From Tridacna crocea (Eukaryota > Mollusca > Bivalvia > Cardiida > Cardiidae): 64,000 nucleotides of DNA. Within the stretch, counting starts at the first letter, position 1; each line of letters begins with the position of its first letter. The translations under genes and the position numbers were made by a program. The notes beneath the pieces are model-generated. The model did not search any database. It was not told the DNA's origin and saw nothing but the letters and a program-made list of their open reading frames with translations. This document shows positions 1 to 64,000 of this stretch, piece by piece. The stretch spans positions 43,362,173 through 43,426,172 of the forward strand of contig OX031070.1 of the NCBI GenBank assembly GCA_943736015.1, written 5' to 3'.

Positions 1-44
1 TTGACCTGCAGCACGCAGAAAGGAGCACTGGGAAATTTGCGTAA

Positions 45-228
45 ACTGTCGTCTCGGATCAGCCTGCGCAGTCCGCGCAGGCTAATCCGAGACGACACTT
101 TCCGTTTTTATGTAATTGTCTATTCTTGCCTCAGTGTTTTGAAGAACTAAATCTCGTGTAGTTGTAAAGTGCCGTCTCGGATTAGCCTGTGCGGACAGGG
201 CAGGCTGATCTGAGACGACACTATACGC
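45..228. repeat. Two hairpin repeats with GTCTCGGAT arms
   Basis: Two inverted repeats (45-106 and 166-228) have arms starting GTCGTCTCGGATCAGCCTG and ending with their complement (CGAGACGAC). They share the GCCTGCGCAG-type core with the family at 7239 but carry different outer arms. Confidence 0.8.
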
Positions 229-1314
229 AAAAGCTCGAATGCCCCTTTTTGCGTGTAGCAGGCCATTTAATGAATTAATAATTTGTGGTAACAAATACAT
301 ATTTTTATTGCATACATATTATATATGATATTTTATTTAAAGAGAACAAATGTTGTCTCTATTATATCTGAAATAAAAATCAGAGCGTTGAGAACGCTGG
401 AGTGGTATTTGTCAAGGAAACCCACTGCGTGGAATTAATAGTTTGAAAGAAATAGAGACATATTGTTCAAATAAATATTGGCTTAAAAGTCAACCTACTA
501 AGCAAATGAATACCTTTTCGGTTGAAGGGAGAGTACTCATGACAAAGTTTGGTTTGTTTTTGTATAAGTGGTCTCCCTTTGATCATTAGGAGGAAGCAGG
601 AGTAATGCCCCTTGACGGTAGGATGTGTAACGAATAGAGAGAAAAATCCTGTTTATGTATCGAACAAAATTAAGTTTGTTCCTGAAAACTATAATTTTGA
701 AGTATCTCTAGCCTTTACATTTAATTTCCAACGTAAATAATCTATTACCTCGATTTATAAATATTCATGAGCAATCAAATGAGTAGCGCGCAATCATAGG
801 ACGAACAAGCCATGGAACGAATTGGTTTTGGAACGAAAAAGCCCAGGGTCAGTAGGCAAATTTGTATCATTGCGCCAATAAAAGGCTATGAGCGAGAGAG
901 GCTATTTTCAATCAAAAATAAGTATCTCAACGATCGATGGCCATGCCCAATGTATTTTAATATGCCATTTCAAATTACATATCTGAGTGCCACCGTAAAA
1001 CTCATTTGCCTGAGACAAAATGAGTTTAACTGGGTTTATTTCCTTCGGCTTTGCACAAAATAAGATACATGGTTATCAAAATTCACTCTTGAACTCATAG
1101 TGGTATTGTCTTCGACAAATATCACAACCAGTGTGAAACCGTATTTATCATGGAGTATTGGAGTCGACCAAACTGGACAAGTTACCCTGTACGAAGACAG
1201 TGAGTACCATATTATAATGGTTCGGTCACTTTATCAATTGAATGGAGCCTCCATGTCCGTCTGTCAGTCTGTCTCTCCGTCTGTCTGTCCGTAAAGAACA
1301 TTTACACTCTTTTT
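229..1314. other. AT-rich intergenic sequence, no feature seen
   Basis: Only short, uninformative open frames occur. A short TCTG-rich run lies at 1254-1292. Nothing resembles a conserved protein or RNA. Confidence 0.6.
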
Positions 1315-1880
1315 CAAACTGTTCTAGCTAATTTTTAGAGGTGGCCCTCCAGTTTTTGGGACAAACATTGTACAAAAATAAAAAAAAGAGTCATCCTTAT
1401 AATCTTAAAGTCTTTTAATTTTTATTCATAAAAAAAACCCAGTAGTCGAAAACCATCCGACAACAAGAGAAATTACAGATTTACTACGGTCCAGGTGGAC
1501 ACAGACGGGAAACACGGTGTATTTTTACATGAGCAACTCGCTCATTTACGTACCAGAAATACACAGACGAAGCTTCAAACATAGTGTTCGAAGAAGATAT
1601 TATGGAAAATAATTACATGTTTGTTATGGAATTTAAGCGTCATTAGTCACGTGCCAGTCACTTGACATTCTTACAATGCTTTTTTGATTTCAGGCGTGAA
1701 ATCTAAAAATACCTCAACAGGCTACGTAGCCTTTTAAGGGAACACCATAAAAAAATTGTTACAATTTTATGATTCTTAATTATTGATTATTTGTATTGTT
1801 TTCTCATATAAATTTTAGTGATATACCAGTATATATTTGTTAATTTGGTGAGATGTGAAAAATGTGAATACCCACCTTTA
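1315..1880 (-). repeat. Dispersed repeat of about 560 bp, inverted copy of 21235-21790
   Basis: Read on the - strand it matches 21235-21790 over most of its length: AAAGGTGGGTATT at the start, TCTCACCAAATTA, AAAAGGCTACGTAGCC, and GGGCCACCT at the far end. No coding capacity seen. Probably a non-autonomous element. 1881-2119 holds nothing recognised. Confidence 0.7.
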
Positions 1881-2119
1881 ACCCATTTCACCCTTATTTC
1901 ATTAAACTACAATCATTGTTGTTTGTCCATGCCAAATATTGCCCCTGTTGGCAGCAGGAATGCACAGATTGCTCGGGATAGAAAATGATTTTGAGGCCTT
2001 CGCTTTGAAAGCAATCTCTGAATGAGGACAAATCCTTTATTTTTTTCTATCCCCTACTCATTGTATAATGTTAATTAGTTCTTTGAAAATGGTTAAAAAA
2101 CATAATGGGAAATCCGAAC

Positions 2120-2562
2120 TCCGGTTACTCAGTTGGCACCCTTCAGAGCTTGAAGATAGGAGATCGTTGGTTCGATCCCCGGCCGGGCCAGTTTCTTTCC
2201 GAGGATTGATAATAGTCATTGCGACAGGATTCATTCATCTCTCATCGCTGACTATTGTTTCGACGATGAAAAAATAATGTGGGAAAGCAGCCAGTGGCTT
2301 GGAAAATGAAAACATGGAGAGAAGCACATGTTCGATCCCCGGCCCGGCCAATTTCTTTCCGTCGATTATTGATAGTCATTGCGACAGAATTCATTCCTCT
2401 CTCACCGCTGACTATTTTTTCAACGACAGCAATGTGGGAAAGCAGCCAAGAGCTTGGAAAAAAATTGGTCGGTAAATGAAAATCCAAGAAAGCATGGATG
2501 GATGCACTGGATATAACTGAAATAACGTTGAAAATAGCGTTAAACACCAATCAATAAAATAA
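2120..2562 (+). mobile_element. tRNA-derived SINE-like element with an internal duplication
   Basis: A tRNA-like head has a B-box-like GGTTCGATCCC at 2170-2180 and is followed by a body of GACAGGATTCATTC, CGCTGACTATT and GCAGCCAGTGGCTTGG. The segment from the B-box (TTCGATCCCCGGCC) to the GCAGCCA block occurs twice (about 2170-2310 and 2332-2460). The element ends with ACGTTGAAAATAGCGTTAAAC. The same body is found on the - strand at 43945-44165 and 44215-44530. Confidence 0.7.
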
Positions 2563-2574
2563 TGTTGAAAACGG

Positions 2575-2772
2575 CTTTACCCATTACCACACAATCCCTA
2601 CTTTTGACGACAATGAGGAAGAAGCCTTCAGAAGACATTATGGGAAAAGGAGAAAATGCTGGTAACCAGCATTTTCTCCTCAAATTTCAGTTTTTCAGTC
2701 ACTTTTATTTTATCGTCTGCAAGTGCTTTCGTTTTGGACAAAACTAAAATTTTGTCGTTTGGTAATGAATTT
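2575..2772 (+). mobile_element. TTAA-type MITE, family A, ends altered
   Basis: Left end TTTACCCATTACCACACAAT, core GCTGGTAACCAGC, right end TTTGGTAATGAATTTA. The right half of the palindrome is shortened. Same family as the intact copy at 29107-29334. Confidence 0.8.
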
Positions 2773-2897
2773 AGTTTAGTTTAAACATGTTTATTGTACA
2801 TCGAGTGAGAAACAAAGTTCTAACAACTTATGCGAATCTCTCTCGATTCAGCTTCCTGGGAACTACACCAGTACTTGCGCCGAATGTGTGAATGTGG
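2768..2897 (-). mobile_element. 3' part of SINE-like element
   Basis: Read on the - strand, it matches the 3' half of the SINE at 5592-5800: the block with TTCCCAGGAAG, the ATCGAGAGAGAT motif and the AACTTGTTT-like tail. The tRNA-like head is missing. Confidence 0.65.
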
Positions 2898-2924
2898 TAA
2901 TGAATTAACAGCTTGAAATCATAT

Positions 2925-3675
2925 TCAATCAACATTGTGAGAATAGGAAAAAATGCTGGTTACCAGCTTTTTTTCCTTTTTCTACAATGTTTTCAAAATA
3001 CTTATTCCTCAGGTTCTCTTAATCCTTTACCGAATAACCCCTGGTTTTTACGACCCTGAGAAAGAAGCCTTTAGAAAACATTGTGGGAAAAGGAGAAAAT
3101 GCTGGTAACCAGCATTTTCTCTATTTTCCCACAATGTTTTCTGCCCTTCCAAAACCAAATTTCAATTTTTCAGTCACTTTTATTTTGTAGTCTGAAAGTG
3201 CTTTAGACGTGGAGAAACCTAAAATTTTGTCGTAATAATGATTTAGAATCATGAAACATTTAATCAACATTATGGGTAAAAGGAGAAAATGCTGGTTACC
3301 AGCATTTTCTCCTTTTCCCATAAAGTCTTCAAAATACTTTTTCCCCAGGGTCATTAAACCCGTTACTAAATAATCCCTGGTTTCTACGACTCTTGGATAG
3401 AATCATTTTAAAAACATTGTGGGAAAGGGAGAAAATGCTGGTAACCAGCATTTTCTCCATTTCCCATAATGTTGATAAAATAATTTCATGGTGCTTAATC
3501 ATTATTGAACGACAAAATTTTTGGTTTGTCCAAATCGAAAGCCAAATTTCTCCCTTTCCCACAATGTTTTCTATCCTTCTGGAAATAAATTTCAGTTTTT
3601 GAGTTACGTTGGTTGTGTCGTCTGCAAGTGCTTTCAATCTGAACAAGTCTAAAATTTTGGCGTTTGGTAAACTGG
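2925..3675. mobile_element. Cluster of nested and partial family A MITEs
   Basis: Four hairpin cores occur in about 750 bp (near 2955, 3110, 3295, 3445), plus a further right arm near 3550-3672. Orientation alternates (centre base A or T). Partial ends suggest repeated insertion into earlier copies. The cluster ends just before the unique upstream region of Tbx1/10. Confidence 0.8.
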
Positions 3676-4355
3676 GGATCGTGAAATAAAGTACTGCAGA
3701 GTACTTGTAACATTATGTTTTCATCGCATATCGCAGAGAAACTTTGTAACCTCCCATCTGCATGGAACGAAAGTCTGTCTCTGCCTCTTTTTGACATCTC
3801 TGTGAAATTCCCAGCTTATTATCGAATCAGATAATTGTTCGACTCCGCCTTTCCTGATTCTGAGATTAGGAAACCACGCCCACAATTCCTTTCGCGCGTG
3901 CTTCCAAGCAATGCCACAGATCGTTAACGCGAATGGGGCGTATAATGATCGATAGACTGATTACATATTCGTGGAGAAACGAAATAATTTGTAGAATTTC
4001 ACTGAGAGAGAGAAAAAAAGGCGAGAAAAATTCCATCAGTATTGCGTAGGAATACCAATGAATGAAGGCGTGAATACTTTGAGATAGACCATCCGTCCAC
4101 GTGTCTGCTCTTTTTTTTTTTTAAAAAAAAAGAGGTGGGGTAAACCGATTGGAGAAAAGGCGGACCGAATTTTTTTTTTGCCTGCGAGATGAAGTGAGAA
4201 GTGAGTTGTCACAGAAGCGGAGAGTTAACAGACAGAACTAGTTTTCACTATCACTTTTCCTCGAGTGTTTATCACCTTGGATTGCAAACCGTTGGCTTCA
4301 TCCGTCAGCGGCTTCTGGAAGTGTTATCAAGGATAAGGAACGAATCTATCCGCGT
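3673..4355 (+). promoter_or_regulatory. Repeat-poor upstream region and probable 5' UTR of Tbx1/10
   Basis: This is the longest stretch near the gene start without a recognisable MITE. It is richer in GC and CpG than its surroundings around 3840-3960, with a CACGCCC box (Sp/KLF-like) near 3876 and TCGCGCG near 3892. A TATAAT-like string sits near 3941, but a promoter cannot be assigned from it. A poly-T/poly-A stretch near 4111-4130 breaks the region. The transcription start is not identifiable by eye; the UTR call rests only on position upstream of the first coding ATG. Confidence 0.45.
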
Positions 4356-4548
4356 ATGGATGTATCGGGCGCTTTGTCAATACGGGCGAGTGCATTTAGT
4401 ATCAACAATCTTATGTCAGGGCCTCTGAGTGAGTTGGGGTTCGGGGCTGGTTTTGGGTATTCGATCGTGCCACCCCAGCGAAGCAGCGATTGCTGTTTTG
4501 ACTGGGGCCAGGGAGCACCCTACGGAAATGGAATGAAAACTATGGAAG
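4356..4548 (+). CDS. Tbx1: Tbx1/10 coding exon 1 (eh1-like motif)
   Basis: Encodes residues 1-64 plus the first base of codon 65. It begins [28 protein letters not shown] fits the eh1 pattern (F-S-I-x-x-L/I-L/M) used by T-box and homeodomain repressors to bind Groucho/TLE, and a similar RANAFSI sequence occurs near the start of Tbx20. The rest is Gly/Ser rich. The donor reads GAAG|GTAGGG. The phase-1 end matches exon 2, where G+CT gives Ala. Confidence 0.85.
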
Positions 4549-7500
4549 GTAGGGGCTGGTGATTTTTTCTTATCAAACAATCTGGAGTTTTAATGACTAT
4601 GACACAGGAAAAGTGGCTTTGGAAAACATTGTGAATATTGTGGGGAAAAGGAGAAAATGCTGGTATTCATTTTTTCTCCCATTTTCCCCACAATGTTTTC
4701 CACCATTTTTTGAAAAAAAAAATGTTGTCATAAAAATCGCATTCCGATTGTTCTAATGCAGGAACTTTTAAACCTTAGACTACAAAGCGCTACTCAAAGA
4801 CATTTTGCGGACAGTGTAGATTAAGATCAGACTGCACAGAACGTGCAGTCTGATCTTGAATCTACACTGTCCGTGAAGAAGATATTTTTTTCCCTGAAAA
4901 TATCTTTGAAATAGTAAAATCTTGGGTTTTTTTATGCTATAGGCTTGAAAGAGTTTTTTTTTTACTTACATGTATTAAACTTAATGGGACTCAAAGACCT
5001 TTGGCGGACACTGTAGATCAAGATCAGACTGCACAGAACGTGCAGTCTGATCTTGGATCCACACTGTCCGATAAGGATATTTCTTTCACAGGAAATACCT
5101 TTAAAATAGCTAAATCATTTTTTTTTTTAATATATAGACGTGAAAGTTTCTTTTTACTTCCTTAACTCTGTACCTAACGACAAAATTGTAGACTGGTCCA
5201 AATTGAAAGCACTTGCAGACGACATGATAAATGTTGCTCAAAAAACAACATTTGTTTTTGGAAGGGTAGAAAACATTGTGGGGGAAGGAGAAAATGCTGG
5301 TTACCAGCATTTTCTCCTTTCCCTACAATGTTTTCAAAAGGCTTCTTTCTCAGTGTCGTTAAAAGTCGGGATTGTGTGGTAAAGAGTTAAGTTAATGTGA
5401 ACGGGTCTACAATTTCGTTCTCTTGGAAAGAGTCAATCGGTATAAAAAATAAACATTAAAATCACATTCCTTTTCAGTTCTCAAAAAAAAAAACGATTAT
5501 ATCAAAGTTTAGACAAAAGAAGATATTTTTAAGGAAAAAAAAAAGAGAAATATATATTGCTCATCAGCAATTATTACAATTACACGTTGTGTAGTGTCCG
5601 TGGTTGTGAAGTAAAGCGTCGGCCTCGTAACCTAAAGGTCCCGAGTTCGATACCCAGGAGCGGATGTCAACTTTGGGATTTTTCATCGGCCCACACATTC
5701 GGCGCGAGTACTGGTGCAGTTCCCAGGAAGGAGAATCGAGAGAGATAAGTATAAGTTGTAGGAACTTGTTTCTCAACCGACGTAAAATAAATATGTTCAA
5801 ACTAATTATTATAAGCAAGTATGCGGAAAAAGGAGCAAGACCTTATTCCAAGCAAATGTTCTTTTTTGCCCAACAATATTTTTTTCAATGCTTGAATTTT
5901 TTTGAAATATAAAACGATGTTTTTTATACAGTAATTGGTTGACTAACTGTTTTGTGGATTTGTATTCTAGGTTATATTTAGTAAACTTCATACTCAAATC
6001 AAAGTAATTTTGATCATAAAATTGAACTAATCTGTCGGTATGCTTATAGCCGAATTTAAAACAAACGAGTTTCACTTATTTTCTGTAACAGACGACAAAT
6101 TTTGAGACTCTTCCGAATTCAAAGAATTGGCAGACAAAAAATAAAACATGACGCGCACGATAGTTGTTTTCTTTAACTATTTACCATACGACAACATTTT
6201 TAGACTGGTCCATGTTCAAAGCGTTTGCAGACGACAAATTTAACTTAACTGAAAAATTAAAACTTGTTCTGGGAGGGTTGAAAACATTGTGGAAAAAGAA
6301 GAAAATGCTGGTTACCAAAGTCAACTTGACTCAAAAATTTAAACTTGTTCTGGGAGGAGGGTTGAAAATATTGTGGGAAAAAGAGAAAATGCTGGTTACC
6401 AGCATTTTCTCCGTTTCCCACAATGTTTTCAAAATGCTTCTATCTCAGAGTCGTGAAAACCCGGGGTTGTTTGGTAAAGAGTTAATTAAAATTAAATTTA
6501 AGAAAACTTTTGTTAGAAAAAAAGAGACATGCTGATGACCAGTATTTTCTCCCTTTCTGACGATATTTTCATAAAACTTCTTTTCTCGGGGTCAATAAAA
6601 CTTGGCATTATTTGGTTAAAGGCAAATACCGAATTGGAGTAGAATTTGACCTTAAGAGCAAGAGCGAAAATGTTAATATAATATACATTTTTTTTTTCGT
6701 TCAGAAGAAAAAAAGGACCTAAACACATGCAACATAAATGAGTGTATTTGTCAGAAATTCGCCGAAGTGGCGGGCAGGGTAGATCCAAGATCAGACTGCA
6801 TGCACTGTTCGATCCTGATCTACAGTGTCGTAAAAAAAGCAGTCTGGTTTTAGGTTATGTTGCCTACAAAAATCAATTTTAGTTATGGATTAATATTTAA
6901 CGCTATGTGACAAAACTTGGTTTTAGAATGAAATACGGTTTCCCCCCATGGTCCGGCTACCATTAAGTAAACTTCTTCAAAGGTGTTTTGTCGTTTGATT
7001 TCTGTAAGTTCTGCTGTATTTGAGGAGAATATTTACTGCAGTAAGAAATATATTTTTTGGCGATCATTTTGCATTTTGTTTTTCTAGGTATGAAAAAAAA
7101 AAAACATCACAGCAGCGACGAAAGAATATCATGCTGTCTGATCTTGAATCTGTACACCGTATACTATCCGATGTGGACTTTGACAAAAATCATCTTAAAA
7201 CTGAGTCGTGTTGTTGGAAAAGAGGATTAATTGTATTTGCAAAAAGTATCGACCCATGTCAGCCTGCGCAGTCCGCGCAGGCTGACATGGGTCGAAACTT
7301 TTTGCTTTCGGTAAATTTTCTGCGTCTACAAGGATCATTTTACCTTGAAATTGACCCATAATTATATGAACCATACCCTGTGAAAAGAGAGCTTAGTCAT
7401 TGCGCGGCATCTGCGAAAAGTATCGACCCAGATCAGCCTGCGCAGACGTGCAGCTTGATCTGGGCCGAAACTTTTCGCTATTGGTCATTTTCTTGTATGT

Positions 7501-10500
7501 ACATGACCCATTCTACCTCGTGATTGAGTCGGTTGTTCGGTGTTAAAAAAAAAAGTTGTGGATCCATGAGTATATAAGTATATGACGGCTTGCGTGGTAC
7601 CAAGGGACACAGAGATACGTTAAGCCCCTTCTATCAGAGCAATGCTCAATTACAATGTTGTAATAAGTGTGGTACATCATTGAGATAGAGAGCATAATTA
7701 TTTGCTTTTTTTTGGTTTAAGATCGAAATTCATTTCATCGACTGAACATCATCTATAATATTTTTACAAGTGGCGCAGAAAATGTTACCCATGGTGTTCA
7801 CGAGGTGAATTAAACTTCGATCTTTCACCGAAAAAAAAAATCTATTTATTTCATGCTTTTAGCCCTTTCTAGGTGGTGGGGGTGGAATTTTATCAAAAAC
7901 CAGTATAGTTCTTTTCAGTTATTCCCCTTGGCGTACTCCCTCCGCATAGCAACACATTATGTACTATATTACACAAGTGCGAGAAATGTAAGGTAAATTA
8001 CGTCACATTTCCATCTGGTTGTGAGGCAGGCGCAATTTACCTAGGTAACTAGAGGGCGGGAACAACTGTTCTGCCCTCAATTGAAGAGTTCGTAAACGAG
8101 AATCGATATTTTCACTGGTCGTAACAATGAAATATCGAAAAATATTTCACTGGTATTTTCAGATAACTTACCGGAAAGCATGAAACAAATACTGAAATTT
8201 CCGTTTCTCAAATAAGACCTTGAAATAACGTAGTGTATATTTAATTGGCAGCCAATGAATTAACTCATTACCGAACGAACTCGAGTTTTAATAATCTTGA
8301 GGGGAGGAAAATACTGTAGAAAATATTGTTATAAAAAGAGAAATGCTAGTAAAAATTATTTTCTGTTTTATTATGTTTTATGACTTTTTATATAGATATA
8401 TGCAACCCTTTGAACCAAATTTTAATCGTCCGAAGTTGCTCTGGATTTGGATTGTAATATTTTGTTTGAAAAGAAAAAAGAAAGACAAAAGTACAGGAAA
8501 AAGAACTGGCATATGCTGAGACTTGAGCCCAAGACCTTTAAAAACGTGTCTCGTGGGCTATAAACTGAGATTCTCTTGCAATTTCTATTTTTTTCTGTCT
8601 TGAAATGTATTGAAATTTTCTTTTATGTAATTGTTCCCTGAAGATATTTCCTATCATTCATTACTTTTAGATTCAGAGCTCCAGATGAAAATATTAATAA
8701 TTCTCCACTAAACACTACGTTGTGGGTACTCATTAGAATCGTCTCGATGAAACGATTCTAATGAGAACCAACAACATAAGGTTTCAAAGAGAAATAACGG
8801 ATTTAAAATATCGTCACTCCCTCTTATCTGGAACTCTATAGACATTTCTAATCCTTAATCACACAATTCCGAGTTTTAACGACCCGAAGAAAAAGGAATT
8901 TTGAAATCGTCGTAAATAAAGGAGAAAATGCTGGTAGCCAGCGTTTTCTCCTTTTCATTTTCTCCTTAACCCACAATATTTTCCACGCTGTCAGAGAAAG
9001 ATTTCATAACTTGTGCAACATTTAACTTGTCGTCTGCAAATGATTTCAATTTTGACCAGTCTAAAAATTTGTAGTCTGGTAAAGCGTTAATGAATGCCAA
9101 CAACCTAGGTTTAAGTTGAGAAAAACTGAATTTCAGAACAACATTATCATTGCCTATCTAGACCCTCTGACTCTGAGCTCGCCAAGATAGGTTTTAAAGA
9201 ACCTAAATTGAAAGTTTCTGAAAACATTGTGGGAAACAGAGATAATAATGGTAACCATTTAAAACATTGTGTGTTTGTGTGTGTTGGAGGGGGTGAAAAT
9301 GCTTATAAACACCATTTTCCTCCTGTTTTCCGACAATTTTTTCAACAAAAAATACCATTATTGACTCAAAATATATCTATGCAAACGCGGACAATTTCAG
9401 AGTGGCTGAAATGGTGCAATCTTGCTTTGATAGGGTGGAAAACTTTGTGGGAAAAGGTTTCTTCCTCACGGGCGTTAAAAGTCGTCATTGTGTGGTAAAG
9501 GGTTAATTAAAAATGTTACCTGCAGAAATAAACTAGTGGCGGACGACTCTAAAATACCATGGTGCCATACGAATGATCAAAATGGTTTAAAGGGGCATTA
9601 CACTTAGTTGTCATCGTTTTATATATTTTTCTTAATCTAAAAAAAGACTGTTAATTTGTATTTGGGTGCAAAAAGCAAAATCTAGATAGATATACATGTA
9701 GAATGTACATGGAATTCCCCCTGTTTTATTGCTGTAAAAGTAGCCCTTCCGTTAGTAACGGTATAGATGTGTTACCTCCAGAGAAAAACTAGTAGTAGAA
9801 GATTCAAAAATACCGTGTGAAATACGGGTAATTGAAATGGTTTAAATGAGCAATAAAACTTAGTTTTGAAGATTTTTTTTATCTTGACAAAAAGACTGCT
9901 GATTTTCATTCGGGTTCAATGATGGGTTAAAAAGCAAAATCTAGATAAAAATACTTGTAGAAAATACAAGGAATTTACCTTTTCTATTGCTGTGAAAATT
10001 CCCCAGTCCGTTAGTAAAGGTATTGCTGCTAGTGCATAACAAGGGCTACTACTAAAATTGGGGCCAGAATCTAATTCACTGTTCCTTTAAATATTTACCT
10101 ATCATTACTTTTTATATTTTAAAATATTGTAACAGACAAAGCAGTTGCTTACAATTTCATCTTTGGACGCAAGTTTTCCAAATTTTGTCATTCACTTGCA
10201 AAACATTTTTTGCAATTGGTTATTTAAAAAGTATCCGTTCCAGCATGTTGGGTAGTCTTGTTTATTTTTGCACACGCAAAAGCAGTATTTTTGCCCTACT
10301 TTATTTTTTGAAACCCGTTCAAAATTCGACTACACCAACTACTATTGCAGTGTTGTTTGACAGTGCTAATGTTTTTTTTTCGGTGCTATAGTGGTAATAA
10401 GGCAGCTAATAAAAATGTTCAAATTATCTAAAGATCTTTAAACCTGTTGAATTGTTGTTTTTTTTAGATTCAAACTGCAGAAAAACTTGTTGAATAAATG

Positions 10501-13445
10501 TGGAAAGGGAGAGACATTAAATTTTTTCTTGTATTAAATAGTTTCTCAGGTTGCCATCCTTTCAACAAGCATTGATACTAATAATACATGTATATGTTTA
10601 GATATATTTTTCTAGCGAACTGCTCACCCCTGCTAGTTCGTATTGAAATTCTGAAGCAAAAAATATTAATGAGGAAAAAAAAGTATTTCTGAATGTCTGA
10701 ATTAAAAAAAAAAAACCTGTTAATGAGGAAAAAAAGTATTTCTGGCTGTCCGAATTTAGAACCATTGTCACACTATCCCAAGTCTTATCCTATGTTTCAG
10801 AAAACCTGGAGAAAAATTATTTTGAAAATATTGCTGGTAACCATTTCATACTTTCAATAACAAGTCCATAATTTTGAGATTATTTTCTTAATTTGTCGCC
10901 TGAAAATGCTTTCAATTCAGGCAAGTCCAAAAAATTGTGTGGTTTTTTTTAGGTAAAGAATTAAGATTTGTAGAATTACCGGTATCGCCCCACTCCCTTA
11001 AACTGCATACGTTATACCAACAGCACGTAACATTTGATTTCGTATCGCAAACACTCTCCTCTTAGTTTTGCTGCTCCTAAATGAAACTTCTTGTAACGAT
11101 TATCAAAAGCTGTAGATGAGCAAACCTTAATTTGGGCTATGTGACACATCACGCAAAAAGGGAACATCTGGGAATTCTGTACAACATTTAGATGAAAACA
11201 GATCAACGATAGTGCAGGTCAGTTTAAAGCTGATGATTCACAAATGGTTGTATAACAAGGTACAAAAGATCACTTTTCATACAGAAAATGTCATCAAAGC
11301 AAAAAGTGTCAATCCTGGTCAGCCTGCGCAATTTGCGCAGCCTGACCAGACTTGACACTTTTCACAGTTTCGAGAAGGTCCCTTTTTGCGTGATGGGTAA
11401 CAAATGTTTTTGTAGGCATTCGAAAGTTATAACCCCTTGCCTTGAGATATTTTTGGGATGATTAGTTCGAAAATCTGTCTTCGTTATCAAAGGTGCTGTC
11501 AACGTAGTCAACAACCATTTCTAGGAACATGTTTTAAGTCGAATTCTAGATTTAGAAAGTAAAGTAAAATCTGATTGGATAAACCATTTGTTTTAGCCAA
11601 TCAGAAATCGTTTTACTTCCAAGTTTATAAAAGTCTTGAGAATAAGACAAAAGAGGTTCCTAAGAATGATAGGTGACTGCCAACCCTAGAGTTGTGACAA
11701 GTCAATTTTTATGACGTCTACTCATTTTCGTAATGGACAACTAACGCTGACATTAAAATGAAGTGTAACGAGTCTTTCTTGATATTTCAGCTTGCTTGAT
11801 GAACGCCGGAACTGGGCGACCTCTGTACGATCCTTTACGCATAGAAAGTAGTCCGGATATTGCGCCGAGGAGCAATCTTACAGATTCACTTTTGGAATCA
11901 AACAAACCGGAAACGGATGTTAATCAAAATAATGACTCCAAAACTGGAGAGTGTACAATGTGTAGTGACCCGCTGGGACCTGAGGACAGCAATAAACCGT
12001 TACATAATAAGTTAATAAATGGAACTTGTCAGTTGGAAATGAAGTCCTTGTGGGACGAGTTTGACGAGCTTGGAACAGAAATGATCGTCACAAAGGCTGG
12101 GCGGTAAGTTTTTGTTTTTACTTTGCTTGACAATTTTTTCTTGTTGTCCTTGCCACCAGTAGAAAAACAAACAATATGTTATTATTATTCCTACATTTTC
12201 CATGAAAAATTCATGTACCCGTTAAATAAGAACTACAATACCAGTAGAGTTCGGTTTGGTTTTTTTTTTTGCAATCACGTGTTTGTTTAGAAACGCATTG
12301 TAAATAAAAATATTTGGTTACAGTACTTAACAGCATTTCAAAGCCGAACTTTTTATAACTTAAGGATTACCCTGCCTTAACTCTTTACCAAACGACAAAA
12401 TTTTAGGCTTCTCCAAATCGAAAGCATTTGAAGATGACAAAATAAAAGTGGTTGAAAATTTGTAATTTGTTTCGTAAAGGATAGAAAACATTGTGGGAAA
12501 AGGAGAAAATGCTGGTTATCAGCATTTTCCCCTTTTCCCACAATGTTTTCTAAAGGCTTTTATCTCGGGGGCGTCAAAAGTAGGGATTGTGTGGTAATGG
12601 GTTAAATTCGTTTCGCCAGCATGTTTATTATTTCAATATTTGATAAACAATCGACAGGAATTAAAAGGAAAAGCAAACTCCCTGTAAAACAAAATTTTGA
12701 AATTGTGTAGTTATATGTTAATACTGAAAGGACAAGGCAGTTTTTAAGATAAAGCAGCGAGTATGTGAAAGAAAAACTGCAATTTCATTTGGAAGCAAAC
12801 ACATTATTAAGGTAAAGGACAATACGTTTTTTTCGACAACATATAAGCGAAGAGAACTTGAAAATTAACAGACTCACACAAATGTATAACCAAAAGAAAA
12901 ATGCATGAAATGTGTTTTTATTTTTTTAAAACTTCTCATGCGACATTTTTCGTGTGTGTGTAAAAATTCATTTTACATTTTACAAATAGGTTAATAAGCG
13001 ATAATCCTATGCATTCATCAATGGATATTAGGTTTGTCTTTCATGAATATTTATTTAAACGCTCATAAGTTAGACAACTGTAATATTTTTTATGAGAAAC
13101 TTTAAAGAAACTTTAAAGACGTACATTAAAAATATTTTTATATCTTTACAGTCTATGTCAGACAAGGATTTCGTCTATACAATATTTGGTATCAATCCAA
13201 ATTTCTATTCTATTATTAATGGAATGAGTGAAAGTTTTTATGTCAATGTAGTCTATTTACTACATAGTATCTTGAACTCATACAGACAGGCACATCACAT
13301 TATGTGATGTGCTTATCTCGAGCATAACAATTGTCTTCTTTACTTGGTGCTTAATATTGACTTAATTTTTCGTTTCGGTTAAGTCCTCTATGTGTAGCAC
13401 CATGTGAAAATTACCTTTGCCCCCCTTTTCCTCTTCTCTCTCTCC

Positions 13446-13479
<34 letters not shown>

Positions 13480-16400
13480 ACAGCGTATCATTGATATGAT
13501 TATGCTTTTTGTTTGTTTGTATGTGTTTGTATGCATTTTCTTTTGTAAATCTTCTATATGGAGGAAATAAAGATTATTATTATTATTATTATTCTAATTA
13601 ATATAAAGAGATCATCTTATTTCACCCCCCCCCCTTTCCATGCTTAGAATTAATTTACAAATTATGGATTATTCGTGAAAATACGAAAAGAAAAAGATAT
13701 TTAGTAGCTGTAATCTACGAAGACCTGGTTGTTGTCTATGATCATAGTATTACAATTTAACTAAACATATTTAAAGATTGATTGACCAAAATCGTCATTT
13801 TTGAAATTCTTTTTTAATCCTGTTAAATATTTCAACTCTGTCTCGTTAATAATCAGTTAATATTCAAATTGAAAAAAAAAACGCAAGGTATTATCTAAAA
13901 GGTTACTGAGAACAAAATTAGTGACTTATAAACCATTTGATTACATAAAGTGGTTAAACTATTTCTTTACAGATGTTGAAATATTTTATTACTAAATAAT
14001 AGCAAAACAAAATTTGTTACCCTGACCCGTTATAGCATGGCTGGAATTTTTGTATACCGATACAATTAGTTGTCAGATTCGGGGAAAATATCTTAAGATC
14101 GGGAGCTTTTATTTATCAAAAGCAAAAGTTAGCGTTATGCTTCCTATATTAATCATAATTGGAAAAAAAATCTCTCAAGCATCGCTCCTGTCTATTATTT
14201 AGTCTAGATTTTGGTAGATGTCTAACATAATCTGTATCGTTTATGGTCAAGGCGCCAATGGTATAGATATTTAAGAACTTAAAAGAATTATATATTTTCC
14301 TTCCTTTCATTTTCTTTCTTTGAATGTTTTTTTTTTTGTACTTGTGTGTGTGTTAGTGTGTTGTTGAGTCAGATTATGTGTAAATAGTCATATAAATAAA
14401 CTAAATATACATTCTATAGATCAGCCAAAACGTAGTACCAAATGGATTAGTTTAATGAAATAAAAGCTTTTCTGTAAAACTGTTCATGTTAGATAAAAGA
14501 TTGCAGTTGTTCATTGCACCAAACAACAGTTCACTGTCGACTAATTGAAAGATTATGGCCACGAGAGGACAGGACTTCCTCATTTTCATTACATTTAACA
14601 CAATAAAAAGCAATATGTTGATCTGTATATAAATTAAAATCTCGTCTAATTCTCGCATAAATTCACTTGCCACGAGGTTTGATTAATCGAACGATGCTAA
14701 CGAAATTAGCGTTCCCGGTGCTTTCTCCGTTCATACGAGTGCTCCCCTGGGATGAAATAATCTGCAATACGTGTCGTGTGCACTTCCACTAGATTTTCCC
14801 TGAGCGAAATAAATAAATATCTGTTGAAATCTAATTTTCTTCTAACCTTTTGATATAATCCACCTCTTTTGTCAGGTGATTCATTTTTCAAACTGTATAA
14901 AAAATGACAAGCTTTTGCATTTCTAAATCTATATTACGTTTCATTTCCAGTTGTCTTTCTCGGTGGCTTTAAAATGTTTCAATTTCTCAAGACTGAAAAT
15001 CTGAATGGAACATAGGGAACACGCGACTAATGAGCGTGAAGATTTGTAAACAAACTGTGAAATCGAGCGCCCCTACTGGTCAGTGGTGATAAATCAAGTG
15101 CACCCTGCAATGATCAGACGAGGCTGGGCGATAAATGGTTCCGGATCAAATCCAAACTCGTTGCGGATAATTTCATCTTGAAATTTTTGTACTATTTTAT
15201 GGGATGATTGTCGTATTATTGCATGGTAAAGTGCTACAATTTTCGGACCGCTTCTTCACCCAGTTTTTCTGCCGAATAACTTATCTGATGAAAAGAAAAC
15301 ATCGACTAAAAAAGAAGAAGCGCGAATATTTGGGCGAGAATTCTTTTATGCACATTTACACCCACAGAACTAAATCGGAGAGCCCAAAATCTTTAGTCAT
15401 TGTCCTATATGATGTAACATATCATCGATTTGCTTCCAAAACCTAGTAACTACAGCTTGTAACAAGCGGTAGTTACGAGGTTTTGCAAGCAAACCGACGA
15501 TATAGGGAATACATTTTTATTCCGTAAATAAATAAATCTAAATATTTTTATTGCACACCCTCAGACTACTTTATTTGTCATTTTGCCTAGCACTACTCCG
15601 TTGGTTTTTTTCTTAAATTTTCATTTTTTTTACTTTAGTTGAAGGGATGAAAATTATTATTTCTAGGATAAATTCTAAACAATACGGAAAATAATCATAT
15701 TTTGTGCGCACGTTTTTGATTTGGGTAATGAAACTGAAATTCTATAACATTGTTGAAAAGGCATAAAAAAGAAGTTTTTTTTTTTTTTAATTTACTCTTT
15801 AATAATAATAATAATGTACATTTATATAGCGCTATATCCCGGACAAACCAGGTTCACAGCGCTGTACAATCTCATACTCTTTGAAAAATCTTACAATCCA
15901 GCAGAATCAAATATTGCAAAAATAAAAAAGTTATTTTGAGCTATTAAAACGGGTCAAACTGTGACATAAGGGGGCCTAATGTAACTCTGTAATTAATGAT
16001 TTCTAGCAAATTATCGCGTGATTCTGTATCCATTTGTCTAACATCCGGGCGACTCAATCATTGAGTAAACTGGACCTTGGACATGTATAAAATTGACTTA
16101 TGGCAAAAACATTGCTGCACAGGTCAGCCTACGCAGATTGTGCAGGCTTGTCTGGGACGATACCTTGTGCCGGTAAATTAAGTGCCTTTTTTTTTCATAG
16201 AGCCTGACTGAAATATTATGTTAGATCACTGTATGATTATCATTCATACAATTTGCATTTTTTCCCCTTTTTGCGTGTTTTTTTTTGTTTCACGTTTTTT
16301 TTTTTGTATTTACATACTGCAAGCTTAACCCATTACCACACAATCCCTACTTTTGACGACCGTGAGAAAGAAGCCTTTAGAAAGCACTGTGGGAAAAGGA

Positions 16401-19400
16401 GAAAAATGCTGGTAACAAGCATTTTCTCCTTTCCCCACAATGTTTTCTAGCTTTTACAAAACAAATTTTGAATTTTCAGTCACTTTTAATTTGTCTTCTG
16501 CAAATGCTTTCGATTTGGACAGGCCTATTTTTTTGCATTTAGTAATCAGTTAAATATATTATAATTTTTAGCTTGATAAACAGTTACAGAAGTTGAATGC
16601 ACAAAAATGTGTTACCTGCCACACACACGCAAACAAACACAACAATGGCCCAGATTATTCCATATTTTCCCGGTCGGGGGGTACTGTAATATCGGAAGGA
16701 TCATCCGCGTATATCATTAATTAGTCGTAATTAATCCGCTCATTAAGACGCCGTGGAGCAGGTTCGATCTGGGCAGGGAAATGTCAGAAGCTGCCAAGAG
16801 GCGTTATCTTACTTGAACACGGCTTGCAGCGAACATGGCGCGAAAATAGGCACCGAAATTAGTGTATATATCAAAACTAAACATTTTCTTCTTGACTAAT
16901 TAGGCCTTTTAACCCATTACCACACCATCCTTACTTTAGACGACCCTGAGAAAGAAGCCTTTTGAAAACATTGTGGGAAAAAGGAGAAAATGCTGGTAAC
17001 CAGCATTTTCTCCCTCAATGTTTTTCTACCCTTCACTAAACAAATTTAAAATTTTCAGTCACGTATATGTTGTCGTCTGCAAATGCTTTCGTTTTCGACA
17101 AACCTAAAAATACTGTCATTTTGTAATGAGTTAACCCTCTATGGCGCAATCCTGAGTTTTTAACGGCCCTGAGAACGAAGCCTTTTGAAGACATTTTGTC
17201 GCAATGATTTCTACTAGTTTTTAAAGACAGATACCACCATTCTGATCTGCACTTAATTTGTAATCTGCAAATACTAAAATTTGGACAAGTATGCATTTTG
17301 CTCGTGTTTTAAAATTAACCCTTTCCCAAACGACAAATTTTAGACTCTTCCAAAGTGAAAGAATTTGCAGACAACAATTATAGATTTGATGAAAACGGTA
17401 GAAAGTTCTCCTAAAGGGTAGAAAACACTGTGGGAAAAGGAGAAATTGCTCGTTACGAGCAATTTCTCCTTTTCCCACAGTGTTTTCAAAAGACTGCACT
17501 GCAGACACGTAAAAACCAGGGCTTGTTTGGGAAAGGGTTAAACGACATAATTCCGAGTTTAAACATAACATAACATAACATTATTATGTTATGTTAGTTT
17601 TAAAGACCCCGAGAAATAAGACCTCTGAAAAAAGATGTGGGAAAAGGAGAAAATGCTGGTAACCAGCATTTTCTCCTTTTCCCACAACCTTTTCTGTTCT
17701 TCTAAGGTCAAGTTTCAATTTTTTAGTCACGTTTATTTTGTCGTCTGCAAATGCTTTCATTTTGGACCAGTCTAAAATTTTGTCGTTTGGTAAAGCGATA
17801 AACACGGGTTGCAGGGAAGATGGCCTGAGAGAAGGCACCAAACTTGTAGCACAATTGATCCTTTACCTATCCTTGAGACGTTTCTAATGAGTACCCACAA
17901 CACAGGGTTTGGAAGAGGAATAATGGATTTAGAAAACCATCAAACCCCTCTCTCACTCTCTCTTTTATCGGGAGCTCGTTACCTAAATCAAAAGCCCTTC
18001 TATAGACGTCAAATTCACTAATTGTCACAATGATGATATTTCGTCTGTTTAACTCTTTACCAAACAACAAAATTTTAGACTGGTCCAAATTGAAAGCATT
18101 TGCAGACAAAAAAATAAACGTAACCCAAAAGTTGAAATTTGTTTACAGCTGGGTAGAAAACATTGTGGAAGATTAGAAAATGGTGGTGACCAGTATTTCC
18201 TCCTTTTCCAACAATGTTTTTAAAAGGCTTCTGTCTCAGGGTCGTAAAAACCAAGGATCGTTTGTTAAGAAATTGACCCGGCTAGACAATCAGACAGCTA
18301 AGAGAGAGAAAAGGCAGACAGACAAGCAGAGACGACATAGAGGGAGAGAGAGATGGGCGGACAAACTGGCATATGCCTGCATTTAAAAAATGGCAAAGCC
18401 AGACAGCATACAGACGGATAGACGAATAGGCATTAGATAAATTTCCTAACTTTCAACAGCAGTGACAAGGCCGTCAATTAAGTTCATAGAAACTTTAATT
18501 TCGTCAATGACGTGGTGTTTTTGAAACGTCTAAACATTTATACAGAAATGTCATTACCAATTACAGCAGGGTTTATTTAATACGACAAAATTTATTTTTG
18601 ACCCTCACGATATCTGCCACATATCATGGAGAATTCTAATTGCCTTTTTTATGTTCGAACTGTGCAGATCAAGATCAGACTGCACAGAACGTGCAGTCTG
18701 ATCTTTGATCTACACTGTCTGTCAGCTTTATGTCACACAAACTGGTCAAAACAAATTTGAAATTGTAATATTTTTGTCTGTCGAGGGTAGTTTTCGAACT
18801 CAGCTTTTGAAAAAGAAAATTTAATCCTATTACAAGAAAAGGTTTCTTGTTCACAAATAAATTAAGTGATTTTCTTTTTAGTCAAAGTATCAAATTATAC
18901 TGTTTAGTTGGGTCTGAAACATAGTTATAATTCAGGATTCTACGGAACGTTTCTACAGACTGTTAAATTAACTAAATTGCATCTCAAATAATGAATTCAA
19001 CTGTTAAGTCAGAAACTGGGACAATCAGTAGATTTTTGGTAACATATGCGACTTAAGTTTTTTTTTTTCGTGAAATTGGGCCTGGCCCGCTTATATCAAC
19101 CATTCTTAAGATCGGTACCTGTCTTATTGTCCATATTTTTTTCCAAATTTGAGAGAAACACAACCTCTGATTGGCTAAACCATCTGGTTTAGCCAATCAG
19201 AAGTTGTTTTACTTTCAAATTTGGAAAAATATGGACAAGAGGCCAAAGAATATTCTAAAGAATGGTCGGTAAACACGAACCCAGAAATTGCACCGTTCTC
19301 TTATTTCCAAGTCTGTTTTATATTTCTCTTGCTTGGCATTCTCTATCTGTTAAAACCTTTATTCACCGCTTGTGTCACAATACCGCTCGAAAATCCGCAG

Positions 19401-22400
19401 ATTCCGCGAGCGCCGACCTTGCATATTACAACGCCATCTGGGTAATAGATACTTAAACGCGGGAAAATGTACCGTATTGACTGGTATCAATCGTATTTTG
19501 TTTTGTCTTGAACTTACCAATGTTTTTGTGGCATTTTATTGGGACACAGTCTAATCAAGACCGCGATCTTTTACTTAACCCTTAGTCATTTACTGTTTTC
19601 AAAAGTCTTTTTCATTAGGTTCGTTTAAGCACGAGACTGTTTGATGAGGCATTAAACAAGATATATTATAAAAAAAAATAAACGAACTTCTAGTCGCCTA
19701 CCTCGCCATGACGATTTGCTTTGGCGTCCATTGCAAGCAAGGTCAAAGTCTACAAGTTATACAGAGTATCAAAATACATTCTTTAATAAACTTTTCAATA
19801 ATATACAATAAGATGTAGATACATAATGCAATCGGAGATATTTATATTATTCTTATACGTGTATGATTTAACCTTTTACCACAAAATCCTGAGTTTTAAC
19901 AACTCTAAGAAAGAAAGCTTTTGGAAAAAAAGAAATGTGGGAAAAGGAGAAAATGCTGGTAACCAGCATTTTCTCCTTTTCCCACATTTTTTTTTTCATC
20001 TTTTACAGATAAATTCCATTACTTGTGCCACAGTTACTATGTCCTTTGAAAATGCATCCAATTTGGATCTGTCTAAAATTTTGTGGCGTAGGAAAGAATT
20101 GAAATTTTCTCGATAACGATATTTGAACAAACATGATACTGGAGTTCATAAAAAATTGAGATAAGGCATTTAAACTTAAAAAAGAAAAATCCGAATAAAA
20201 CAACTAAAAGAAAAGCCTGCACGGTACAAATGTGTCCCCTTTTTATATGGACATGGCTCAGAAAAAAAGGGAAAACGTATACCCCACAAAATAAATGCAA
20301 AGAGTTAAGTGAGCAGGAAAGAGAGGGGAAAAAAAGATGGAATTTATACGAGCCTCTTCCAAATGTCGCTCATACTTTCTTTTGTAGTTAGCTAATTTTC
20401 TAAATTGGCTCATAACAGTTTTAGGCCCGTTTCAATCAATGAACCCATTTTGATTATATCAACAGACGCACCTGCGTGTTTCGGGTTTTCATCTCTCCCT
20501 TCGGGCAGCTTCCAAGTCTGAAAGTTTATATTACATTTTCTTCTGCTTATAAACAAATGTCTATAATTTTGGCAGACGAGAAAGCTGCAGAACTTTCTCT
20601 ATGTCTACGCAGTTTTTTTTTTTTCTTTTTTTTTTTTAACAAACTGTGTTTCTTTCATATACGTATGCCAATTTATTTAAAACTTTTCTCCCTTTTCTTT
20701 TTATAAAGCAACTGTTGGGTTTTAAACCCATAGACTCTGAGTTAAATGCTTTGCTGCCATGCTCGATGCTAAGCGATAATTACGAGTCCATGAAAAATTA
20801 TTTATGTATATAAACAGACTAAATGTGGTAGACTGGTCCTCTGACATGCAGAAAAAAATACAAAAAGTTACGACCCATGTCAGCCTGCGCGGACAGCGCA
20901 GACTGACATGGGTCGTAACTTTTTGCAGATGCATTAAAGGTGGGTATTTAGATTTTTTACATCTCACCAAATTATAAATTACATATAGCGCTGAAATTTA
21001 TATTTACATCAAATCGCAAAAAAATCCATTGCCAAACACAACGAATTCAATGTTCTTTTTTTTTTGAAAAAAAAAATCACTCAGTACTTGACAGTGTAGA
21101 TAAACGATCAGAATGTGTTTTCTGTGCAATATGATCTTTTGTCTACGCTGTTTAGCAGGCTAAAAATTAAGACTACCTAACCCTGAATTGAATTAGTGCT
21201 GCAGTTGATTAAAATATATAAACTAATCATCAGAAATGATTAAAGGTGGGTATTTAGGATTTTTACATCTCACCAAATTAAAAAAATATATATATCACTG
21301 AAATTCAAATGAAAAAATGATACAAATCATCAATAATTCAGATTCATGAAATTACAAATAATTTTTTTTTATGGTATTCCCTTAAAAGGCTACGTAGCCT
21401 CTTAAGCTATTTTTAGATTTCACGCCAAAAATCAATAAAGCATTGTGGGAATGTCAAGTGACTGGCATGTGACTCGTAACGCTTAAATTACCTATCATAA
21501 CAAACATGTAATAATTATTTTCAATAATGTCTTCTTCGGACGATATGTTTTAAGCTTTTTCTGTGTATTCCTGTAAGTAAATGAGCGAATTGATCATCTA
21601 AAAATAGAATGTGTCTCCCGTTGGTGTCAACCTAGGCCGTAGTAAATCTCTAATTTCTCGTGTTGTTGATGGTTTTCGACCACTGGGGTTATATGAATGA
21701 AAATTAACAGGCTTTGGGAGTATAAGGATGATTTTTTTTTTGCACTTTTGTAAAATTTTCGTCCCTAAATCTGAAGGGCCACCTTGAAAAACAGAGGTTA
21801 AGATTGAGGGAGTGATTTTGATTTCAAAATTGAAAATATCAATTATTTTGTACTAAACTCTATGTTGTGGGTACTCATCAGAATCGTCTCGTCGAGACGA
21901 TTCTAATGAGTACCACAACATAGGGTTTCAAAGAGAAACAATGAATTCAGACGCCCATCACTCCCTTCTTATCCGGAGCTCTGACTAAAACAGAAGGAAA
22001 TGACTGCCGGTGTAATGCAGAGAAATGACGCTCCCCTACAAAATGACCCAGATCATTATTCTACGTAGAGAAATGACCCAGGTCATTGTTCTACGTAGAG
22101 AAATGACCCTGGTCATTGTTCTACGTAGAGAAATTACCCCAGAAGTCATTATTCTACGTAGAAAAATGACCCGGGTCTATTTCAAAGTAGAAATTTCCTC
22201 TACCGTAAAGATGGCACCCTGGTCGTTTTGAATTCGTATACACCGTTGTCTGCGCATGTCATATTCTTCGAAGATTCGACTGTCTTATATGACGCACCCC
22301 TAGCCCCAAAAGCGGGCTGACTGTAATATTACGCTCTATAAAGTAGTAATGAAGAAAAAAGCTTTTATCAATATGTTTGATGAGAAATGAGCCCTGCTTT

Positions 22401-24304
22401 AGCTCCAGCTTTCTCTAAACTGCTGATCATATCTGAGTGAATTGCACGAGGTAGCGTTTTATTGAGCAAACATTTATTTTAGTTTGTATTTCAAAGTAAC
22501 GGTTGTCGCATAGGAAAGTGGTTCGGTTCTGTACCCAGGATGCCCAAATTAGATAGATGAGTATTTATAGAATGCCATTTAGCGGGAGATAATGTCGTAT
22601 ACACGGACGCGAAAAATAAGGTGTGTGCTCCAAGTTATAGCGTCACTAAATTATACGTAAAACAAAGGCATAAAAAAAGGGAGTATTTTTTTTATTTTGA
22701 TTTATCTGTCACAGAAAAGTCAAATAACTTCGTACATCAGAACAAAATCAAGTTTACTGCCCTTTTCGATTTTTTTTGTAATGCTGGCTTTTCGAAATAT
22801 TGTTCCATGTCCCTTTCAAGGTTTAAAATAAAAAGTACAGAAAAAATTTTTAGTGTAGTAAACAGATCTCCCTCAACCCATTCAGTACAATCTGCACGTG
22901 TCTTCAAAGGACCTTCAAAAGAATTGCATTTAGGCTTTGTTTTTTTTTTTGTTTGTGTACACGTTCGTTCTTTTGTTTGTTTGATGCTTATCGCCGTTTT
23001 CATCATTATTTCAGTTATATCGTGACAGCCAGTGCTCGTGTTGAAAGTTATTTTATTATGATATTTCAACTGTCATCAATTGCATCTACATTGACAGTCC
23101 GAATTAACTTTTTTTGTCTATTTAACCCTTTCCCAGACGACAAAATTTGGACTCTTTCAAACTAAAAGAGTTTGCAGACGACAATTTTAGATTTTGAGAA
23201 AATGGCGGAATGTTCTCAAAAAGGGTAGAAAACCCTGTGGGAAAAGGAGAAATTGCTCGTAACGAGCAATTTCCCCTTTTCCCACAGTGTTTCCAAAAGA
23301 CTTTTACTGCAGACACGTAAAAACCAGGGCTTGTTTGGGAAAGGGTTAGCATAGGCACTCGGTTTCCATAACTTTTACACCTTAACCCATATCCTGCTAA
23401 ATAACTAAAATGAAATTTTCAATTCGATAGTAAAAGCCAAAAAAATGTTATTCCAAAGGTATTTTTTAGGGAATAAAATCTCCAGATCGGACAGCGTAGA
23501 TCCAAGATCAGACTGCACGTTCTGTGCAGTCTGATCTTGATCTTCGCTGTCCGCAAAACGTCTGTGAATCGCGATAAGCAGCCAAAGAGTTAACATTTAT
23601 TTCTGTCAGGTACAAAAGTAAAAGATTGGGAAACCGAGTGCCTGTGCTATTTAGTTCTGAATGGAAAATGGATAGGGCAAATGAAAACAAAGGAATATAT
23701 AGATATCTTCAGTTTCCTGTATATCAAAAAAAAATACAAACACCCTTCAAATTCTCTGATGATGCCATTGCACCAATGTCTGACAGCTCTAGAATGACGA
23801 AAAATATAAATAAGAATAGGATAGCCTTTTAGTGCACCATTGCTTCACAGATTTTAAGGTCAGGTGGAGGGAGCTTTCAAATTTTGCTCACAAACTTTAT
23901 ATGTAAATACCTTCGACTTTGCAAAACCCCAAATTTCTGGAACACAGGTAAAAATTAAGCTGAGGAAAGAGTTATTGTTTACATAATCTTTTTGGCCCTA
24001 AAGATAGGTTCTTACATTTCACTAATAACACTGACAGTACCTTATAAGCTTCTCACCAATTATAAGTTTGAGCAGAAAGTATAATTCTTGTGCCCAGATA
24101 AATAAAAGTCAAATGTTTCAAAGTCCTATAAAAGCTCTCTTTTTCTCTTTCTCTCTTTGTTTCTGTCTCTGTCTCCCTCTATCCCTCTCTCTTTCTGTGT
24201 CTATCTCGGTCGCTCTCTATCTATCTCTGTATCTCTCTTTCTGTGTATATCTCTGTCTCTCTCTATCTACCTGTCTCTGTCTCCATAGATCTCTATCTAT
24301 CTTT

Positions 24305-24357
<53 letters not shown>

Positions 24358-25219
24358 CCTATCTCTGTCTCTCTCTATCTATCGCTGTTTCTGCCTCTAT
24401 CTCTCTATCTATCTGTCTGTCGGTCTAACTATCGTATTTGTTTACTTTTCCTAGCCACCAAACTTTTAGTTTTTGAGTCATTCGCCTGTAGTCCCCCACC
24501 TCACTGCTTGTGAAATAAAGTCTTTTAATTAAGGTTCAATCCTAAGTCTTCAGTCGAATTACCAAAAATTCCCAAAATAGCAACAAGTTCTTACTCTGTT
24601 GTGTTGTAGACGGATGTTTCCTACGTTCCAAGTACGGCTGTTTGGACTGGACAGTTCTGCGGACTATATGGTAATGATGGACTTTGTCCCGTGTGATGAC
24701 AAAAGATACAGGTAAGGGAAGGCAAACGGACCCGTGCTTTTACGACCCCTCCCCGTGGGTGGGGGGGGGGGGGGGCAGATGAAGAGAATAAGTTGATGAG
24801 GATTTTCGAAAACATATGTGGGAAAAGGAGAAAATGCTATGTTTTTTTTTTTTCATCTTGATAAAGACTTGTTCTATTATTTGAGCAACATACAATAAGT
24901 CAGTTACGAGGCTTTTACATAAATCCGATTGGAAAATGAGAAAATACGTGTATTCTACTTTAGTAACGACCAAACCAGAAAGGAAAGTCATCCATGAATG
25001 AAAGGTCTGGTGGCCAGCAGTTTTTCTTTCGTTGTTTTTTTTTTCCACAGTGTTTTGTACCCTATCCTGGACAAATTCGATCAGATAAGCCCCTTTTCTT
25101 TCGTCATCTGCAAAGGCTTTGAATTCCTCTGAGTGTAAAAAAAATCATCGTCCGAATTCATAAAAATACTTAAAAACTATAATATTTGAACAGAGGATAA
25201 TACGTATATCTCTGTTTAG

Positions 25220-25253
<34 letters not shown>

Positions 25254-28200
25254 TTACTGCAAAGCTCAGCATCTGAGTGTACAAACTTGTAACAAGAAAA
25301 AGTGTATTATGTGTCTCTGCAGTCTGATCTTGATCTACAGCGCCCGCAAAAGCTGAATTTATATTTTCCAAGTTGTTGAAAATTATTTTAAACCCTTTAC
25401 CAGACGACAAAATTTTAGCCTTGTCCAAATTAAAAGCATTTGCAGACGACATTTTCAGTGTGGCTCAAATTGTGTATTTTTTTCTTTGATAGAGTAGAAA
25501 ACATTGTGGAAAAAGGAGAAAATGCTGGTTACCAGCATTTTCTTCTTTTCCCACAATGTTTTCAAAAGGTTTCTTTTCTAGCAGCGTCAAAAATTGGCTT
25601 TGTGTTGTAAAGGGTTGATTGTTGACCCATTATCACAAAATCCCTACTTTTGACGACCCTGAGAAAGAAGCCTTCAGAAAACATTGTGGGAAAAAAGGAG
25701 GAAATGCTGGTAAGCAGTATTTTATCCTTTTCCCACAATGTATTCTTCCCTTCGCAAAAGCAAATTTCAAATTTTCAGTTACTTTTATTTTGTCGTCTGC
25801 AAAATGCTTTCTATTTGGACAAGCCTAAGATATTGTCGTTTGGTAATGATTTAAAGAACACACAACAACTCTACGTGTATACCGTTACAGATACTCGTTC
25901 CACAGTTCCAGTTGGGTTGTAGCGGGGAAGGCAGACCCGTACATGCCCGGAAGAATACACGTACATCCAGACTCCCCGGCTAAAGGGGGCCAGTGGATGA
26001 AACAAATCATCTCATTCGATAAATTAAAACTCACCAATAATCTGATGGACGATAACGGCCATGTAAGTTTTACCCTACCCTTCTGTAACAGTTGAAACCG
26101 TTCTTAAACTATTACCAACCACATAATTCCTACTTTTGACGACCCTAAGATGGAAGCCTTTAGAAAACATTGTGGGAAAAGAAGAAAATGCTGGTAACCA
26201 GCATTTTCTCCTTTTCCCACATTGTTTTCTACCTGGAAACCAGCATTTTTCCTTTTCCCAAAATGTTTTCTACCTGGTAACCAGCATTTTTGTCTTTTCC
26301 CACAATGTTCTCTACCCATCACAAAACAAATTTCAAATTTTCAGTCAGTTTTATTTTGTCGTCTGTAAAATGCTTCCAATTTGGACAAGCCTAAAATATT
26401 TTCGTTTGGTAATGAGTTAATGTTCCCCTACTCTCATATCAGAATACGGAAGCCACCGAGACTTGCCGATTAGTCTTTACGGAGACGTCGAAGTTACACG
26501 GTATTTACCGATGAGTTAGGGGCTTATAATCCTTAAGTTTTACCCACACGACGAAATTCAGGATTGGACCAAGTATAAAGCATTTGCAGACGACATGTTG
26601 AAAGTTGCTTTTAAAAGATGATTTCTGTCTTTTATAATGGTAGAAAACATTTTTGGAAAAGGAGAACACGTTGGCTATCAGCATAATTATTATCTTTTTC
26701 TTCACAACATTTTTAAAAGTTTTCTTCTTCTTCTTTCTTATTTAGTTTTATTTGTTTGTTTATTTATTTATTTATCTATTCGGTCGGTCGGTCAGTCATT
26801 TTTTAGTTGTTCATCCAGGTATTCATTATTTCAATTTTATTAACCCTTTACCACACAATCTCGAATTTTTACGACCCTGAGAAAGAAGCCTTGTGAAAAC
26901 ATTGTGGGAAAAGGAGAAAATGCTGGTAACCAGCATTTTCTCCTTTTCCCACAGTGTTTTCTACCCTTCCTAACACAAATCTTGATTTTTCAGTCACATT
27001 TAATTTTTCGTCTGCAGTTGCTCTCAATTTGGACTATTCTAAAATTCAGAGTCGTCAAAAGTCGTCATTGTGTGGTAAAGGGTTAAATCATGTGGTAGAC
27101 GAGTCCATGAACACGCAGAAATTTGACCAGTGACAACAAAAAGTTTCGACTCATATCAGGCTGACGTGGTTCGATACTGTATGAAGTTGCTTAAACTTGT
27201 TCTTGCTTATAGATCTAATCTTTTTTTTCAAATTATGTATTTTTTTTTCCCCGCAAGTGATAGATTTGCATATTTATTCCGGATGTAAAAAAGTAAAATA
27301 CGTCGTAAATTCTTGGAATTTCTTACGCGTTTGCGCAAAAGAATAAAATAAGGGTAAGGGGCTAAAAATGGTAGAATCGTGTATCGTTGTCGTCTCGGTG
27401 CCGTAATCTGCGGTCAGATTCGTTAGCTGCAATACATCACTGTCAGTTTATCCCACGTGATTGACTCAGTATTTGTTTAATGTAATGTAAACGTGAGGGG
27501 TTGGAAAAGTTTCAAAGACTGAGGTAAAATCAAGGAAGAAAATGTAAATAAGTGCATAAAAGCGGTATTATAATCGGGTCGGGTCACGGAGAAAAAAGGT
27601 AATCTTAATGGATCTTCGTGTCGTAAAAAAAAGATTCTTAATCGTTGAATTTTGACGCAAAAATGGTTTATCCACGCCATGAAAAAAGCGAGTTAAATGA
27701 TTTGCTACGATGCTCGATATTAAGCGATAATTATGAGTCCATAAAAAATTATTTACGTATATAAACAGACTAAATCATGTGGTAGACTGCTCCTCTGACA
27801 TGCAGAAAAAATACAAAAAGTTTCGACCCATGTCAGTCTGCGCGGACAGCGCAGACTGACATGGGTCGAAACTTTTTGCAAATGCATTAAAGGTGGGTAT
27901 TTAGATTTTTCACATCTCACCAAATTATAAATCTAAATTTATGAATCTAAAACCACAATATTTTCATTACAAAGGGAGATGATAATTACCTCCCTTTTCT
28001 TGGAAGCTAACAAAAGTATCAACAAATAATTTCAAAATAGACATCAAAGGAATTTCATGTCCTTTTAAAATGTGCAAAAGTATTTTATCGGTATAAATCC
28101 ATCTTTATTAAATATCAAAAAAGAATTTTCCATCATGCACTTGAAGTTTTACAGGTGTACTACCTTAACCCGAAGTCCGCTGTGTCGGTGCTATGCGTCG

Positions 28201-30163
28201 AGCACGTTGAAGTACCAGGGCTAACTTTGAATAGGTTTCGTCCTGTGTTGCACTGTATCCTGAAGCTTAACTAAACAGCACTTTTTTTTGGGGGGGGGGG
28301 GCGTCGTTGCCCATATGGGTAACCGATGGCAACGATATACATTTATCATTAGCATTCAATAAAGGCACGTAAATGTTGTGACGTAGATTTTTTTCCATAA
28401 AAAGTGCCATTTTTTTATGCCTCTCTATTTTAAAACACCTCAAATCAGACCAAATGCATGCACAGTCCAGGGGCCGCATTAACCAGCTATTCTTAAAAAA
28501 AAGAAACATTTTTTGTCTTATTTTCTGAGAATTTTTTTTTTAATTTGAAAGTAACACAACCTCTGATTGGCTAAACCATTTGGTTTAGCCAATCAGACGT
28601 TTTGTTACTTTTTAACTCTAGACCTAGATTTAGAATGAAATTAAGGATGGTTGGTGAATACGAACCCAGGATCTGAATCTTAGAATAGTAGACGCTTATG
28701 GTAAATGAGAAGATTTTTTTTTCTATGGTCCGGTCCACTATTTGTTTCTAATACAACAGCTGGAACCGATCGGCTCTCCCTAGTTGGAACTCGACACAGT
28801 CAATTTTTTTGAAACAAACACGCGTTATCTCTACGGTTTACATGTCAATCAGCGGATCCCATTACATACGAGACAGTTTTTATCAAAACCATCTTATCTT
28901 GTTATGTTTTTTTTCTTCTTATTTTAGTAAGAAAATTAGATACTAATTTTGTATTTTGCCAAAAAAAATAGATATTGTAATGCTTTATTTTGCATAAGAA
29001 ATAGGATCAAAAGCAAAGACATACCCCTATCTTTTCCGGAATTTCAATTGAAAAAAAAGCTATTTTTGTCTAATGTATCCAGACAGTTAGTAGCTACCTG
29101 TCTGTGTTAACCGTTTACCACACAATGACGACTTTTGACGACCCTAAGGTAGAAGCCTTCTGAAAACATTGTGTGAAAAGGAGAAAATGCTGGTAACCAG
29201 CATTTTCTCCTTTTTCCACAATGTTTTCTACCATTCACAAAACAAATTTCAAATATTCAGTCACTTTTATTTTGCCATCTGCAAATGTTTCGATTTGGAC
29301 ACGCCAAAAATTTTGTCGTTTGGTAATGAGTTAAGCAATTCAGTTGTTAAACTTTCCATTAATAAACACAAAATTATACTAAGCGGACATTATAACTGAG
29401 TATTAAAATATTATACAGTCTTCATATAAGAGGTAGTTGCTGCATTCTCTTTGTATTTACCTTCCTGAAAGTCATGGTTTTGACACATTCTTTCTCCAAT
29501 CCTTCAACAGTCCATTAATGAACTTCCTCGCGCGGTTCATGTACACTTTCAAACATGATTGGCAGTGGTCCGCAGTTGGCTCTCACCACAGCACCAAGTC
29601 CGTAATGAATCTAGATGGGTTTTCGTTGATTACTAGATAAAATGATAAGAGAACTTTGGAAAAAGCCGGACCTGCTTTGACTTGACGTGACCTGGCATTT
29701 TGGCAATTCACATTTTTGTTTGCATCTCTCTGTCTGTCATCATCTCCGGCTAGATGGCATTCTACTAATACACAACTAGATCATTTCGGCAATCGACATA
29801 CAGAATCGGACTACTTTTCAAACCGTTACTTCGAATTTCTAAATGAAAAAAAAAACCGTTTACTCAATAAGACGCTACCTGGTGCGACTCATCAGCTCTG
29901 ATCAGTTAGCATGTAACCTTTGCATCGGCCATTTATTATAACAGCCCTTCATGTTAGGGTAATAGGCTAATAGCTTCGGTAGAAGCCCTACTTTTCCCAT
30001 GTATTGGGGGATGGGTGATGCGTCATAACAGACAGGTCTTCGAACTTTTGCATCTTCGGATAATATGACATGTGCAGACAACGCTCTGTTTCTCCCTGTC
30101 TCTCTTTCTCAATTCCATGTCTCTCTCTCTCTCACTTCTCTGTCTCTCTTTCTCACTTCTTTT

Positions 30164-30196
<33 letters not shown>

Positions 30197-33100
30197 AAGC
30201 CCCCTCTTCACAGCATATTGTGTAGAATTATTATTTTTCTTTCAGATCATATTGAATTCCATGCACAAGTTTCAGCCTCGTTTTCACGTTGTTTATGTTT
30301 ACCCGAAAACAGAAGACTGCTCAAAAACACAGAATTACAAAACCTTCATTTTTCCGGAGACCAAGTTCATGGCAGTAACAGCCTATCAAAACCACAGAGT
30401 AAGTATAGATAATACAGTTTTCCGTGTGTCCATGTATTTAAAGATACATAATTACACCCAGAGAGGAAAAAAAAAACGTTGTTAAAAATTGATAGACAGT
30501 AGAATAGTTTATAATTTGATCAGTTGTGTAAACTCAGATAAATTACTAATATAAGTTATGTAAGGGATAAATATTTATATCCCTCTTTTCTTCTTCCTTC
30601 CTTCCTCTTTCAAGATTTCCAGAAACTATTATTGTTTTACTTATATATTTCTCAGATATATTCATATTTCATGATTAGTTTAAAATGACCTTGATATTGT
30701 ATTATCTATGTTTTGTGGCATTTGTGAGTATGTACATTGTACTTGTCAATAAAGAATCCACCTATCTATACCGGAAATGGCCGATTTAAAACCGGAAACG
30801 TCATGACAGGTATTTCTTTGACGACCTCCAGAAAATAAAATGCATTTTCTCTCTGTCGTAATCTATGCAACCCCCTGCAACTGTCAGGGGCAACATTTGG
30901 CATGAAGACCCAAATGTGAATATAGTTTGATTAGATAAAAATGAAATGGATCAAAAACTGGCAAAAAACGAGTATTAACCCTTTACTCCATAGAAACTCA
31001 TTTCTATGCATTGCTTGTAGGAGCCTTTGAAAAGTATTGTGGCAAAAGGTGAAATTGCTCATGACGAGCAATTTCACCTTTTGCCATAATGTTTTCTACA
31101 CTATCAAAAGGTGCCATATTTACACATAAGGAACGCCTTTATCTTTGCTGTTATTTAGGGTCAATTAGAGATGCCATAGAAATGCCTTATGGGGTAAAGG
31201 GTAAAGGCGTATCTCTTTAAAGAAATAATTCTCTCGGTATGTTAGTATTTAGATTATAAATAAAGGAAAAGATCTAGCAGTTTCCAAATTTGTCTTTTTA
31301 ATTGCCGATTTTGAACTGCATGGGCTTTTATTTTGTACATTGATTATTTTGATAATTCGAGCACAGCGATAATCCGAGAAATGTACATATTCCAGGGGAA
31401 ATACGGATTATCGCGATGTTACTGTAATTCATCTCGGACTGGAGAAAGTGTCGTCCCTGGTCAGACTGCGCGAATTGCGCAGGCTGACCAGGGTTGACAC
31501 TTTTCGCTTTAATGACATTTTCTGTATGAAGTATGAAAAGTCGTCATTGTACCTTGTTATACCATCTTTTTGTAATTATCAACTTAATTTGACCTGCACT
31601 ATCGTTGATCTGTTTTCATCTCATTGACGTACAGAATTCCCAGATGATCCCTTTTTGGCGTGATGGGTCACAATTCATTTCACAGTCTAACGTACAAGCC
31701 CAAAACCGTCCTCAAATTTGAGGACAGCGGTACTTTTGGAAACTGTTATGTTAATAGCCTGATTATCACCATAATGGCCTTTAAATGTCTTGGTCAGCCC
31801 CTAATCTAAACAATCCGGTTTCTGACTCTCATCCCTTGGGAGATTTTTGAAGATAAGATGAACAACTCTGGGGCTAGGCATTTCTGCATGACAGACCCTT
31901 TTTCACCTGTAAAACTTATCTCAATTTTAAAACTTTTTAAAGTTGGAAAAAGAAAGATAAACAAGACCAGGAGGGAATAAAAATTATAAAGTAAATATAG
32001 CACTTTTTACATGTTTCATGTAGAACAAAAAAAAAAACAAGGAAAGAGGTTGAAAATATGGTTTGCTAGAGAAATTAGTTTGTTTTACACCAAAATGTTT
32101 CCTGCAAACTTAGTTCTTCCAAAATCATAGGACTGAAAGTGCTGAAAAGCAGATTTTTTTTTTTTCAAAAGTTACTTTTGAAAAATAGGAAGTTTTGAAA
32201 AGATGCAAGCTTTATAGATCATCTTCTTTTAAAAACCTTTTCCCTGCAATCCTTGAGAGGCAACAGTGTTGTGCCATGTGCCACACAGAAACTTATTGTA
32301 AATGAGTGTTGTGATGAATTTGGGTAGTATTGAATATGGCATCTAATGCTGTCTCACTCAATCATAGATTTTTTTTTTGCTGCATTTTGTGTAACACTGA
32401 AAAAAAGTTACAAAATATAACTTTATCTGTAAGTGTAAATATATTTGGCAGTTACATTTTGGAAAAAAGGTGCCAATCTACTTGTCAATCTATGGGATAG
32501 TCCCCTTGCAATCAAAAGAACTGTTTTTATCGGATCAATTGTGATGCCACTGCACTTATTTAAATGCAGCCTTGCATAATCAACATGTTTTGTTTTGATG
32601 CCGTGCAAAACTAACAAAACTTTATAAAATTCTGACACAATGTGTGATGTAAAAGTAGGTGGATAAAGGGCTTTGTGGTCAAAAGGAAATACCACTGTTC
32701 TTTTCATAAGTTTTTCTTTCTTTACTGATAGTTCGCCTGCTACCACCTTGATTGGTTTAATGGTGAATCATTATTGAAGTTTGGTTAGCCTAGGAACGCT
32801 GAAAAGCTCCCTTGGAACTAGTGAAAAACAAGTTAAAAAGTTTGTGTTTACTGAAGAGATCTTTTTTTAAAACCAAAAAATCTGATTTGACCAAACTCAG
32901 GATGCATATTTTGTTTGTTAAGCTTCAAAAGCAATGCTCTTTTGCTTAAAAATCTAGATTATTAAGTGTGTATAATCTCAGGAAACCTCATTAATTTTGT
33001 ACAAGGAGTTGAAAAAATACTAGTTTTTCTCTTTAAACATAATTAAATGGTTTGAAAAAAATTAAAGTATTAACAGTCAAGGCAACTTTTCATAACCCCA

Positions 33101-36100
33101 GACCTTGGAGCATCATGATTGAAAAGTATTTTTTCTCAGTGTTTAATATTCCTCAAAGGAACCAGCTTGACTCCTTCAATCTGTTTATAGAAGGAAGCAG
33201 TTTTGACCCATACTATTCTTCCAGTGATATGATTAGGTCAATGCAAGTTACTGATGCCCTCTAGGTTGAGCACTTGTTGGATCAGTTTGGTACTGCTGAT
33301 GAAAACAGCCAAGTGCTGCTTTATTTTAAGGAGAGCAGAGACTAGATCATGCAGAGGCTACAGTTTTGCTTTGGTTCTTATTATTCAGAATATTTCTTTT
33401 CATCATGTGAGAGGAGTTTTAGTTCTAGTAAGTTACATGCAGAAAGAGTTTGAATAATCACTTAAAACTAAATAGTATGCGTTGAACTGATCCCTGGAAA
33501 AACATCATTTTAGAAGCCACAGTCTGTTCTCTATCAAAATGAAACTGTTGCATCTGAAATGATATTTTTCCAGAAATCAGACCTTGTGACAGTGTTTTAA
33601 TACCACATCACATAGATTTGGTTACTGCATTGTGATCAACAGTAAAATTCTGGTAACTTTATTCGGTAATTTGGATTTTATCACATTTGGCTGACTCCAG
33701 CGAAGAATATTTCTATAGCAAAGGGACTCCTGGTTGATTTGAAGACAGAATTTTAACTTTGTTTCCTCACTATAGGTGCCAACATTTAAATAAGTCATTG
33801 CAGCATCAATTGTGTGAATACCAACCATCACACACAATTTGTCAGGACTCTTAAGACAAATTTCTCCGTGTCAACTTTGTCAAGATAACAAATGGGTCCT
33901 GCAAAACATTTATTGGAGGTCAGTTGTCTTAGTCATCTTTGATGCCATTTTTTTATTAAACTTTCACTCCATTCATTATGAAGGCTGTTTGCTTAGTCAT
34001 CTTTTTGCAAAACATCTGAACTAAGGTCATAACTTTTGTTAGAATCTGCATGAATCTTTGTCCAAGTACACAATAATGTTACAAGACCATCACTTGAAGT
34101 TCCTATAGTAGCCAAAAGAACACAAAGCCAGTGTTAAAATGCATTTAAATTCAAATCATATCATTAAAAAGGATGTATATTATTATGAAGATGCTAAGTC
34201 ACTGGCAGTAAAAATGAAATTTAAAACAAGGTGAAAATTTGCCAGGTCTGATGCGTAAATTACCATTATTAGCAGAAAAATTAAATCTAAAACTAGGTTG
34301 AAATTTGCCAGGTTGGTCTTTTTTGGTTTACTTTTACCCAATTCAAAATTAAAAATTTCTGCCATCGACTATGACTGACCATACAGTAACAGATATTGTC
34401 ACCTTTACAATAATTTCCCTAAATAGTATGGTTTAAATTCAGATGCATTTAATCTACCCTTTGTTTACTTTTGACAGCTACAGGGCCTTTAAAAAGGAGG
34501 TATTTGGTTTTCATGGAATAAATCAAAATACCTTGTAAATCACCAATAAATATACAAAGACACATTTTTTTTTTTGAACCATACTAAAATTGTAGACTCA
34601 TATAAAATTCACTGAAAAAGTGGTTCTATGAATGAGTTTTCCTTTTTCTTTTCAGTATTTTAGAATAAAAAGTGGTGATTATAGATTTAGTGAAAGAGAA
34701 GAAGAAATTAATGGCCCTAAGAAAGCATATTGTAAAATCAGAAATATCTATTTTATATTTGTAGGTGTAATTATCAACAAAAAGTATAACTTTGTAAGTT
34801 TTCTCATTTTCAAACTCTTGTATTTTTCTTTATGCACTGTAACAGATAAATTGGCATAGATTTGAGAGTCATCCGACATAAATTTGCTTCTGCTCTCATT
34901 GACAATTCCTGATAATCTTCTGGAATGGTTTTTATTAGCTCCATTGGCCAAAGGCTAGGGGGCTTACCTGTATGTCATGGCCCGGTGTCCGTCATGCGTT
35001 CATCCGTGCATGTGTTAACTTTTATTTCAAACATCTTATCTAGAACTACGCATCCAATTTGTATGTAACTTCACAGAAATTATCCTGCCATGGACGTCTT
35101 CAAATTGTTTAAAAAAAATTTGATTCCTTCAAAAACTTTGGTTGCCATAGCAATAGAAACTGAAAAATTTTGAAAATCTTGGAAATTCTTCTTTAATGAA
35201 ACCACAAGGCCTAGGGCTACCAAATTTGGCATGCAGCTTTACCTAGTGAATCTCAACCAAGTTTCTTCAAATAATAGCCCTGGGGTTAAAATTGGGGTAA
35301 CAAGCTTTATATGGGCTTAAATAGCGAGAACTTTAAAATCCTTCTGGTACCTAGCAAATTATAGCCGTGGAGTCAAGTTTGTCCCCACACCAGGGGTCAC
35401 AAGTATTACACAGGTTTTGTGGTGAAAAATTCATAAATGATTTTGTTACTTACTATAATAAGGCCTAGGGCTAATAAATTTAGCCTGTCTCATGGATCTC
35501 ATGTTTTACACTGCCTTTTATTGTGGAAACTGAAAATTTCCTTGTTTATATCCACACATTCTAGATCTGTATTATTTGCTATGGGGCTTTATCTTGTGGA
35601 CCTCCTACAGGATTCAAGTAATTATAGCTTTTCTGGCTTTGGCCGGGGCCAGGGGGTGGGTGTTATAACTTTCTTGTAGCATTTTATAGAAAAAAATTGT
35701 ATGTCTTCAAGTTTGAAACCAAGTGGCAAGTCTTGTAATGTTTGGCTTGAGTGTTATTAGCCAGTGGAGCGATATAGGGCCTTCATGGCCCTCTTGTGTT
35801 GTTTTCAATACTATCTAAGCCTAAATATCAATATGGCTCACTTACTCAAATCTGTCCTTGAGTCCATGAGCAATAGGCCGAGGCTCTGTGGTGCATTGCC
35901 AAGCGACACTACTAATAGATTAGGACCACTTGCAGGGATCAAACCTAGACTTCTTTATTTCAAATCGAAGGTCCAAACCACTGAGCTATAGATAGTCCCC
36001 TTACACTACAAAGATGATCAGACTTATCCAAACTGAAAATTTTTGCAAAGGACAAAACTTGTTGGACCAGAATGTCTCTGTATTGCATATTCTCTGGAGA

Positions 36101-39100
36101 CTGATCTTGATCAAATCTGGCCATAAAAGCAACTATAAATGGAAGTTCCAAAACGACATGTAGAAGGATATGTAATTTTATAGGCTTATTTTAATTCTCA
36201 CCACATGTTTCCAACTTTTTAAAACGCTGAGGAAAAAAGCTTTTTTTGAAAAAAAAAAATGTTGTAACTAGCGCTTTGTCCTTTTTCCTCAATGTTACAT
36301 TTTCTACCCTATCAAAGACAAATTTCCTAATTTGATTTACTTTTAAATTGTTGTCTTACAATTTGGACAAGTCTTTTTCTTTTTATTAGAAAGTGGGCTT
36401 GTACGTAAGACTGTATAGTAAACAGTTCACTCAGAATTTTTTTTTTATATGTATTTAATTTTTTCTAGATTTACTTTGCTCTTTGACAATAATCATACAT
36501 TAAGATGCATGACAAAAATGCATTTTGGTACATGCACATTTCCTTTAGCCTCCAAAACTTCTGCAAAAACGTCCCTAACTTAATAACACCAAACTGCGAG
36601 AAAGTTTGTGATACATAGATTGATACATTCTACCAGCACATAATCCTCTAACCAAGGAAGTTGAAACATGTTCAGAATTGTTCCCTGGAAGTGGACACAG
36701 ATTTGCAGTGCTATAAATGCAAGATTTTCCTGGGCTTATCAGTTTTAGGATCAAGTTTCACACAATGACCCAGAGAACAGACTTTCTGGTCAGACCAGTT
36801 GGGACTAATTATATGTAATAAATTATCCTGTCTTATCAGGGTGCTTGACAAGGTAACTGTTCTACTAGAATCTGGGATTTTCAGAGAAAGTGGGCTTGTA
36901 CGTAGGACTGTTCAAATGTTCATGTAAAATCTTGACATCAATAAACAATGAACATACGGGCCAGAATTGCAATTTTTAGAATTTTACTATTTTTAGACGT
37001 CGTATAGTCCAAACTTGTGACAATGCAAAATATTTTCTCGTTTAGATAACGCAATTAAAGATTGCCAGCAACCCATTTGCGAAAGGTTTTCGAGACGTGG
37101 ACCCAAATGATTGGTAAGTACAATATACTACCCAAAATTTGCTAGGGATCACCATGTTATATTCAGCCCATGCATATGTGTGGCTAGTATCAAGTATGGT
37201 TTTCAATATGTTTTACTGCCACACCGATGAAATAAACCACCTGTGAAAACGGATGTTTTAATGCAAAATTGCATTGTTGTAACATAATATATCTGTACCG
37301 AAATACCTAACTGATCCCTATAAAATTTTGAGTAGTATAAATAATAATATATGTAAACTACATACATTACCTTTATGTCAGATTCCCAGAGAAAGAAACC
37401 TTCTGAAAACATAGTGGGAAAAGGAGAAAATGCTGGTAACCAGCATTTTCTCCTTTTCCCACTATGTTTTCTACTACTATTCTAAAGTCACGGTTCAATT
37501 TTTGAGTCACGTTTATTTTGTCGTCTGCAAATGCTTTAAGTCGAAATTTTTGTCGTTTGGTAAAGAGTTAACGCAGGGCATGATGTGAGTTCGTAGTCAA
37601 TGACATAGAAAGAACGTTGTGTTAGTACTGGTGTGAGAAAGATAGGCAACATAATTATGCGTAGGTGAACCGACCGCCATGATATAACCTAAGCTGTTAA
37701 AACGGCGTCAAATTGCAATTCAATCAATGAAACATTTGAGTCATCGACAAATGAAAACATCAGCAAATGACGAGTTACTCTTAACAAAAATTTGCTGCAG
37801 ACTGTTAGCTTTTTACCAACCGACAACATTCTATACTTTTCTAAATTGATGACAAACCAAATGTTAATGAAATGGTGTGGTTTGCCTTGAAATGGATAAT
37901 TGATATTGAAGACAAAGGGGAAATGCTGTTTACATTGTGGTAGAATAAGAAGTTGCTTAACAGTAACAACAACTTCTTCTTCATCATCATCAACTTCTTC
38001 TTCTTCTTCTTCTGTTTCTGCTCCTCCTCCTCCTCCTCCTCCTCGTCTTCTTCTTCTTCTTCTTCTCTTCTTCCTAAACCGATGTTAAATACCAAAAAAG
38101 CAATCAAATCATTTTACAAGTACATGTATTTTTTCTATTCTATATTTTTGCAGTATGGTCGATGTTCTGTCTCAGATGAATCAATGTGGGCAGGTACGAA
38201 ACCATCATAGGCCGAGTTCATTACACATGAACAACAACAACAATAGTTCTAGTAACAACAATAACAACACAAGGAAAGGTTCTCCTAAAGGTGAGAAAAC
38301 AATGTTAGTCAAAGACATGGAGAGATATCACTTTGGCTCAGTGGTGAAGGTATTGGTCTTGTAATCCTCGAAAAACGAGGATATTTGTCCCTTCAAGGGT
38401 TCAAATCCCGCCAGATGCAGTTTCTATTTGAGCTATGCATTTATTTGTGTCTTTGTTACGTACTCTGTTCGTAAGAAAACAAACAAGAACGTTTCGATTT
38501 CGTCTGCGGCCAGTTTGGTAATGAGTGAAACCTTGACCCATTATCACGCAATCCTGAGTTTAAACCCATTACCCCACAATCCCTACTTTTGACGACCCTA
38601 AGAAAGAAGCCTTTAGAAAACATTGTGGGAAAAGGAGAAAATGCTGGTAACCAGCATTTTCTCCTGTTCCCACAATGTTTTCTACCCTTCAAAAACAAAT
38701 TTTAAATTTTCAGTCACATTTATGTTGTCGTCTGCAAATGCTTTCAATTTGGACCTACTTAAAATTTTGTCGTTTGGTAATGACTTAAGGAAGTGGACCC
38801 GTAATAGAAAATAGGTATTTCCACTATAATATTATCCTTTATTTGCTTTGATTAAAAATGAGTATTATTGTACTACTTTAACCGAGCCAGTTCTTCCTTT
38901 TTTGTCCTTTTTAGAATTTTCATTTATAAATCTGAAACCACTATATTCTCATTACAAAGGGAGATAATAATTACCCCCCTTTTCCGAAAACTAACAAAAG
39001 TATCCACAGATAATTTCAAGATAGACTTCAAAGGAATTTTTGGTCGGTTAGAAATGTGAAAAAATATTATATCTGTATAAATTCTTATTTATCATCTTTC

Positions 39101-40083
39101 AAGAAATTTTATTCCATGTTGCACTAGAAGCATTAACCGTTTCCCAAACAAGCCCTTGTTTTTACGTGTCTGCAGTACAAGTCTTTTGAAAACACTGTGG
39201 GAAAAGGAGAAATTGCTCGTAACGAGCAATTTCTCCTTTTCCCACAGTGTTTTCTACCCATTTGGAGAACTTTTCGCCATGTTTATCAAATTTGAAATTG
39301 TCGTCTGCAAACTCTTGGAGTTTAGAAGAGTCTAAAATTTATCGTTTGGGAAAGGGTTAAGGGTCTACTACCTTCAAAAATTCTGAAAAGAAAGCTTTGG
39401 AAAAAACATTACCGAAAAAAGAGAATGCTGGTAGCCAGCATTTTCTCTTTTTCACACACATTTTTTATTTTACTGCCAAAGTATTATTAAACAGTAAAGA
39501 GTTAACTAGACGATACTGCGTTTTAACTACCCTTTGGCTGAAGTATCTCGAAAGCATCGTAGAAAAAGGAGACATGCTGGTGTCCTATTCCCACAATGTT
39601 TTCGACTATCTCAAACACTAATCACTTAAGTTAATGGGGATTAATTCAATGAGCATTTTCTCCATTTCCCACAATGTTTTCAACCCTGCTGGAAACAATT
39701 TTCAATTTTTGAGTCATGCTTATTTTGTCGTCTGCTAGTGCTTTCAATTTGAACCAGTCTAAAATTTTGTCGTTTGGTAAAGAATTAATTCTTTTTTTTT
39801 TACAGCGGATGATTTGAAGGAGGTATCTCCCGGTGATATCACTGCCACAAACTACGCCCCGAACTTTAACCCAAGCATCCGCCTACCAACAACCTACCCA
39901 ACCCCGGAGTCGTTCGCGTACGCCCAGTACGCCCACGATACTTATCTAATGGCTGCCAAGTCACGCCCGACCCCGTACAGTCGAAATATGGACTATGCAA
40001 GCCCGTACAGGCACCCACATTTAAAACCAGCCTATAGTCAAAGTTCGACCCCCGGGTTTGGATATAACTTTGATGCCCGATGA
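4356..40083 (+). CDS. Tbx1: Tbx1/10-class T-box transcription factor, complete 8-exon gene
   Basis: Coding exons read by eye: 4356-4548, 11791-12103, 24610-24711, 25891-26062, 30246-30398, 37046-37113, 38154-38290, 39806-40083. They total 1416 nt, 471 residues plus TGA. Every intron starts GT and ends AG, and phases (1,2,2,0,0,2,1) join without a frameshift. The product is a nuclear DNA-binding regulator. The T-box spans about residues 146-334 and includes [70 protein letters not shown] and [12 protein letters not shown], closest in memory to vertebrate Tbx1/Tbx10 and fly org-1. An eh1-like FSINNLM lies at residues 14-20, an Asn/Ser run in exon 7, and AKSRPTPY near the C-terminus resembles the Tbx1 tail. 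The ATG at 4356 is the first start in its open frame. In bilaterians this class acts in pharyngeal and mesodermal development. Additional 5' exons or alternative 3' exons cannot be excluded. Family call is confident; Tbx1/10 over Tbx20-like classes is from motif memory. Confidence 0.93.
4580..4725. mobile_element. Degenerate family A MITE in intron 1
   Basis: AAAACATTGTG, GGAGAAAATGCTGG and the return arm CCACAATGTTTTC are recognisable, but the core and right half have decayed. It begins about 30 bp after the exon 1 donor. Confidence 0.65.
4809..4872. repeat. 64 bp hairpin repeat, family P
   Basis: Near-perfect inverted repeat: arms GGACAGTGTAGAT and AGATCAGACTGCAC about a five-base AGAAC loop, returning through GTGCAGTCTGATCTTG. 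Similar copies at 5006, 18660, 23489 and 63878. Confidence 0.9.
5006..5069. repeat. 64 bp hairpin repeat, family P
   Basis: Second copy 190 bp from the first, same loop (AGAAC). Both are followed by the same trailing sequence (a TATTT-rich stretch with GAAATA), so the copied unit is longer than the hairpin. Confidence 0.9.
5162..5390 (-). mobile_element. TTAA-type MITE, family A, full length
   Basis: 229 bp from TTAACTCTGTACC to GGTAAAGAGTTAA, with TTAA at both ends. The central palindrome has core GCTGGTTACCAGC; the centre T marks the reverse orientation relative to copies with centre A. Confidence 0.9.
5592..5800 (+). mobile_element. tRNA-derived SINE-like element
   Basis: The head resembles a tRNA: A-box region near GTGAAGTAAAGCGTCGG and a B-box-like GAGTTCGATACCC at 5642-5654. 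The body has TTCCCAGGAAGGAGAATCG and the tail AACTTGTTTCTCAACCGACG. A close copy lies at 53592-53800 and tails at 2768-2897 and 49985-50105. Confidence 0.8.
6173..6485 (-). mobile_element. Family A MITE with an internal duplication
   Basis: TTAA-bounded, left end TTAACTATTTACCATACGAC and right end TTTGGTAAAGAGTTAA. A segment of about 75 bp with AAACTTGTTCTGGGAGG and the left palindrome arm is present twice, so two left arms face one right arm. This explains the 313 bp length. Confidence 0.85.
6486..6615. mobile_element. Partial family A MITE
   Basis: Half-element: GCTGATGACCAG core, ATTTTCTCCC arm and decayed right end (TTATTTGGTTAAAGG). It follows directly after the previous copy. Confidence 0.65.
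6778..6832. repeat. Shortened family P hairpin
   Basis: AGATCCAAGATCAGACTGCA is followed by a shortened return arm (GATCCTGATCTACAGTGTCG). The lost bases make the arms unequal. Confidence 0.65.
6833..7238. other. Intron 1 sequence, little recognised
   Basis: A TGCTGTCTGATCTTGAATCT string near 7131 is a remnant of a family P hairpin. Otherwise nothing supported. Confidence 0.5.
7239..7479. repeat. Two family Q hairpins (GCCTGCGCAG core)
   Basis: 7239-7305 is a nearly perfect inverted repeat: AAAAAGTATCGACCCATGTC outer arm, then AGCCTGCGCAG, a short CCG spacer and the complement. 7413-7479 has the same plan with CCCAGATC in place of CCCATGTC in one arm and the matching change (GATCTGGG) in the other. 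Confidence 0.9.
7703..8195 (-). mobile_element. Foldback-family G element
   Basis: Read on the - strand it matches 46695-47215 and 55255-55700: ATCTTTCACCG, AAAGCATGAAAT, GGGGAATAACTG-type block, GCGTACTCCCTCC, TTTCCATCTGGTTGTGAGGC and TTACCTAGGTAACTAG. No open frame of note. Non-autonomous. Confidence 0.75.
8280..8445. mobile_element. Highly degenerate MITE remnant
   Basis: GAAAATATTGTTATAAAAAG and GAAATGCTAG echo the family A left arm; the right arm is barely recognisable. Confidence 0.4.
8697..8850. repeat. Family F repeat with an ATTAGAATCGTCTC hairpin
   Basis: The inverted repeat TACTCATTAGAATCGTCTCG and its return arm ACGATTCTAATGAG is followed by AACATAAGGTTTCAAAGAGA and a CTCCCTCTTATCTGG tail. 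Copies at 21850-22000 and, without the hairpin, 17868-18020. Confidence 0.8.
8855..9090 (+). mobile_element. Family A MITE, full length but diverged
   Basis: Bounded by TTAA at 8855 and 9087. Core GCTGGTAGCCAGC; the palindrome is interrupted by an extra ATTTTCTCC copy. Left end TTAATCACACAATTCCGAG. Confidence 0.8.
9190..9507. mobile_element. Degenerate family A MITE
   Basis: AAACATTGTGGGAAA and GGTAACCATTT mark the left arm and core; a GTGTGTTTGTGTGTG stretch interrupts the centre; the right end GTGTGGTAAAGGGTTAA is intact (TTAA near 9495). Confidence 0.65.
9512..10027. repeat. Tandem duplication, two diverged units of about 257 bp
   Basis: Units at about 9512-9768 and 9769-10027 share GTTACCTSCAGA, AAACTAGT, AATGGTTTAAA, AAAAAGACTG, AAAAGCAAAATCTAGATA and CCGTTAGTAA. 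Shared TGTTAC starts mark the junction. No coding sign. Confidence 0.75.
10028..10789. other. Intron 1, AT-rich, no gene seen
   Basis: Two copies of AATGAGGAAAAAAAGTATTTCTG (with slight differences) lie at about 10667 and 10721, a local direct repeat. No protein or RNA is recognised. Confidence 0.55.
10790..10972. mobile_element. Degenerate family A MITE
   Basis: TTTTGAAAATATTGCTGGTAACCA core and TTTGTCGCCTGAAAATGCTT arm are visible; the return palindrome arm is lost. Confidence 0.55.
11140..11400. repeat. Dispersed repeat with a family Q hairpin, inverted copy at 31440-31672
   Basis: The segment with CGCAAAAAGGGAACATCTGG, GATCAACGATAGTGCAGGTC, ATACAGAAAATGTCAT and a hairpin (11299-11366; CCTGGTCAGCCTGCGCA core) recurs in reverse at 31440-31672. 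The hairpin forms one end of the repeat. Confidence 0.8.
11509..11680. repeat. Family E palindromic repeat (inverted CCAAT boxes)
   Basis: A long imperfect palindrome around CTGATTGGATAAACC and TTTTAGCCAATCAG, with outer arms AGGAACATGTTTTA / AAGAGGTTCCTAAGAA. It sits 110 bp upstream of exon 2. Better copies at 19092, 28477 and 44812. Confidence 0.75.
11791..12103 (+). CDS. Tbx1: Tbx1/10 coding exon 2 (linker and start of T-box)
   Basis: The acceptor is TTTCAG before 11791 and the donor GTAAGT at 12104. Residues 65-168 plus two bases of Arg169. The first ~80 residues are a polar, Asn/Asp/Ser-rich linker with no recognised domain. The last 24 residues begin the T-box ([19 protein letters not shown]), nearly identical to the Tbx1 start. 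The preceding NGTCQLEMK also fits Tbx1. Confidence 0.95.
12377..12605 (-). mobile_element. TTAA-type MITE, family A, full length
   Basis: 229 bp, TTAACTCTTTACCAAACGAC to TGTGGTAATGGGTTAA. Core GCTGGTTATCAGC (one mismatch in the palindrome). Lies 274 bp after exon 2. Confidence 0.9.
12606..13400. other. Intron 2, AT-rich, no gene seen
   Basis: A small perfect palindrome, CACATCACATTATGTGATGTG, lies near 13289-13309. The open frame at 13092-13307 has no family resemblance and biased AT-rich codons. Confidence 0.5.
13425..13595. repeat. CT microsatellite and ATT-tailed retrotransposon-like 3' end
   Basis: A pure CT run (about 13451-13479) is followed by TTGTATGTGTTTGTATGCA and an AATAAAGATTATTATTATT tail. 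Such (ATT)n tails after an AATAAA are typical of LINE or LINE-mobilised 3' ends; the upstream body is not identifiable. Confidence 0.5.
13596..14984. other. Intron 2, mostly unique sequence
   Basis: No MITEs are seen over about 1.4 kb, the longest such gap in intron 2. 14700-14890 is less AT-rich. Small reverse-strand open frames lack family resemblance. 14340-14360 holds a short TG run. Confidence 0.5.
14985..15180. promoter_or_regulatory. Candidate intronic enhancer (Fox and NK2-type motifs)
   Basis: Unique, GC-richer than flanks. Contains TTGTAAACAAA (forkhead site, near 15044), TCAAGTG (NK2 core, near 15094), GATAAA and TAATGAG. Conservation cannot be seen from one genome, so this is motif-based inference. 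Confidence 0.3.
15181..15414. other. Intron 2, nothing recognised
   Basis: The open frame at 15204-15446 is Lys-rich and has no family resemblance. Confidence 0.45.
15405..15515. repeat. Family K hairpin (GTAACTACAGCTTG)
   Basis: Inverted repeat with GTAACTACAGCTTG and its return arm, inside a wider imperfect palindrome (CGATTTGCTTCCAAAACC ... GGTTTTGCAAGCAAACCG). Copies at 42225 and 56491. Confidence 0.8.
15516..16100. other. Intron 2 with a short common-repeat fragment
   Basis: An (AAT)n run at 15803-15819 leads into TTTATATAGCGCTATA and CACAGCGCTGTACAA near 15820-15870, a fragment type I recall from many molluscan and other invertebrate genomes. The rest is unassigned. Confidence 0.5.
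16105..16170. repeat. Degenerate family Q hairpin
   Basis: CACAGGTCAGCCTACGCAG is followed by a return arm with mismatches (GTGCAGGCTTGTCTGGGA). Confidence 0.6.
16325..16553 (+). mobile_element. TTAA-type MITE, family A, full length
   Basis: TTAACCCATTACCACACAAT to TAGTAATCAGTTAA, 229 bp. Core GCTGGTAACAAGC (one arm mutated). Confidence 0.9.
16645..16860. promoter_or_regulatory. Candidate intronic enhancer (homeodomain-site cluster)
   Basis: Unique sequence between MITEs with three TAAT-type sites in about 40 bp (TCATTAATTAGTCG, TAATTAATCC, CTCATTAAG, 16714-16747), a GATA-type TTATCT near 16804 and CpG-rich CATGGCGCGAAAA near 16834. Composition differs from flanking repeats. Function is inferred only. 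Confidence 0.35.
16909..17134 (+). mobile_element. TTAA-type MITE, family A, first of a chain
   Basis: TTAACCCATTACCACACCAT to TTTTGTAATGAGTTAA. Core GCTGGTAACCAGC, right arm shortened. Its right TTAA (17131) is also the left TTAA of the next element. Confidence 0.9.
17131..17318 (+). mobile_element. Decayed TTAA-type MITE, second of a chain
   Basis: Left end TTAACCCTCTATGGCGCAAT, GACCCTGAGAACGAAG-like block; the hairpin is lost. Its right boundary is the TTAA at 17315. Confidence 0.7.
17315..17541 (-). mobile_element. TTAA-type MITE, family B, full length
   Basis: TTAACCCTTTCCCAAACGAC to TTTGGGAAAGGGTTAA, 227 bp. The core is GCTCGTTACGAGC and the arms read AACACTGTGGGAAAAGG / CCTTTTCCCACAGTGTT: changed from family A on both sides while remaining complementary. 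Confidence 0.92.
17538..17803 (+). mobile_element. Family A MITE interrupted by an ATAAC palindrome
   Basis: Left end TTAAACGACATAATTCCGAG, then a short insertion of repeated ATAAC units folding on itself (about 17565-17598), then the rest of the MITE with core GCTGGTAACCAGC. The right end TTTGGTAAAGCGATAA has a mutated TTAA. Confidence 0.8.
17868..18020. repeat. Family F repeat lacking the hairpin arm
   Basis: TCTAATGAGTACCCACAACA, AGGGTTTGGAAGAGGAATAA and CTCTTTTATCGGGAGCTC match the right part of the copies at 8697 and 21850. Confidence 0.7.
18049..18280 (-). mobile_element. Family A MITE, diverged
   Basis: TTAACTCTTTACCAAACAAC to CGTTTGTTAAGAAATTGA. Core GGTGGTGACCAG; palindrome imperfect. 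Confidence 0.8.
18281..18659. other. Intron 2, nothing recognised
   Basis: A purine-rich GA stretch lies at 18298-18360. No other feature. Confidence 0.5.
18660..18721. repeat. Family P hairpin
   Basis: Arms GATCAAGATCAGACTGCAC and return, loop AGAAC, about 62 bp. Confidence 0.88.
18722..19091. other. Intron 2, nothing recognised
   Basis: AT-rich with short A and T runs. No repeat copy or coding signal seen. Confidence 0.5.
19092..19283. repeat. Family E palindromic repeat
   Basis: About 190 bp palindrome. Centre GATTGGCTAAACCATCTGG with its return GGTTTAGCCAATC; outer arms CCAAATTTGAGAG / CTTTCAAATTTGG and CAACCATTCTTAAG / GAATGGTCGG. Confidence 0.85.
19284..19867. other. Intron 2, no gene supported
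   Basis: Three overlapping short open frames (19221-19554) have no family resemblance and are in conflict with each other. 19560-19760 is less AT-rich but unrecognised. Confidence 0.5.
19868..20102 (+). mobile_element. Family A MITE, full length
   Basis: TTAACCTTTTACCACAAAAT left end, core GCTGGTAACCAGC with long perfect arms GTGGGAAAAGGAG / CTCCTTTTCCCAC. The right end TTTTGTGGCGTAGGAAAG is decayed. Confidence 0.85.
20103..20737. other. Intron 2, nothing recognised
   Basis: Poly-T stretches at about 20611-20638. Small open frames are unconvincing. Confidence 0.5.
20738..20985 (+). repeat. Direct repeat of 27690-27935 with a family Q hairpin
   Basis: GAGTTAAATGCTTTGCTGCC, TAAGCGATAATTACGAGTCC, TATATAAACAGACTAAAT and a hairpin (20861-20926; CGACCCATGTCAGCCTGCG) then GCATTAAAGGTGGGTATTTA. 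It is about 85-90% identical by eye to the later copy. Confidence 0.85.
21095..21161. repeat. Degenerate family P hairpin
   Basis: GACAGTGTAGATAAACGATC and a mismatched return ATGATCTTTTGTCTACGCTG. Confidence 0.6.
21235..21790 (+). repeat. Dispersed repeat of about 560 bp, inverted copy at 1315-1880
   Basis: Starts TAAAGGTGGGTATTTAGG, contains AAAAGGCTACGTAGCC and AAGTGACTGGCATGTGACTC, and ends near AAATCTGAAGGGCCACCTTG. The first 45 bp also occur at 20936 and 27890 after the family Q hairpin. Confidence 0.7.
21850..22000. repeat. Family F repeat with hairpin
   Basis: The inverted repeat TACTCATCAGAATCGTCTCG with return CGAGACGATTCTAATGAGTA is nearly perfect and loopless; then AACATAGGGTTTCAAAGAGA. 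Confidence 0.85.
22025..22195 (+). repeat. Five-copy tandem repeat of about 30 bp with GGTCA half-sites
   Basis: Units contain AAATGACCCAGGTCATTGTT and end CTACGTAGAG. Each holds an imperfect palindrome ATGACCYRGGTCAT and a TACGTA palindrome. The open frame across it (22025-22231) is a by-product of the repeat. Confidence 0.85.
22240..22585 (+). mobile_element. Solo left half of foldback element H
   Basis: CGTTGTCTGCGCATGTCATA, TCTTCGAAGATT, GACGCACCCCTAGCC, ATTGCACGAGGTAGCGTTTT, TTCTGTACCCAGGATGCCCA and GCCATTTAGCGGGAGATAAT match the left arm of 45605-46345. Confidence 0.8.
22586..23121. other. Intron 2, open frame without family resemblance
   Basis: A 134-codon frame (22621-23025) overlaps a 110-codon frame on the other strand. 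It starts at GTG, has low-complexity Phe/Val stretches from T runs, and is not recognised. Not called as a gene. Confidence 0.5.
23122..23348 (+). mobile_element. TTAA-type MITE, family B
   Basis: TTAACCCTTTCCCAGACGAC to TTTGGGAAAGGGTTAG (last TTAA mutated), 227 bp. Core GCTCGTAACGAGC. Confidence 0.9.
23489..23552. repeat. Family P hairpin
   Basis: GGACAGCGTAGATCCAAGAT arm, centre GCACGTTCTGTGC (loop in the orientation opposite to 4809). Confidence 0.88.
23553..24134. other. Intron 2, nothing recognised
   Basis: No repeat copy or coding signal seen; short open frames only. Confidence 0.5.
24135..24425 (+). repeat. CT/CTAT/CTGT microsatellite tract
   Basis: About 290 bp of pyrimidine-rich TCTC, TATC and TGTC units with a pure CT run (24307-24343) followed by TGTGTGTGTG. 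The long Leu/Ser frames here are microsatellite translations. Confidence 0.95.
24610..24711 (+). CDS. Tbx1: Tbx1/10 coding exon 3 (T-box)
   Basis: The acceptor TTGTAG precedes 24610; donor GTAAGG at 24712. Encodes [19 protein letters not shown] and [15 protein letters not shown]. Arg169 is completed at its first base and Arg203 is split at its end. It is the canonical second T-box exon, too short to stand out as an open frame. Confidence 0.95.
24785..25135. mobile_element. Fragmented family A MITE in intron 3
   Basis: GAAAACATATGTGGGAAAAGGAG and GAAAATGCTA start a palindrome arm; later GGTGGCCAGCAG, CCACAGTGTTTTGTACCC and TTTCGTCATCTGCAAAGGC are parts of a right half, separated by about 150 bp of other sequence. 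A run of 16 Gs sits just upstream (24761-24775). Confidence 0.55.
25215..25352. repeat. Short GATT run and half family P hairpin
   Basis: (TTGA)n at 25221-25252, then GCAGTCTGATCTTGATCTAC at 25319, a single arm of the family P hairpin. Confidence 0.75.
25388..25618 (-). mobile_element. TTAA-type MITE, family A, full length
   Basis: TTAAACCCTTTACCAGACGA to TTGTAAAGGGTTGA (last TTAA mutated). Core GCTGGTTACCAGC. Confidence 0.88.
25622..25854 (+). mobile_element. TTAA-type MITE, family A, 36 bp before exon 4
   Basis: TTGACCCATTATCACAAAAT to TTTGGTAATGATTTAA. Core GCTGGTAAGCAG. Only CAACAACTCTACG, the polypyrimidine-poor intron end and TTACAG separate it from exon 4. Confidence 0.9.
25891..26062 (+). 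CDS. Tbx1: Tbx1/10 coding exon 4 (T-box)
   Basis: Acceptor TTACAG, donor GTAAGT. Encodes [20 protein letters not shown], then [20 protein letters not shown] and [13 protein letters not shown] (residues 204-260), the central T-box with dimer- and DNA-contacting segments. The exon is bracketed by two TTAA MITEs ending 36 bp upstream (25854) and starting 41 bp downstream (26104). Confidence 0.96.
26104..26420 (+). mobile_element. Family A MITE with repeated right arm, 41 bp after exon 4
   Basis: TTAAACTATTACCAACCACA to TTTGGTAATGAGTTAA. After the complete palindrome the right arm is repeated twice more (CTGGAAACCAGC, CTGGTAACCAGC plus CACAATGTTCTC), giving 317 bp. Confidence 0.88.
26533..26735 (-). 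mobile_element. Degenerate family A MITE
   Basis: TTAAGTTTTACCCACACGAC left end, GCATTTGCAGACGACATG block, core decayed (GTTGGCTATCAGC). Confidence 0.65.
26840..27086 (+). mobile_element. TTAA-type MITE, family A, apparent chimera
   Basis: TTAACCCTTTACCACACAAT left end and TGTGTGGTAAAGGGTTAA right end: both ends are of the ACACAA type, whereas normal copies pair that end with a CGTTTGGTAA end. GTCGTCAAAAGTCGTCATTG near the right end comes from the opposite end type. Long perfect palindrome, core GCTGGTAACCAGC. Confidence 0.88.
27095..27329. other. Intron 4, remnant of a family Q hairpin repeat
   Basis: AATCATGTGGTAGACGAGTC and AAAAAGTTTCGACTCATATC at 27086-27160 match the flanks of 20738 and 27690 but the hairpin is reduced. 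The rest is unassigned. Confidence 0.5.
27330..27500. promoter_or_regulatory. Candidate regulatory stretch in intron 4
   Basis: Unique sequence with CACGTG (27454), TGATTGACTCAG (27459; AP-1 and TALE-like) and TGTTTAATGTAATGTAAAC (27473; forkhead-like). Weak, motif-only support. Confidence 0.22.
27501..27689. other. Intron 4, nothing recognised
   Basis: No repeat or coding signal seen. Confidence 0.45.
27690..27935 (+). repeat. Direct repeat of 20738-20985 with a family Q hairpin
   Basis: Same order of blocks; hairpin at 27814-27879 with CGACCCATGTCAGTCTGCGC arms. The two hairpins differ at paired positions. Confidence 0.85.
27937..28168 (+). mobile_element. TTAA-type MITE, family D, 5' truncated
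   Basis: AATCTAAAACCACAATATTT, CATTACAAAGGGAGATGATA and the right end AGGTGTACTACCTTAA match D copies at 38785 and 62298. The left end is replaced by the tail of the neighbouring repeat. Confidence 0.75.
28169..28476. other. Intron 4, nothing recognised
   Basis: A G run lies at 28292-28301. No other feature. Confidence 0.5.
28477..28670. repeat. Family E palindromic repeat
   Basis: Centre CTCTGATTGGCTAAACCATT with return GGTTTAGCCAATCAG; outer arms CCAGCTATTCTTAA / TTAAGGATGGTTGG. Confidence 0.85.
28671..29106. other. Intron 4, nothing recognised
   Basis: AT-rich; no repeat copy or coding signal identified. Confidence 0.5.
29107..29334 (+). mobile_element. TTAA-type MITE, family A, representative intact copy
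   Basis: 228 bp, TTAACCGTTTACCACACAAT to CGTTTGGTAATGAGTTAA. Palindrome arms AAAACATTGTG.GAAAAGGAG around GCTGGTAACCAGC. No coding capacity. Confidence 0.92.
29335..29724. other. Intron 4, nothing recognised
   Basis: Short open frames only; no family resemblance. Confidence 0.5.
29725..30090 (+). mobile_element. Solo right half of foldback element H
   Basis: GGCTAGATGGCATTCTACTA, AAGACGCTACCTGGTGCGAC, GGCCATTTATTATAACAGCC, GGGATGGGTGATGCGTCATA and ATATGACATGTGCAGACAAC match one arm of 45605-46345. Confidence 0.8.
30100..30200 (+). repeat. CT and CTGT microsatellite next to exon 5
   Basis: CTCTCT-rich sequence, then (TCTG)n at 30163-30196, ending 45 bp before exon 5. It could supply or disturb the polypyrimidine tract. 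Confidence 0.92.
30246..30398 (+). CDS. Tbx1: Tbx1/10 coding exon 5 (T-box)
   Basis: Acceptor TTTCAG, donor GTAAGT; 51 whole codons (residues 261-311). Encodes [20 protein letters not shown], then [20 protein letters not shown], with the T-box signature strands. In vertebrate Tbx1 the strand after VVYV reads DP; here it is YP. Confidence 0.96.
30480..30974. other. Intron 5, possible retroelement 3' end
   Basis: TGTACATTGTACTTGTCAAT followed by AATAAAGAATCC near 30733-30760 resembles a non-LTR element tail; body not identifiable. Nothing else seen. Confidence 0.4.
30975..31204. mobile_element. TTAA-type MITE, family C
   Basis: TTAACCCTTTACTCCATAGA to CTTATGGGGTAAAGGGTAAA (last TTAA altered). 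Core GCTCATGACGAGC with arms GGCAAAAGGTGAAATT / AATTTCACCTTTTGCC: again different from A and B on both sides. Confidence 0.88.
31440..31672. repeat. Inverted copy of 11140-11400 with a family Q hairpin
   Basis: Hairpin CCCTGGTCAGACTGCGCGAA with return GCGCAGGCTGACCAGGG, then AATGACATTTTCTGTATGAA, TGACCTGCACTATCGTTGAT and TCCCAGATGATCCCTTTTTG. Confidence 0.82.
31700..34650 (-). other. MITE-free block, possible decayed coding sequence on - strand
   Basis: About 2.9 kb without any of the palindromic families, unlike the rest of the introns. On the - strand, open stretches (32423-32746, 33622-33837) and intervening frames with scattered stops give protein-like but unrecognised translations. This could be an old transposon or processed pseudogene, or chance. 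No domain is recognised. Confidence 0.3.
34930..35850 (+). repeat. Dispersed repeat of GGCCCGGTGTCCGT type
   Basis: GTCATGGCCCGGTGTCCGTC, CATCTTATCTAGAACTAC, GTTGCCATAGCAATAGAAAC, GGCCTAGGGCTA (twice, 35212 and 35464) and TAGCCCTGGGGTTAAA. I recall similar sequences as abundant bivalve repeats. No intact open frame. Confidence 0.5.
35855..35995 (-). mobile_element. tRNA-like SINE head
   Basis: On the - strand: ATAGCTCAGTGGTTTGGACC (A-box region) and GGTTTGATCCC (B-box). Acceptor-stem pairing is absent, so this is a tRNA-derived repeat rather than a functional tRNA. Confidence 0.55.
36186..36395. mobile_element. Degenerate family A MITE
   Basis: ACGCTGAGGAAAAAAGC, GTAACTAGCGCTTTGTCC, and TTTTCTACCCTATCAAAGAC remain of the right half. 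Confidence 0.5.
36388..36930. other. Intron 5 segment flanked by a short direct repeat
   Basis: AAAGTGGGCTTGTACGTA occurs at 36391 and 36888, each followed by RGACTGT. The 480 bp between have no recognised content. It may mark an insertion or duplication. Confidence 0.4.
37046..37113 (+). CDS. Tbx1: Tbx1/10 coding exon 6 (end of T-box)
   Basis: Acceptor TTTAG, donor GTAAGT. Encodes [20 protein letters not shown] then ND (residues 312-333), the C-terminal recognition helix, plus the first two bases (TG) of codon 334. Unspliced sequence would read Trp; spliced to exon 7 it reads Cys. Confidence 0.95.
37380..37571 (+). mobile_element. Family A MITE, left end missing
   Basis: Starts inside the GAGAAAGAAACCTTCTG block. 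Palindrome AAACATAGTGGGAAAAGGAG around GCTGGTAACCAGC carries a G-to-A change (CATAGTG) with the matching change in the other arm (CACTATG). Right end TTTGGTAAAGAGTTAA. Confidence 0.85.
37808..38075. repeat. MITE remnant and TTC/TCC microsatellite
   Basis: TTTTTACCAACCGACAACAT marks a MITE left end (about 37808-37960, decayed). 37974-38073 is (TTC)n, (TCC)n, (TTC)n; it lies 80 bp before exon 7. Lys/Glu or Ser frames here are microsatellite translations. Confidence 0.85.
38154..38290 (+). CDS. Tbx1: Tbx1/10 coding exon 7 (Asn/Ser-rich)
   Basis: Acceptor TTGCAG, donor GTGAGA. Continues the frame as [19 protein letters not shown], then an Asn/Ser tract ([13 protein letters not shown]) from AAC/AAT repeats, ending KGSPK (residues 335-379). 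The phase-1 end joins exon 8. The tract could vary in length between individuals. Confidence 0.87.
38325..38430 (+). mobile_element. tRNA-derived SINE-like fragment
   Basis: CTTTGGCTCAGTGGTGAAGG (A-box) and AAGGGTTCAAATCCCGCC (B-box), with a long variable-arm-like hairpin CCTCGAAAAACGAGG between them. The acceptor stem does not pair. Confidence 0.6.
38533..38788 (+). mobile_element. Family A MITE inserted in another copy's left end
   Basis: 38533-38563 is a MITE left end (TTGACCCATTATCACGCAAT ... GAGTTTAA). At that copy's internal TTAA, a complete element begins (38560-38788): TTAAACCCATTACCCCACAA to TTTGGTAATGACTTAA, core GCTGGTAACCAGC. Confidence 0.85.
38785..39375 (+). mobile_element. TTAA-type MITE, family D, split by a family B insertion
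   Basis: TTAAGGAAGTGGACCCGTAA left end (shared TTAA with the previous element), body matching 62298-62681 up to GAAGCATTAA at 39136, then the B element, then the D right end GGGTCTACTACC at 39362-39373. Confidence 0.85.
39133..39361 (+). mobile_element. TTAA-type MITE, family B, inserted in family D
   Basis: TTAACCGTTTCCCAAACAAG to TTTGGGAAAGGGTTAA, 229 bp, TTAA at both ends. Core GCTCGTAACGAGC with arms AACACTGTGGGAAAAGGAG / CTCCTTTTCCCACAGTGTT. The host sequence resumes directly after it. Confidence 0.93.
39380..39788. mobile_element. Decayed MITE cluster abutting exon 8
   Basis: Remains of at least two family A copies: core GCTGGTAGCCAGC at about 39427, a left arm near 39560 and a right half at 39650-39788 ending TTTGGTAAAGAATTAA. 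The last TTAA is 17 bp before exon 8; the intervening bases are the acceptor pyrimidine tract. Confidence 0.8.
39806..40083 (+). CDS. Tbx1: Tbx1/10 coding exon 8 and stop
   Basis: Acceptor CTTTTTTTTTTACAG. Encodes [20 protein letters not shown] through to GFGYNFDAR and TGA at 40081-40083 (residues 380-471). [12 protein letters not shown] matches the YLGAKSRPAPY stretch remembered from vertebrate Tbx1 tails. It is GC-richer than its surroundings, consistent with coding constraint. The acceptor tract directly follows the TTAA end of a MITE at 39788. Confidence 0.94.
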
Positions 40084-40089
40084 ACTTTG

Positions 40090-40200
40090 ACCTTATCTTT
40101 TTTTTTTAACCCTTTGGTTGCTAAGCGTGACTCACTGACCTTTTGCAGACAGTGTAGATCCAAGAACGTGCAGTCTGATCTTGGAACAACACTGTCCGAA
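40090..40200. repeat. Shortened family P hairpin after the stop codon
   Basis: GACAGTGTAGATCCAAGAACGTG and GCAGTCTGATCTTGG with arms shortened by an internal deletion. If transcribed it lies in the 3' UTR, starting about 60 bp after the stop. Confidence 0.7.
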
Positions 40201-40242
40201 AGAAAGATTTTTTTTCTCCAAAGACTTCACTAGATTTGTCCC

Positions 40243-40590
40243 TTAACTCATTACCACACAATCCCGACTTTTAACAGCCCTGAGAAAGAAACCTATAGAA
40301 AACATTGTGGAGAAGGAGAAAATGTTGGTAACCAGCATTTTCTCCTTTTCCCTCAATGTTTTCTATCCTGCTGGAGACAAATTTCAATTTTTGAGTTATG
40401 TTTATTTTGTCGTCTGCAAGTGCTTTCAATTTGGACCAGTCTAAAATTTTGTCGTTTGCTGTTTTTAAAGGGTTAAAGGGCAGGAAACTTTGTAGGCAAA
40501 TGAGAAAATGCTGATTACCAGCATTTTCTTTTTTTCCTGCAATGTTTTCTAAAGCTTTCTCGTTTAGAATTTGTAACGCCTTGGATAGCT
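40243..40590 (+). mobile_element. Family A MITE plus partial copy
   Basis: Intact copy 40243-40476 (TTAACTCATTACCACACAAT; core TTGGTAACCAGC; right end with GTCGTTTGCTGTTTTTAAAG insertion before GGGTTAA), then a hairpin part (GCTGATTACCAGC) to about 40560. Confidence 0.85.
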
Positions 40591-40591
40591 T

Positions 40592-40660
40592 TTGCAGACG
40601 GCGTATACCAAGATCGTACTGCACAAAACGTGCATTCTTATCTTTGTTTTACGTCGTGTG
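40592..40660. repeat. Degenerate family P hairpin
   Basis: TTTTGCAGACGGCGTATACC and GTACTGCACAAAACGTGC. Confidence 0.55.
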
Positions 40661-40964
40661 CTAGCGGATGTCAATCTTTGACCAAAGTCATACAAAAGTA
40701 CATTTTTTTAATTTCTTTTTGAAACTTTATTTCTCTCAAAATTTCGTTAGTTGTACCAAGTTGAATTATTGTCTGTGCGAAGTTACGGTCTTTTTTTTAG
40801 CTGAGCTTGGCAATAGACGAGTACAGTAAATGTCATTGGTTGGCTTCTGTCCATCGACGAGTCTGTCAGTAATGTTATCTGGGTTACTTGATGAGTTATG
40901 ACATTTTTTAAACTTTCAAAAAAGATCTACAACATGAAAGGTGCAATCCTGTCATAAATGATTG

Positions 40965-41361
40965 TAAAAAAGTGCTAAGCTAGAAAAGAAATTATGATCT
41001 CATTCAAAAAATGTAAAGCTAGGGAGGAAATTATTACCTCGGTTAAAAAATATTAAGTTAGAGAAGTAATTCTGAATGACCTCATTCAAAAATGTTAAGC
41101 TACAGAAGAAATTAAATTATGACCTCGTTTAAAAATGTTAAGCTAGAGAAGAAATCATGACCTCAGTTAAAAATGTTAAGCTAGAGAAGAAATTATGACC
41201 TCAGTTACAAATGTTAAGCTAGAGAAGTAATTATAAAAGATCTCATTTAAAAATATTAAGCTAGAGAAGAAATTGTGGCCTCTAGTTTAAAAATGTTAAG
41301 CTAGAGAAGAAATCATGACCTCGTTTAAAAATGTTAAGCTAGAAAAAAATTATGACCTCAT
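40965..41361 (+). repeat. Ten-copy tandem repeat of about 38 bp
   Basis: Units TTAAGCTAGAGAAGAAATTA then TGACCTCGTTTAAAAATG. Length varies by small insertions; 5th and 9th units are nearly identical. Confidence 0.92.
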
Positions 41362-41639
41362 TTTGGGATATAGATCTAGATATAATTTTTATAGAGGTTT
41401 TTATTTCAAGCAATTAAATCTGCATTTTCCATCTTTTTTTTTCAAAAGTTGAAGAGAATTAATTATGCAATGCGGTTTGGGAAAAACAGCCATTGTCATT
41501 GCAAATATATTTTTTTCATGTATGTAATTTGTTCATGGCAAGTGGAGCGAGTCAGGCTCTGTATACCTCTTGTTCTTTTATTTCTGTACTAAACGACTTA
41601 CAAATTAAAATGGGGGTCAGGCGATGGAATTTGCCTTTA
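41362..41639. other. Downstream sequence, nothing recognised
   Basis: No repeat or gene seen. Confidence 0.45.
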
Positions 41640-42060
41640 AAAGACAGAAACTGTTGTGGAAAAAGGAGACAATGCTGGTTACCAGCATTTATTCCTTTTC
41701 CCACAATGCTTTCATATGACTCAGTTGTTCGCTTAAATTGTGTCTGTAGAAATTAAGATAGATTAAAACAAAGAAATTTGCCTTTTAAAGGGTGGAAAAC
41801 GATGAGGGAAAAGAAGAAAATGCTGGTTTTACCAGCATTCTCTCCTGTTTCCACAACCGTTTCTATTGCCCCTTTCGGATAGTAAAAAAATGCTTGTAAC
41901 ATAATTTTCTTACATTGTTTTAAATTGCTTCCCCAGACAGTGAAATGCTGGTAAACAGCATTTTCTCCTTTCCCAACAATGTTTTCAATTGTTTCCTCAA
42001 ATACATGTAGTAAAATGCTGGTAAACAGTATTTTTTCTACTTTTCCCACAATGTTTTCAG
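41640..42060. mobile_element. Row of partial family A hairpins
   Basis: Cores at about 41677 (GCTGGTTACCAGC), 41826 (GCTGGTTTTACCAGC), then isolated right arms at 41946 and 42012 (TGCTGGTAAACAG). Repeated half-copies are best explained by duplication or nested insertions. Confidence 0.75.
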
Positions 42061-42141
42061 ACGCCTTTTTAGTTCACTTTTGTGCCTGTAGATATACGTT
42101 GTACGAAATGATTTGTATATTTTGCACTGCTGAAATATTCT

Positions 42142-42147
42142 AATAAA
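42142..42147 (+). terminator. Possible poly(A) signal
   Basis: AATAAA about 2.06 kb after the stop codon, followed by TTTGTTTG-like T/G-rich sequence. In this AT-rich DNA the hexamer is expected often by chance. Confidence 0.2.
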
Positions 42148-42224
42148 TTATTTCTTACTTTTCTGCTTGTTGTTTGATCACAATTGTCAACGTTGTTTTA
42201 TAGAAAAGCATCGTGTCGGTTTTC

Positions 42225-42292
42225 TTCAAAAACCTCGTAACTACAGCTTGTTTCAAGCTGTAGTTACGAGGTTTTTGGAGTAAATCGACGAT
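42225..42292. repeat. Family K hairpin
   Basis: AAAAACCTCGTAACTACAGC and its return, loop TTGTTTCAA; nearly perfect, followed by AATCGACGATC. Confidence 0.88.
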
Positions 42293-42454
42293 CTTTTACA
42301 TGAATCATGGCCAGTATTTCGCCAACTATTTCCCAAAACTTTCATTGCCTAAGCCTGAAGACTTTTCTAAATTCTCTCGTTTTTGATTGACTAAACCGAA
42401 TTGCTTTTGCTCTTCAAAGTTTCAGCCAGGCGGGTAGGTTAGATAAAAGATAGA

Positions 42455-43945
42455 AAATGATTGATTGATTGATTGATTGACTAATTGATTAAGGTTAACT
42501 CGTTGATGGATTGATTGATTGATTCCTTGGTTGATTTGTTGATTGATTGATTGACTGACTAGTTTATTGATTTGTTGACTGGTTCATTGGTTTTGACTGA
42601 CTAGTTGATTGATTTATTGATTTATTGATTCGTTGACTGGTTCATTGGTTGATTCGTGGGTTAATTGATTCAGTGATTCGTTGGTTGGTTGGTTGATTGA
42701 TTGATTAGTTGATTGGTAGGTTGGTTGATTGATTGATTGATTGATTGATTGACTGACTGACCATTTTATTTATTGATTGCTTGATTGATTAATTTGTCTA
42801 TTGATTCTTTGGTTTATTGATTGGTTGGTTGATTGATTGAGGGATTTATTGATTGATTGATTGATTTGCTGGCTGGCTGGCTGACTGACTGATTCGTTGG
42901 TTGATTTGTTGTTTGATCTGTTTATTTATTTATTGATAAATTATTGATTGATTGACTGACTAGTTGATTGATTGATTGATTGATTCGTTGGTTGATTCGT
43001 TGGTTCTTTCGTTGATGATTAATTGATTCATTCATTCATTGGTATATTTGTTCGTCGATTTGTTTATTAATTTATTCATTGCTTGCTTGATTGAATGATT
43101 GATTCTTTGATTGATTCGTCGGTTACTTTGATTGATTGATTTTATCGATTTATTGATTGATTAAGTGGCTTATCACTTTATTTATTGATTGATTGGTTGG
43201 TCCATTGGTTGATTGATTTACTTGTTAATTGATTGATTGATTGATTGATTGACAAGTTGATTGACTAGTTGATTTATTAATTGATTGGTCGATTGATTGG
43301 TTGATTGATTGATTGATTGATTGATCGTTCTATCGACTTATTGATTGATTGATCTATTGAGTGAATGATTGATTTTTTCTTCGATCGATTGATTGATTGA
43401 TTATTTTCTTTGTTTGATTCATTGATTGGTTCGTTGATTCCTTGGTTGATACATTGGTTGATTCCTCGGTTGATTGACCGACTGATTGATGGATTCGTTC
43501 GTTGATTGATTGATTAATTAATTGATTGATTGGCAACTGACTGACTGACTAGATAATTGATTGATTGATTTGTTGGTTGATTCGTCGGTTACTTTGTTGA
43601 TTTTGATTGATTGTTTGATATATTGATTGACTGGCTGATTGATTAATTGACTGATTTCTGACTGAAGATTGATTGATTGATTCGTTGGTTGATTTGTCAG
43701 TTACTGTGTTGATTGATTTATTGCTTGATTGATTGATTGGTTGATTGATTGATTGATCGATCGATTGATCTATCTATCTTTCCATTGTTTTCTTTGATTG
43801 ATTCCTTTGTTGATTCGTTTGTTGATTCACTGGTTGATTCCTTGGTTGATTGACTGATTGACTGACTGACTGATTGACTTACTGACTCACTGACTGATTG
43901 ATGGCTTCTTTGGTTGATTCGTTGGTTGACTGACTGACACAAGTT
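42455..43945 (+). repeat. Degenerate GATT tetranucleotide array, about 1.5 kb
   Basis: TTGATTGATTGATTGA units mixed with TTGGTTGATTCGTTGG and GACTGACTGACT variants. Two - strand frames of Asn/Gln/Ser-rich repeats (43354-43536, 43718-43951) are its translation. Confidence 0.95.
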
Positions 43946-44165
43946 TTGCATAAACTTTTGAGTGGGAACGTATAGTTGTATGGTGTTTTCAACATTATAT
44001 CAGCTATATCGCGGCATCCAATGCAACTATTCGTGCTCTCCTGGGGTCTCTTTTACCGGTACTCGGCACAATTTTCTTTCTAAGCCACTGGCTGCTTTCC
44101 TGCATGACCATCGTCAAGACAATGGTCAATGACAATAGTCCTGCACCCACTGACCGAGGTACCGA
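43945..44165 (-). mobile_element. SINE-like element, - strand, partial
   Basis: Same body as 44215-44530 (TAAGCCACTGGCTGC, TTTTACCGGTACTCGGCAC) but lacking a clear tRNA-like head. Confidence 0.65.
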
Positions 44166-44199
44166 GGCTCATTTTACATATAAAGGCTTTAATCAAACA

Positions 44200-44530
44200 C
44201 ATGTTTTGCATAAGCTATTCGAGTAGAAACGTATAGTTGTATTGTGTTTAACGCCGTTTTCAACATTATTTCAGTTGTATCTCGGCGGCCAGTGCACCTT
44301 GCGATTCTGGAGTTTCTTTTACCAGTACTCGGCACTTTTTTTTCCCAAGCCACTGGCTGCTTCTCCACATAGCCATCGCTGAGACAATAGTCAGCGGTGG
44401 AAGAGGAATGAATCCTGTCGAAATGACTATCATCAGTCCTTGGTAAGAAATTGGCCGAGGCTGGGATCGAACTCAGAACCCCAAGTTCTCAAGGCATGCA
44501 TGCTACCGACAGAGCCACTGGGACTCGGTT
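44200..44530 (-). mobile_element. tRNA-derived SINE, - strand
   Basis: On the - strand it starts CCCAGTGGCTCTGTCGGTAG (A-box region), B-box GAGTTCGATCCCAGCC, body GACAGGATTCATTCCTCTTC and CCGCTGACTATTGTCTCAGC, tail near AACGGCGTTAAACACAATAC. Best-preserved copy of the element at 2120. Confidence 0.75.
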
Positions 44531-44811
44531 AAAAGATACTGACGTCAATCAAACACAAGTTTTGCATAAACGGTTCGAGTAGGATTGTGTGGAAATATGA
44601 AGGACCAGAATAACTAGATATTTAGGCTTTTGCGTGAAAAGTTTTGTTTACAAATATACACAGCACCTATCTGCCTTAAATCAGAAAGTAAACGCTGGAA
44701 GCGAGATTTTCTCTGTGAATGAAAACCTCTTACCATGATACGTTAAACCGACGATATGTTAGCTCGACTGTTTCCGGAGACACGACGACTTATTGTCGTA
44801 GCCCTGCAGGG
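44531..44811. other. Intergenic, nothing recognised
   Basis: ATCAAACACAAGTTTTGCAT near 44548 repeats the flank of the SINEs at 44192 and 43930, so this stretch is partly duplicated SINE-flank sequence. Confidence 0.45.
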
Positions 44812-45006
44812 TCTGTATTCACCAACCATTCTCAAGAACATTCTGAGTCTTATTCTTCAGAATTTCGTCAGTGTGAAAGTAACAGAACTTCTGATTGACT
44901 AAACCATATGGTTTAGCAAGTCAGAAGTTCTGTTACTTTCACTGTCAGAAAATCTTGAAGAATAAGACAAAGAACGTTCTTAAGAATGTTTGGTGAATAC
45001 GGACCC
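44812..45006. repeat. Family E palindromic repeat, best copy
   Basis: About 195 bp palindrome: TATTCACCAACCATTCTCAA / TTGGTGAATACGGACC ends, CTTCTGATTGACTAAACC / GGTTTAGCAAGTCAGAAG centre, and TCTTATTCTTCA / TGAAGAATAAGA in between. Confidence 0.9.
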
Positions 45007-45379
45007 AGCTGGTGTCGCTTTGTGCGTCGTCGCCATGTCCCTGCCAAAACCTCGACATTTAATGATATATCTGATATTACTGAAGTATGTACTTCAAATT
45101 TGGACAAAGTCTTAAGGCTTTCTTCCCCTGAATTGTCTGGTCAACATGGTGTGGTTTTTTTTGGGTGTGTGTGTGTAGGGGGGGTGGGGTTAGATTATTG
45201 AAAATTTAATGTGAATCAATAATTCTAAACACTTACCGCCCAGAGTACCTTTATACTCGTATGTCTGTCTTACACGTTTCAGTCCATAACTCTATATTTT
45301 TTGTACAAAATGGTGTGATTAAAATTTAAAGGTACATTGTATTGTGACACCTGCTTTGATATTTTGGTCTTTACTGGGT
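45007..45379. other. Intergenic, nothing recognised
   Basis: A G/T-rich run (TTGGGTGTGTGTGTAGGGGG) lies near 45161. No gene seen. Confidence 0.5.
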
Positions 45380-45600
45380 CTTTAATCCTTTACCACACAA
45401 CAACCTTTTACACTTACAGAAATTTACAAGCACTCGCAGACAATAGAATATTTGTGACTGGGATGATCGGATCTAATTTAGAAAAGGTAGAAAACATTGT
45501 GTGGAAAAAAAACAACAGAAAATGCTGGTCACGAACAATTTTTTTGTCTACATTGTTTTCAAAAGGCTTTTTTATCTCCGCGTCTTTAACTTGACAAAAG
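45380..45600 (-). mobile_element. Degenerate family A MITE
   Basis: TTTAATCCTTTACCACACAA left end, GAAAACATTGTGTGGAAA arm; core decayed (GCTGGTCACGAAC). Confidence 0.7.
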
Positions 45601-45604
45601 TGAC

Positions 45605-46345
45605 GACCTGTCTACGTTGTCTGCGCATGTCATATTCTTCGAAGATTGGACTTGTCTGCTATGACGCATCACCCATCCCAACCCCCTCCCCGCCAATACT
45701 TGGGAAAAGTAGGGCTTATACCGAAGCTATCAGCCTATTACCCAAGCATGTAGGGGGTTTTTATAATAAATGGCCGGTGCACAGATTACATGCCAGCCGA
45801 TCATAGCTGAATGAATTGCACCAGGTAGCGTTTTATCGAGTAAACGTTTATTTCAGTTTGAAAATCAAAGTAACGATTATTTTTTTGAAAAATTAGTGCG
45901 CTTCTGTACCCAGAATGCCCAAATTCTATTTATGTGTATTTCTGGAATGCCATCTAGCGGGAGATAATGGACTTATCTATTGTATTTCATTATCTCCCGC
46001 TAGATGGCATTCTACAAATACTCATCTATCTAATTTGTCCTGTATAAGGAATCGAACTACTTTTCTACACGACAACCGTTACTTTGAATTTCAAACTAAA
46101 TTAAACGTTCACTCAATAAAACGCTACCTGATGAGATTCATTCAGCTATGATCAGTAGTTTCGAGAAATCTGGAGCTAAAACAGGTCTGATTTTCCTTAA
46201 ACGTATTGTTAAAAGCCATTTTCTCCATTGCTACTTTATTGCGCGTATTGCTACAATCCCCCAATCTTGGAGTGAGTGATGCGTCATATAAGACAGATCG
46301 AATCTTCGAAGAATATGACATGCGCAGACAACGAATGCATTTGTC
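45605..46345. mobile_element. Foldback element H, two arms of about 360 bp
   Basis: The left arm starts CGTTGTCTGCGCATGTCATA and the right arm ends ATATGACATGCGCAGACAAC. Matching internal pairs include TTCGAAGATTGG / CGAATCTTCGAAG, TTGGGAAAAGTAGG region, AGGTAGCGTTTT / AAAACGCTACCT and GCCATCTAGCGGGAGATAAT / ATTATCTCCCGCTAGATGGC near the centre (about 45985). No open frame. Single arms at 22240-22585 and 29725-30090. Confidence 0.88.
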
Positions 46346-46694
46346 TTTCAAAGACAGTAACAATAATATTATTTTGAAGACACACACACTGGAATTAGTA
46401 CCAATGATGAAAGACAAAATGAAATGTAACATATGTCAGAGGTATGTCTGTGGCTGTCAGATTTCTGTGTTCACAAACGAAACTTGAAACTCGAAACATT
46501 GAACTTGTGGCACCAAGACTTGTCAATTACAGAGAAAAAAATCTAGATTCAGTAGTTTCATGTTGATTTAGGACAGATAACTTTTTGTGTACATGTACAT
46601 TCAACCAATCTTCTAACCGGCCAGTTTTGTTTCTCCTGTTAATTTGACCAAGTAATCGATAGGTAAATAAAACTGTCTTATAACATCTGTCTGG
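46346..46694. other. Intergenic, nothing recognised
   Basis: GAAATGTAACATATGTCAGA at 46421 recurs inverted at about 47304, so the family G element at 46695 may sit inside or between duplicated sequence. Confidence 0.45.
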
Positions 46695-47215
46695 ACGTTA
46701 GACATAGTATTGTAATGAAAAGATTTTATTTCATGCTTTCTGATGAGATATCAAAGAATAACAGTGAAAGTAGTTTTCGATATTCCAACGGTACCACCAG
46801 TGAAAATACCGATTTTTATATTCTAGTTACCTAGGTAAATTGCTTGTGACTCAAAACCAGATGGAAAATATGACGTTATTTACCTTACATTTCTCGCGCT
46901 TGACGTAATGTTGTAATGTTTTGTTATGCGGGAGGGGTACGCCACGAGGAATAACGAAAAGAAGTGCACTGGATTTTGATAGAACTCCTCCCAAAAAGGG
47001 TTAAAAGCATGAAATAAACAGAATATTGGGGAAGGGGGGGGGAGAGAAGGATGAAAAATCGAAATTTATTTTATATCGTGAACACCATCGGTACTATTTT
47101 CACGAGTGGCTGCGCCACTCGTGAAAATAGTACCGATGGTATTCACTCGGCTGCGCCACTCGTGAAAATAGTACCGATGGTGTTCACTCGATGAAGGGAT
47201 TCTGGCTTTTGTCCG
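46695..47215 (+). mobile_element. Foldback-family G element with tandem CGTGAAAATAGTACCG units
   Basis: GATTTTTATATTCTAGTTACCTAGG, AACCAGATGGAAAATATGACG, GGGTACGCCACGAGGAATAA, then an inverted unit ACCATCGGTACTATTTTCAC with GGCTGCGCC spacer, repeated to 47190. Confidence 0.8.
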
Positions 47216-47650
47216 TAAAACCCAAATCATTGCCTTTGCAAGTTCGAAGTATCGTTTTCAGGAGCACCACACCGAAATATAACAGAAACAAAAAAAAAAC
47301 CGTCTGACATATGTAACATTTCATGTATCTTTCAACATTTCGCTTGGGCCGATAGTGCACTGACAGGGCCGTACCAAGCGAGTTCCCTCGCAAATTAACA
47401 CGTTATATAAACACTATTTCTACAGCGTAAACAATCAAACACATACGGCGGATGCAGATTAAATGAAAACTCCGCGGCACTGGCTATGAATAATGAGAGA
47501 TCTGGGACCTTTTTAACCCAAATAACAGGCAAGGATTCCCTACACACCATGCTTTTGTTTATCCTTTTCGCTTATTTTTCTGCTCTTTCTCAGCAAACTT
47601 TAAACCAATAAGATGCTGGAATTTACTTTTTTAAGTTGTTGTTTTTTTTG
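47216..47650. other. Intergenic, nothing recognised
   Basis: No recognisable gene or repeat beyond the inverted 20-mer near 47304. Confidence 0.45.
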
Positions 47651-47704
47651 CAGGCAGTGTACATCAAGATCAGACTGCACGGAACTTGATCTTGAAGTAC
47701 ACTT
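47651..47704. repeat. Shortened family P hairpin
   Basis: GGCAGTGTACATCAAGATCAGACTGCAC and a short return AACTTGATCTTGAAGTACAC. Confidence 0.65.
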
Positions 47705-48039
47705 CTTTACATAATTATACTTGCTGGCCGAAAAAAACCTTGAAATGGCAATATTTTAGATGTTTTCCTAGATGAAAGGTCCTTTTCATGAATTCAGCAC
47801 TAATTATAAAATTATAAAGAAAAAATTTCGACCAATGCATCTCCTTCTATAAAGTGTTTCATATTCGAAAAAGCAAATATAATTCAATCTGCAAAAGATG
47901 TTTGTATATGACATTCTGCAAGTTGACCAAATTTGTTAGCGCGGCGTCAGGTGCCCTGTTAGACAACATATATCTAGATGGAGGTCTCACTTCCAAGAGG
48001 AAATGCACCTAGAGTATTCAAGGACCTGCATTAATCTTA

Positions 48040-49830
48040 CATCGACACACCACAATATTTTTTACAGTAACGAACAATACTTTTTGATCGACACATATTA
48101 AAATACCTACATATTTTCTCAGTTGCATATCACAATATTTTTGTCCGTTTTGACTTTACATTGACATACCAAAGTATTTATAATAATATTCAATATTTTC
48201 AAAATTACATGAAAACATATTTTATTAGTAACATAACACAGTATTTTTTTTACAATAACATATCGCAGTATTTCAATTTTACATTGACGCTATACAGTTT
48301 TTTTTTACAGTAACATTCAATATTTTTTCAGTGACACTTATACCAACGTATTTTCCCAATAGCAAACAACAATACTAGTAGTTTTTCAGTGACACTTATA
48401 CCAACGTATTTTCCCAATAGCACACAACAATTTTTTTTTTCAATAACATTATGGCAACGTTTTAATTTCATAATGACATATCAAAGTATTTACAGTAACA
48501 TTCAATATTTTTACAATTACATGCAAATGTATTTTCTTTGTAACATGCAACTTGAATAATTTTTTTTCAGTAACATATCACAGTATTTTACTTTTACATT
48601 GACAACACAACTGCATTTCAACAGTAACATACAATATGTTTCTTGTTACAAACCACAATTTTTTCTCAGTAACATACAAAAATGTGTTTACGCTAACAGA
48701 CTATAGTATCTTTTTACAGTAAAATACCAACAGTTTTTAACAAAAATATATACAGCTGTTTTTATAAAAATTATAAAAAAAAATACATGTTTATAGCAAC
48801 AAAACTAACAAACCTATTTTCAAACTAAATGTTTTTTTTTCTTTGTAGCATATGATAGTATTTTTGTCAATAATAAACCACAGTATTTTTACAGAAACAT
48901 ATCACAGTATTTGAATTTCATATTGACACACTACAACGTTTTTACAGTAACATGCAATATATTTACAATTTCATAAAAAAAATCTCAGAAGCATACTTTA
49001 GTATTTTTTCAATCACACACCAAAGTATTTCAATTTCACATTGACACACCAATGCATTTCACAGTTACATACACTTTTTTTTTCAGTTACATACAAATGC
49101 ATATTCTCAGTTTCATACTACAGTGTTTTTTTGCATTGAAAAATCACAACATTTTACAGTGACATACCAAAGAAATTATACTGTTAAAAATCAAAGGAAT
49201 ATTTACAGCAACATACCACACTTTTTGCATAGTAACAACCATAACATTTTTTAATGAATTTCCGACACCATGGTATCTTTTAAAATAAAGTGACTTACCA
49301 CAGTGCTTTTACAGTACCTAATTACATGTACATACAATATATTTACAATAATAATATATATTTATGTATCAAAGTATTTCTACGGTAACATGCCGATTTT
49401 TTAAAAGTATTTTACAGTAACATGCGGGTGTTATTTTGACAGTATATTTACAGTAACATACCGTATTTTTTCGACAATATTTTTACAATAACATGCCGGA
49501 GTTATTTTGACAGTTTTTTTGAAGTAACATACCGGAATACCTTTACAGATTTTTTTACACTGACATATTCCGGAGTATTTTAGCAGTTTTATTACAGTAA
49601 CATTTTGATATTGTTTTAACAATATTTCTAACAGTAACATACCGCAGTTTTTCAACAACATTTTTACACTAACATGCCGGAGTTATTTTGACAGTATTTT
49701 TTACAGTAAATATACAGGAGTATTTTTACAGTATTGTTACAGTGACATATACAGAAATATTTTGACAGTATTTTTATGGTAAAATCCCAGTGCTATTTTG
49801 ATAAAAAAAGAATTACGGTAACACACCGCA
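48040..49830. repeat. Degenerate tandem field of TACAGTAACATACC / AGTATTTTT units, about 1.8 kb
   Basis: Many units of roughly 20-35 bp of the form TTTACAGTAACATACCACAGTATT with much drift. A later subdomain (49390-49800) favours CATGCCGGAGTTATTTTGAC. No coding signal. Confidence 0.85.
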
Positions 49831-49844
49831 GTGTTTTTAATAAT

Positions 49845-49997
49845 AATAAGGAATAACCGAAAGAACTGTATCGGACTTTGATCAAGTTCCCCTTCCCCCC
49901 CCCCCTCCCCCAACAGTTAAAAGCATGAAATAAACAGAATATTTGCTGTTGTTGTTTTTTTTTTTCAGTGAAAGATTGAAGTTTATTTCATCTTAGT
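49845..49997 (+). mobile_element. Family G fragment cut by a SINE tail
   Basis: GGAATAACCGAAAGAACTGT, AGTTAAAAGCATGAAATAAA, GTGAAAGATTGAAGTTTATT; the sequence then changes to SINE tail. Confidence 0.7.
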
Positions 49998-50105
49998 TTA
50001 GTTTAAACATATTTATTTTAAATCGATTGAAAAACAAGTTCTAACAACATATACTAATCTATCCCGATTCTGCTTACTGGGAACTACATCAGTACTTGCG
50101 CCGAC
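49985..50105 (-). mobile_element. 3' part of SINE-like element
   Basis: On the - strand: CAAGTACTGATGTAGTTCCC to AACTTGTTTTTCAATCGAT and TTTAAACTAAACT. Same as 2768-2897. Confidence 0.65.
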
Positions 50106-50790
50106 GACATCGTAGACGGCAACAACGCCAGGGCTATGGTAATAAATAGAGGATATTTATTTTCATAGTGAAAGATCGAAATTTATTTCATGCTTGCCGG
50201 TAGGATATCGAGAAATAGCAGTGAAAATATTTTTCGATCTTACACTGGTACCAACAGTGTAAATACCGATTTTCACGTTCTTGTTGCCTACGTAAATTGC
50301 GCGTGCCTAACAACCAGATGGGCAATATGACGTCATATACCTTATATTTCTCGCGCTTGACGTAACGTTGCTATGCGGGAGGGGTACGCCACGGGGAATA
50401 AGGGAAAAGAACTGTACTGGATTTTGATAAAGCTCCTCCCAGAAAGGGTAAAAAGCATGAAATAAATAGAATATTTGGGGGTTTTTTTTCGGTGAAAGAT
50501 CGAAATTTATTTCATCTCGTGAACATCATCGGTAATATTTTCACTCGTGGCTGCGCCACTCGTGAAAATATTATCGATGGTGTCCACTCGATGAAATAAA
50601 TTTCGATCTTTCACCGAAAAAAACAAATATCCTCTATTTATTTCATATCGTAAACATCATCGGTAATGCGTCACTCGTGAAACTATTACCGATGATGTTC
50701 ACGAGATAAAACAAATTTCCATCTTTCACCATAAAAAATATCCTCTTTTTATTGCCGTAGTCCTGGCGTTGTTCTACGACGTCGTCGTGA
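50105..50790. mobile_element. Family G foldback element with inverted ends
   Basis: Ends: ATCGTAGACGGCAACAACGC at 50109 and GCGTTGTTCTACGACGTCG at 50767, each next to TCCTCT/AGAGGA and AATAAA/TTTATT. Between them is the G body plus two AAATTTCGATCTTTCACCG inverted modules with CGTGGCTGCGCCACTCG hinge. Confidence 0.8.
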
Positions 50791-50964
50791 AAAGATGCTG
50801 GCATTTTATAATTTCTCTATATCACTAAAGATATTTACCTTAAACCCGGAGAAAATGTTAACTTTCAAAAGGGGAACCCATACAATGAGGGGAAAAAAAA
50901 CTATCAAAACATTTTCAACTCAGTTATATCTCTTTTTCGGTTAGAACTTTCAAAGAAATTTGAA

Positions 50965-51335
50965 GATTTATCGAGAAATATCGGTGAAATATTTTTCGAT
51001 ATTTCATGGTTATGACCAGTGAAAATACCGATTTTTATATTCTAGTTACCTAGGTAAAATGCGCATGCCTCACAACCAGATGGAAATATGACACCATTTA
51101 CCTTACATTTCTCGTGCTTGACGTAATATTGCAATGCCTTGTTATGCACGAGGGGTACGCCACGGGGAATAACTGAAAAGAACTGTACTGGATTTTTATT
51201 TTTAAAAATCCTTCAAGAAATGGCTAAAAGCATGAAAAAAAAAGAATATTTGTCTTTTTCGGTTGCTGCGCTTCGTGAAAATATTACCAACGGTGTTCCG
51301 AGATGAAATGAATTTCGTTCTTCAACCGAAAAAAA
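50965..51335 (+). mobile_element. Family G element, partial
   Basis: GAGAAATATCGGTGAAATAT, TTATATTCTAGTTACCTAGG, GGTACGCCACGGGGAATAAC, AAAGCATGAAA, then a shortened inverted module to 51330. Confidence 0.75.
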
Positions 51336-51519
51336 AAAAACGAACAAACATCGTCTATTTCTTCTTTATATTGGCTGGTAATTTTAACTGTCGAAAGCGG
51401 TCGAGATTATTTTTGTCATGCTCAGAAAAAAGGATGTTTAATGCAACTTTGTATTGTATTGGACCAGGCAAGTCATCACATATTTATGGGTCAATTAAGT
51501 ACATTTTGTCTAACAATAG

Positions 51520-51650
51520 ACCAAACCATGAGGTAGAATAGTCATTTGATATGCAGATAATTTACCAATATCAAAAAGTATCGACCCAGGTCAGCCTGCG
51601 CGGACTGCGCAGGCTGACCTGGGTGGATACTTTTTGCAAGGATATTAAAT
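51520..51650. repeat. Family Q hairpin
   Basis: AAAAAGTATCGACCCAGGTC, AGCCTGCGCGGACTGCGCAG, GCTGACCTGGGTGGATACTT: near-perfect arms with CCAGGTC/GACCTGG. Confidence 0.88.
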
Positions 51651-52375
51651 TCTCATTTCACAGAAAGTAGATCATATTTCTGGCGTCTAAAAAAACGTTA
51701 AAGGTTAGAAACGTTTCGGTATGGAAGGGGAATTCAAATTGGAGCGACGTTGTTTTGCAAAAGTATGTAAGTTTATGACCTCAGCCTATGACCTTTTCGC
51801 GGGGAATTTTTGAAAGACACGTGCAAGCGTGATTTGTTTACATAATGTGGCGTGAATATTTATGATGGGCTACAAACAATTGTCCATTTTTTTTAACATC
51901 ATCGACATGTAGGTCAAACCTTGAATCCTGTGAGAATGTTATTCGGTGCCAACCAATGTGTGGCTTCAATCGTTTTAGAAAAAAAAAATGTAAAACTGTT
52001 CAATTAGATGAAAAAGGTTGCAGAAATTCTTGTTTTTTTAGAAACTATGATTATTATATCAGACTGTTTCACCACAGGCCTTTGAATTTCCATCGATTCA
52101 TCACAGAATAATAAAGATTTTCCATAGTCGATCTTTGAACACATATAAAAGCATATTGATGCATCGCCGGTATGTATTACGGAATAGTGAAATTTTTAAC
52201 ACCGTTACTATAAATAGCACAGTGGCAACTGCCACTATGGCAACTGCCTCTTTGCTGTATATAATATAGAATAGAGAGGGATTGACCAATGTGCTAGTTA
52301 GAGTAACGGTATCCGTTAATGAAAAATTCTTTAATCCCGTGATAGACCGATAAGAAATTCTTTATCCCGTGATAG
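51651..52375. other. Intergenic, mostly unrecognised
   Basis: Two short repeats of TTAATCCCGTGATAGACCRAT lie at 52331-52382. No gene seen. Confidence 0.45.
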
Positions 52376-52379
52376 ACCA

Positions 52380-53410
52380 ATAGAATTTCAGAGGCCTATG
52401 GTCACACACAACCATTGAAATTATCTCCCTTTGAAATCTGACAAAAATTTAGTTTTTGCAAATTTTATGACGTCTTTTAATTTCTTTTCACTTGGATGTC
52501 ACTCACCATGAGTGGATTCTACTTTTCCAACCAAAAAAATGTTGAGAAAAGGCTTATGTATGAAACCTTGCAAATTTGGAGTTATCTCATTTAAACGGGT
52601 CCAACAGTCATGTCAGTGGGAGGCTTAATTATTCGCCCTTTTCATACCCTTTACACAGAGCATTGCACAGTGAAGGCAAAATAAATGAAAGATAAGGGAA
52701 GGGACATTAATGGTTGCATAGAGGCTCAAGAAATCATCATGGCAAATGGAGAAAATAATTTACCACAGGTTCCCAACTGCATCTTTTAGAAGATGCTACA
52801 TACACTTTTCTATAGTCAAGAGCTAAATGCAAAGACCTCGACAATCTATCTGTCTCATTCTGTCTCTGTCTGTCTGTCCTATCAATCTGTCCCGGAAACC
52901 ATGACGGTAAGAAACTAAAAAAAAATAATCGTGGCAGATGGAGAAATTAATTTATCAGAAATTGCAAAATACCTTGTTAAGGAGATGCTACTTCTTTTTC
53001 TTTTTTCAAGAAAAGAATAATCCCCATCTCTCTCTCTCTCTCTCTCAGTCTGTGCATCTCTGTGCCTGACCTTCAGAACACAGCTTCTGAAAATATTGTT
53101 GGAAAAGGAGAAAATGCTTAGACCAGAACACTCTCACTTTTCCACTGTGTTTAAACTTCAAGCTTAAAAGCCATCATCATAATATATGGTCAGCACAACA
53201 CTTAGAATTATCTCCCTTCGAAATTTATAAAAACTATAAATTTTGCAAATTTTATGATTTCTTCAAACGTCCTTTTTTTGCTTGGACATCACTCACTATG
53301 AGTGGAAGCTACTTTTCCAACAAAGAAATTGTTGACCTGAGGCTTTTGTATGAAACCTTGCAAATTTGGAGTTATCTCCCTTAAACCTGGTCCAGCAGCA
53401 ATGTCAGTTG
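52380..53410 (+). repeat. Two diverged direct repeats of about 210 bp
   Basis: 52410-52625 and 53195-53412 share TTATCTCCCTT, TTTTGCAAATTTTATGA, CACTCACTATGAGTGG, TACTTTTCCAAC, ATGAAACCTTGCAAATTTGG and GTCCARCAG. Between them, GGCARATGGAGAAA occurs at 52741 and 52935. A CT run lies at 53030-53046, and a MITE arm (TGTTGGAAAAGGAGAAAATG) at 53097. Confidence 0.7.
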
Positions 53411-53414
53411 GTGA

Positions 53415-53596
53415 TTAACCCTTTTCCAAACTGTCCCTAGTTTTTATGACCCTGGGACAAAAGCCTTTTGAAAACATTGTGGGAAAAGAAGAAAATGCTG
53501 GGCAACCAGCATTTTCTCCTTTTCCCACAATGTTTTCTCCCCATGCTTGAAACAACTTTCAGTTTTTGGCTTACGTTTATTTCGTCGCCTTCAATG
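53415..53596 (+). mobile_element. Family A MITE truncated by a SINE
   Basis: TTAACCCTTTTCCAAACTGT left end, palindrome core GCTGGGCAACCAGC, and right half up to CGTCGCCTTCAATG where the SINE begins. Confidence 0.82.
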
Positions 53597-53800
53597 TGGT
53601 GTCCGTGGTCGTGAGGTAGAGCGTCGGCCTCATAACCTAAAGGTCCTTAGTTCGATACCTGGGAGCGGGTGTCAACTTCGGGATTTTTCATTGGCCTACA
53701 CATTCGGCAAGTACTGGTGTAGTTCCCAGGAAGCAGAATCGAGAGAGATCAGTATAAGTTGTAACAACTTGTTTCTTAATCGATGTAAAATGTTTGTTTA
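53592..53800 (+). mobile_element. tRNA-derived SINE inserted in a MITE
   Basis: GTGTCCGTGGTCGTGAGGTAG head, B-box-like TAGTTCGATACC, body TTCCCAGGAAGCAGAATCG and tail AACTTGTTTCTTAATCGATG. About 85% like 5592-5800 by eye. Confidence 0.82.
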
Positions 53801-54026
53801 ACCCATTACCACACAATACCTACTTTTGACGCCCTTGAGGAAGATGCCTTTAGAAAACATTGTGGGAAAAGGAGAAAATGCTGGTAACCAGCATTTTCTC
53901 CTTTTCCTACAATGTTTCCTACCCTTCACAAATCAAATTTCAAATATTCAGTCACTTTAATTTTGTCATCTGTAAATGCCTTCGATTTGGGCAAACCTAA
54001 AATTTTGTCGTTTGGTAATGAGTTAA
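53798..54026 (+). mobile_element. TTAA-type MITE, family A, full length
   Basis: 229 bp, TTAACCCATTACCACACAAT to TTTGGTAATGAGTTAA. Core GCTGGTAACCAGC. It begins right at the SINE tail. A further right-end fragment is at 54038-54075. Confidence 0.9.
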
Positions 54027-54075
54027 ACTAGAGCTAATTTGGACCAGTCTAAAATTGTGTCTACAATAAAGAGTT

Positions 54076-54529
54076 CAACATTTTTTGTAATGTCTTGTAT
54101 TCAGAGCAGCGGTCACAGAAGAAAAATGAACGATAGATGAAGAGATAGCCTATTGATGATAAAATCTTAATAAAGGCTTCAAGAAAACATCGAGGAAATT
54201 GAAGAAATTTTTTTATCCGCCTACGGTTCGCAAATACCTCTGTTTCCTTTACCTCACAACCTTTGATTTAATTGAACAGTAAAAGGTTAAACTTACCATT
54301 CTGACAGCGATGCAACAAGATGACAGTTGAACAAGTTTTAAGGGAGGTAACTCCATTTTTGCAAGGTTTTAGATACAGGCTAGATATCGTGATTTTGTTT
54401 AATGGAAAAGAAGCTTTCAATAATGGTGAGTAACGTCCAAGTCAGAGAAAATCTAGAAATTGTGTGATAAATGGAAAAAAGCTGATTTTGTTGATTTTCA
54501 AAGGGAGACAATCTGACCATTTCTTTATC
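54076..54529. other. Intergenic, nothing recognised
   Basis: AAGAAAACATCGAGGAAATT near 54181 is a possible MITE trace. No gene seen. Confidence 0.45.
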
Positions 54530-54880
54530 ATAAGTAGAATCAAAGGACTGACAGTCCTGAGAGTCGCCCGGATGGCGAGGACCCGCTGAACCGCTGTCGG
54601 ACTGTGTTTCAGACGAATCTGTTCAACCCTCACTGTCTAGGCTGGAACTGTAACACTTCTCAGCTTCGAACTGCCTGGAACGTGTCCGTTTGAGGCTGGG
54701 TCTGTAATGAACGTCTTGAAGCAGCTTCCCGAGTCAGCCTATTGGGCTTTTGAATGAGTCTGAACTTCTCTGAAGTTTGACTGTTTGAACCTGGTCTATT
54801 CAACTGCCTCCCAAAGTCAACCTTTTGTGTTTGGTATGAGACTGGATCTCTCTATAGCTAGTTTATCCAAATGTATAGCG
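54530..54880 (-). other. GC-richer unique block, possible exon or non-coding RNA
   Basis: Composition is distinctly less AT-rich than flanks. On the - strand a frame is open for about 63 codons (about 54659-54850) with an Arg/Gln/Ser-rich polar translation; on the + strand one is open across 54530-54692. Neither has a recognised domain. Repeated CTGTTTGAACCTGGTCT-like phrases suggest old internal repetition. Confidence 0.25.
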
Positions 54881-55254
54881 GCGTTGTTTAATCCTTCGCA
54901 TTATAGATAGGAAGAAACATACTGAGCCACTGTCGTATTTATTTTGAGCTGCTCCACTCTGTTCCGCCTAGATCCCGAGGGTGAAAAGGGTGGGTTCTCT
55001 GAAATGGGTTACGGAGACCTAGCTATAACAGACTGTAATAGCAGGATCGCAAGGGGCCTCTGTAATGTGGCACTATTAGTGTTCACTAATATAGTATAAA
55101 TCGACTAAAAAGGGCCGGAATTTTGTGTTTCCAAAAGCGTTATGATTTCTTGGCCTGATAATATACAATGGCTTTAAACGTAAAATTACAATATACTTAT
55201 TTTTAAATACATGTATAACAAAAGAAAAATGCATAGATTTAAGACAACGTAAGC
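54881..55254. other. Intergenic, nothing recognised
   Basis: No repeat copy or coding signal identified. Confidence 0.45.
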
Positions 55255-55700
55255 TCAGATTGAAATTTAAAAAAAAGAATATGCTTTCCGGTAGGTTATG
55301 GAGAAATATCGGCGAATATTTTCGATAATTAGTGATTACGACCTGTGAAAATACCGATTTTTATATTCTAGTTACCTAGGTTAATTGCGCGTGACTCACA
55401 ATAAGATGGAAATGTGACGTCATTTACTTTGCATTTCTCGCGCTTGACGTAATATTGTAATGCGTTGCTGTGCGGAGGGGGTACGCCACGGGGAATAACT
55501 GAAAAGAACTGTGCTGGATTTTGATAAAATTCCTCCTAGAAAGGGCTAAAAGCATGAAATAAATACAATATTTGTTTGTTTTTTCGATTAAAGATGAAAA
55601 TTTATTTCGTCTCGTGAACACTATCGGTGATATTTTCACGAGTGAAAATATTACCGATGATGTTTACTCTATGAAATGAATTTCAATCTTGAACCGAAAA
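55255..55700 (+). mobile_element. Family G element
   Basis: TATTCTAGTTACCTAGGTTA, GGGGGTACGCCACGGGGAAT, AAAGCATGAAATAAATACAA, then the inverted module around ATATTTTCACGAGTGAAAAT. Confidence 0.78.
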
Positions 55701-56099
55701 TGAAAACTACAAAAATCCTCTATATACGTGTAGTTTTGCTCTCTAACTTGAGCCACGTGGTGCCTTGTCAAATACATGTCCATAGCTGCTATGCAAAACA
55801 GAAAGTAGGAAAAGGAAGATCTAGTATTTGTCTGTTTTGTTAACGTTACAAGAAAATTTGATTAGCAGACACAAAAATATCCTAAAAAATACTTCATTAA
55901 GCTTAAAGCAAGGGATAATCTTGATTATAGAAACTGTCTATTTCAATGCCAGACCGAGACCTGATTGTAGTTAATGCACATTGGCATATAAATTAAGATA
56001 ATGTTTGCGGCAATCAGTAGCTAACGTGTCAGGCTCCCCCGTCATAATTACCATCTTATCGCCTTCCCAGTCCACCGCTCATTATCCCAGAAAACAGGC
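55701..56099. other. Intergenic, nothing recognised
   Basis: No feature seen. Confidence 0.45.
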
Positions 56100-56345
56100 T
56101 TTGACCCTTTACCACAAAGTCCCGAATTTTAAAGACCCTTAAGAAGAAGCCTTTTGAAAACATAATGGGGAAAGAAGACAATGCTTGTTACCAGCATTGT
56201 CTTCTTCTTCCACAAAGTTTTCTACCCTTTTAAAGAAATATTGCACCAATTTAGCTACTAATGAAATTGTAGTCTGCAAATGCTTTCATTATACCAGAAA
56301 ACAGACTTTAACCTTTTACCACACAGTCCCGAATTTTAACAGTTC
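56100..56345. mobile_element. Family A MITE, diverged, plus a second left end
   Basis: TTTGACCCTTTACCACAAAG, palindrome AATGCTTGTTACCAGCATT with GAAGACAATG / CATTGTCTTC arms (paired change from GGAGAAAATG). At 56307 a second left end TTAACCTTTTACCACACAGT begins and stops. Confidence 0.75.
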
Positions 56346-56490
56346 GGAACAGAACTGGAATTTTCACTTTGAGGGCAAAGGTTTCATATTCACAATTACA
56401 TACTTTCATGTATGCATGTTATGAAAAAGGTAGTGGTATGGAAAATAATAATAATAACACAATTATAAAATATATCGTCGGAATGCTTCA

Positions 56491-56540
56491 AAAAACTCGT
56501 AATTACAGCTTGTTACAAGCTGTGGTTACGAGGTTCTTTA
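56491..56540. repeat. Family K hairpin at the minisatellite boundary
   Basis: AAAACTCGTAATTACAGCTT with return AAGCTGTGGTTACGAGGTT. The 27 bp array starts directly after it. Confidence 0.85.
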
Positions 56541-59500
56541 AGTAAGCCTCGCACAAAAGCAAATGGTCCATTACAAAAGCAAATGGTCCGCTACCTCTCA
56601 CAAAAGCAAATGGTCCACTACCTCGTACAAAAGCAAATGGTCCACTTCCTGGTACAAAAGCAAAATGTCCACTACCTTTTACAAAAGCAAATGATCCACT
56701 ACCTCGAACAAAAGGCAAATGATCCACTACCTCGAACAAAAGGCAAATGATCCACTACCTCGTACAAAAGGCAAATGATCCACTACCTCGTACAAAAGGC
56801 AAATGGTCCACTACCTCGTACGAAAGCAAATGGTCCACTACCTCGCACGAAAGCAAATAGTCCACTACCTCGCACGAAAGCAAAATGTCCACTACCTCTC
56901 ACGAAAGCAAACAGTCCACTGCCTCGCACAAAAGCAAACGGTCCACTACCTCGCACAAAAGCAAATAGCCCACTACCTCGCACAAAAGCAAACAGTCCAC
57001 TATCGCGCACAAAAGCAATTGGTCCACTATTGCGTACAAAAGCAATAGGTCCACTACCTCGCACGAAAGCAAATGGTCCACTTCCTCGCACATAAAGCAA
57101 ATTGTCCACTTCCTCGCACATAAAGCAAATGGACCACTTCCTCGCACAAAAAGCAAAAGGACAATTACCTCGCACAAAAATCAAATGGCCCACTACCTCG
57201 CACAAAAGGCAAATGGTCCACTACCTCGCACAAAAGGCAAATGGTCCACTTCCTCGTACAAAAGGCAAATGGTCCACTACCTCGCACAAAAGGCAAATGG
57301 TCAACTACCTCGCACAAAAGCAAATGGTCCACTACCTTACCTTGTACAAAAGCAAATAATCCACCACCTCGCACAAAAGCAAATGGTCCACCGCCTCGCA
57401 CAGAAGCAAGTGGTCCACCGCCTCGCACAGAAGCAAGTGGTCCACCGCCTCGCACAGAAGCAAGTGGTCCACCGCCTCGCACAGAAGCAAGTGGTCCACC
57501 GCCTCGCACAGAAGCAAGTGGTCCACTACCTCGCACAAAAGCAAATTGTCTACTACCTTTCCTCGCACAAAAGCAAATGGTCCACTACTTTACCTCGCAC
57601 AAAAGCAAATGGTCCACCGCCTCGCACAAAAGCAAGTGGTCCACCGCCTCGCACAGAAGCAAGTGGTCCACCGCCTCGCACAGAAGCGAATGATCCACCG
57701 CCTCGCACAGAAGCAAGTGGTCCACTGCCTCGCACAGAAGCGAGTGGTCCACCGCCTCGCACAGAAGCGAGTGGTCCACCGCCTCGCACAGAAGCAAGTG
57801 GTCCACTACCTCGCACAAAAGCAAATTGTCTACTACCTTTCCTCGCACAAAAGCAAATGGTCCACTGCCTCACACAGAAGCAAGTGGTCCACTACCTCGC
57901 ACAAAAGCAAATGGTCCACTACTTTACCTCGCACAAAAGCAAATGGTCCATCGCCTCGCACAGAAGCAAGTGGTCCACCGCCTCGCACAGAAGCAAGTGG
58001 TCCACCGCCTCGCACAGAAGCGAATGATCCACCGCCTCGCTCAAAAGCAAGTGGTCCACCGCCTCGCACAGAAGCGAATGATCCACTGCCTCGCACAAAA
58101 GCGAATGGTCCACTGCCTCGCACAAAAGCAAATGGTCTACTACCTTTCCTCGCACAAAAGCAAATGGTCCACTCCCTCGCACAGAAGCAAGTGGTCCACT
58201 GCCTCGCACAAAAGCAAATGGTCCACTACTTTACCTCGCACAAAAGCAAATGGTCCACCGCCTCGCACAGAAGCGAGTGGTCCACCGCCTCGCACAGAAG
58301 CGAGTGGTCCACCGCCTCGCACAGAAGCGAATGATCCACCGCCTCGCACAGAAGCGAGTGGTCCACCGCCTCGCACAGAAGCGAATGGTCCACCGCCTCG
58401 CACAGAAGCGAGTGGTCCACCGCCTCGCACAAAAGGCAAATGGTCCACTATCTCGTACAAAAGGCAAATGGTCCACTCTTTCACACAAAAGCGAATGGTC
58501 CACTACCTCGCACAAAAGGCGAATGGTCCACTTCCTCGCACAAAAGGCGAATGGTCCACTCTTTTGCACAAAAGCGAATGGTCCACTACCTAGCAACAAA
58601 AGCGAATGGTCCACTACCTCGTACAAAAGCGAATGGCCCACTACCTGGTACAAAAGCGAATGGTCCACCATCTCGTACAAAAAAAAATGGTCCACCACCT
58701 CGCACAAAAGCAAATGGTCCACCACCTCGCACAAAAGCGAATGGTCCATTGCCTCGCACAGAAGCAAGTGGTCCATCACCTCGCAGAGAAGCAAGTGGTC
58801 CACCGCCTTGCACAGAAGCGAATGGTCCACTGCCTCGCACAAAAGCAAGTGGTCCACCGCCTCGCACAAAAGCGAATGGTCCACCGCCTCGCACAAAAGC
58901 GAGTGGTCCACTGCCTCGCACAGAAGCGAATGATCCACTGCCTCGTACAAAAGGCAAATGGTCCACTATCTCGTACAAAAGGCAAATGGTCCACTCTTTC
59001 ACACAAAAGCGAATGGTCCACTACCTCGCACAAAAGGCGAATGGTCCACTACCTCGCACAAAAGGTGAATGGTCCACTTCCTCGCACAAAAGGCCAATGG
59101 TCCACTCTTTTGCACAAAAGCGAATGGTCCACTACCTCGCACAAAAGCGAATGGTCCACTACCTCGTACAAAAGCGAATGGCCCACTACCTGGTACAAAA
59201 GCGAATGGTCCACCATCTCGCACAAAAGAAAATGGTCCACCACCTCGCACAAAAGCGAATGGTCCATCACCTCGCACAGAAGCAAGTGGTCCACTGCCTC
59301 GCACAGAAGCTAGTGGTCCACTGCCTCGCACAGAAGCGAGTGGTCCACTGCCTCATACAGAAGGGAATGGTCCACTCTCTCGCACAGAAGCTGATGGTCC
59401 ACCACCTCGCACAAAAGCCAATGGTCCACTACCTCGCACAAAAGGCAAATGGTCCACTACCTCGCACAAAAGCGAATGGCCCACTACCTCGTACAAAAGC

Positions 59501-60705
59501 GAATGGCCCACTACCTCGTACAAAAGGCAAATGGTCCACTACCTCGTACAAAAGGCAAATGGTCCACTCTTTCGTACAAAAGCGAATGGTCCAATACCTC
59601 GCACCAAAGCGAATGGCCCACTACCTCGTACAAAAGCGAATGGTCCACTACCTCGTACAAAAGCGAATGGTCCACTATCTCGTACAAAAGCGAATGGTCC
59701 ACTATCTCGCACAAAAGCGAATGGCCCACTGCCTCGTACAAAAAGCGAATGGTCCACTGCCTCGTACAAAAAGCGAATGGTCCACTGCCTCGTACAAAAA
59801 GCGAATGGTCCACTGCCTCGAACAAAAAGCGAATGGTCCACTACCTCGAACAAAAGCAAATGATCCACTATCTCGCACAAAAGCGAATGGTCCACTACCT
59901 CACACAAAAGCGAATGGTCCACTATCTCACACCAAAGCGAATGGTCCACTACCTCGTACAAAAGCGAATGGCCCACCACCTCGTACAAAAGCGAATGGTC
60001 CACTGCCTCGTACAAAAGCGAATGATCCACTACCTCGTACAAAAAGCGAATGGTCCACTACCTCGTACAAAAAGCGAATGGTCCACTACCTCGCACCAAA
60101 GCGAATGGTCCACTACCTCGCACCAAAGCGAATGGTCCACTACCTCATAAAAAAGTGAATGGTCCACTATCTAGTACAAAAGGCAAATGGTCCACTACCT
60201 CGTACAAAAGGCAAATGGTCCACTCTTTCACACAAAAGCGAATGGTCCACTACCTCGCACAACAAGCAAATGGTCCACTACCTCGCACAAAAGCGAATGG
60301 CCCACTACCTCGCACAAAAGCAAATAGACCACTACCTCGTACAAAAGCAAATGGACCACTACCTCGTACAAAAGCAAATGGACCACTACCTCGTACAAAA
60401 GCAAATAGTACACTACCTCGTACAAAAGCAAATGGTCCACTACCTCGCACAAAAGGCAATTGGTCCACTACCTCGTACAAAAGCAAATGTTTCACTACCT
60501 CGTACAAAAGTTAATAGTCCACTACCTTGTACAAAAGTAAACGGTCTAGTACCTCGTTCAAAAGCAAACGGTCTAATATCCTGTAAAAAGCAAATTTTCC
60601 ACTTCCTTGTACAAAGCAAATGGTACACTTCATTGTTCAAAAATAAAGGATCCACTTCCTTGTACTAGAGCATTTGGTCCCCAACCTCGTTCAAAAGCAA
60701 CTAGT
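56540..60705 (+). repeat. 27 bp minisatellite, about 150 copies, 4.2 kb
   Basis: Unit parts: CTCGCACAAAAGCAAATGG followed by TCCACTAC. Unit length of 27 bp (9 codons) and lack of stops in most frames give long overlapping open frames on both strands, the longest 58440-60158 (572 codons; NGPLPRTKA repeats). Some units have 28 bp (AAAAGGCAAATGG), which shifts frame. Variant blocks: CGCACAGAAGCAAGTGG with CCGCC (57380-58430), GCGAATGG (58480-60150). Edges are more diverged than the middle. Not called as a gene. Confidence 0.97.
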
Positions 60706-61261
60706 CGTAGCAATGATAAATATATTTTCGAACACAGTCCGCCCTATTTTGTAGTTTGTTATTCCCGAAAACTCCTCGGTAAACCAATTCGTGAAAAGTA
60801 GATAGTAAAAAATTGCTGATTACTAGTATTTTCTCATTTTCTCCACGTTTTCAAATCTTATACCGGCGTCAGACCAGGCTGGAATCGAAGATTGTCTGAA
60901 TGTGACGTCATAATCTCAATCATCCCCTATGTTACTATTACAACCTGCTAATTGCAATCCAGTGGCTCTGTTAACACATTTTATGTTACCGTAAAACTGG
61001 CTTTTATGTCATCTGTAGTCCTAGATTATGTCGATATGTCATCACATCTCTAATCTACAGACATGCTGAGATAAATGTTATGTCATTTGTCACGTATATT
61101 TCAAGATATCCCAATATATGATGTGGTGTGTGAACAAGTTGATTGTCAAGTATTATATGTCACGTGGACTATTTTCCTATTTTACATCGGAAACAAGAAA
61201 AACCCCCATTAAAGGCCCAATGGCTGTCAAAAGTAAATAATGTGGGTAAATGCATTTTCAT
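60706..61261. other. Intergenic, MITE trace only
   Basis: AATTGCTGATTACTAGTATT at 60811 with TTTCTCCACGTTTTC is a decayed MITE core. Nothing else recognised. Confidence 0.5.
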
Positions 61262-61491
61262 TTAACACATTACCAAACGACAACATTTTAGGCTTGTCCA
61301 AATCGAAAGCATTTGCAGACGACAAAATAAAAGTGACTGAAATTTTGAAATTTGTTCAGTAAAAGGTAGAAAACATTGCGGGAAAAGGAGAAAATGCTGG
61401 TTACCAGCATTTTCTCCTTTTTCCCACAATGTTTTCTCAGGGCTCCATTCTCAAGGCCGTCAAAAGTAGGGATTGTGTAGTAATGTGTTAA
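61262..61491 (-). mobile_element. TTAA-type MITE, family A, full length
   Basis: TTAACACATTACCAAACGAC to GTGTAGTAATGTGTTAA, 230 bp, core GCTGGTTACCAGC. Both ends share the change to ACACATTAC / GTAATGTGT. Confidence 0.92.
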
Positions 61492-61839
61492 ATCGTACGA
61501 TTTAAAGTATGGAAATTATTGTGAAGAGGACATTCTGCTATTGTACGGTGGTTCCAAGTGCTAGTCGCTGTTAGAAAAATGAATTTTAAAACTTTGTAAA
61601 GAAAATATATCATGTGGCTCTACCTTTCGTTCTTTTGTTTACTTTTTGCTCGGGTTTAAATGTTTTTTTGTCAGCAAATAATACTTTGACCGATCGCACA
61701 ATAGCAAATTGTCATCTTCACAATAATTTCGATACTTTTAAATGGTATGATTTAATTTCAAATGCATTCTAACACACAAATCGTTTAAGTTTTGCTGCTT
61801 CTTGGCTTTTAACCCATTGATAATGGTTACAACGTAGGT
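61492..61839. other. Intergenic, nothing recognised
   Basis: ATAGCAAATTGTCATCTTCA and following bases resemble 34390-34450 loosely. No gene seen. Confidence 0.4.
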
Positions 61840-62020
61840 AACCGTAACGAATTTTTTAACATGTTCGAAAATTTTGCTCTTAGTACGCGCAAACCGTAAG
61901 TTCAAACTACGTTTATTACTACGTTAAACTACGGTTAACTACGTGTAACTGCGTTCAACAACGTTCCCTACGTTTAACTACAGCCATCTACGGTCCATCC
62001 CAACTACTGTCAACTACGTA
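61840..62020 (+). repeat. Degenerate AACTACGTT repeat
   Basis: Irregular run of AACTACGTTTA, AACTACGGTTAACTACGTG, TCAACTACGTAAGG phrases with 8-12 base spacing. Confidence 0.7.
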
Positions 62021-62139
62021 AGGTATGACCATAGCTTAAAACACTTACCAAACTTGTACGTTTCAAAGAGAAAATAAAAACGAACTTTACTCTGGTATAA
62101 GGGGGTTCTAATGCATCTCCGTAAGACAGCATACCAAGA

Positions 62140-62297
62140 AAGTCATCACGTGATCATGAATTCATAAAAACCATTTTATCTGGCAACCGACCGGATCATG
62201 AGATAGAGTGGTCCTTAGACATTAATGAAATTTATAAAAAGCAAAAAGTTTCGACTCATGTCAGCCTGCGCGGAATGCGATATTTTTTGCAGATGAA
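62140..62297. repeat. Truncated family Q repeat
   Basis: Flank GAAAGTCATCACGTGATC, ACCGGATCATGAGATAGAG and hairpin arm AAAAAGTTTCGACTCATGTC; the return arm is mostly deleted (GCGATATTTTTTGC). Confidence 0.65.
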
Positions 62298-62681
62298 TTA
62301 AGGTAGTGGACCCCTAATAGAAAACAGCTATTTCAGGTATAAAATTATCCTACAAAATTTACTATGTTTAAAAATGAGTATAATAGTACTAGTTTAACCC
62401 AGCTACTTTTTCATATTTTTCCTTCGTGGAATTATCGCTTATAAATCTAAAACCACTATATTCTCATTACGAAAGCAGATAGTAATGACCCCCCCCCCCC
62501 CCCCCCCGCTTTCTGGAAACTAACAAACGTATCAACAAATGATTTCAAGACAGACATAGAAGGAACTTCTGGTCTGTTAAAAATGTACAAAAGTATTATA
62601 TCTGTATAAATCCATATTTATCAACTTTCAAGAAATTCTGGTTCATGCTGGACTAGAAGTGTTACGGGTCTACTGCCTTAA
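62298..62681 (+). mobile_element. TTAA-type MITE, family D, full length
   Basis: 384 bp from TTAAGGTAGTGGACCCCTAA to CGGGTCTACTGCCTTAA: inverted ends and TTAA at both sides. No central hairpin like A-C. A C run (62491-62508) interrupts it. It shares its last TTAA with the next element. Confidence 0.88.
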
Positions 62682-62906
62682 CTCATTACCAAACGACAAA
62701 ATTTCAGGTTTGTCCAAATCGAAAGCATTTGCAGACGACAAAATAAAAGGGACTAAGAACTTGAAGTTTGTTTTGTGAAGGGTAGAAAAAATTGTGGGAA
62801 AAGGAGAAAATGCTGGTTACCAGCATTTTCTCCTTTTCCCACAATGTTTTCCAAAGGCGCCTTTCTCAGGGTCGTCAAAAGTAGGAATTGTGTGGTAATG
62901 GCTTAA
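62678..62906 (-). mobile_element. TTAA-type MITE, family A, full length
   Basis: 229 bp, TTAACTCATTACCAAACGAC to TGTGGTAATGGCTTAA. Long palindrome, core GCTGGTTACCAGC. Confidence 0.92.
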
Positions 62907-63229
62907 GACCCTCTTTTTCACAAAGCGTGGCTCATTAATATATATATATATAAAAAGATTACACATTATCTCGAGATATTCAGGCTACAAGCTTCGTGAA
63001 TTTGTCAAACGCCAAATTGTTAAGTTATATATCAAAGTGATAGCATCTTAAACCCTTTACATCATGCAGCAAATTTTTCAGACATACAAAAATTAGACCC
63101 CCCCCAAAAAAAAAAAACAGACAAAAAAAGAGGTTTCTGATTTCAAACAGAAAGTCACGTATTTCAACTGATTGATTGATTTTGAGTTAAAAGCAGTTTC
63201 AACAATTTAGATCAACTCAAGGCGGTCAG
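62907..63229. other. Intergenic, nothing recognised
   Basis: An (AT)n run lies at 62937-62951 and a CCCCCC/AAAAAA run near 63099-63117. No gene seen. Confidence 0.5.
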
Positions 63230-63422
63230 TGCGCCTACGTATGTGTACTGACACAACTTTCATTCCCAAAAAAAGGTCATTGACTACTTTTCTCACATGC
63301 ATCAAGAGGTGAGATGAGAGTCAAAAATTCGCCGGCAAGAAATATTGCCTCAATTGGATATCGAACCAACAACCACCGGGTCACATGTACGATACGCTAA
63401 CTACTGAGCTACCCGTGCAGGC
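63230..63422 (-). mobile_element. tRNA-like SINE head, - strand
   Basis: On the - strand: GCACGGGTAGCTCAGTAGTT (A-box), GGTTGTTGGTTCGATATCC (B-box), followed by a body with TTTTGGGAATGAAAGTTGTG. Acceptor stem not conserved. Confidence 0.6.
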
Positions 63423-63570
63423 TGCGTATTTCAAAATTGTGAAGAAAATATTGTAGAAAATGTAGAAGATACTAGCTATGGACATTTTTATATTTTGCCA
63501 TATTTTTTTGTCCTTGCATTTTTGTATTTTTTCTTCCTATTAGATACTCCGGATTAATGAAAGTAATGGT

Positions 63571-63828
63571 TTAAATTCTTTACAATAAAATAATTGTTAA
63601 AGAAAATTCTGACACTTTTCCAATTCGAAAGTATTTGCAAATATAAAATACTTTATGTTTATGCTCATTGAATGCAATTCTCTTTGAAAGGATGGAAAAC
63701 ATTGTGGGAGGGAGGAAAAGAAGAAAATGTTGGTAACCAGAATTTTCTCCTTTTTTTCCCCATAATGTTTTCTAAAAGCCTTCTTTTTCAGGATCAGTTA
63801 AAACACAGAATTATGCGGAAATGAGTTA
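63571..63828 (-). mobile_element. Family A MITE, diverged
   Basis: TTAAATTCTTTACAATAAAA left end to GCGGAAATGAGTTAG. Core GTTGGTAACCAG with asymmetric arms due to GGAGGGAGG insertion. Confidence 0.75.
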
Positions 63829-63877
63829 GCCTTTAGGCTGCCAAGTTCGTGTCAAGGACCTTTTGCGGACCTTTTGC

Positions 63878-63942
63878 GGACAGTGTAGATCCAAGATCAG
63901 ACTGCACAGAACGTGCAGTCTGATCTTGGATCTACACTGTCC
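63878..63942. repeat. Perfect family P hairpin
   Basis: The two 30-base arms (GGACAGTGTAGATCCAAGAT then CAGACTGCAC) are fully complementary around AGAAC. Upstream, CGGACCTTTTG is doubled. Confidence 0.93.
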
Positions 63943-64000
63943 GATGATGAGATAGCTTTCTCCACAATACCATTGCAATTGCAAAATTTTTAATTTTCTA

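Follow-up and report, generated by a model that had tools for sequence, protein, structure and literature searches.

We report that the TTAA-bounded palindromic elements described in a sequence-only reading of a 64,000-nucleotide stretch of Tridacna crocea DNA (the window; GenBank assembly GCA_943736015.1, contig OX031070.1, positions 43,362,173 to 43,426,172) are confirmed as real, and that they form a superfamily of short, non-coding, non-autonomous mobile DNA of approximately 229 bp that inserts at TTAA. What is new here is that three families, A, B and C, have the same geometry, perfect palindrome arms and two-arm changes. Unlike ordinary MITEs, its members are built around a perfect palindrome of 67 bases at a fixed place, with 107 bp of sequence on one side and 55 bp on the other. 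We consider it somewhat probable that this is a TTAA-inserting, piggyBac-type MITE superfamily that depends on its palindrome, acting in cis, in order to spread.

Abundance and copies in the window

Two profiles were used, the first being an alignment of the seven seed copies named in the sequence-only reading and the second having 37 rows (the seven seeds, 29 further copies from the genome, and a second entry of the copy at 61262, L001). With the second profile we found 58 window matches at E≤1e-5 after overlap merging, 19 of which nearly span the model, and the element covers 14.86% of the window; one single-base shuffle of the window gave no match at E≤1e-3. The repeated element is thus real, while the earlier count of about 40 copies gives way to 58 matches, and these are typical of a superfamily spread over the whole genome. 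In 20 stretches elsewhere in the genome the element covers 14.64% of the bases (second profile), i.e. approximately one seventh of the sampled stretches. Across 1.05 Gb the palindrome's perfect inner 35 bases were counted 166,719 times, and from this genome-wide exact count 10.2 occurrences are expected in the window (10 observed) and 9.5 in the 20 other stretches (5 observed). A local array was considered and dropped, since the window density is close to the genome average. One 34-base end has 36,282 exact copies and the element, at 229 bp, is too short for a transposase; high copy number and short length are what a piggyBac-type MITE should have. Moreover, two copies at different places (L024 and L029) are identical over the full 229 bp, which points to recent spread.

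The first and last first-profile matches, 2577..2771 (minus strand; family A-like, internally shortened) and 63612..63828 (plus; diverged and truncated), agree with the span of 2575-63828 given before. Full profile-matched copies lie on the plus strand at 5162..5390 (TTAA at both ends), 12377..12605, 61262..61491 and 62678..62906, and on the minus strand at 16325..16553, 16909..17134 (its TTAA common with the next fragment), 26840..27086, 29107..29334, 38563..38788, 40243..40475 and 53798..54026. Near full copies were matched at 3019..3238 (minus; one TTAA decayed), 8850..9090 (minus) and 18049..18268 (plus), full-length copies with one decayed TTAA at 25391..25616 (plus) and 25623..25853 (minus), and a diverged full-length copy at 19868..20099 (minus). 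The profile also identified truncated minus-strand copies at 17597..17800, 53415..53594 and 56102..56288, and a diverged plus-strand copy at 45383..45587. Two further matches are enlarged at the palindrome: 6173..6485 (plus) has an internal 84-bp duplication over one arm (tandem repeat 6235-6401) and 26118..26420 (minus) a tandemly expanded arm (41-bp unit x 3). The uniform length of 227-230 bp noted previously is slightly too narrow a range, as 16 of the 21 matches spanning at least model positions 4-221 are 226-233 bp, the other five being 195, 202, 220, 241 and 247 bp.

Copies abut with TTAA nearby at five places in the 20 stretches (460 TTAA sites) and at two in the window (495 TTAA sites); at least one of these places falls inside a single copy. 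Such counts bear on whether older copies attract new insertions to their TTAA.

Target site, tips and the piggyBac assignment

One copy lies inside a piggyBac transposon and has TTAA on both sides. Among nine sibling loci eight are empty with a single TTAA (GGC-TTAA-ACC) and the ninth (L045) is altered there. Because these eight empty sites have a single TTAA, TTAA represents the target duplication, as the sequence-only reading had supposed. At a second filled site (L055 3350-3578) seven siblings read TTAT or shorter, not TTAA. In the window, TTAA is present at both ends in 14 of 21 copies (≥200 model columns) and at one end in the other seven, and among the fetched copies elsewhere TTAAC and GTTAA were found at both ends in 18 of 20 for family B and 18 of 20 for family C; for one of the family B misses (L120) the stretch begins at the element.

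The element tips read CYCATTACC, CCCTTTCCC and CCCTTTACT, and the ends of piggyBac transposons in the same genome CCCTTTATATAC, CCCTWGTCATGC, CCCTTTCAGYGC and CCCATTTATGCCT. The family B and C consensus sequences have CCCTTT at both tips, and hence the CC[C/T]T motif inside TTAA. Young family A copies have CCCATT and CTCATT (CCCTTT and CTCTTT in the broader consensus), and their CCCA and CTCA do not match the strict motif; CCCATT is, however, also present at the end of a piggyBac element (L033), so the motif is not strict in this genome.

Piggybac transposases are plentiful, with 118 matches to PF13843 in the genome. The 32 of these that were examined represent nine DNA-level families, and ends were set for four, all beginning TTAACCC. 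The MITE end sequences that would mark an autonomous partner are TTAACCCWTTACC, TTAACCCTTTCCC and TTAACCCTTTACT, but a search for a piggyBac transposase with the same longer end, proposed in the sequence-only reading, found none among these 32 of 118 loci, only CCC(W)TT being common. The proposed piggyBac plan is thus supported by the TTAA duplication, the tips and the abundance of piggyBac transposases; as the 32 loci gave no same-end partner, it is the target site and the tip that carry the assignment. Judging from these sequence features, mobilisation is most likely a cut-and-paste process driven by the host genome's own piggyBac-type transposases.

Another TTAA superfamily such as Kolobok appears very unlikely. 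Kolobok also targets TTAA, and the Xenopus T2-MITEs of this type are TTAA-specific, abundant and long-lived, as are the elements here, but their tips are RR or AGGRR (AGGRR for the T2-MITEs, in a text that leaves palindromes unmentioned; PMC6004289) and not CYC/CCC; moreover, the genome is rich in piggyBac elements whose ends begin TTAACCC.

Six loci (L047-L051 and L056) that at first resembled piggyBac elements with a MITE end are duplicated segments with nested MITEs. L059 gave the same first impression, and at L060 a fourth-type palindrome adjoins a piggyBac frame within inverted repeats.

The central palindrome and its two-arm changes

The central palindrome, previously given as 65 bp and near perfect, is present; it comprises 67 bases (33+1+33) and is perfect in the family A consensus. 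The distances end/palindrome/end are 107/67/55 bp in A, 106/67/55 bp in B and 107/67/55 bp in C, with perfect arms in all three consensus sequences. The window copy 62678..62906 has it at 62785..62851 (plus strand; 33-bp arms and one central base), and folding of this copy, also suggested beforehand, gives -49 kcal/mol as single-strand DNA (z -8.0), far below shuffles. The centre base is T in 157 of 196 copies with flank-defined orientation (A 24, C 8, G 5, gap 2), and so usually tells the orientation, as had been noticed; such a rule always follows from an odd-length palindrome with asymmetric flanks.

That the palindrome owes its conservation to a product, i.e. a transcribed 33-bp hairpin (a small-RNA precursor) aiding the element or adopted by the host, we regard as highly improbable: the consensus has a perfect 33-bp stem and the copy just mentioned folds far better than shuffles, but no Rfam family reaches the gathering threshold in the window.

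It also seems unlikely that the palindrome began as an independent, older palindromic element (e.g. a TA-flanked Tc1-type MITE; TAGAAAAC...GTTTTCTA), inserted a single time into the ancestor of these TTAA MITEs and inherited since then. The genome does contain further repeat families that are palindromic throughout, and several family A arms have TA on both sides. However, of 140 palindromes sampled for distance, five were too near an edge, and among the 135 scorable ones a TTAAC-like motif was found at both expected distances in 110, at one in 23 and at none in two, compared with 371, 1124 and 505 for 2000 random positions. No convincing free palindrome was found among the 135, including the two lacking both TTAA motifs; one of the 140 (L014 1694-1759) is the junction of two abutting copies and not a core. 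Nor is the whole element flanked by a TA duplication, as in a Tc1/mariner palindromic MITE, since the empty site is TTAA, and an older-element origin leaves the later two-arm changes and the fixed geometry unexplained. A palindrome scan of viral contigs gave no matches, with records of this genome itself perhaps outside the scan.

Palindrome identity among A, B and C is 87-91% and flank identity 58-75% (gapped alignments), so that an internal block is conserved across families with different ends, as in the coral CMITEs discussed below. Among the 33 pairs the consensus arms differ at three (A-B), four (A-C) and three (B-C), always on both arms; all five variable pairs, the only ones the three families yield, are changed on both arms. 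In the window, family B copies were matched at 17315..17541 (plus; arm unlike A at pairs 26, 8 and 3, both arms), 23122..23348 (plus) and 39133..39360 (minus), while the family C copy at 30975..31204 (minus in the A orientation; end approximate, right TTAA decayed) has diverged flanks and an arm unlike A at pairs 20, 13, 8 and 3, on both arms. A truncated profile match at 37385..37571 (minus) has a two-arm change at pair 25. The inner flanks differ at 36/131 (A-B), 50/124 (A-C) and 52/124 (B-C) aligned bases, and at these rates so few changed pairs have P values of 0.0096, 0.0004 and 0.00004, respectively.

At the level of single copies, 69 copies chosen by BLAST similarity gave an alignment of 66 (L011, L020 and L112, with 8-10 mismatches and a palindrome indel, were left out) with 62 two-sided cells vs 22.7 in shuffles, and five such pairs vs 5.1, i.e. 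no difference. For 43 of 44 palindromes not chosen by family (without L077 1249-1314, of even length) we obtained 16 pairs and 49 cells vs 6.5 and 8.6 in shuffles, and slid controls for the pair counts gave 0-3 and 6-14 cells. Exact genome-wide counts, covering two pairs, show two-arm changes 154 times vs 26.8 expected at pair 12 (5.8x) and 2029 times vs 219.5 at pair 14 (9.2x), compared with 214 vs 153.3 (1.4x) for a non-partner double control; subfamilies with two-arm changes would also raise these counts. Once inserted, copies lose the palindrome's symmetry mostly through changes to a single arm. Among 244 profile-aligned copies there were 167 symmetric doubles (51.3 expected), 97 other doubles and 1236 single changes, a count that mixes families and for which we rely on the later tests instead; copy pairs with flank divergence ≥0.22 have 54 symmetric (21.4 expected) and 62 other doubles.

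We consider it rather improbable that the palindrome is functionless and that polymerase template switching between the arms keeps its symmetry in source and inserted copies alike. Arm homogenisation with loop inversion is a known process (PMC8794818, PMC8604942): in template-switch hairpins, reported for RNA genes and not for a MITE core, one mutation event gives a compensatory change on both arms and inverts the loop (PMC8794818). This process is in keeping with the surplus of two-arm changes across the genome and with the nearest-neighbour pairs of flank divergence <0.22, which have 16 symmetric doubles vs ≈4.6 and 16 other doubles vs ≈9. Likewise, T to A accounts for 13 of 22 centre-base changes but 163 of 506 at flank T bases (P 0.018), and 11 of the 13 flipped copies have an unflipped copy as closest relative, a weak point given that unflipped copies are far commoner (119 vs 13). 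Against it, the 69 young copies have 47 one-arm changes and no two-arm change, and in the genome as a whole forms changed on one arm are commoner than those changed on both (4224 vs 154 and 12098 vs 2029). Correction must therefore be slow, and yet the consensus sequences of A, B and C never differ from each other on one arm only. Moreover, correction without bias would not make changed pairs scarcer than the flank rate predicts, whereas they are scarcer.

The cis-acting reading is supported by the shared (source-level) variants, which comprise five types at 198 arm sites vs 48 at 402 flank sites (P 0.00016). Speaking against it, private variants are likewise fewer in the arms, 36/4554 vs 125/9246 in the flanks (ratio 0.58, P 0.004), and the contrast between shared and private reaches only P 0.044. 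In addition, a McDonald-Kreitman-like table (arm vs flank, between vs within families) shows no significant effect (P 0.60, 0.66 and 0.16), hence the lower arm divergence could reflect a lower mutation rate or better repair.

Taken together, the shared geometry, perfect arms and two-arm changes argue that the palindrome forms an integral core of the element and evolves in concert. The three consensus sequences show that families A, B and C diverged in their flanks while geometry and arm pairing were kept through changes on both arms. In the cis-acting reading that we lean towards, source copies would need the palindrome to spread. A hairpin or cruciform might draw the ends of this short stiff DNA close to each other, or the palindrome might be a symmetric binding site for a protein with two-fold symmetry. 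Template switching from arm to arm may help to preserve the symmetry, and we infer that it is either the main rival of the cis-acting reading or its helper. It is possible, though doubtful, that the palindrome is obligatory, a cruciform or hairpin setting the ends at fixed geometry (107 and 55 bp) for transposase or amplification, with pairing and not sequence being selected, and that this let the superfamily reach approximately 15% of the 1.05-Gb genome.

Known palindromic elements and implications

The piggyBac and piggyBat transposons share the TTAA chemistry of the elements here, and bacterial REPINs depend on a transposase other than the piggyBac type. The C-terminal domains of the piggyBac and piggyBat transposases bind short palindromic subterminal sites in pairs, but these palindromes are 14-19 bp and near the tips, in contrast to 67 bases in mid-element (PMC11707139). 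REPINs are likewise abundant, mobile, hairpin-forming palindromes, although bacterial (PMC3116915).

The nearest precedent found is the Acropora CMITEs, which are piggyBac-type MITEs (Wang et al. 2010, PMC2872659). These have the same TTAA duplication and CC[C/T]T tips, including CCCTTTCCC, and, in several families, a 75-base internal block that is more conserved than the ends, like the palindrome here; a partner was demonstrated for one CMITE family only, and tandem arrays also occur (PMC2872659). CMITEs are, however, approximately 100 bp with an estimated ≈1,600 copies, whereas the elements here measure 229 bp and their exact inner palindrome was counted 166,719 times, and the paper's text, its alignment figure being outside the comparison, does not mention a palindrome or hairpin (PMC2872659). 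Among other MITEs, Pearl-type DTC84 of the clam Donax has a conserved palindrome near its internal-repeat junction in all copies examined there, but is modular with satellite-like tandem repeats, and its text does not mention TTAA (PMC5139131). The palindromic MITE-like elements of Anopheles are also non-autonomous; there the entire element is a palindromic repeat of 430-1678 nt, and TTAA is again unmentioned (PMC3212995). The earlier remark that a central palindrome is unusual for piggyBac MITEs therefore holds insofar as the literature found has no like palindrome in piggyBac-type MITEs, and is tempered by the conserved internal block of the coral MITEs (PMC2872659) and the conserved palindrome of a clam MITE of another kind (PMC5139131).

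These elements bear on how a few MITEs come to take over a genome. MITEs are usually thought to need little beyond their ends, and the co-varying palindrome halves hint that here the palindrome aids the spread of the element. Hundreds of thousands of copies with a conserved palindrome and two-arm changes constitute a large natural experiment, in which template switching in palindromes can be measured within one genome and internal structure as a driver of MITE success becomes directly testable.

Abundance and architecture of the elements

The seven copies named in the sequence-only reading could all be aligned with one another and were 228-230 bp long. A profile built from these and 30 copies from a genome search (the window copy at 61262 entered again among these 30) gave 58 window matches (E ≤ 1e-5; 19 near full length) that cover 14.86% of the bases, and 0 matches in a shuffled window (one shuffle). 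The comparison sample, twenty 3-kb stretches at round coordinates on 15 contigs of this genome (1.05 Gb in 31 contigs), contained 54 matches (12 full) in 17 of the 20 stretches; these covered 14.64% of the bases and the window is therefore ordinary for the genome. In thirty 4-kb piggyBac loci, a non-random sample, element matches made up 8.93% of the bases. Genome-wide, exact matches number 36,282 for a 34-base end of family A and 166,719 for the palindrome's perfect inner 35 bases, and both patterns read backwards occur 0 times. By rough extrapolation from 60 kb, we infer that the genome holds some 900,000 fragments, with near full copies numbering some 200,000 (orders of magnitude).

The consensus sequences of families A, B and C have perfect palindrome arms and layouts of 107/67/55, 106/67/55 and 107/67/55 bp, respectively. 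The family A core is GAAAACATTGTGGGAAAAGGAGAAAATGCTGGT, one base, then the reverse complement; with pairs of matched arm positions numbered from the centre outward, B differs from A at pairs 26, 8 and 3, and C from A at pairs 20, 13, 8 and 3, always on both arms. Between A and B, identity is 75% in one flank and 69% in the other, and those of C and A can be aligned only distantly (59% and 64% in gapped alignments; z vs shuffles, 3.3 and 5.7). TTAAC-like motifs were present at both expected distances from 110 of 135 scorable palindromes (one in 23, none in two), compared to 371 of 2000 random positions (one in 1124, none in 505), and hence the palindrome is part of the element. At 26191-26316 (41 bp x 3) and 6235-6401 (84 bp x 2) in the window a palindrome arm or element part is tandemly multiplied, for which slippage at a hairpin could be a source.

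The window also carries a T-box domain match (PF00907, profile positions 115-166, E 3.3e-16) at 30243-30401 on the + strand, which is exon-like, lies inside the frame 30069-30485 and probably represents a T-box gene exon. A 4.1 kb tandem array at 56573-60700 (27-bp unit, ≈150 copies, 86% matches) has a unit length that is a multiple of three and therefore gives long open frames on both strands, which are probably not genes. Other palindromic families are AACCTCTGATTGGCTAAACCA (19151, 28547 and 44875), AAAACCTCGTAACTACAGCTTG (15428 and 42219) and TGAACACCATCGGTACTATTTTCACGAGTGGC (47079 and 50520).

Target site, superfamily and age

In L053, a locus elsewhere in the genome, an element copy (844-1070) is nested in a piggyBac transposon; eight sibling transposon copies (L035-L041 and L055) read GGC-TTAA-ACC with a single TTAA where L053 has two, and a ninth, L045, is altered at this point. 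For a second filled site, L055 3350-3578, the siblings have TTAT (six) or a shorter sequence (L045), so the target was TTAA in that lineage only, or imperfect. TTAAC and GTTAA are found at the ends of 18 of 20 copies in family B and likewise in family C, and among the window copies with ≥200 model columns both TTAA are kept in 14 of 21 and one in the other seven.

The piggyBac transposase family (PF13843) has 118 matches in the genome, some being pieces of one gene, and 26 of the best 30 lack a stop inside the match. We examined 32 of the 118 with their surroundings, which gave nine DNA-level families, and ends could be set in four: TTAACCCTTTATATAC, TTAACCCTWGTCATGC, TTAACCCTTTCAGYGC and TTAACCCATTTATGCCT. 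The MITE ends are TTAACCCATTACCACAC / TTAACTCATTACCAAAC (A), TTAACCCTTTCCCAAAC (B) and TTAACCCTTTACTCCATAG / TTAACCCTTTACCCCATAAG (C). The tip is common to both groups and the bases beyond it do not match in any of these four. Hence, target and tip make piggyBac, as proposed from the sequence, the best-supported superfamily, and no partner was identified among the 32 matches. According to a report on piggyBac-type MITEs of Acropora corals (CMITEs), a likely partner was found for only one of six families (PMC2872659).

At L060, a fourth palindrome type (GAAAACATTGTGAAAAAAGAAGCCATTGCTTGT..., 980-1060) adjoins a piggyBac frame; the inverted repeats enclosing this frame end in TTAA at 911 and 3192. 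Another piggyBac-like frame (492 aa in L047-L051, 462 aa in L056; contigs C15, C3, C5, C9, C10 and C18) lies in a segment ≥4.1 kb long on six contigs, with MITEs nested at the same places; five copies are >99% identical and one ≈98%, and we interpret it as a larger unit that is mobile or duplicated.

Over 229 bp, L024 and L029, which lie in different surroundings, do not differ at all, and L096 and L099 show a single difference. The element family that hosts the L053 insertion, with copies 94-99.9% identical, is older than the insertion itself. The superfamily was active until recently, and this spans several families.

Concerted change of the palindrome arms

Among 66 family-typical copies (27 A, 19 B and 20 C; 36 distinct), 62 cells were altered on both sides vs 22.7 in shuffles, the number of two-sided pairs (5) equalled the shuffled mean (5.1), and sliding the partner by 1-3 columns left 0-3 two-sided cells. 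A second set comprised 43 of the 44 palindromes detected in the window and the 20 stretches by a palindrome scan (≥26/33 pairs), which favours paired forms; here 16 pairs were two-sided vs 6.5 expected, and 49 cells vs 8.6 (slid control, 2-8 pairs and 6-14 cells). Exact genome-wide counts are free of this bias: for pair 12, G to A, one arm is changed in 4,224 cases and both in 154 vs 26.8 expected under independence; for pair 14 the numbers are 12,098 and 2,029 vs 219.5; and a non-partner double, the control, gives 214 vs 153.3. The two-arm excess is thus 5.8- and 9.2-fold vs 1.4, and would also be raised by any subfamilies founded by two-arm forms.

Such changes might arise by copying between the arms or by selection on source copies. 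In favour of copying, flank-close copies carry 16 symmetric doubles vs ≈4.6 expected (other doubles, 16 vs ≈9; single changes, 333). Moreover, T to A accounts for 13 of 22 changes at the centre base vs 163 of 506 in the flanks (P 0.018), the outcome expected from loop inversion, which template switching can yield according to PMC8794818. Constraint on source copies is favoured by 69 young copies with 47 one-arm and 0 two-arm changes, differences between families being two-arm only; by changed pairs being fewer than the flank rate predicts (P 0.0096, 0.0004 and 0.00004); and by the rarity in the arms of shared variants that mark subfamilies, with five types at 198 arm sites vs 48 at 402 flank sites (P 0.00016), even though private arm variants do arise. 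However, the between/within-family table is not significant (P 0.60, 0.66 and 0.16), and private variants are somewhat rare in the arms as well (36/4554 vs 125/9246 in the flanks, P 0.004), the direct shared/private contrast of arms and flanks giving P 0.044. We take both constraint on source copies and arm-to-arm copying to be at work, and lean slightly towards a functional reading of the palindrome.

In the open-access literature searched we found no description of a MITE whose long central palindrome is common to several families and shows two-arm changes. Nearest are the coral CMITEs, with TTAA and an internal block that is better conserved than their ends and for which the authors suspect a role in transposition (PMC2872659); a conserved palindrome, as in the present elements, is also mentioned for DTC84, a MITE of the clam Donax (PMC5139131).

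Copies of another palindromic repeat family, approximately GCRAAAAGTRTCGACCC..GTCAGYCTGCGCA.., located at 39, 7239, 7413, 11299, 20860, 27813, 31441 and 51571 in the window and present at five loci outside it (L006, L010, L023, L066 and L067), also differ on both arms as judged by eye. Concerted evolution of palindrome arms may be common in this genome.
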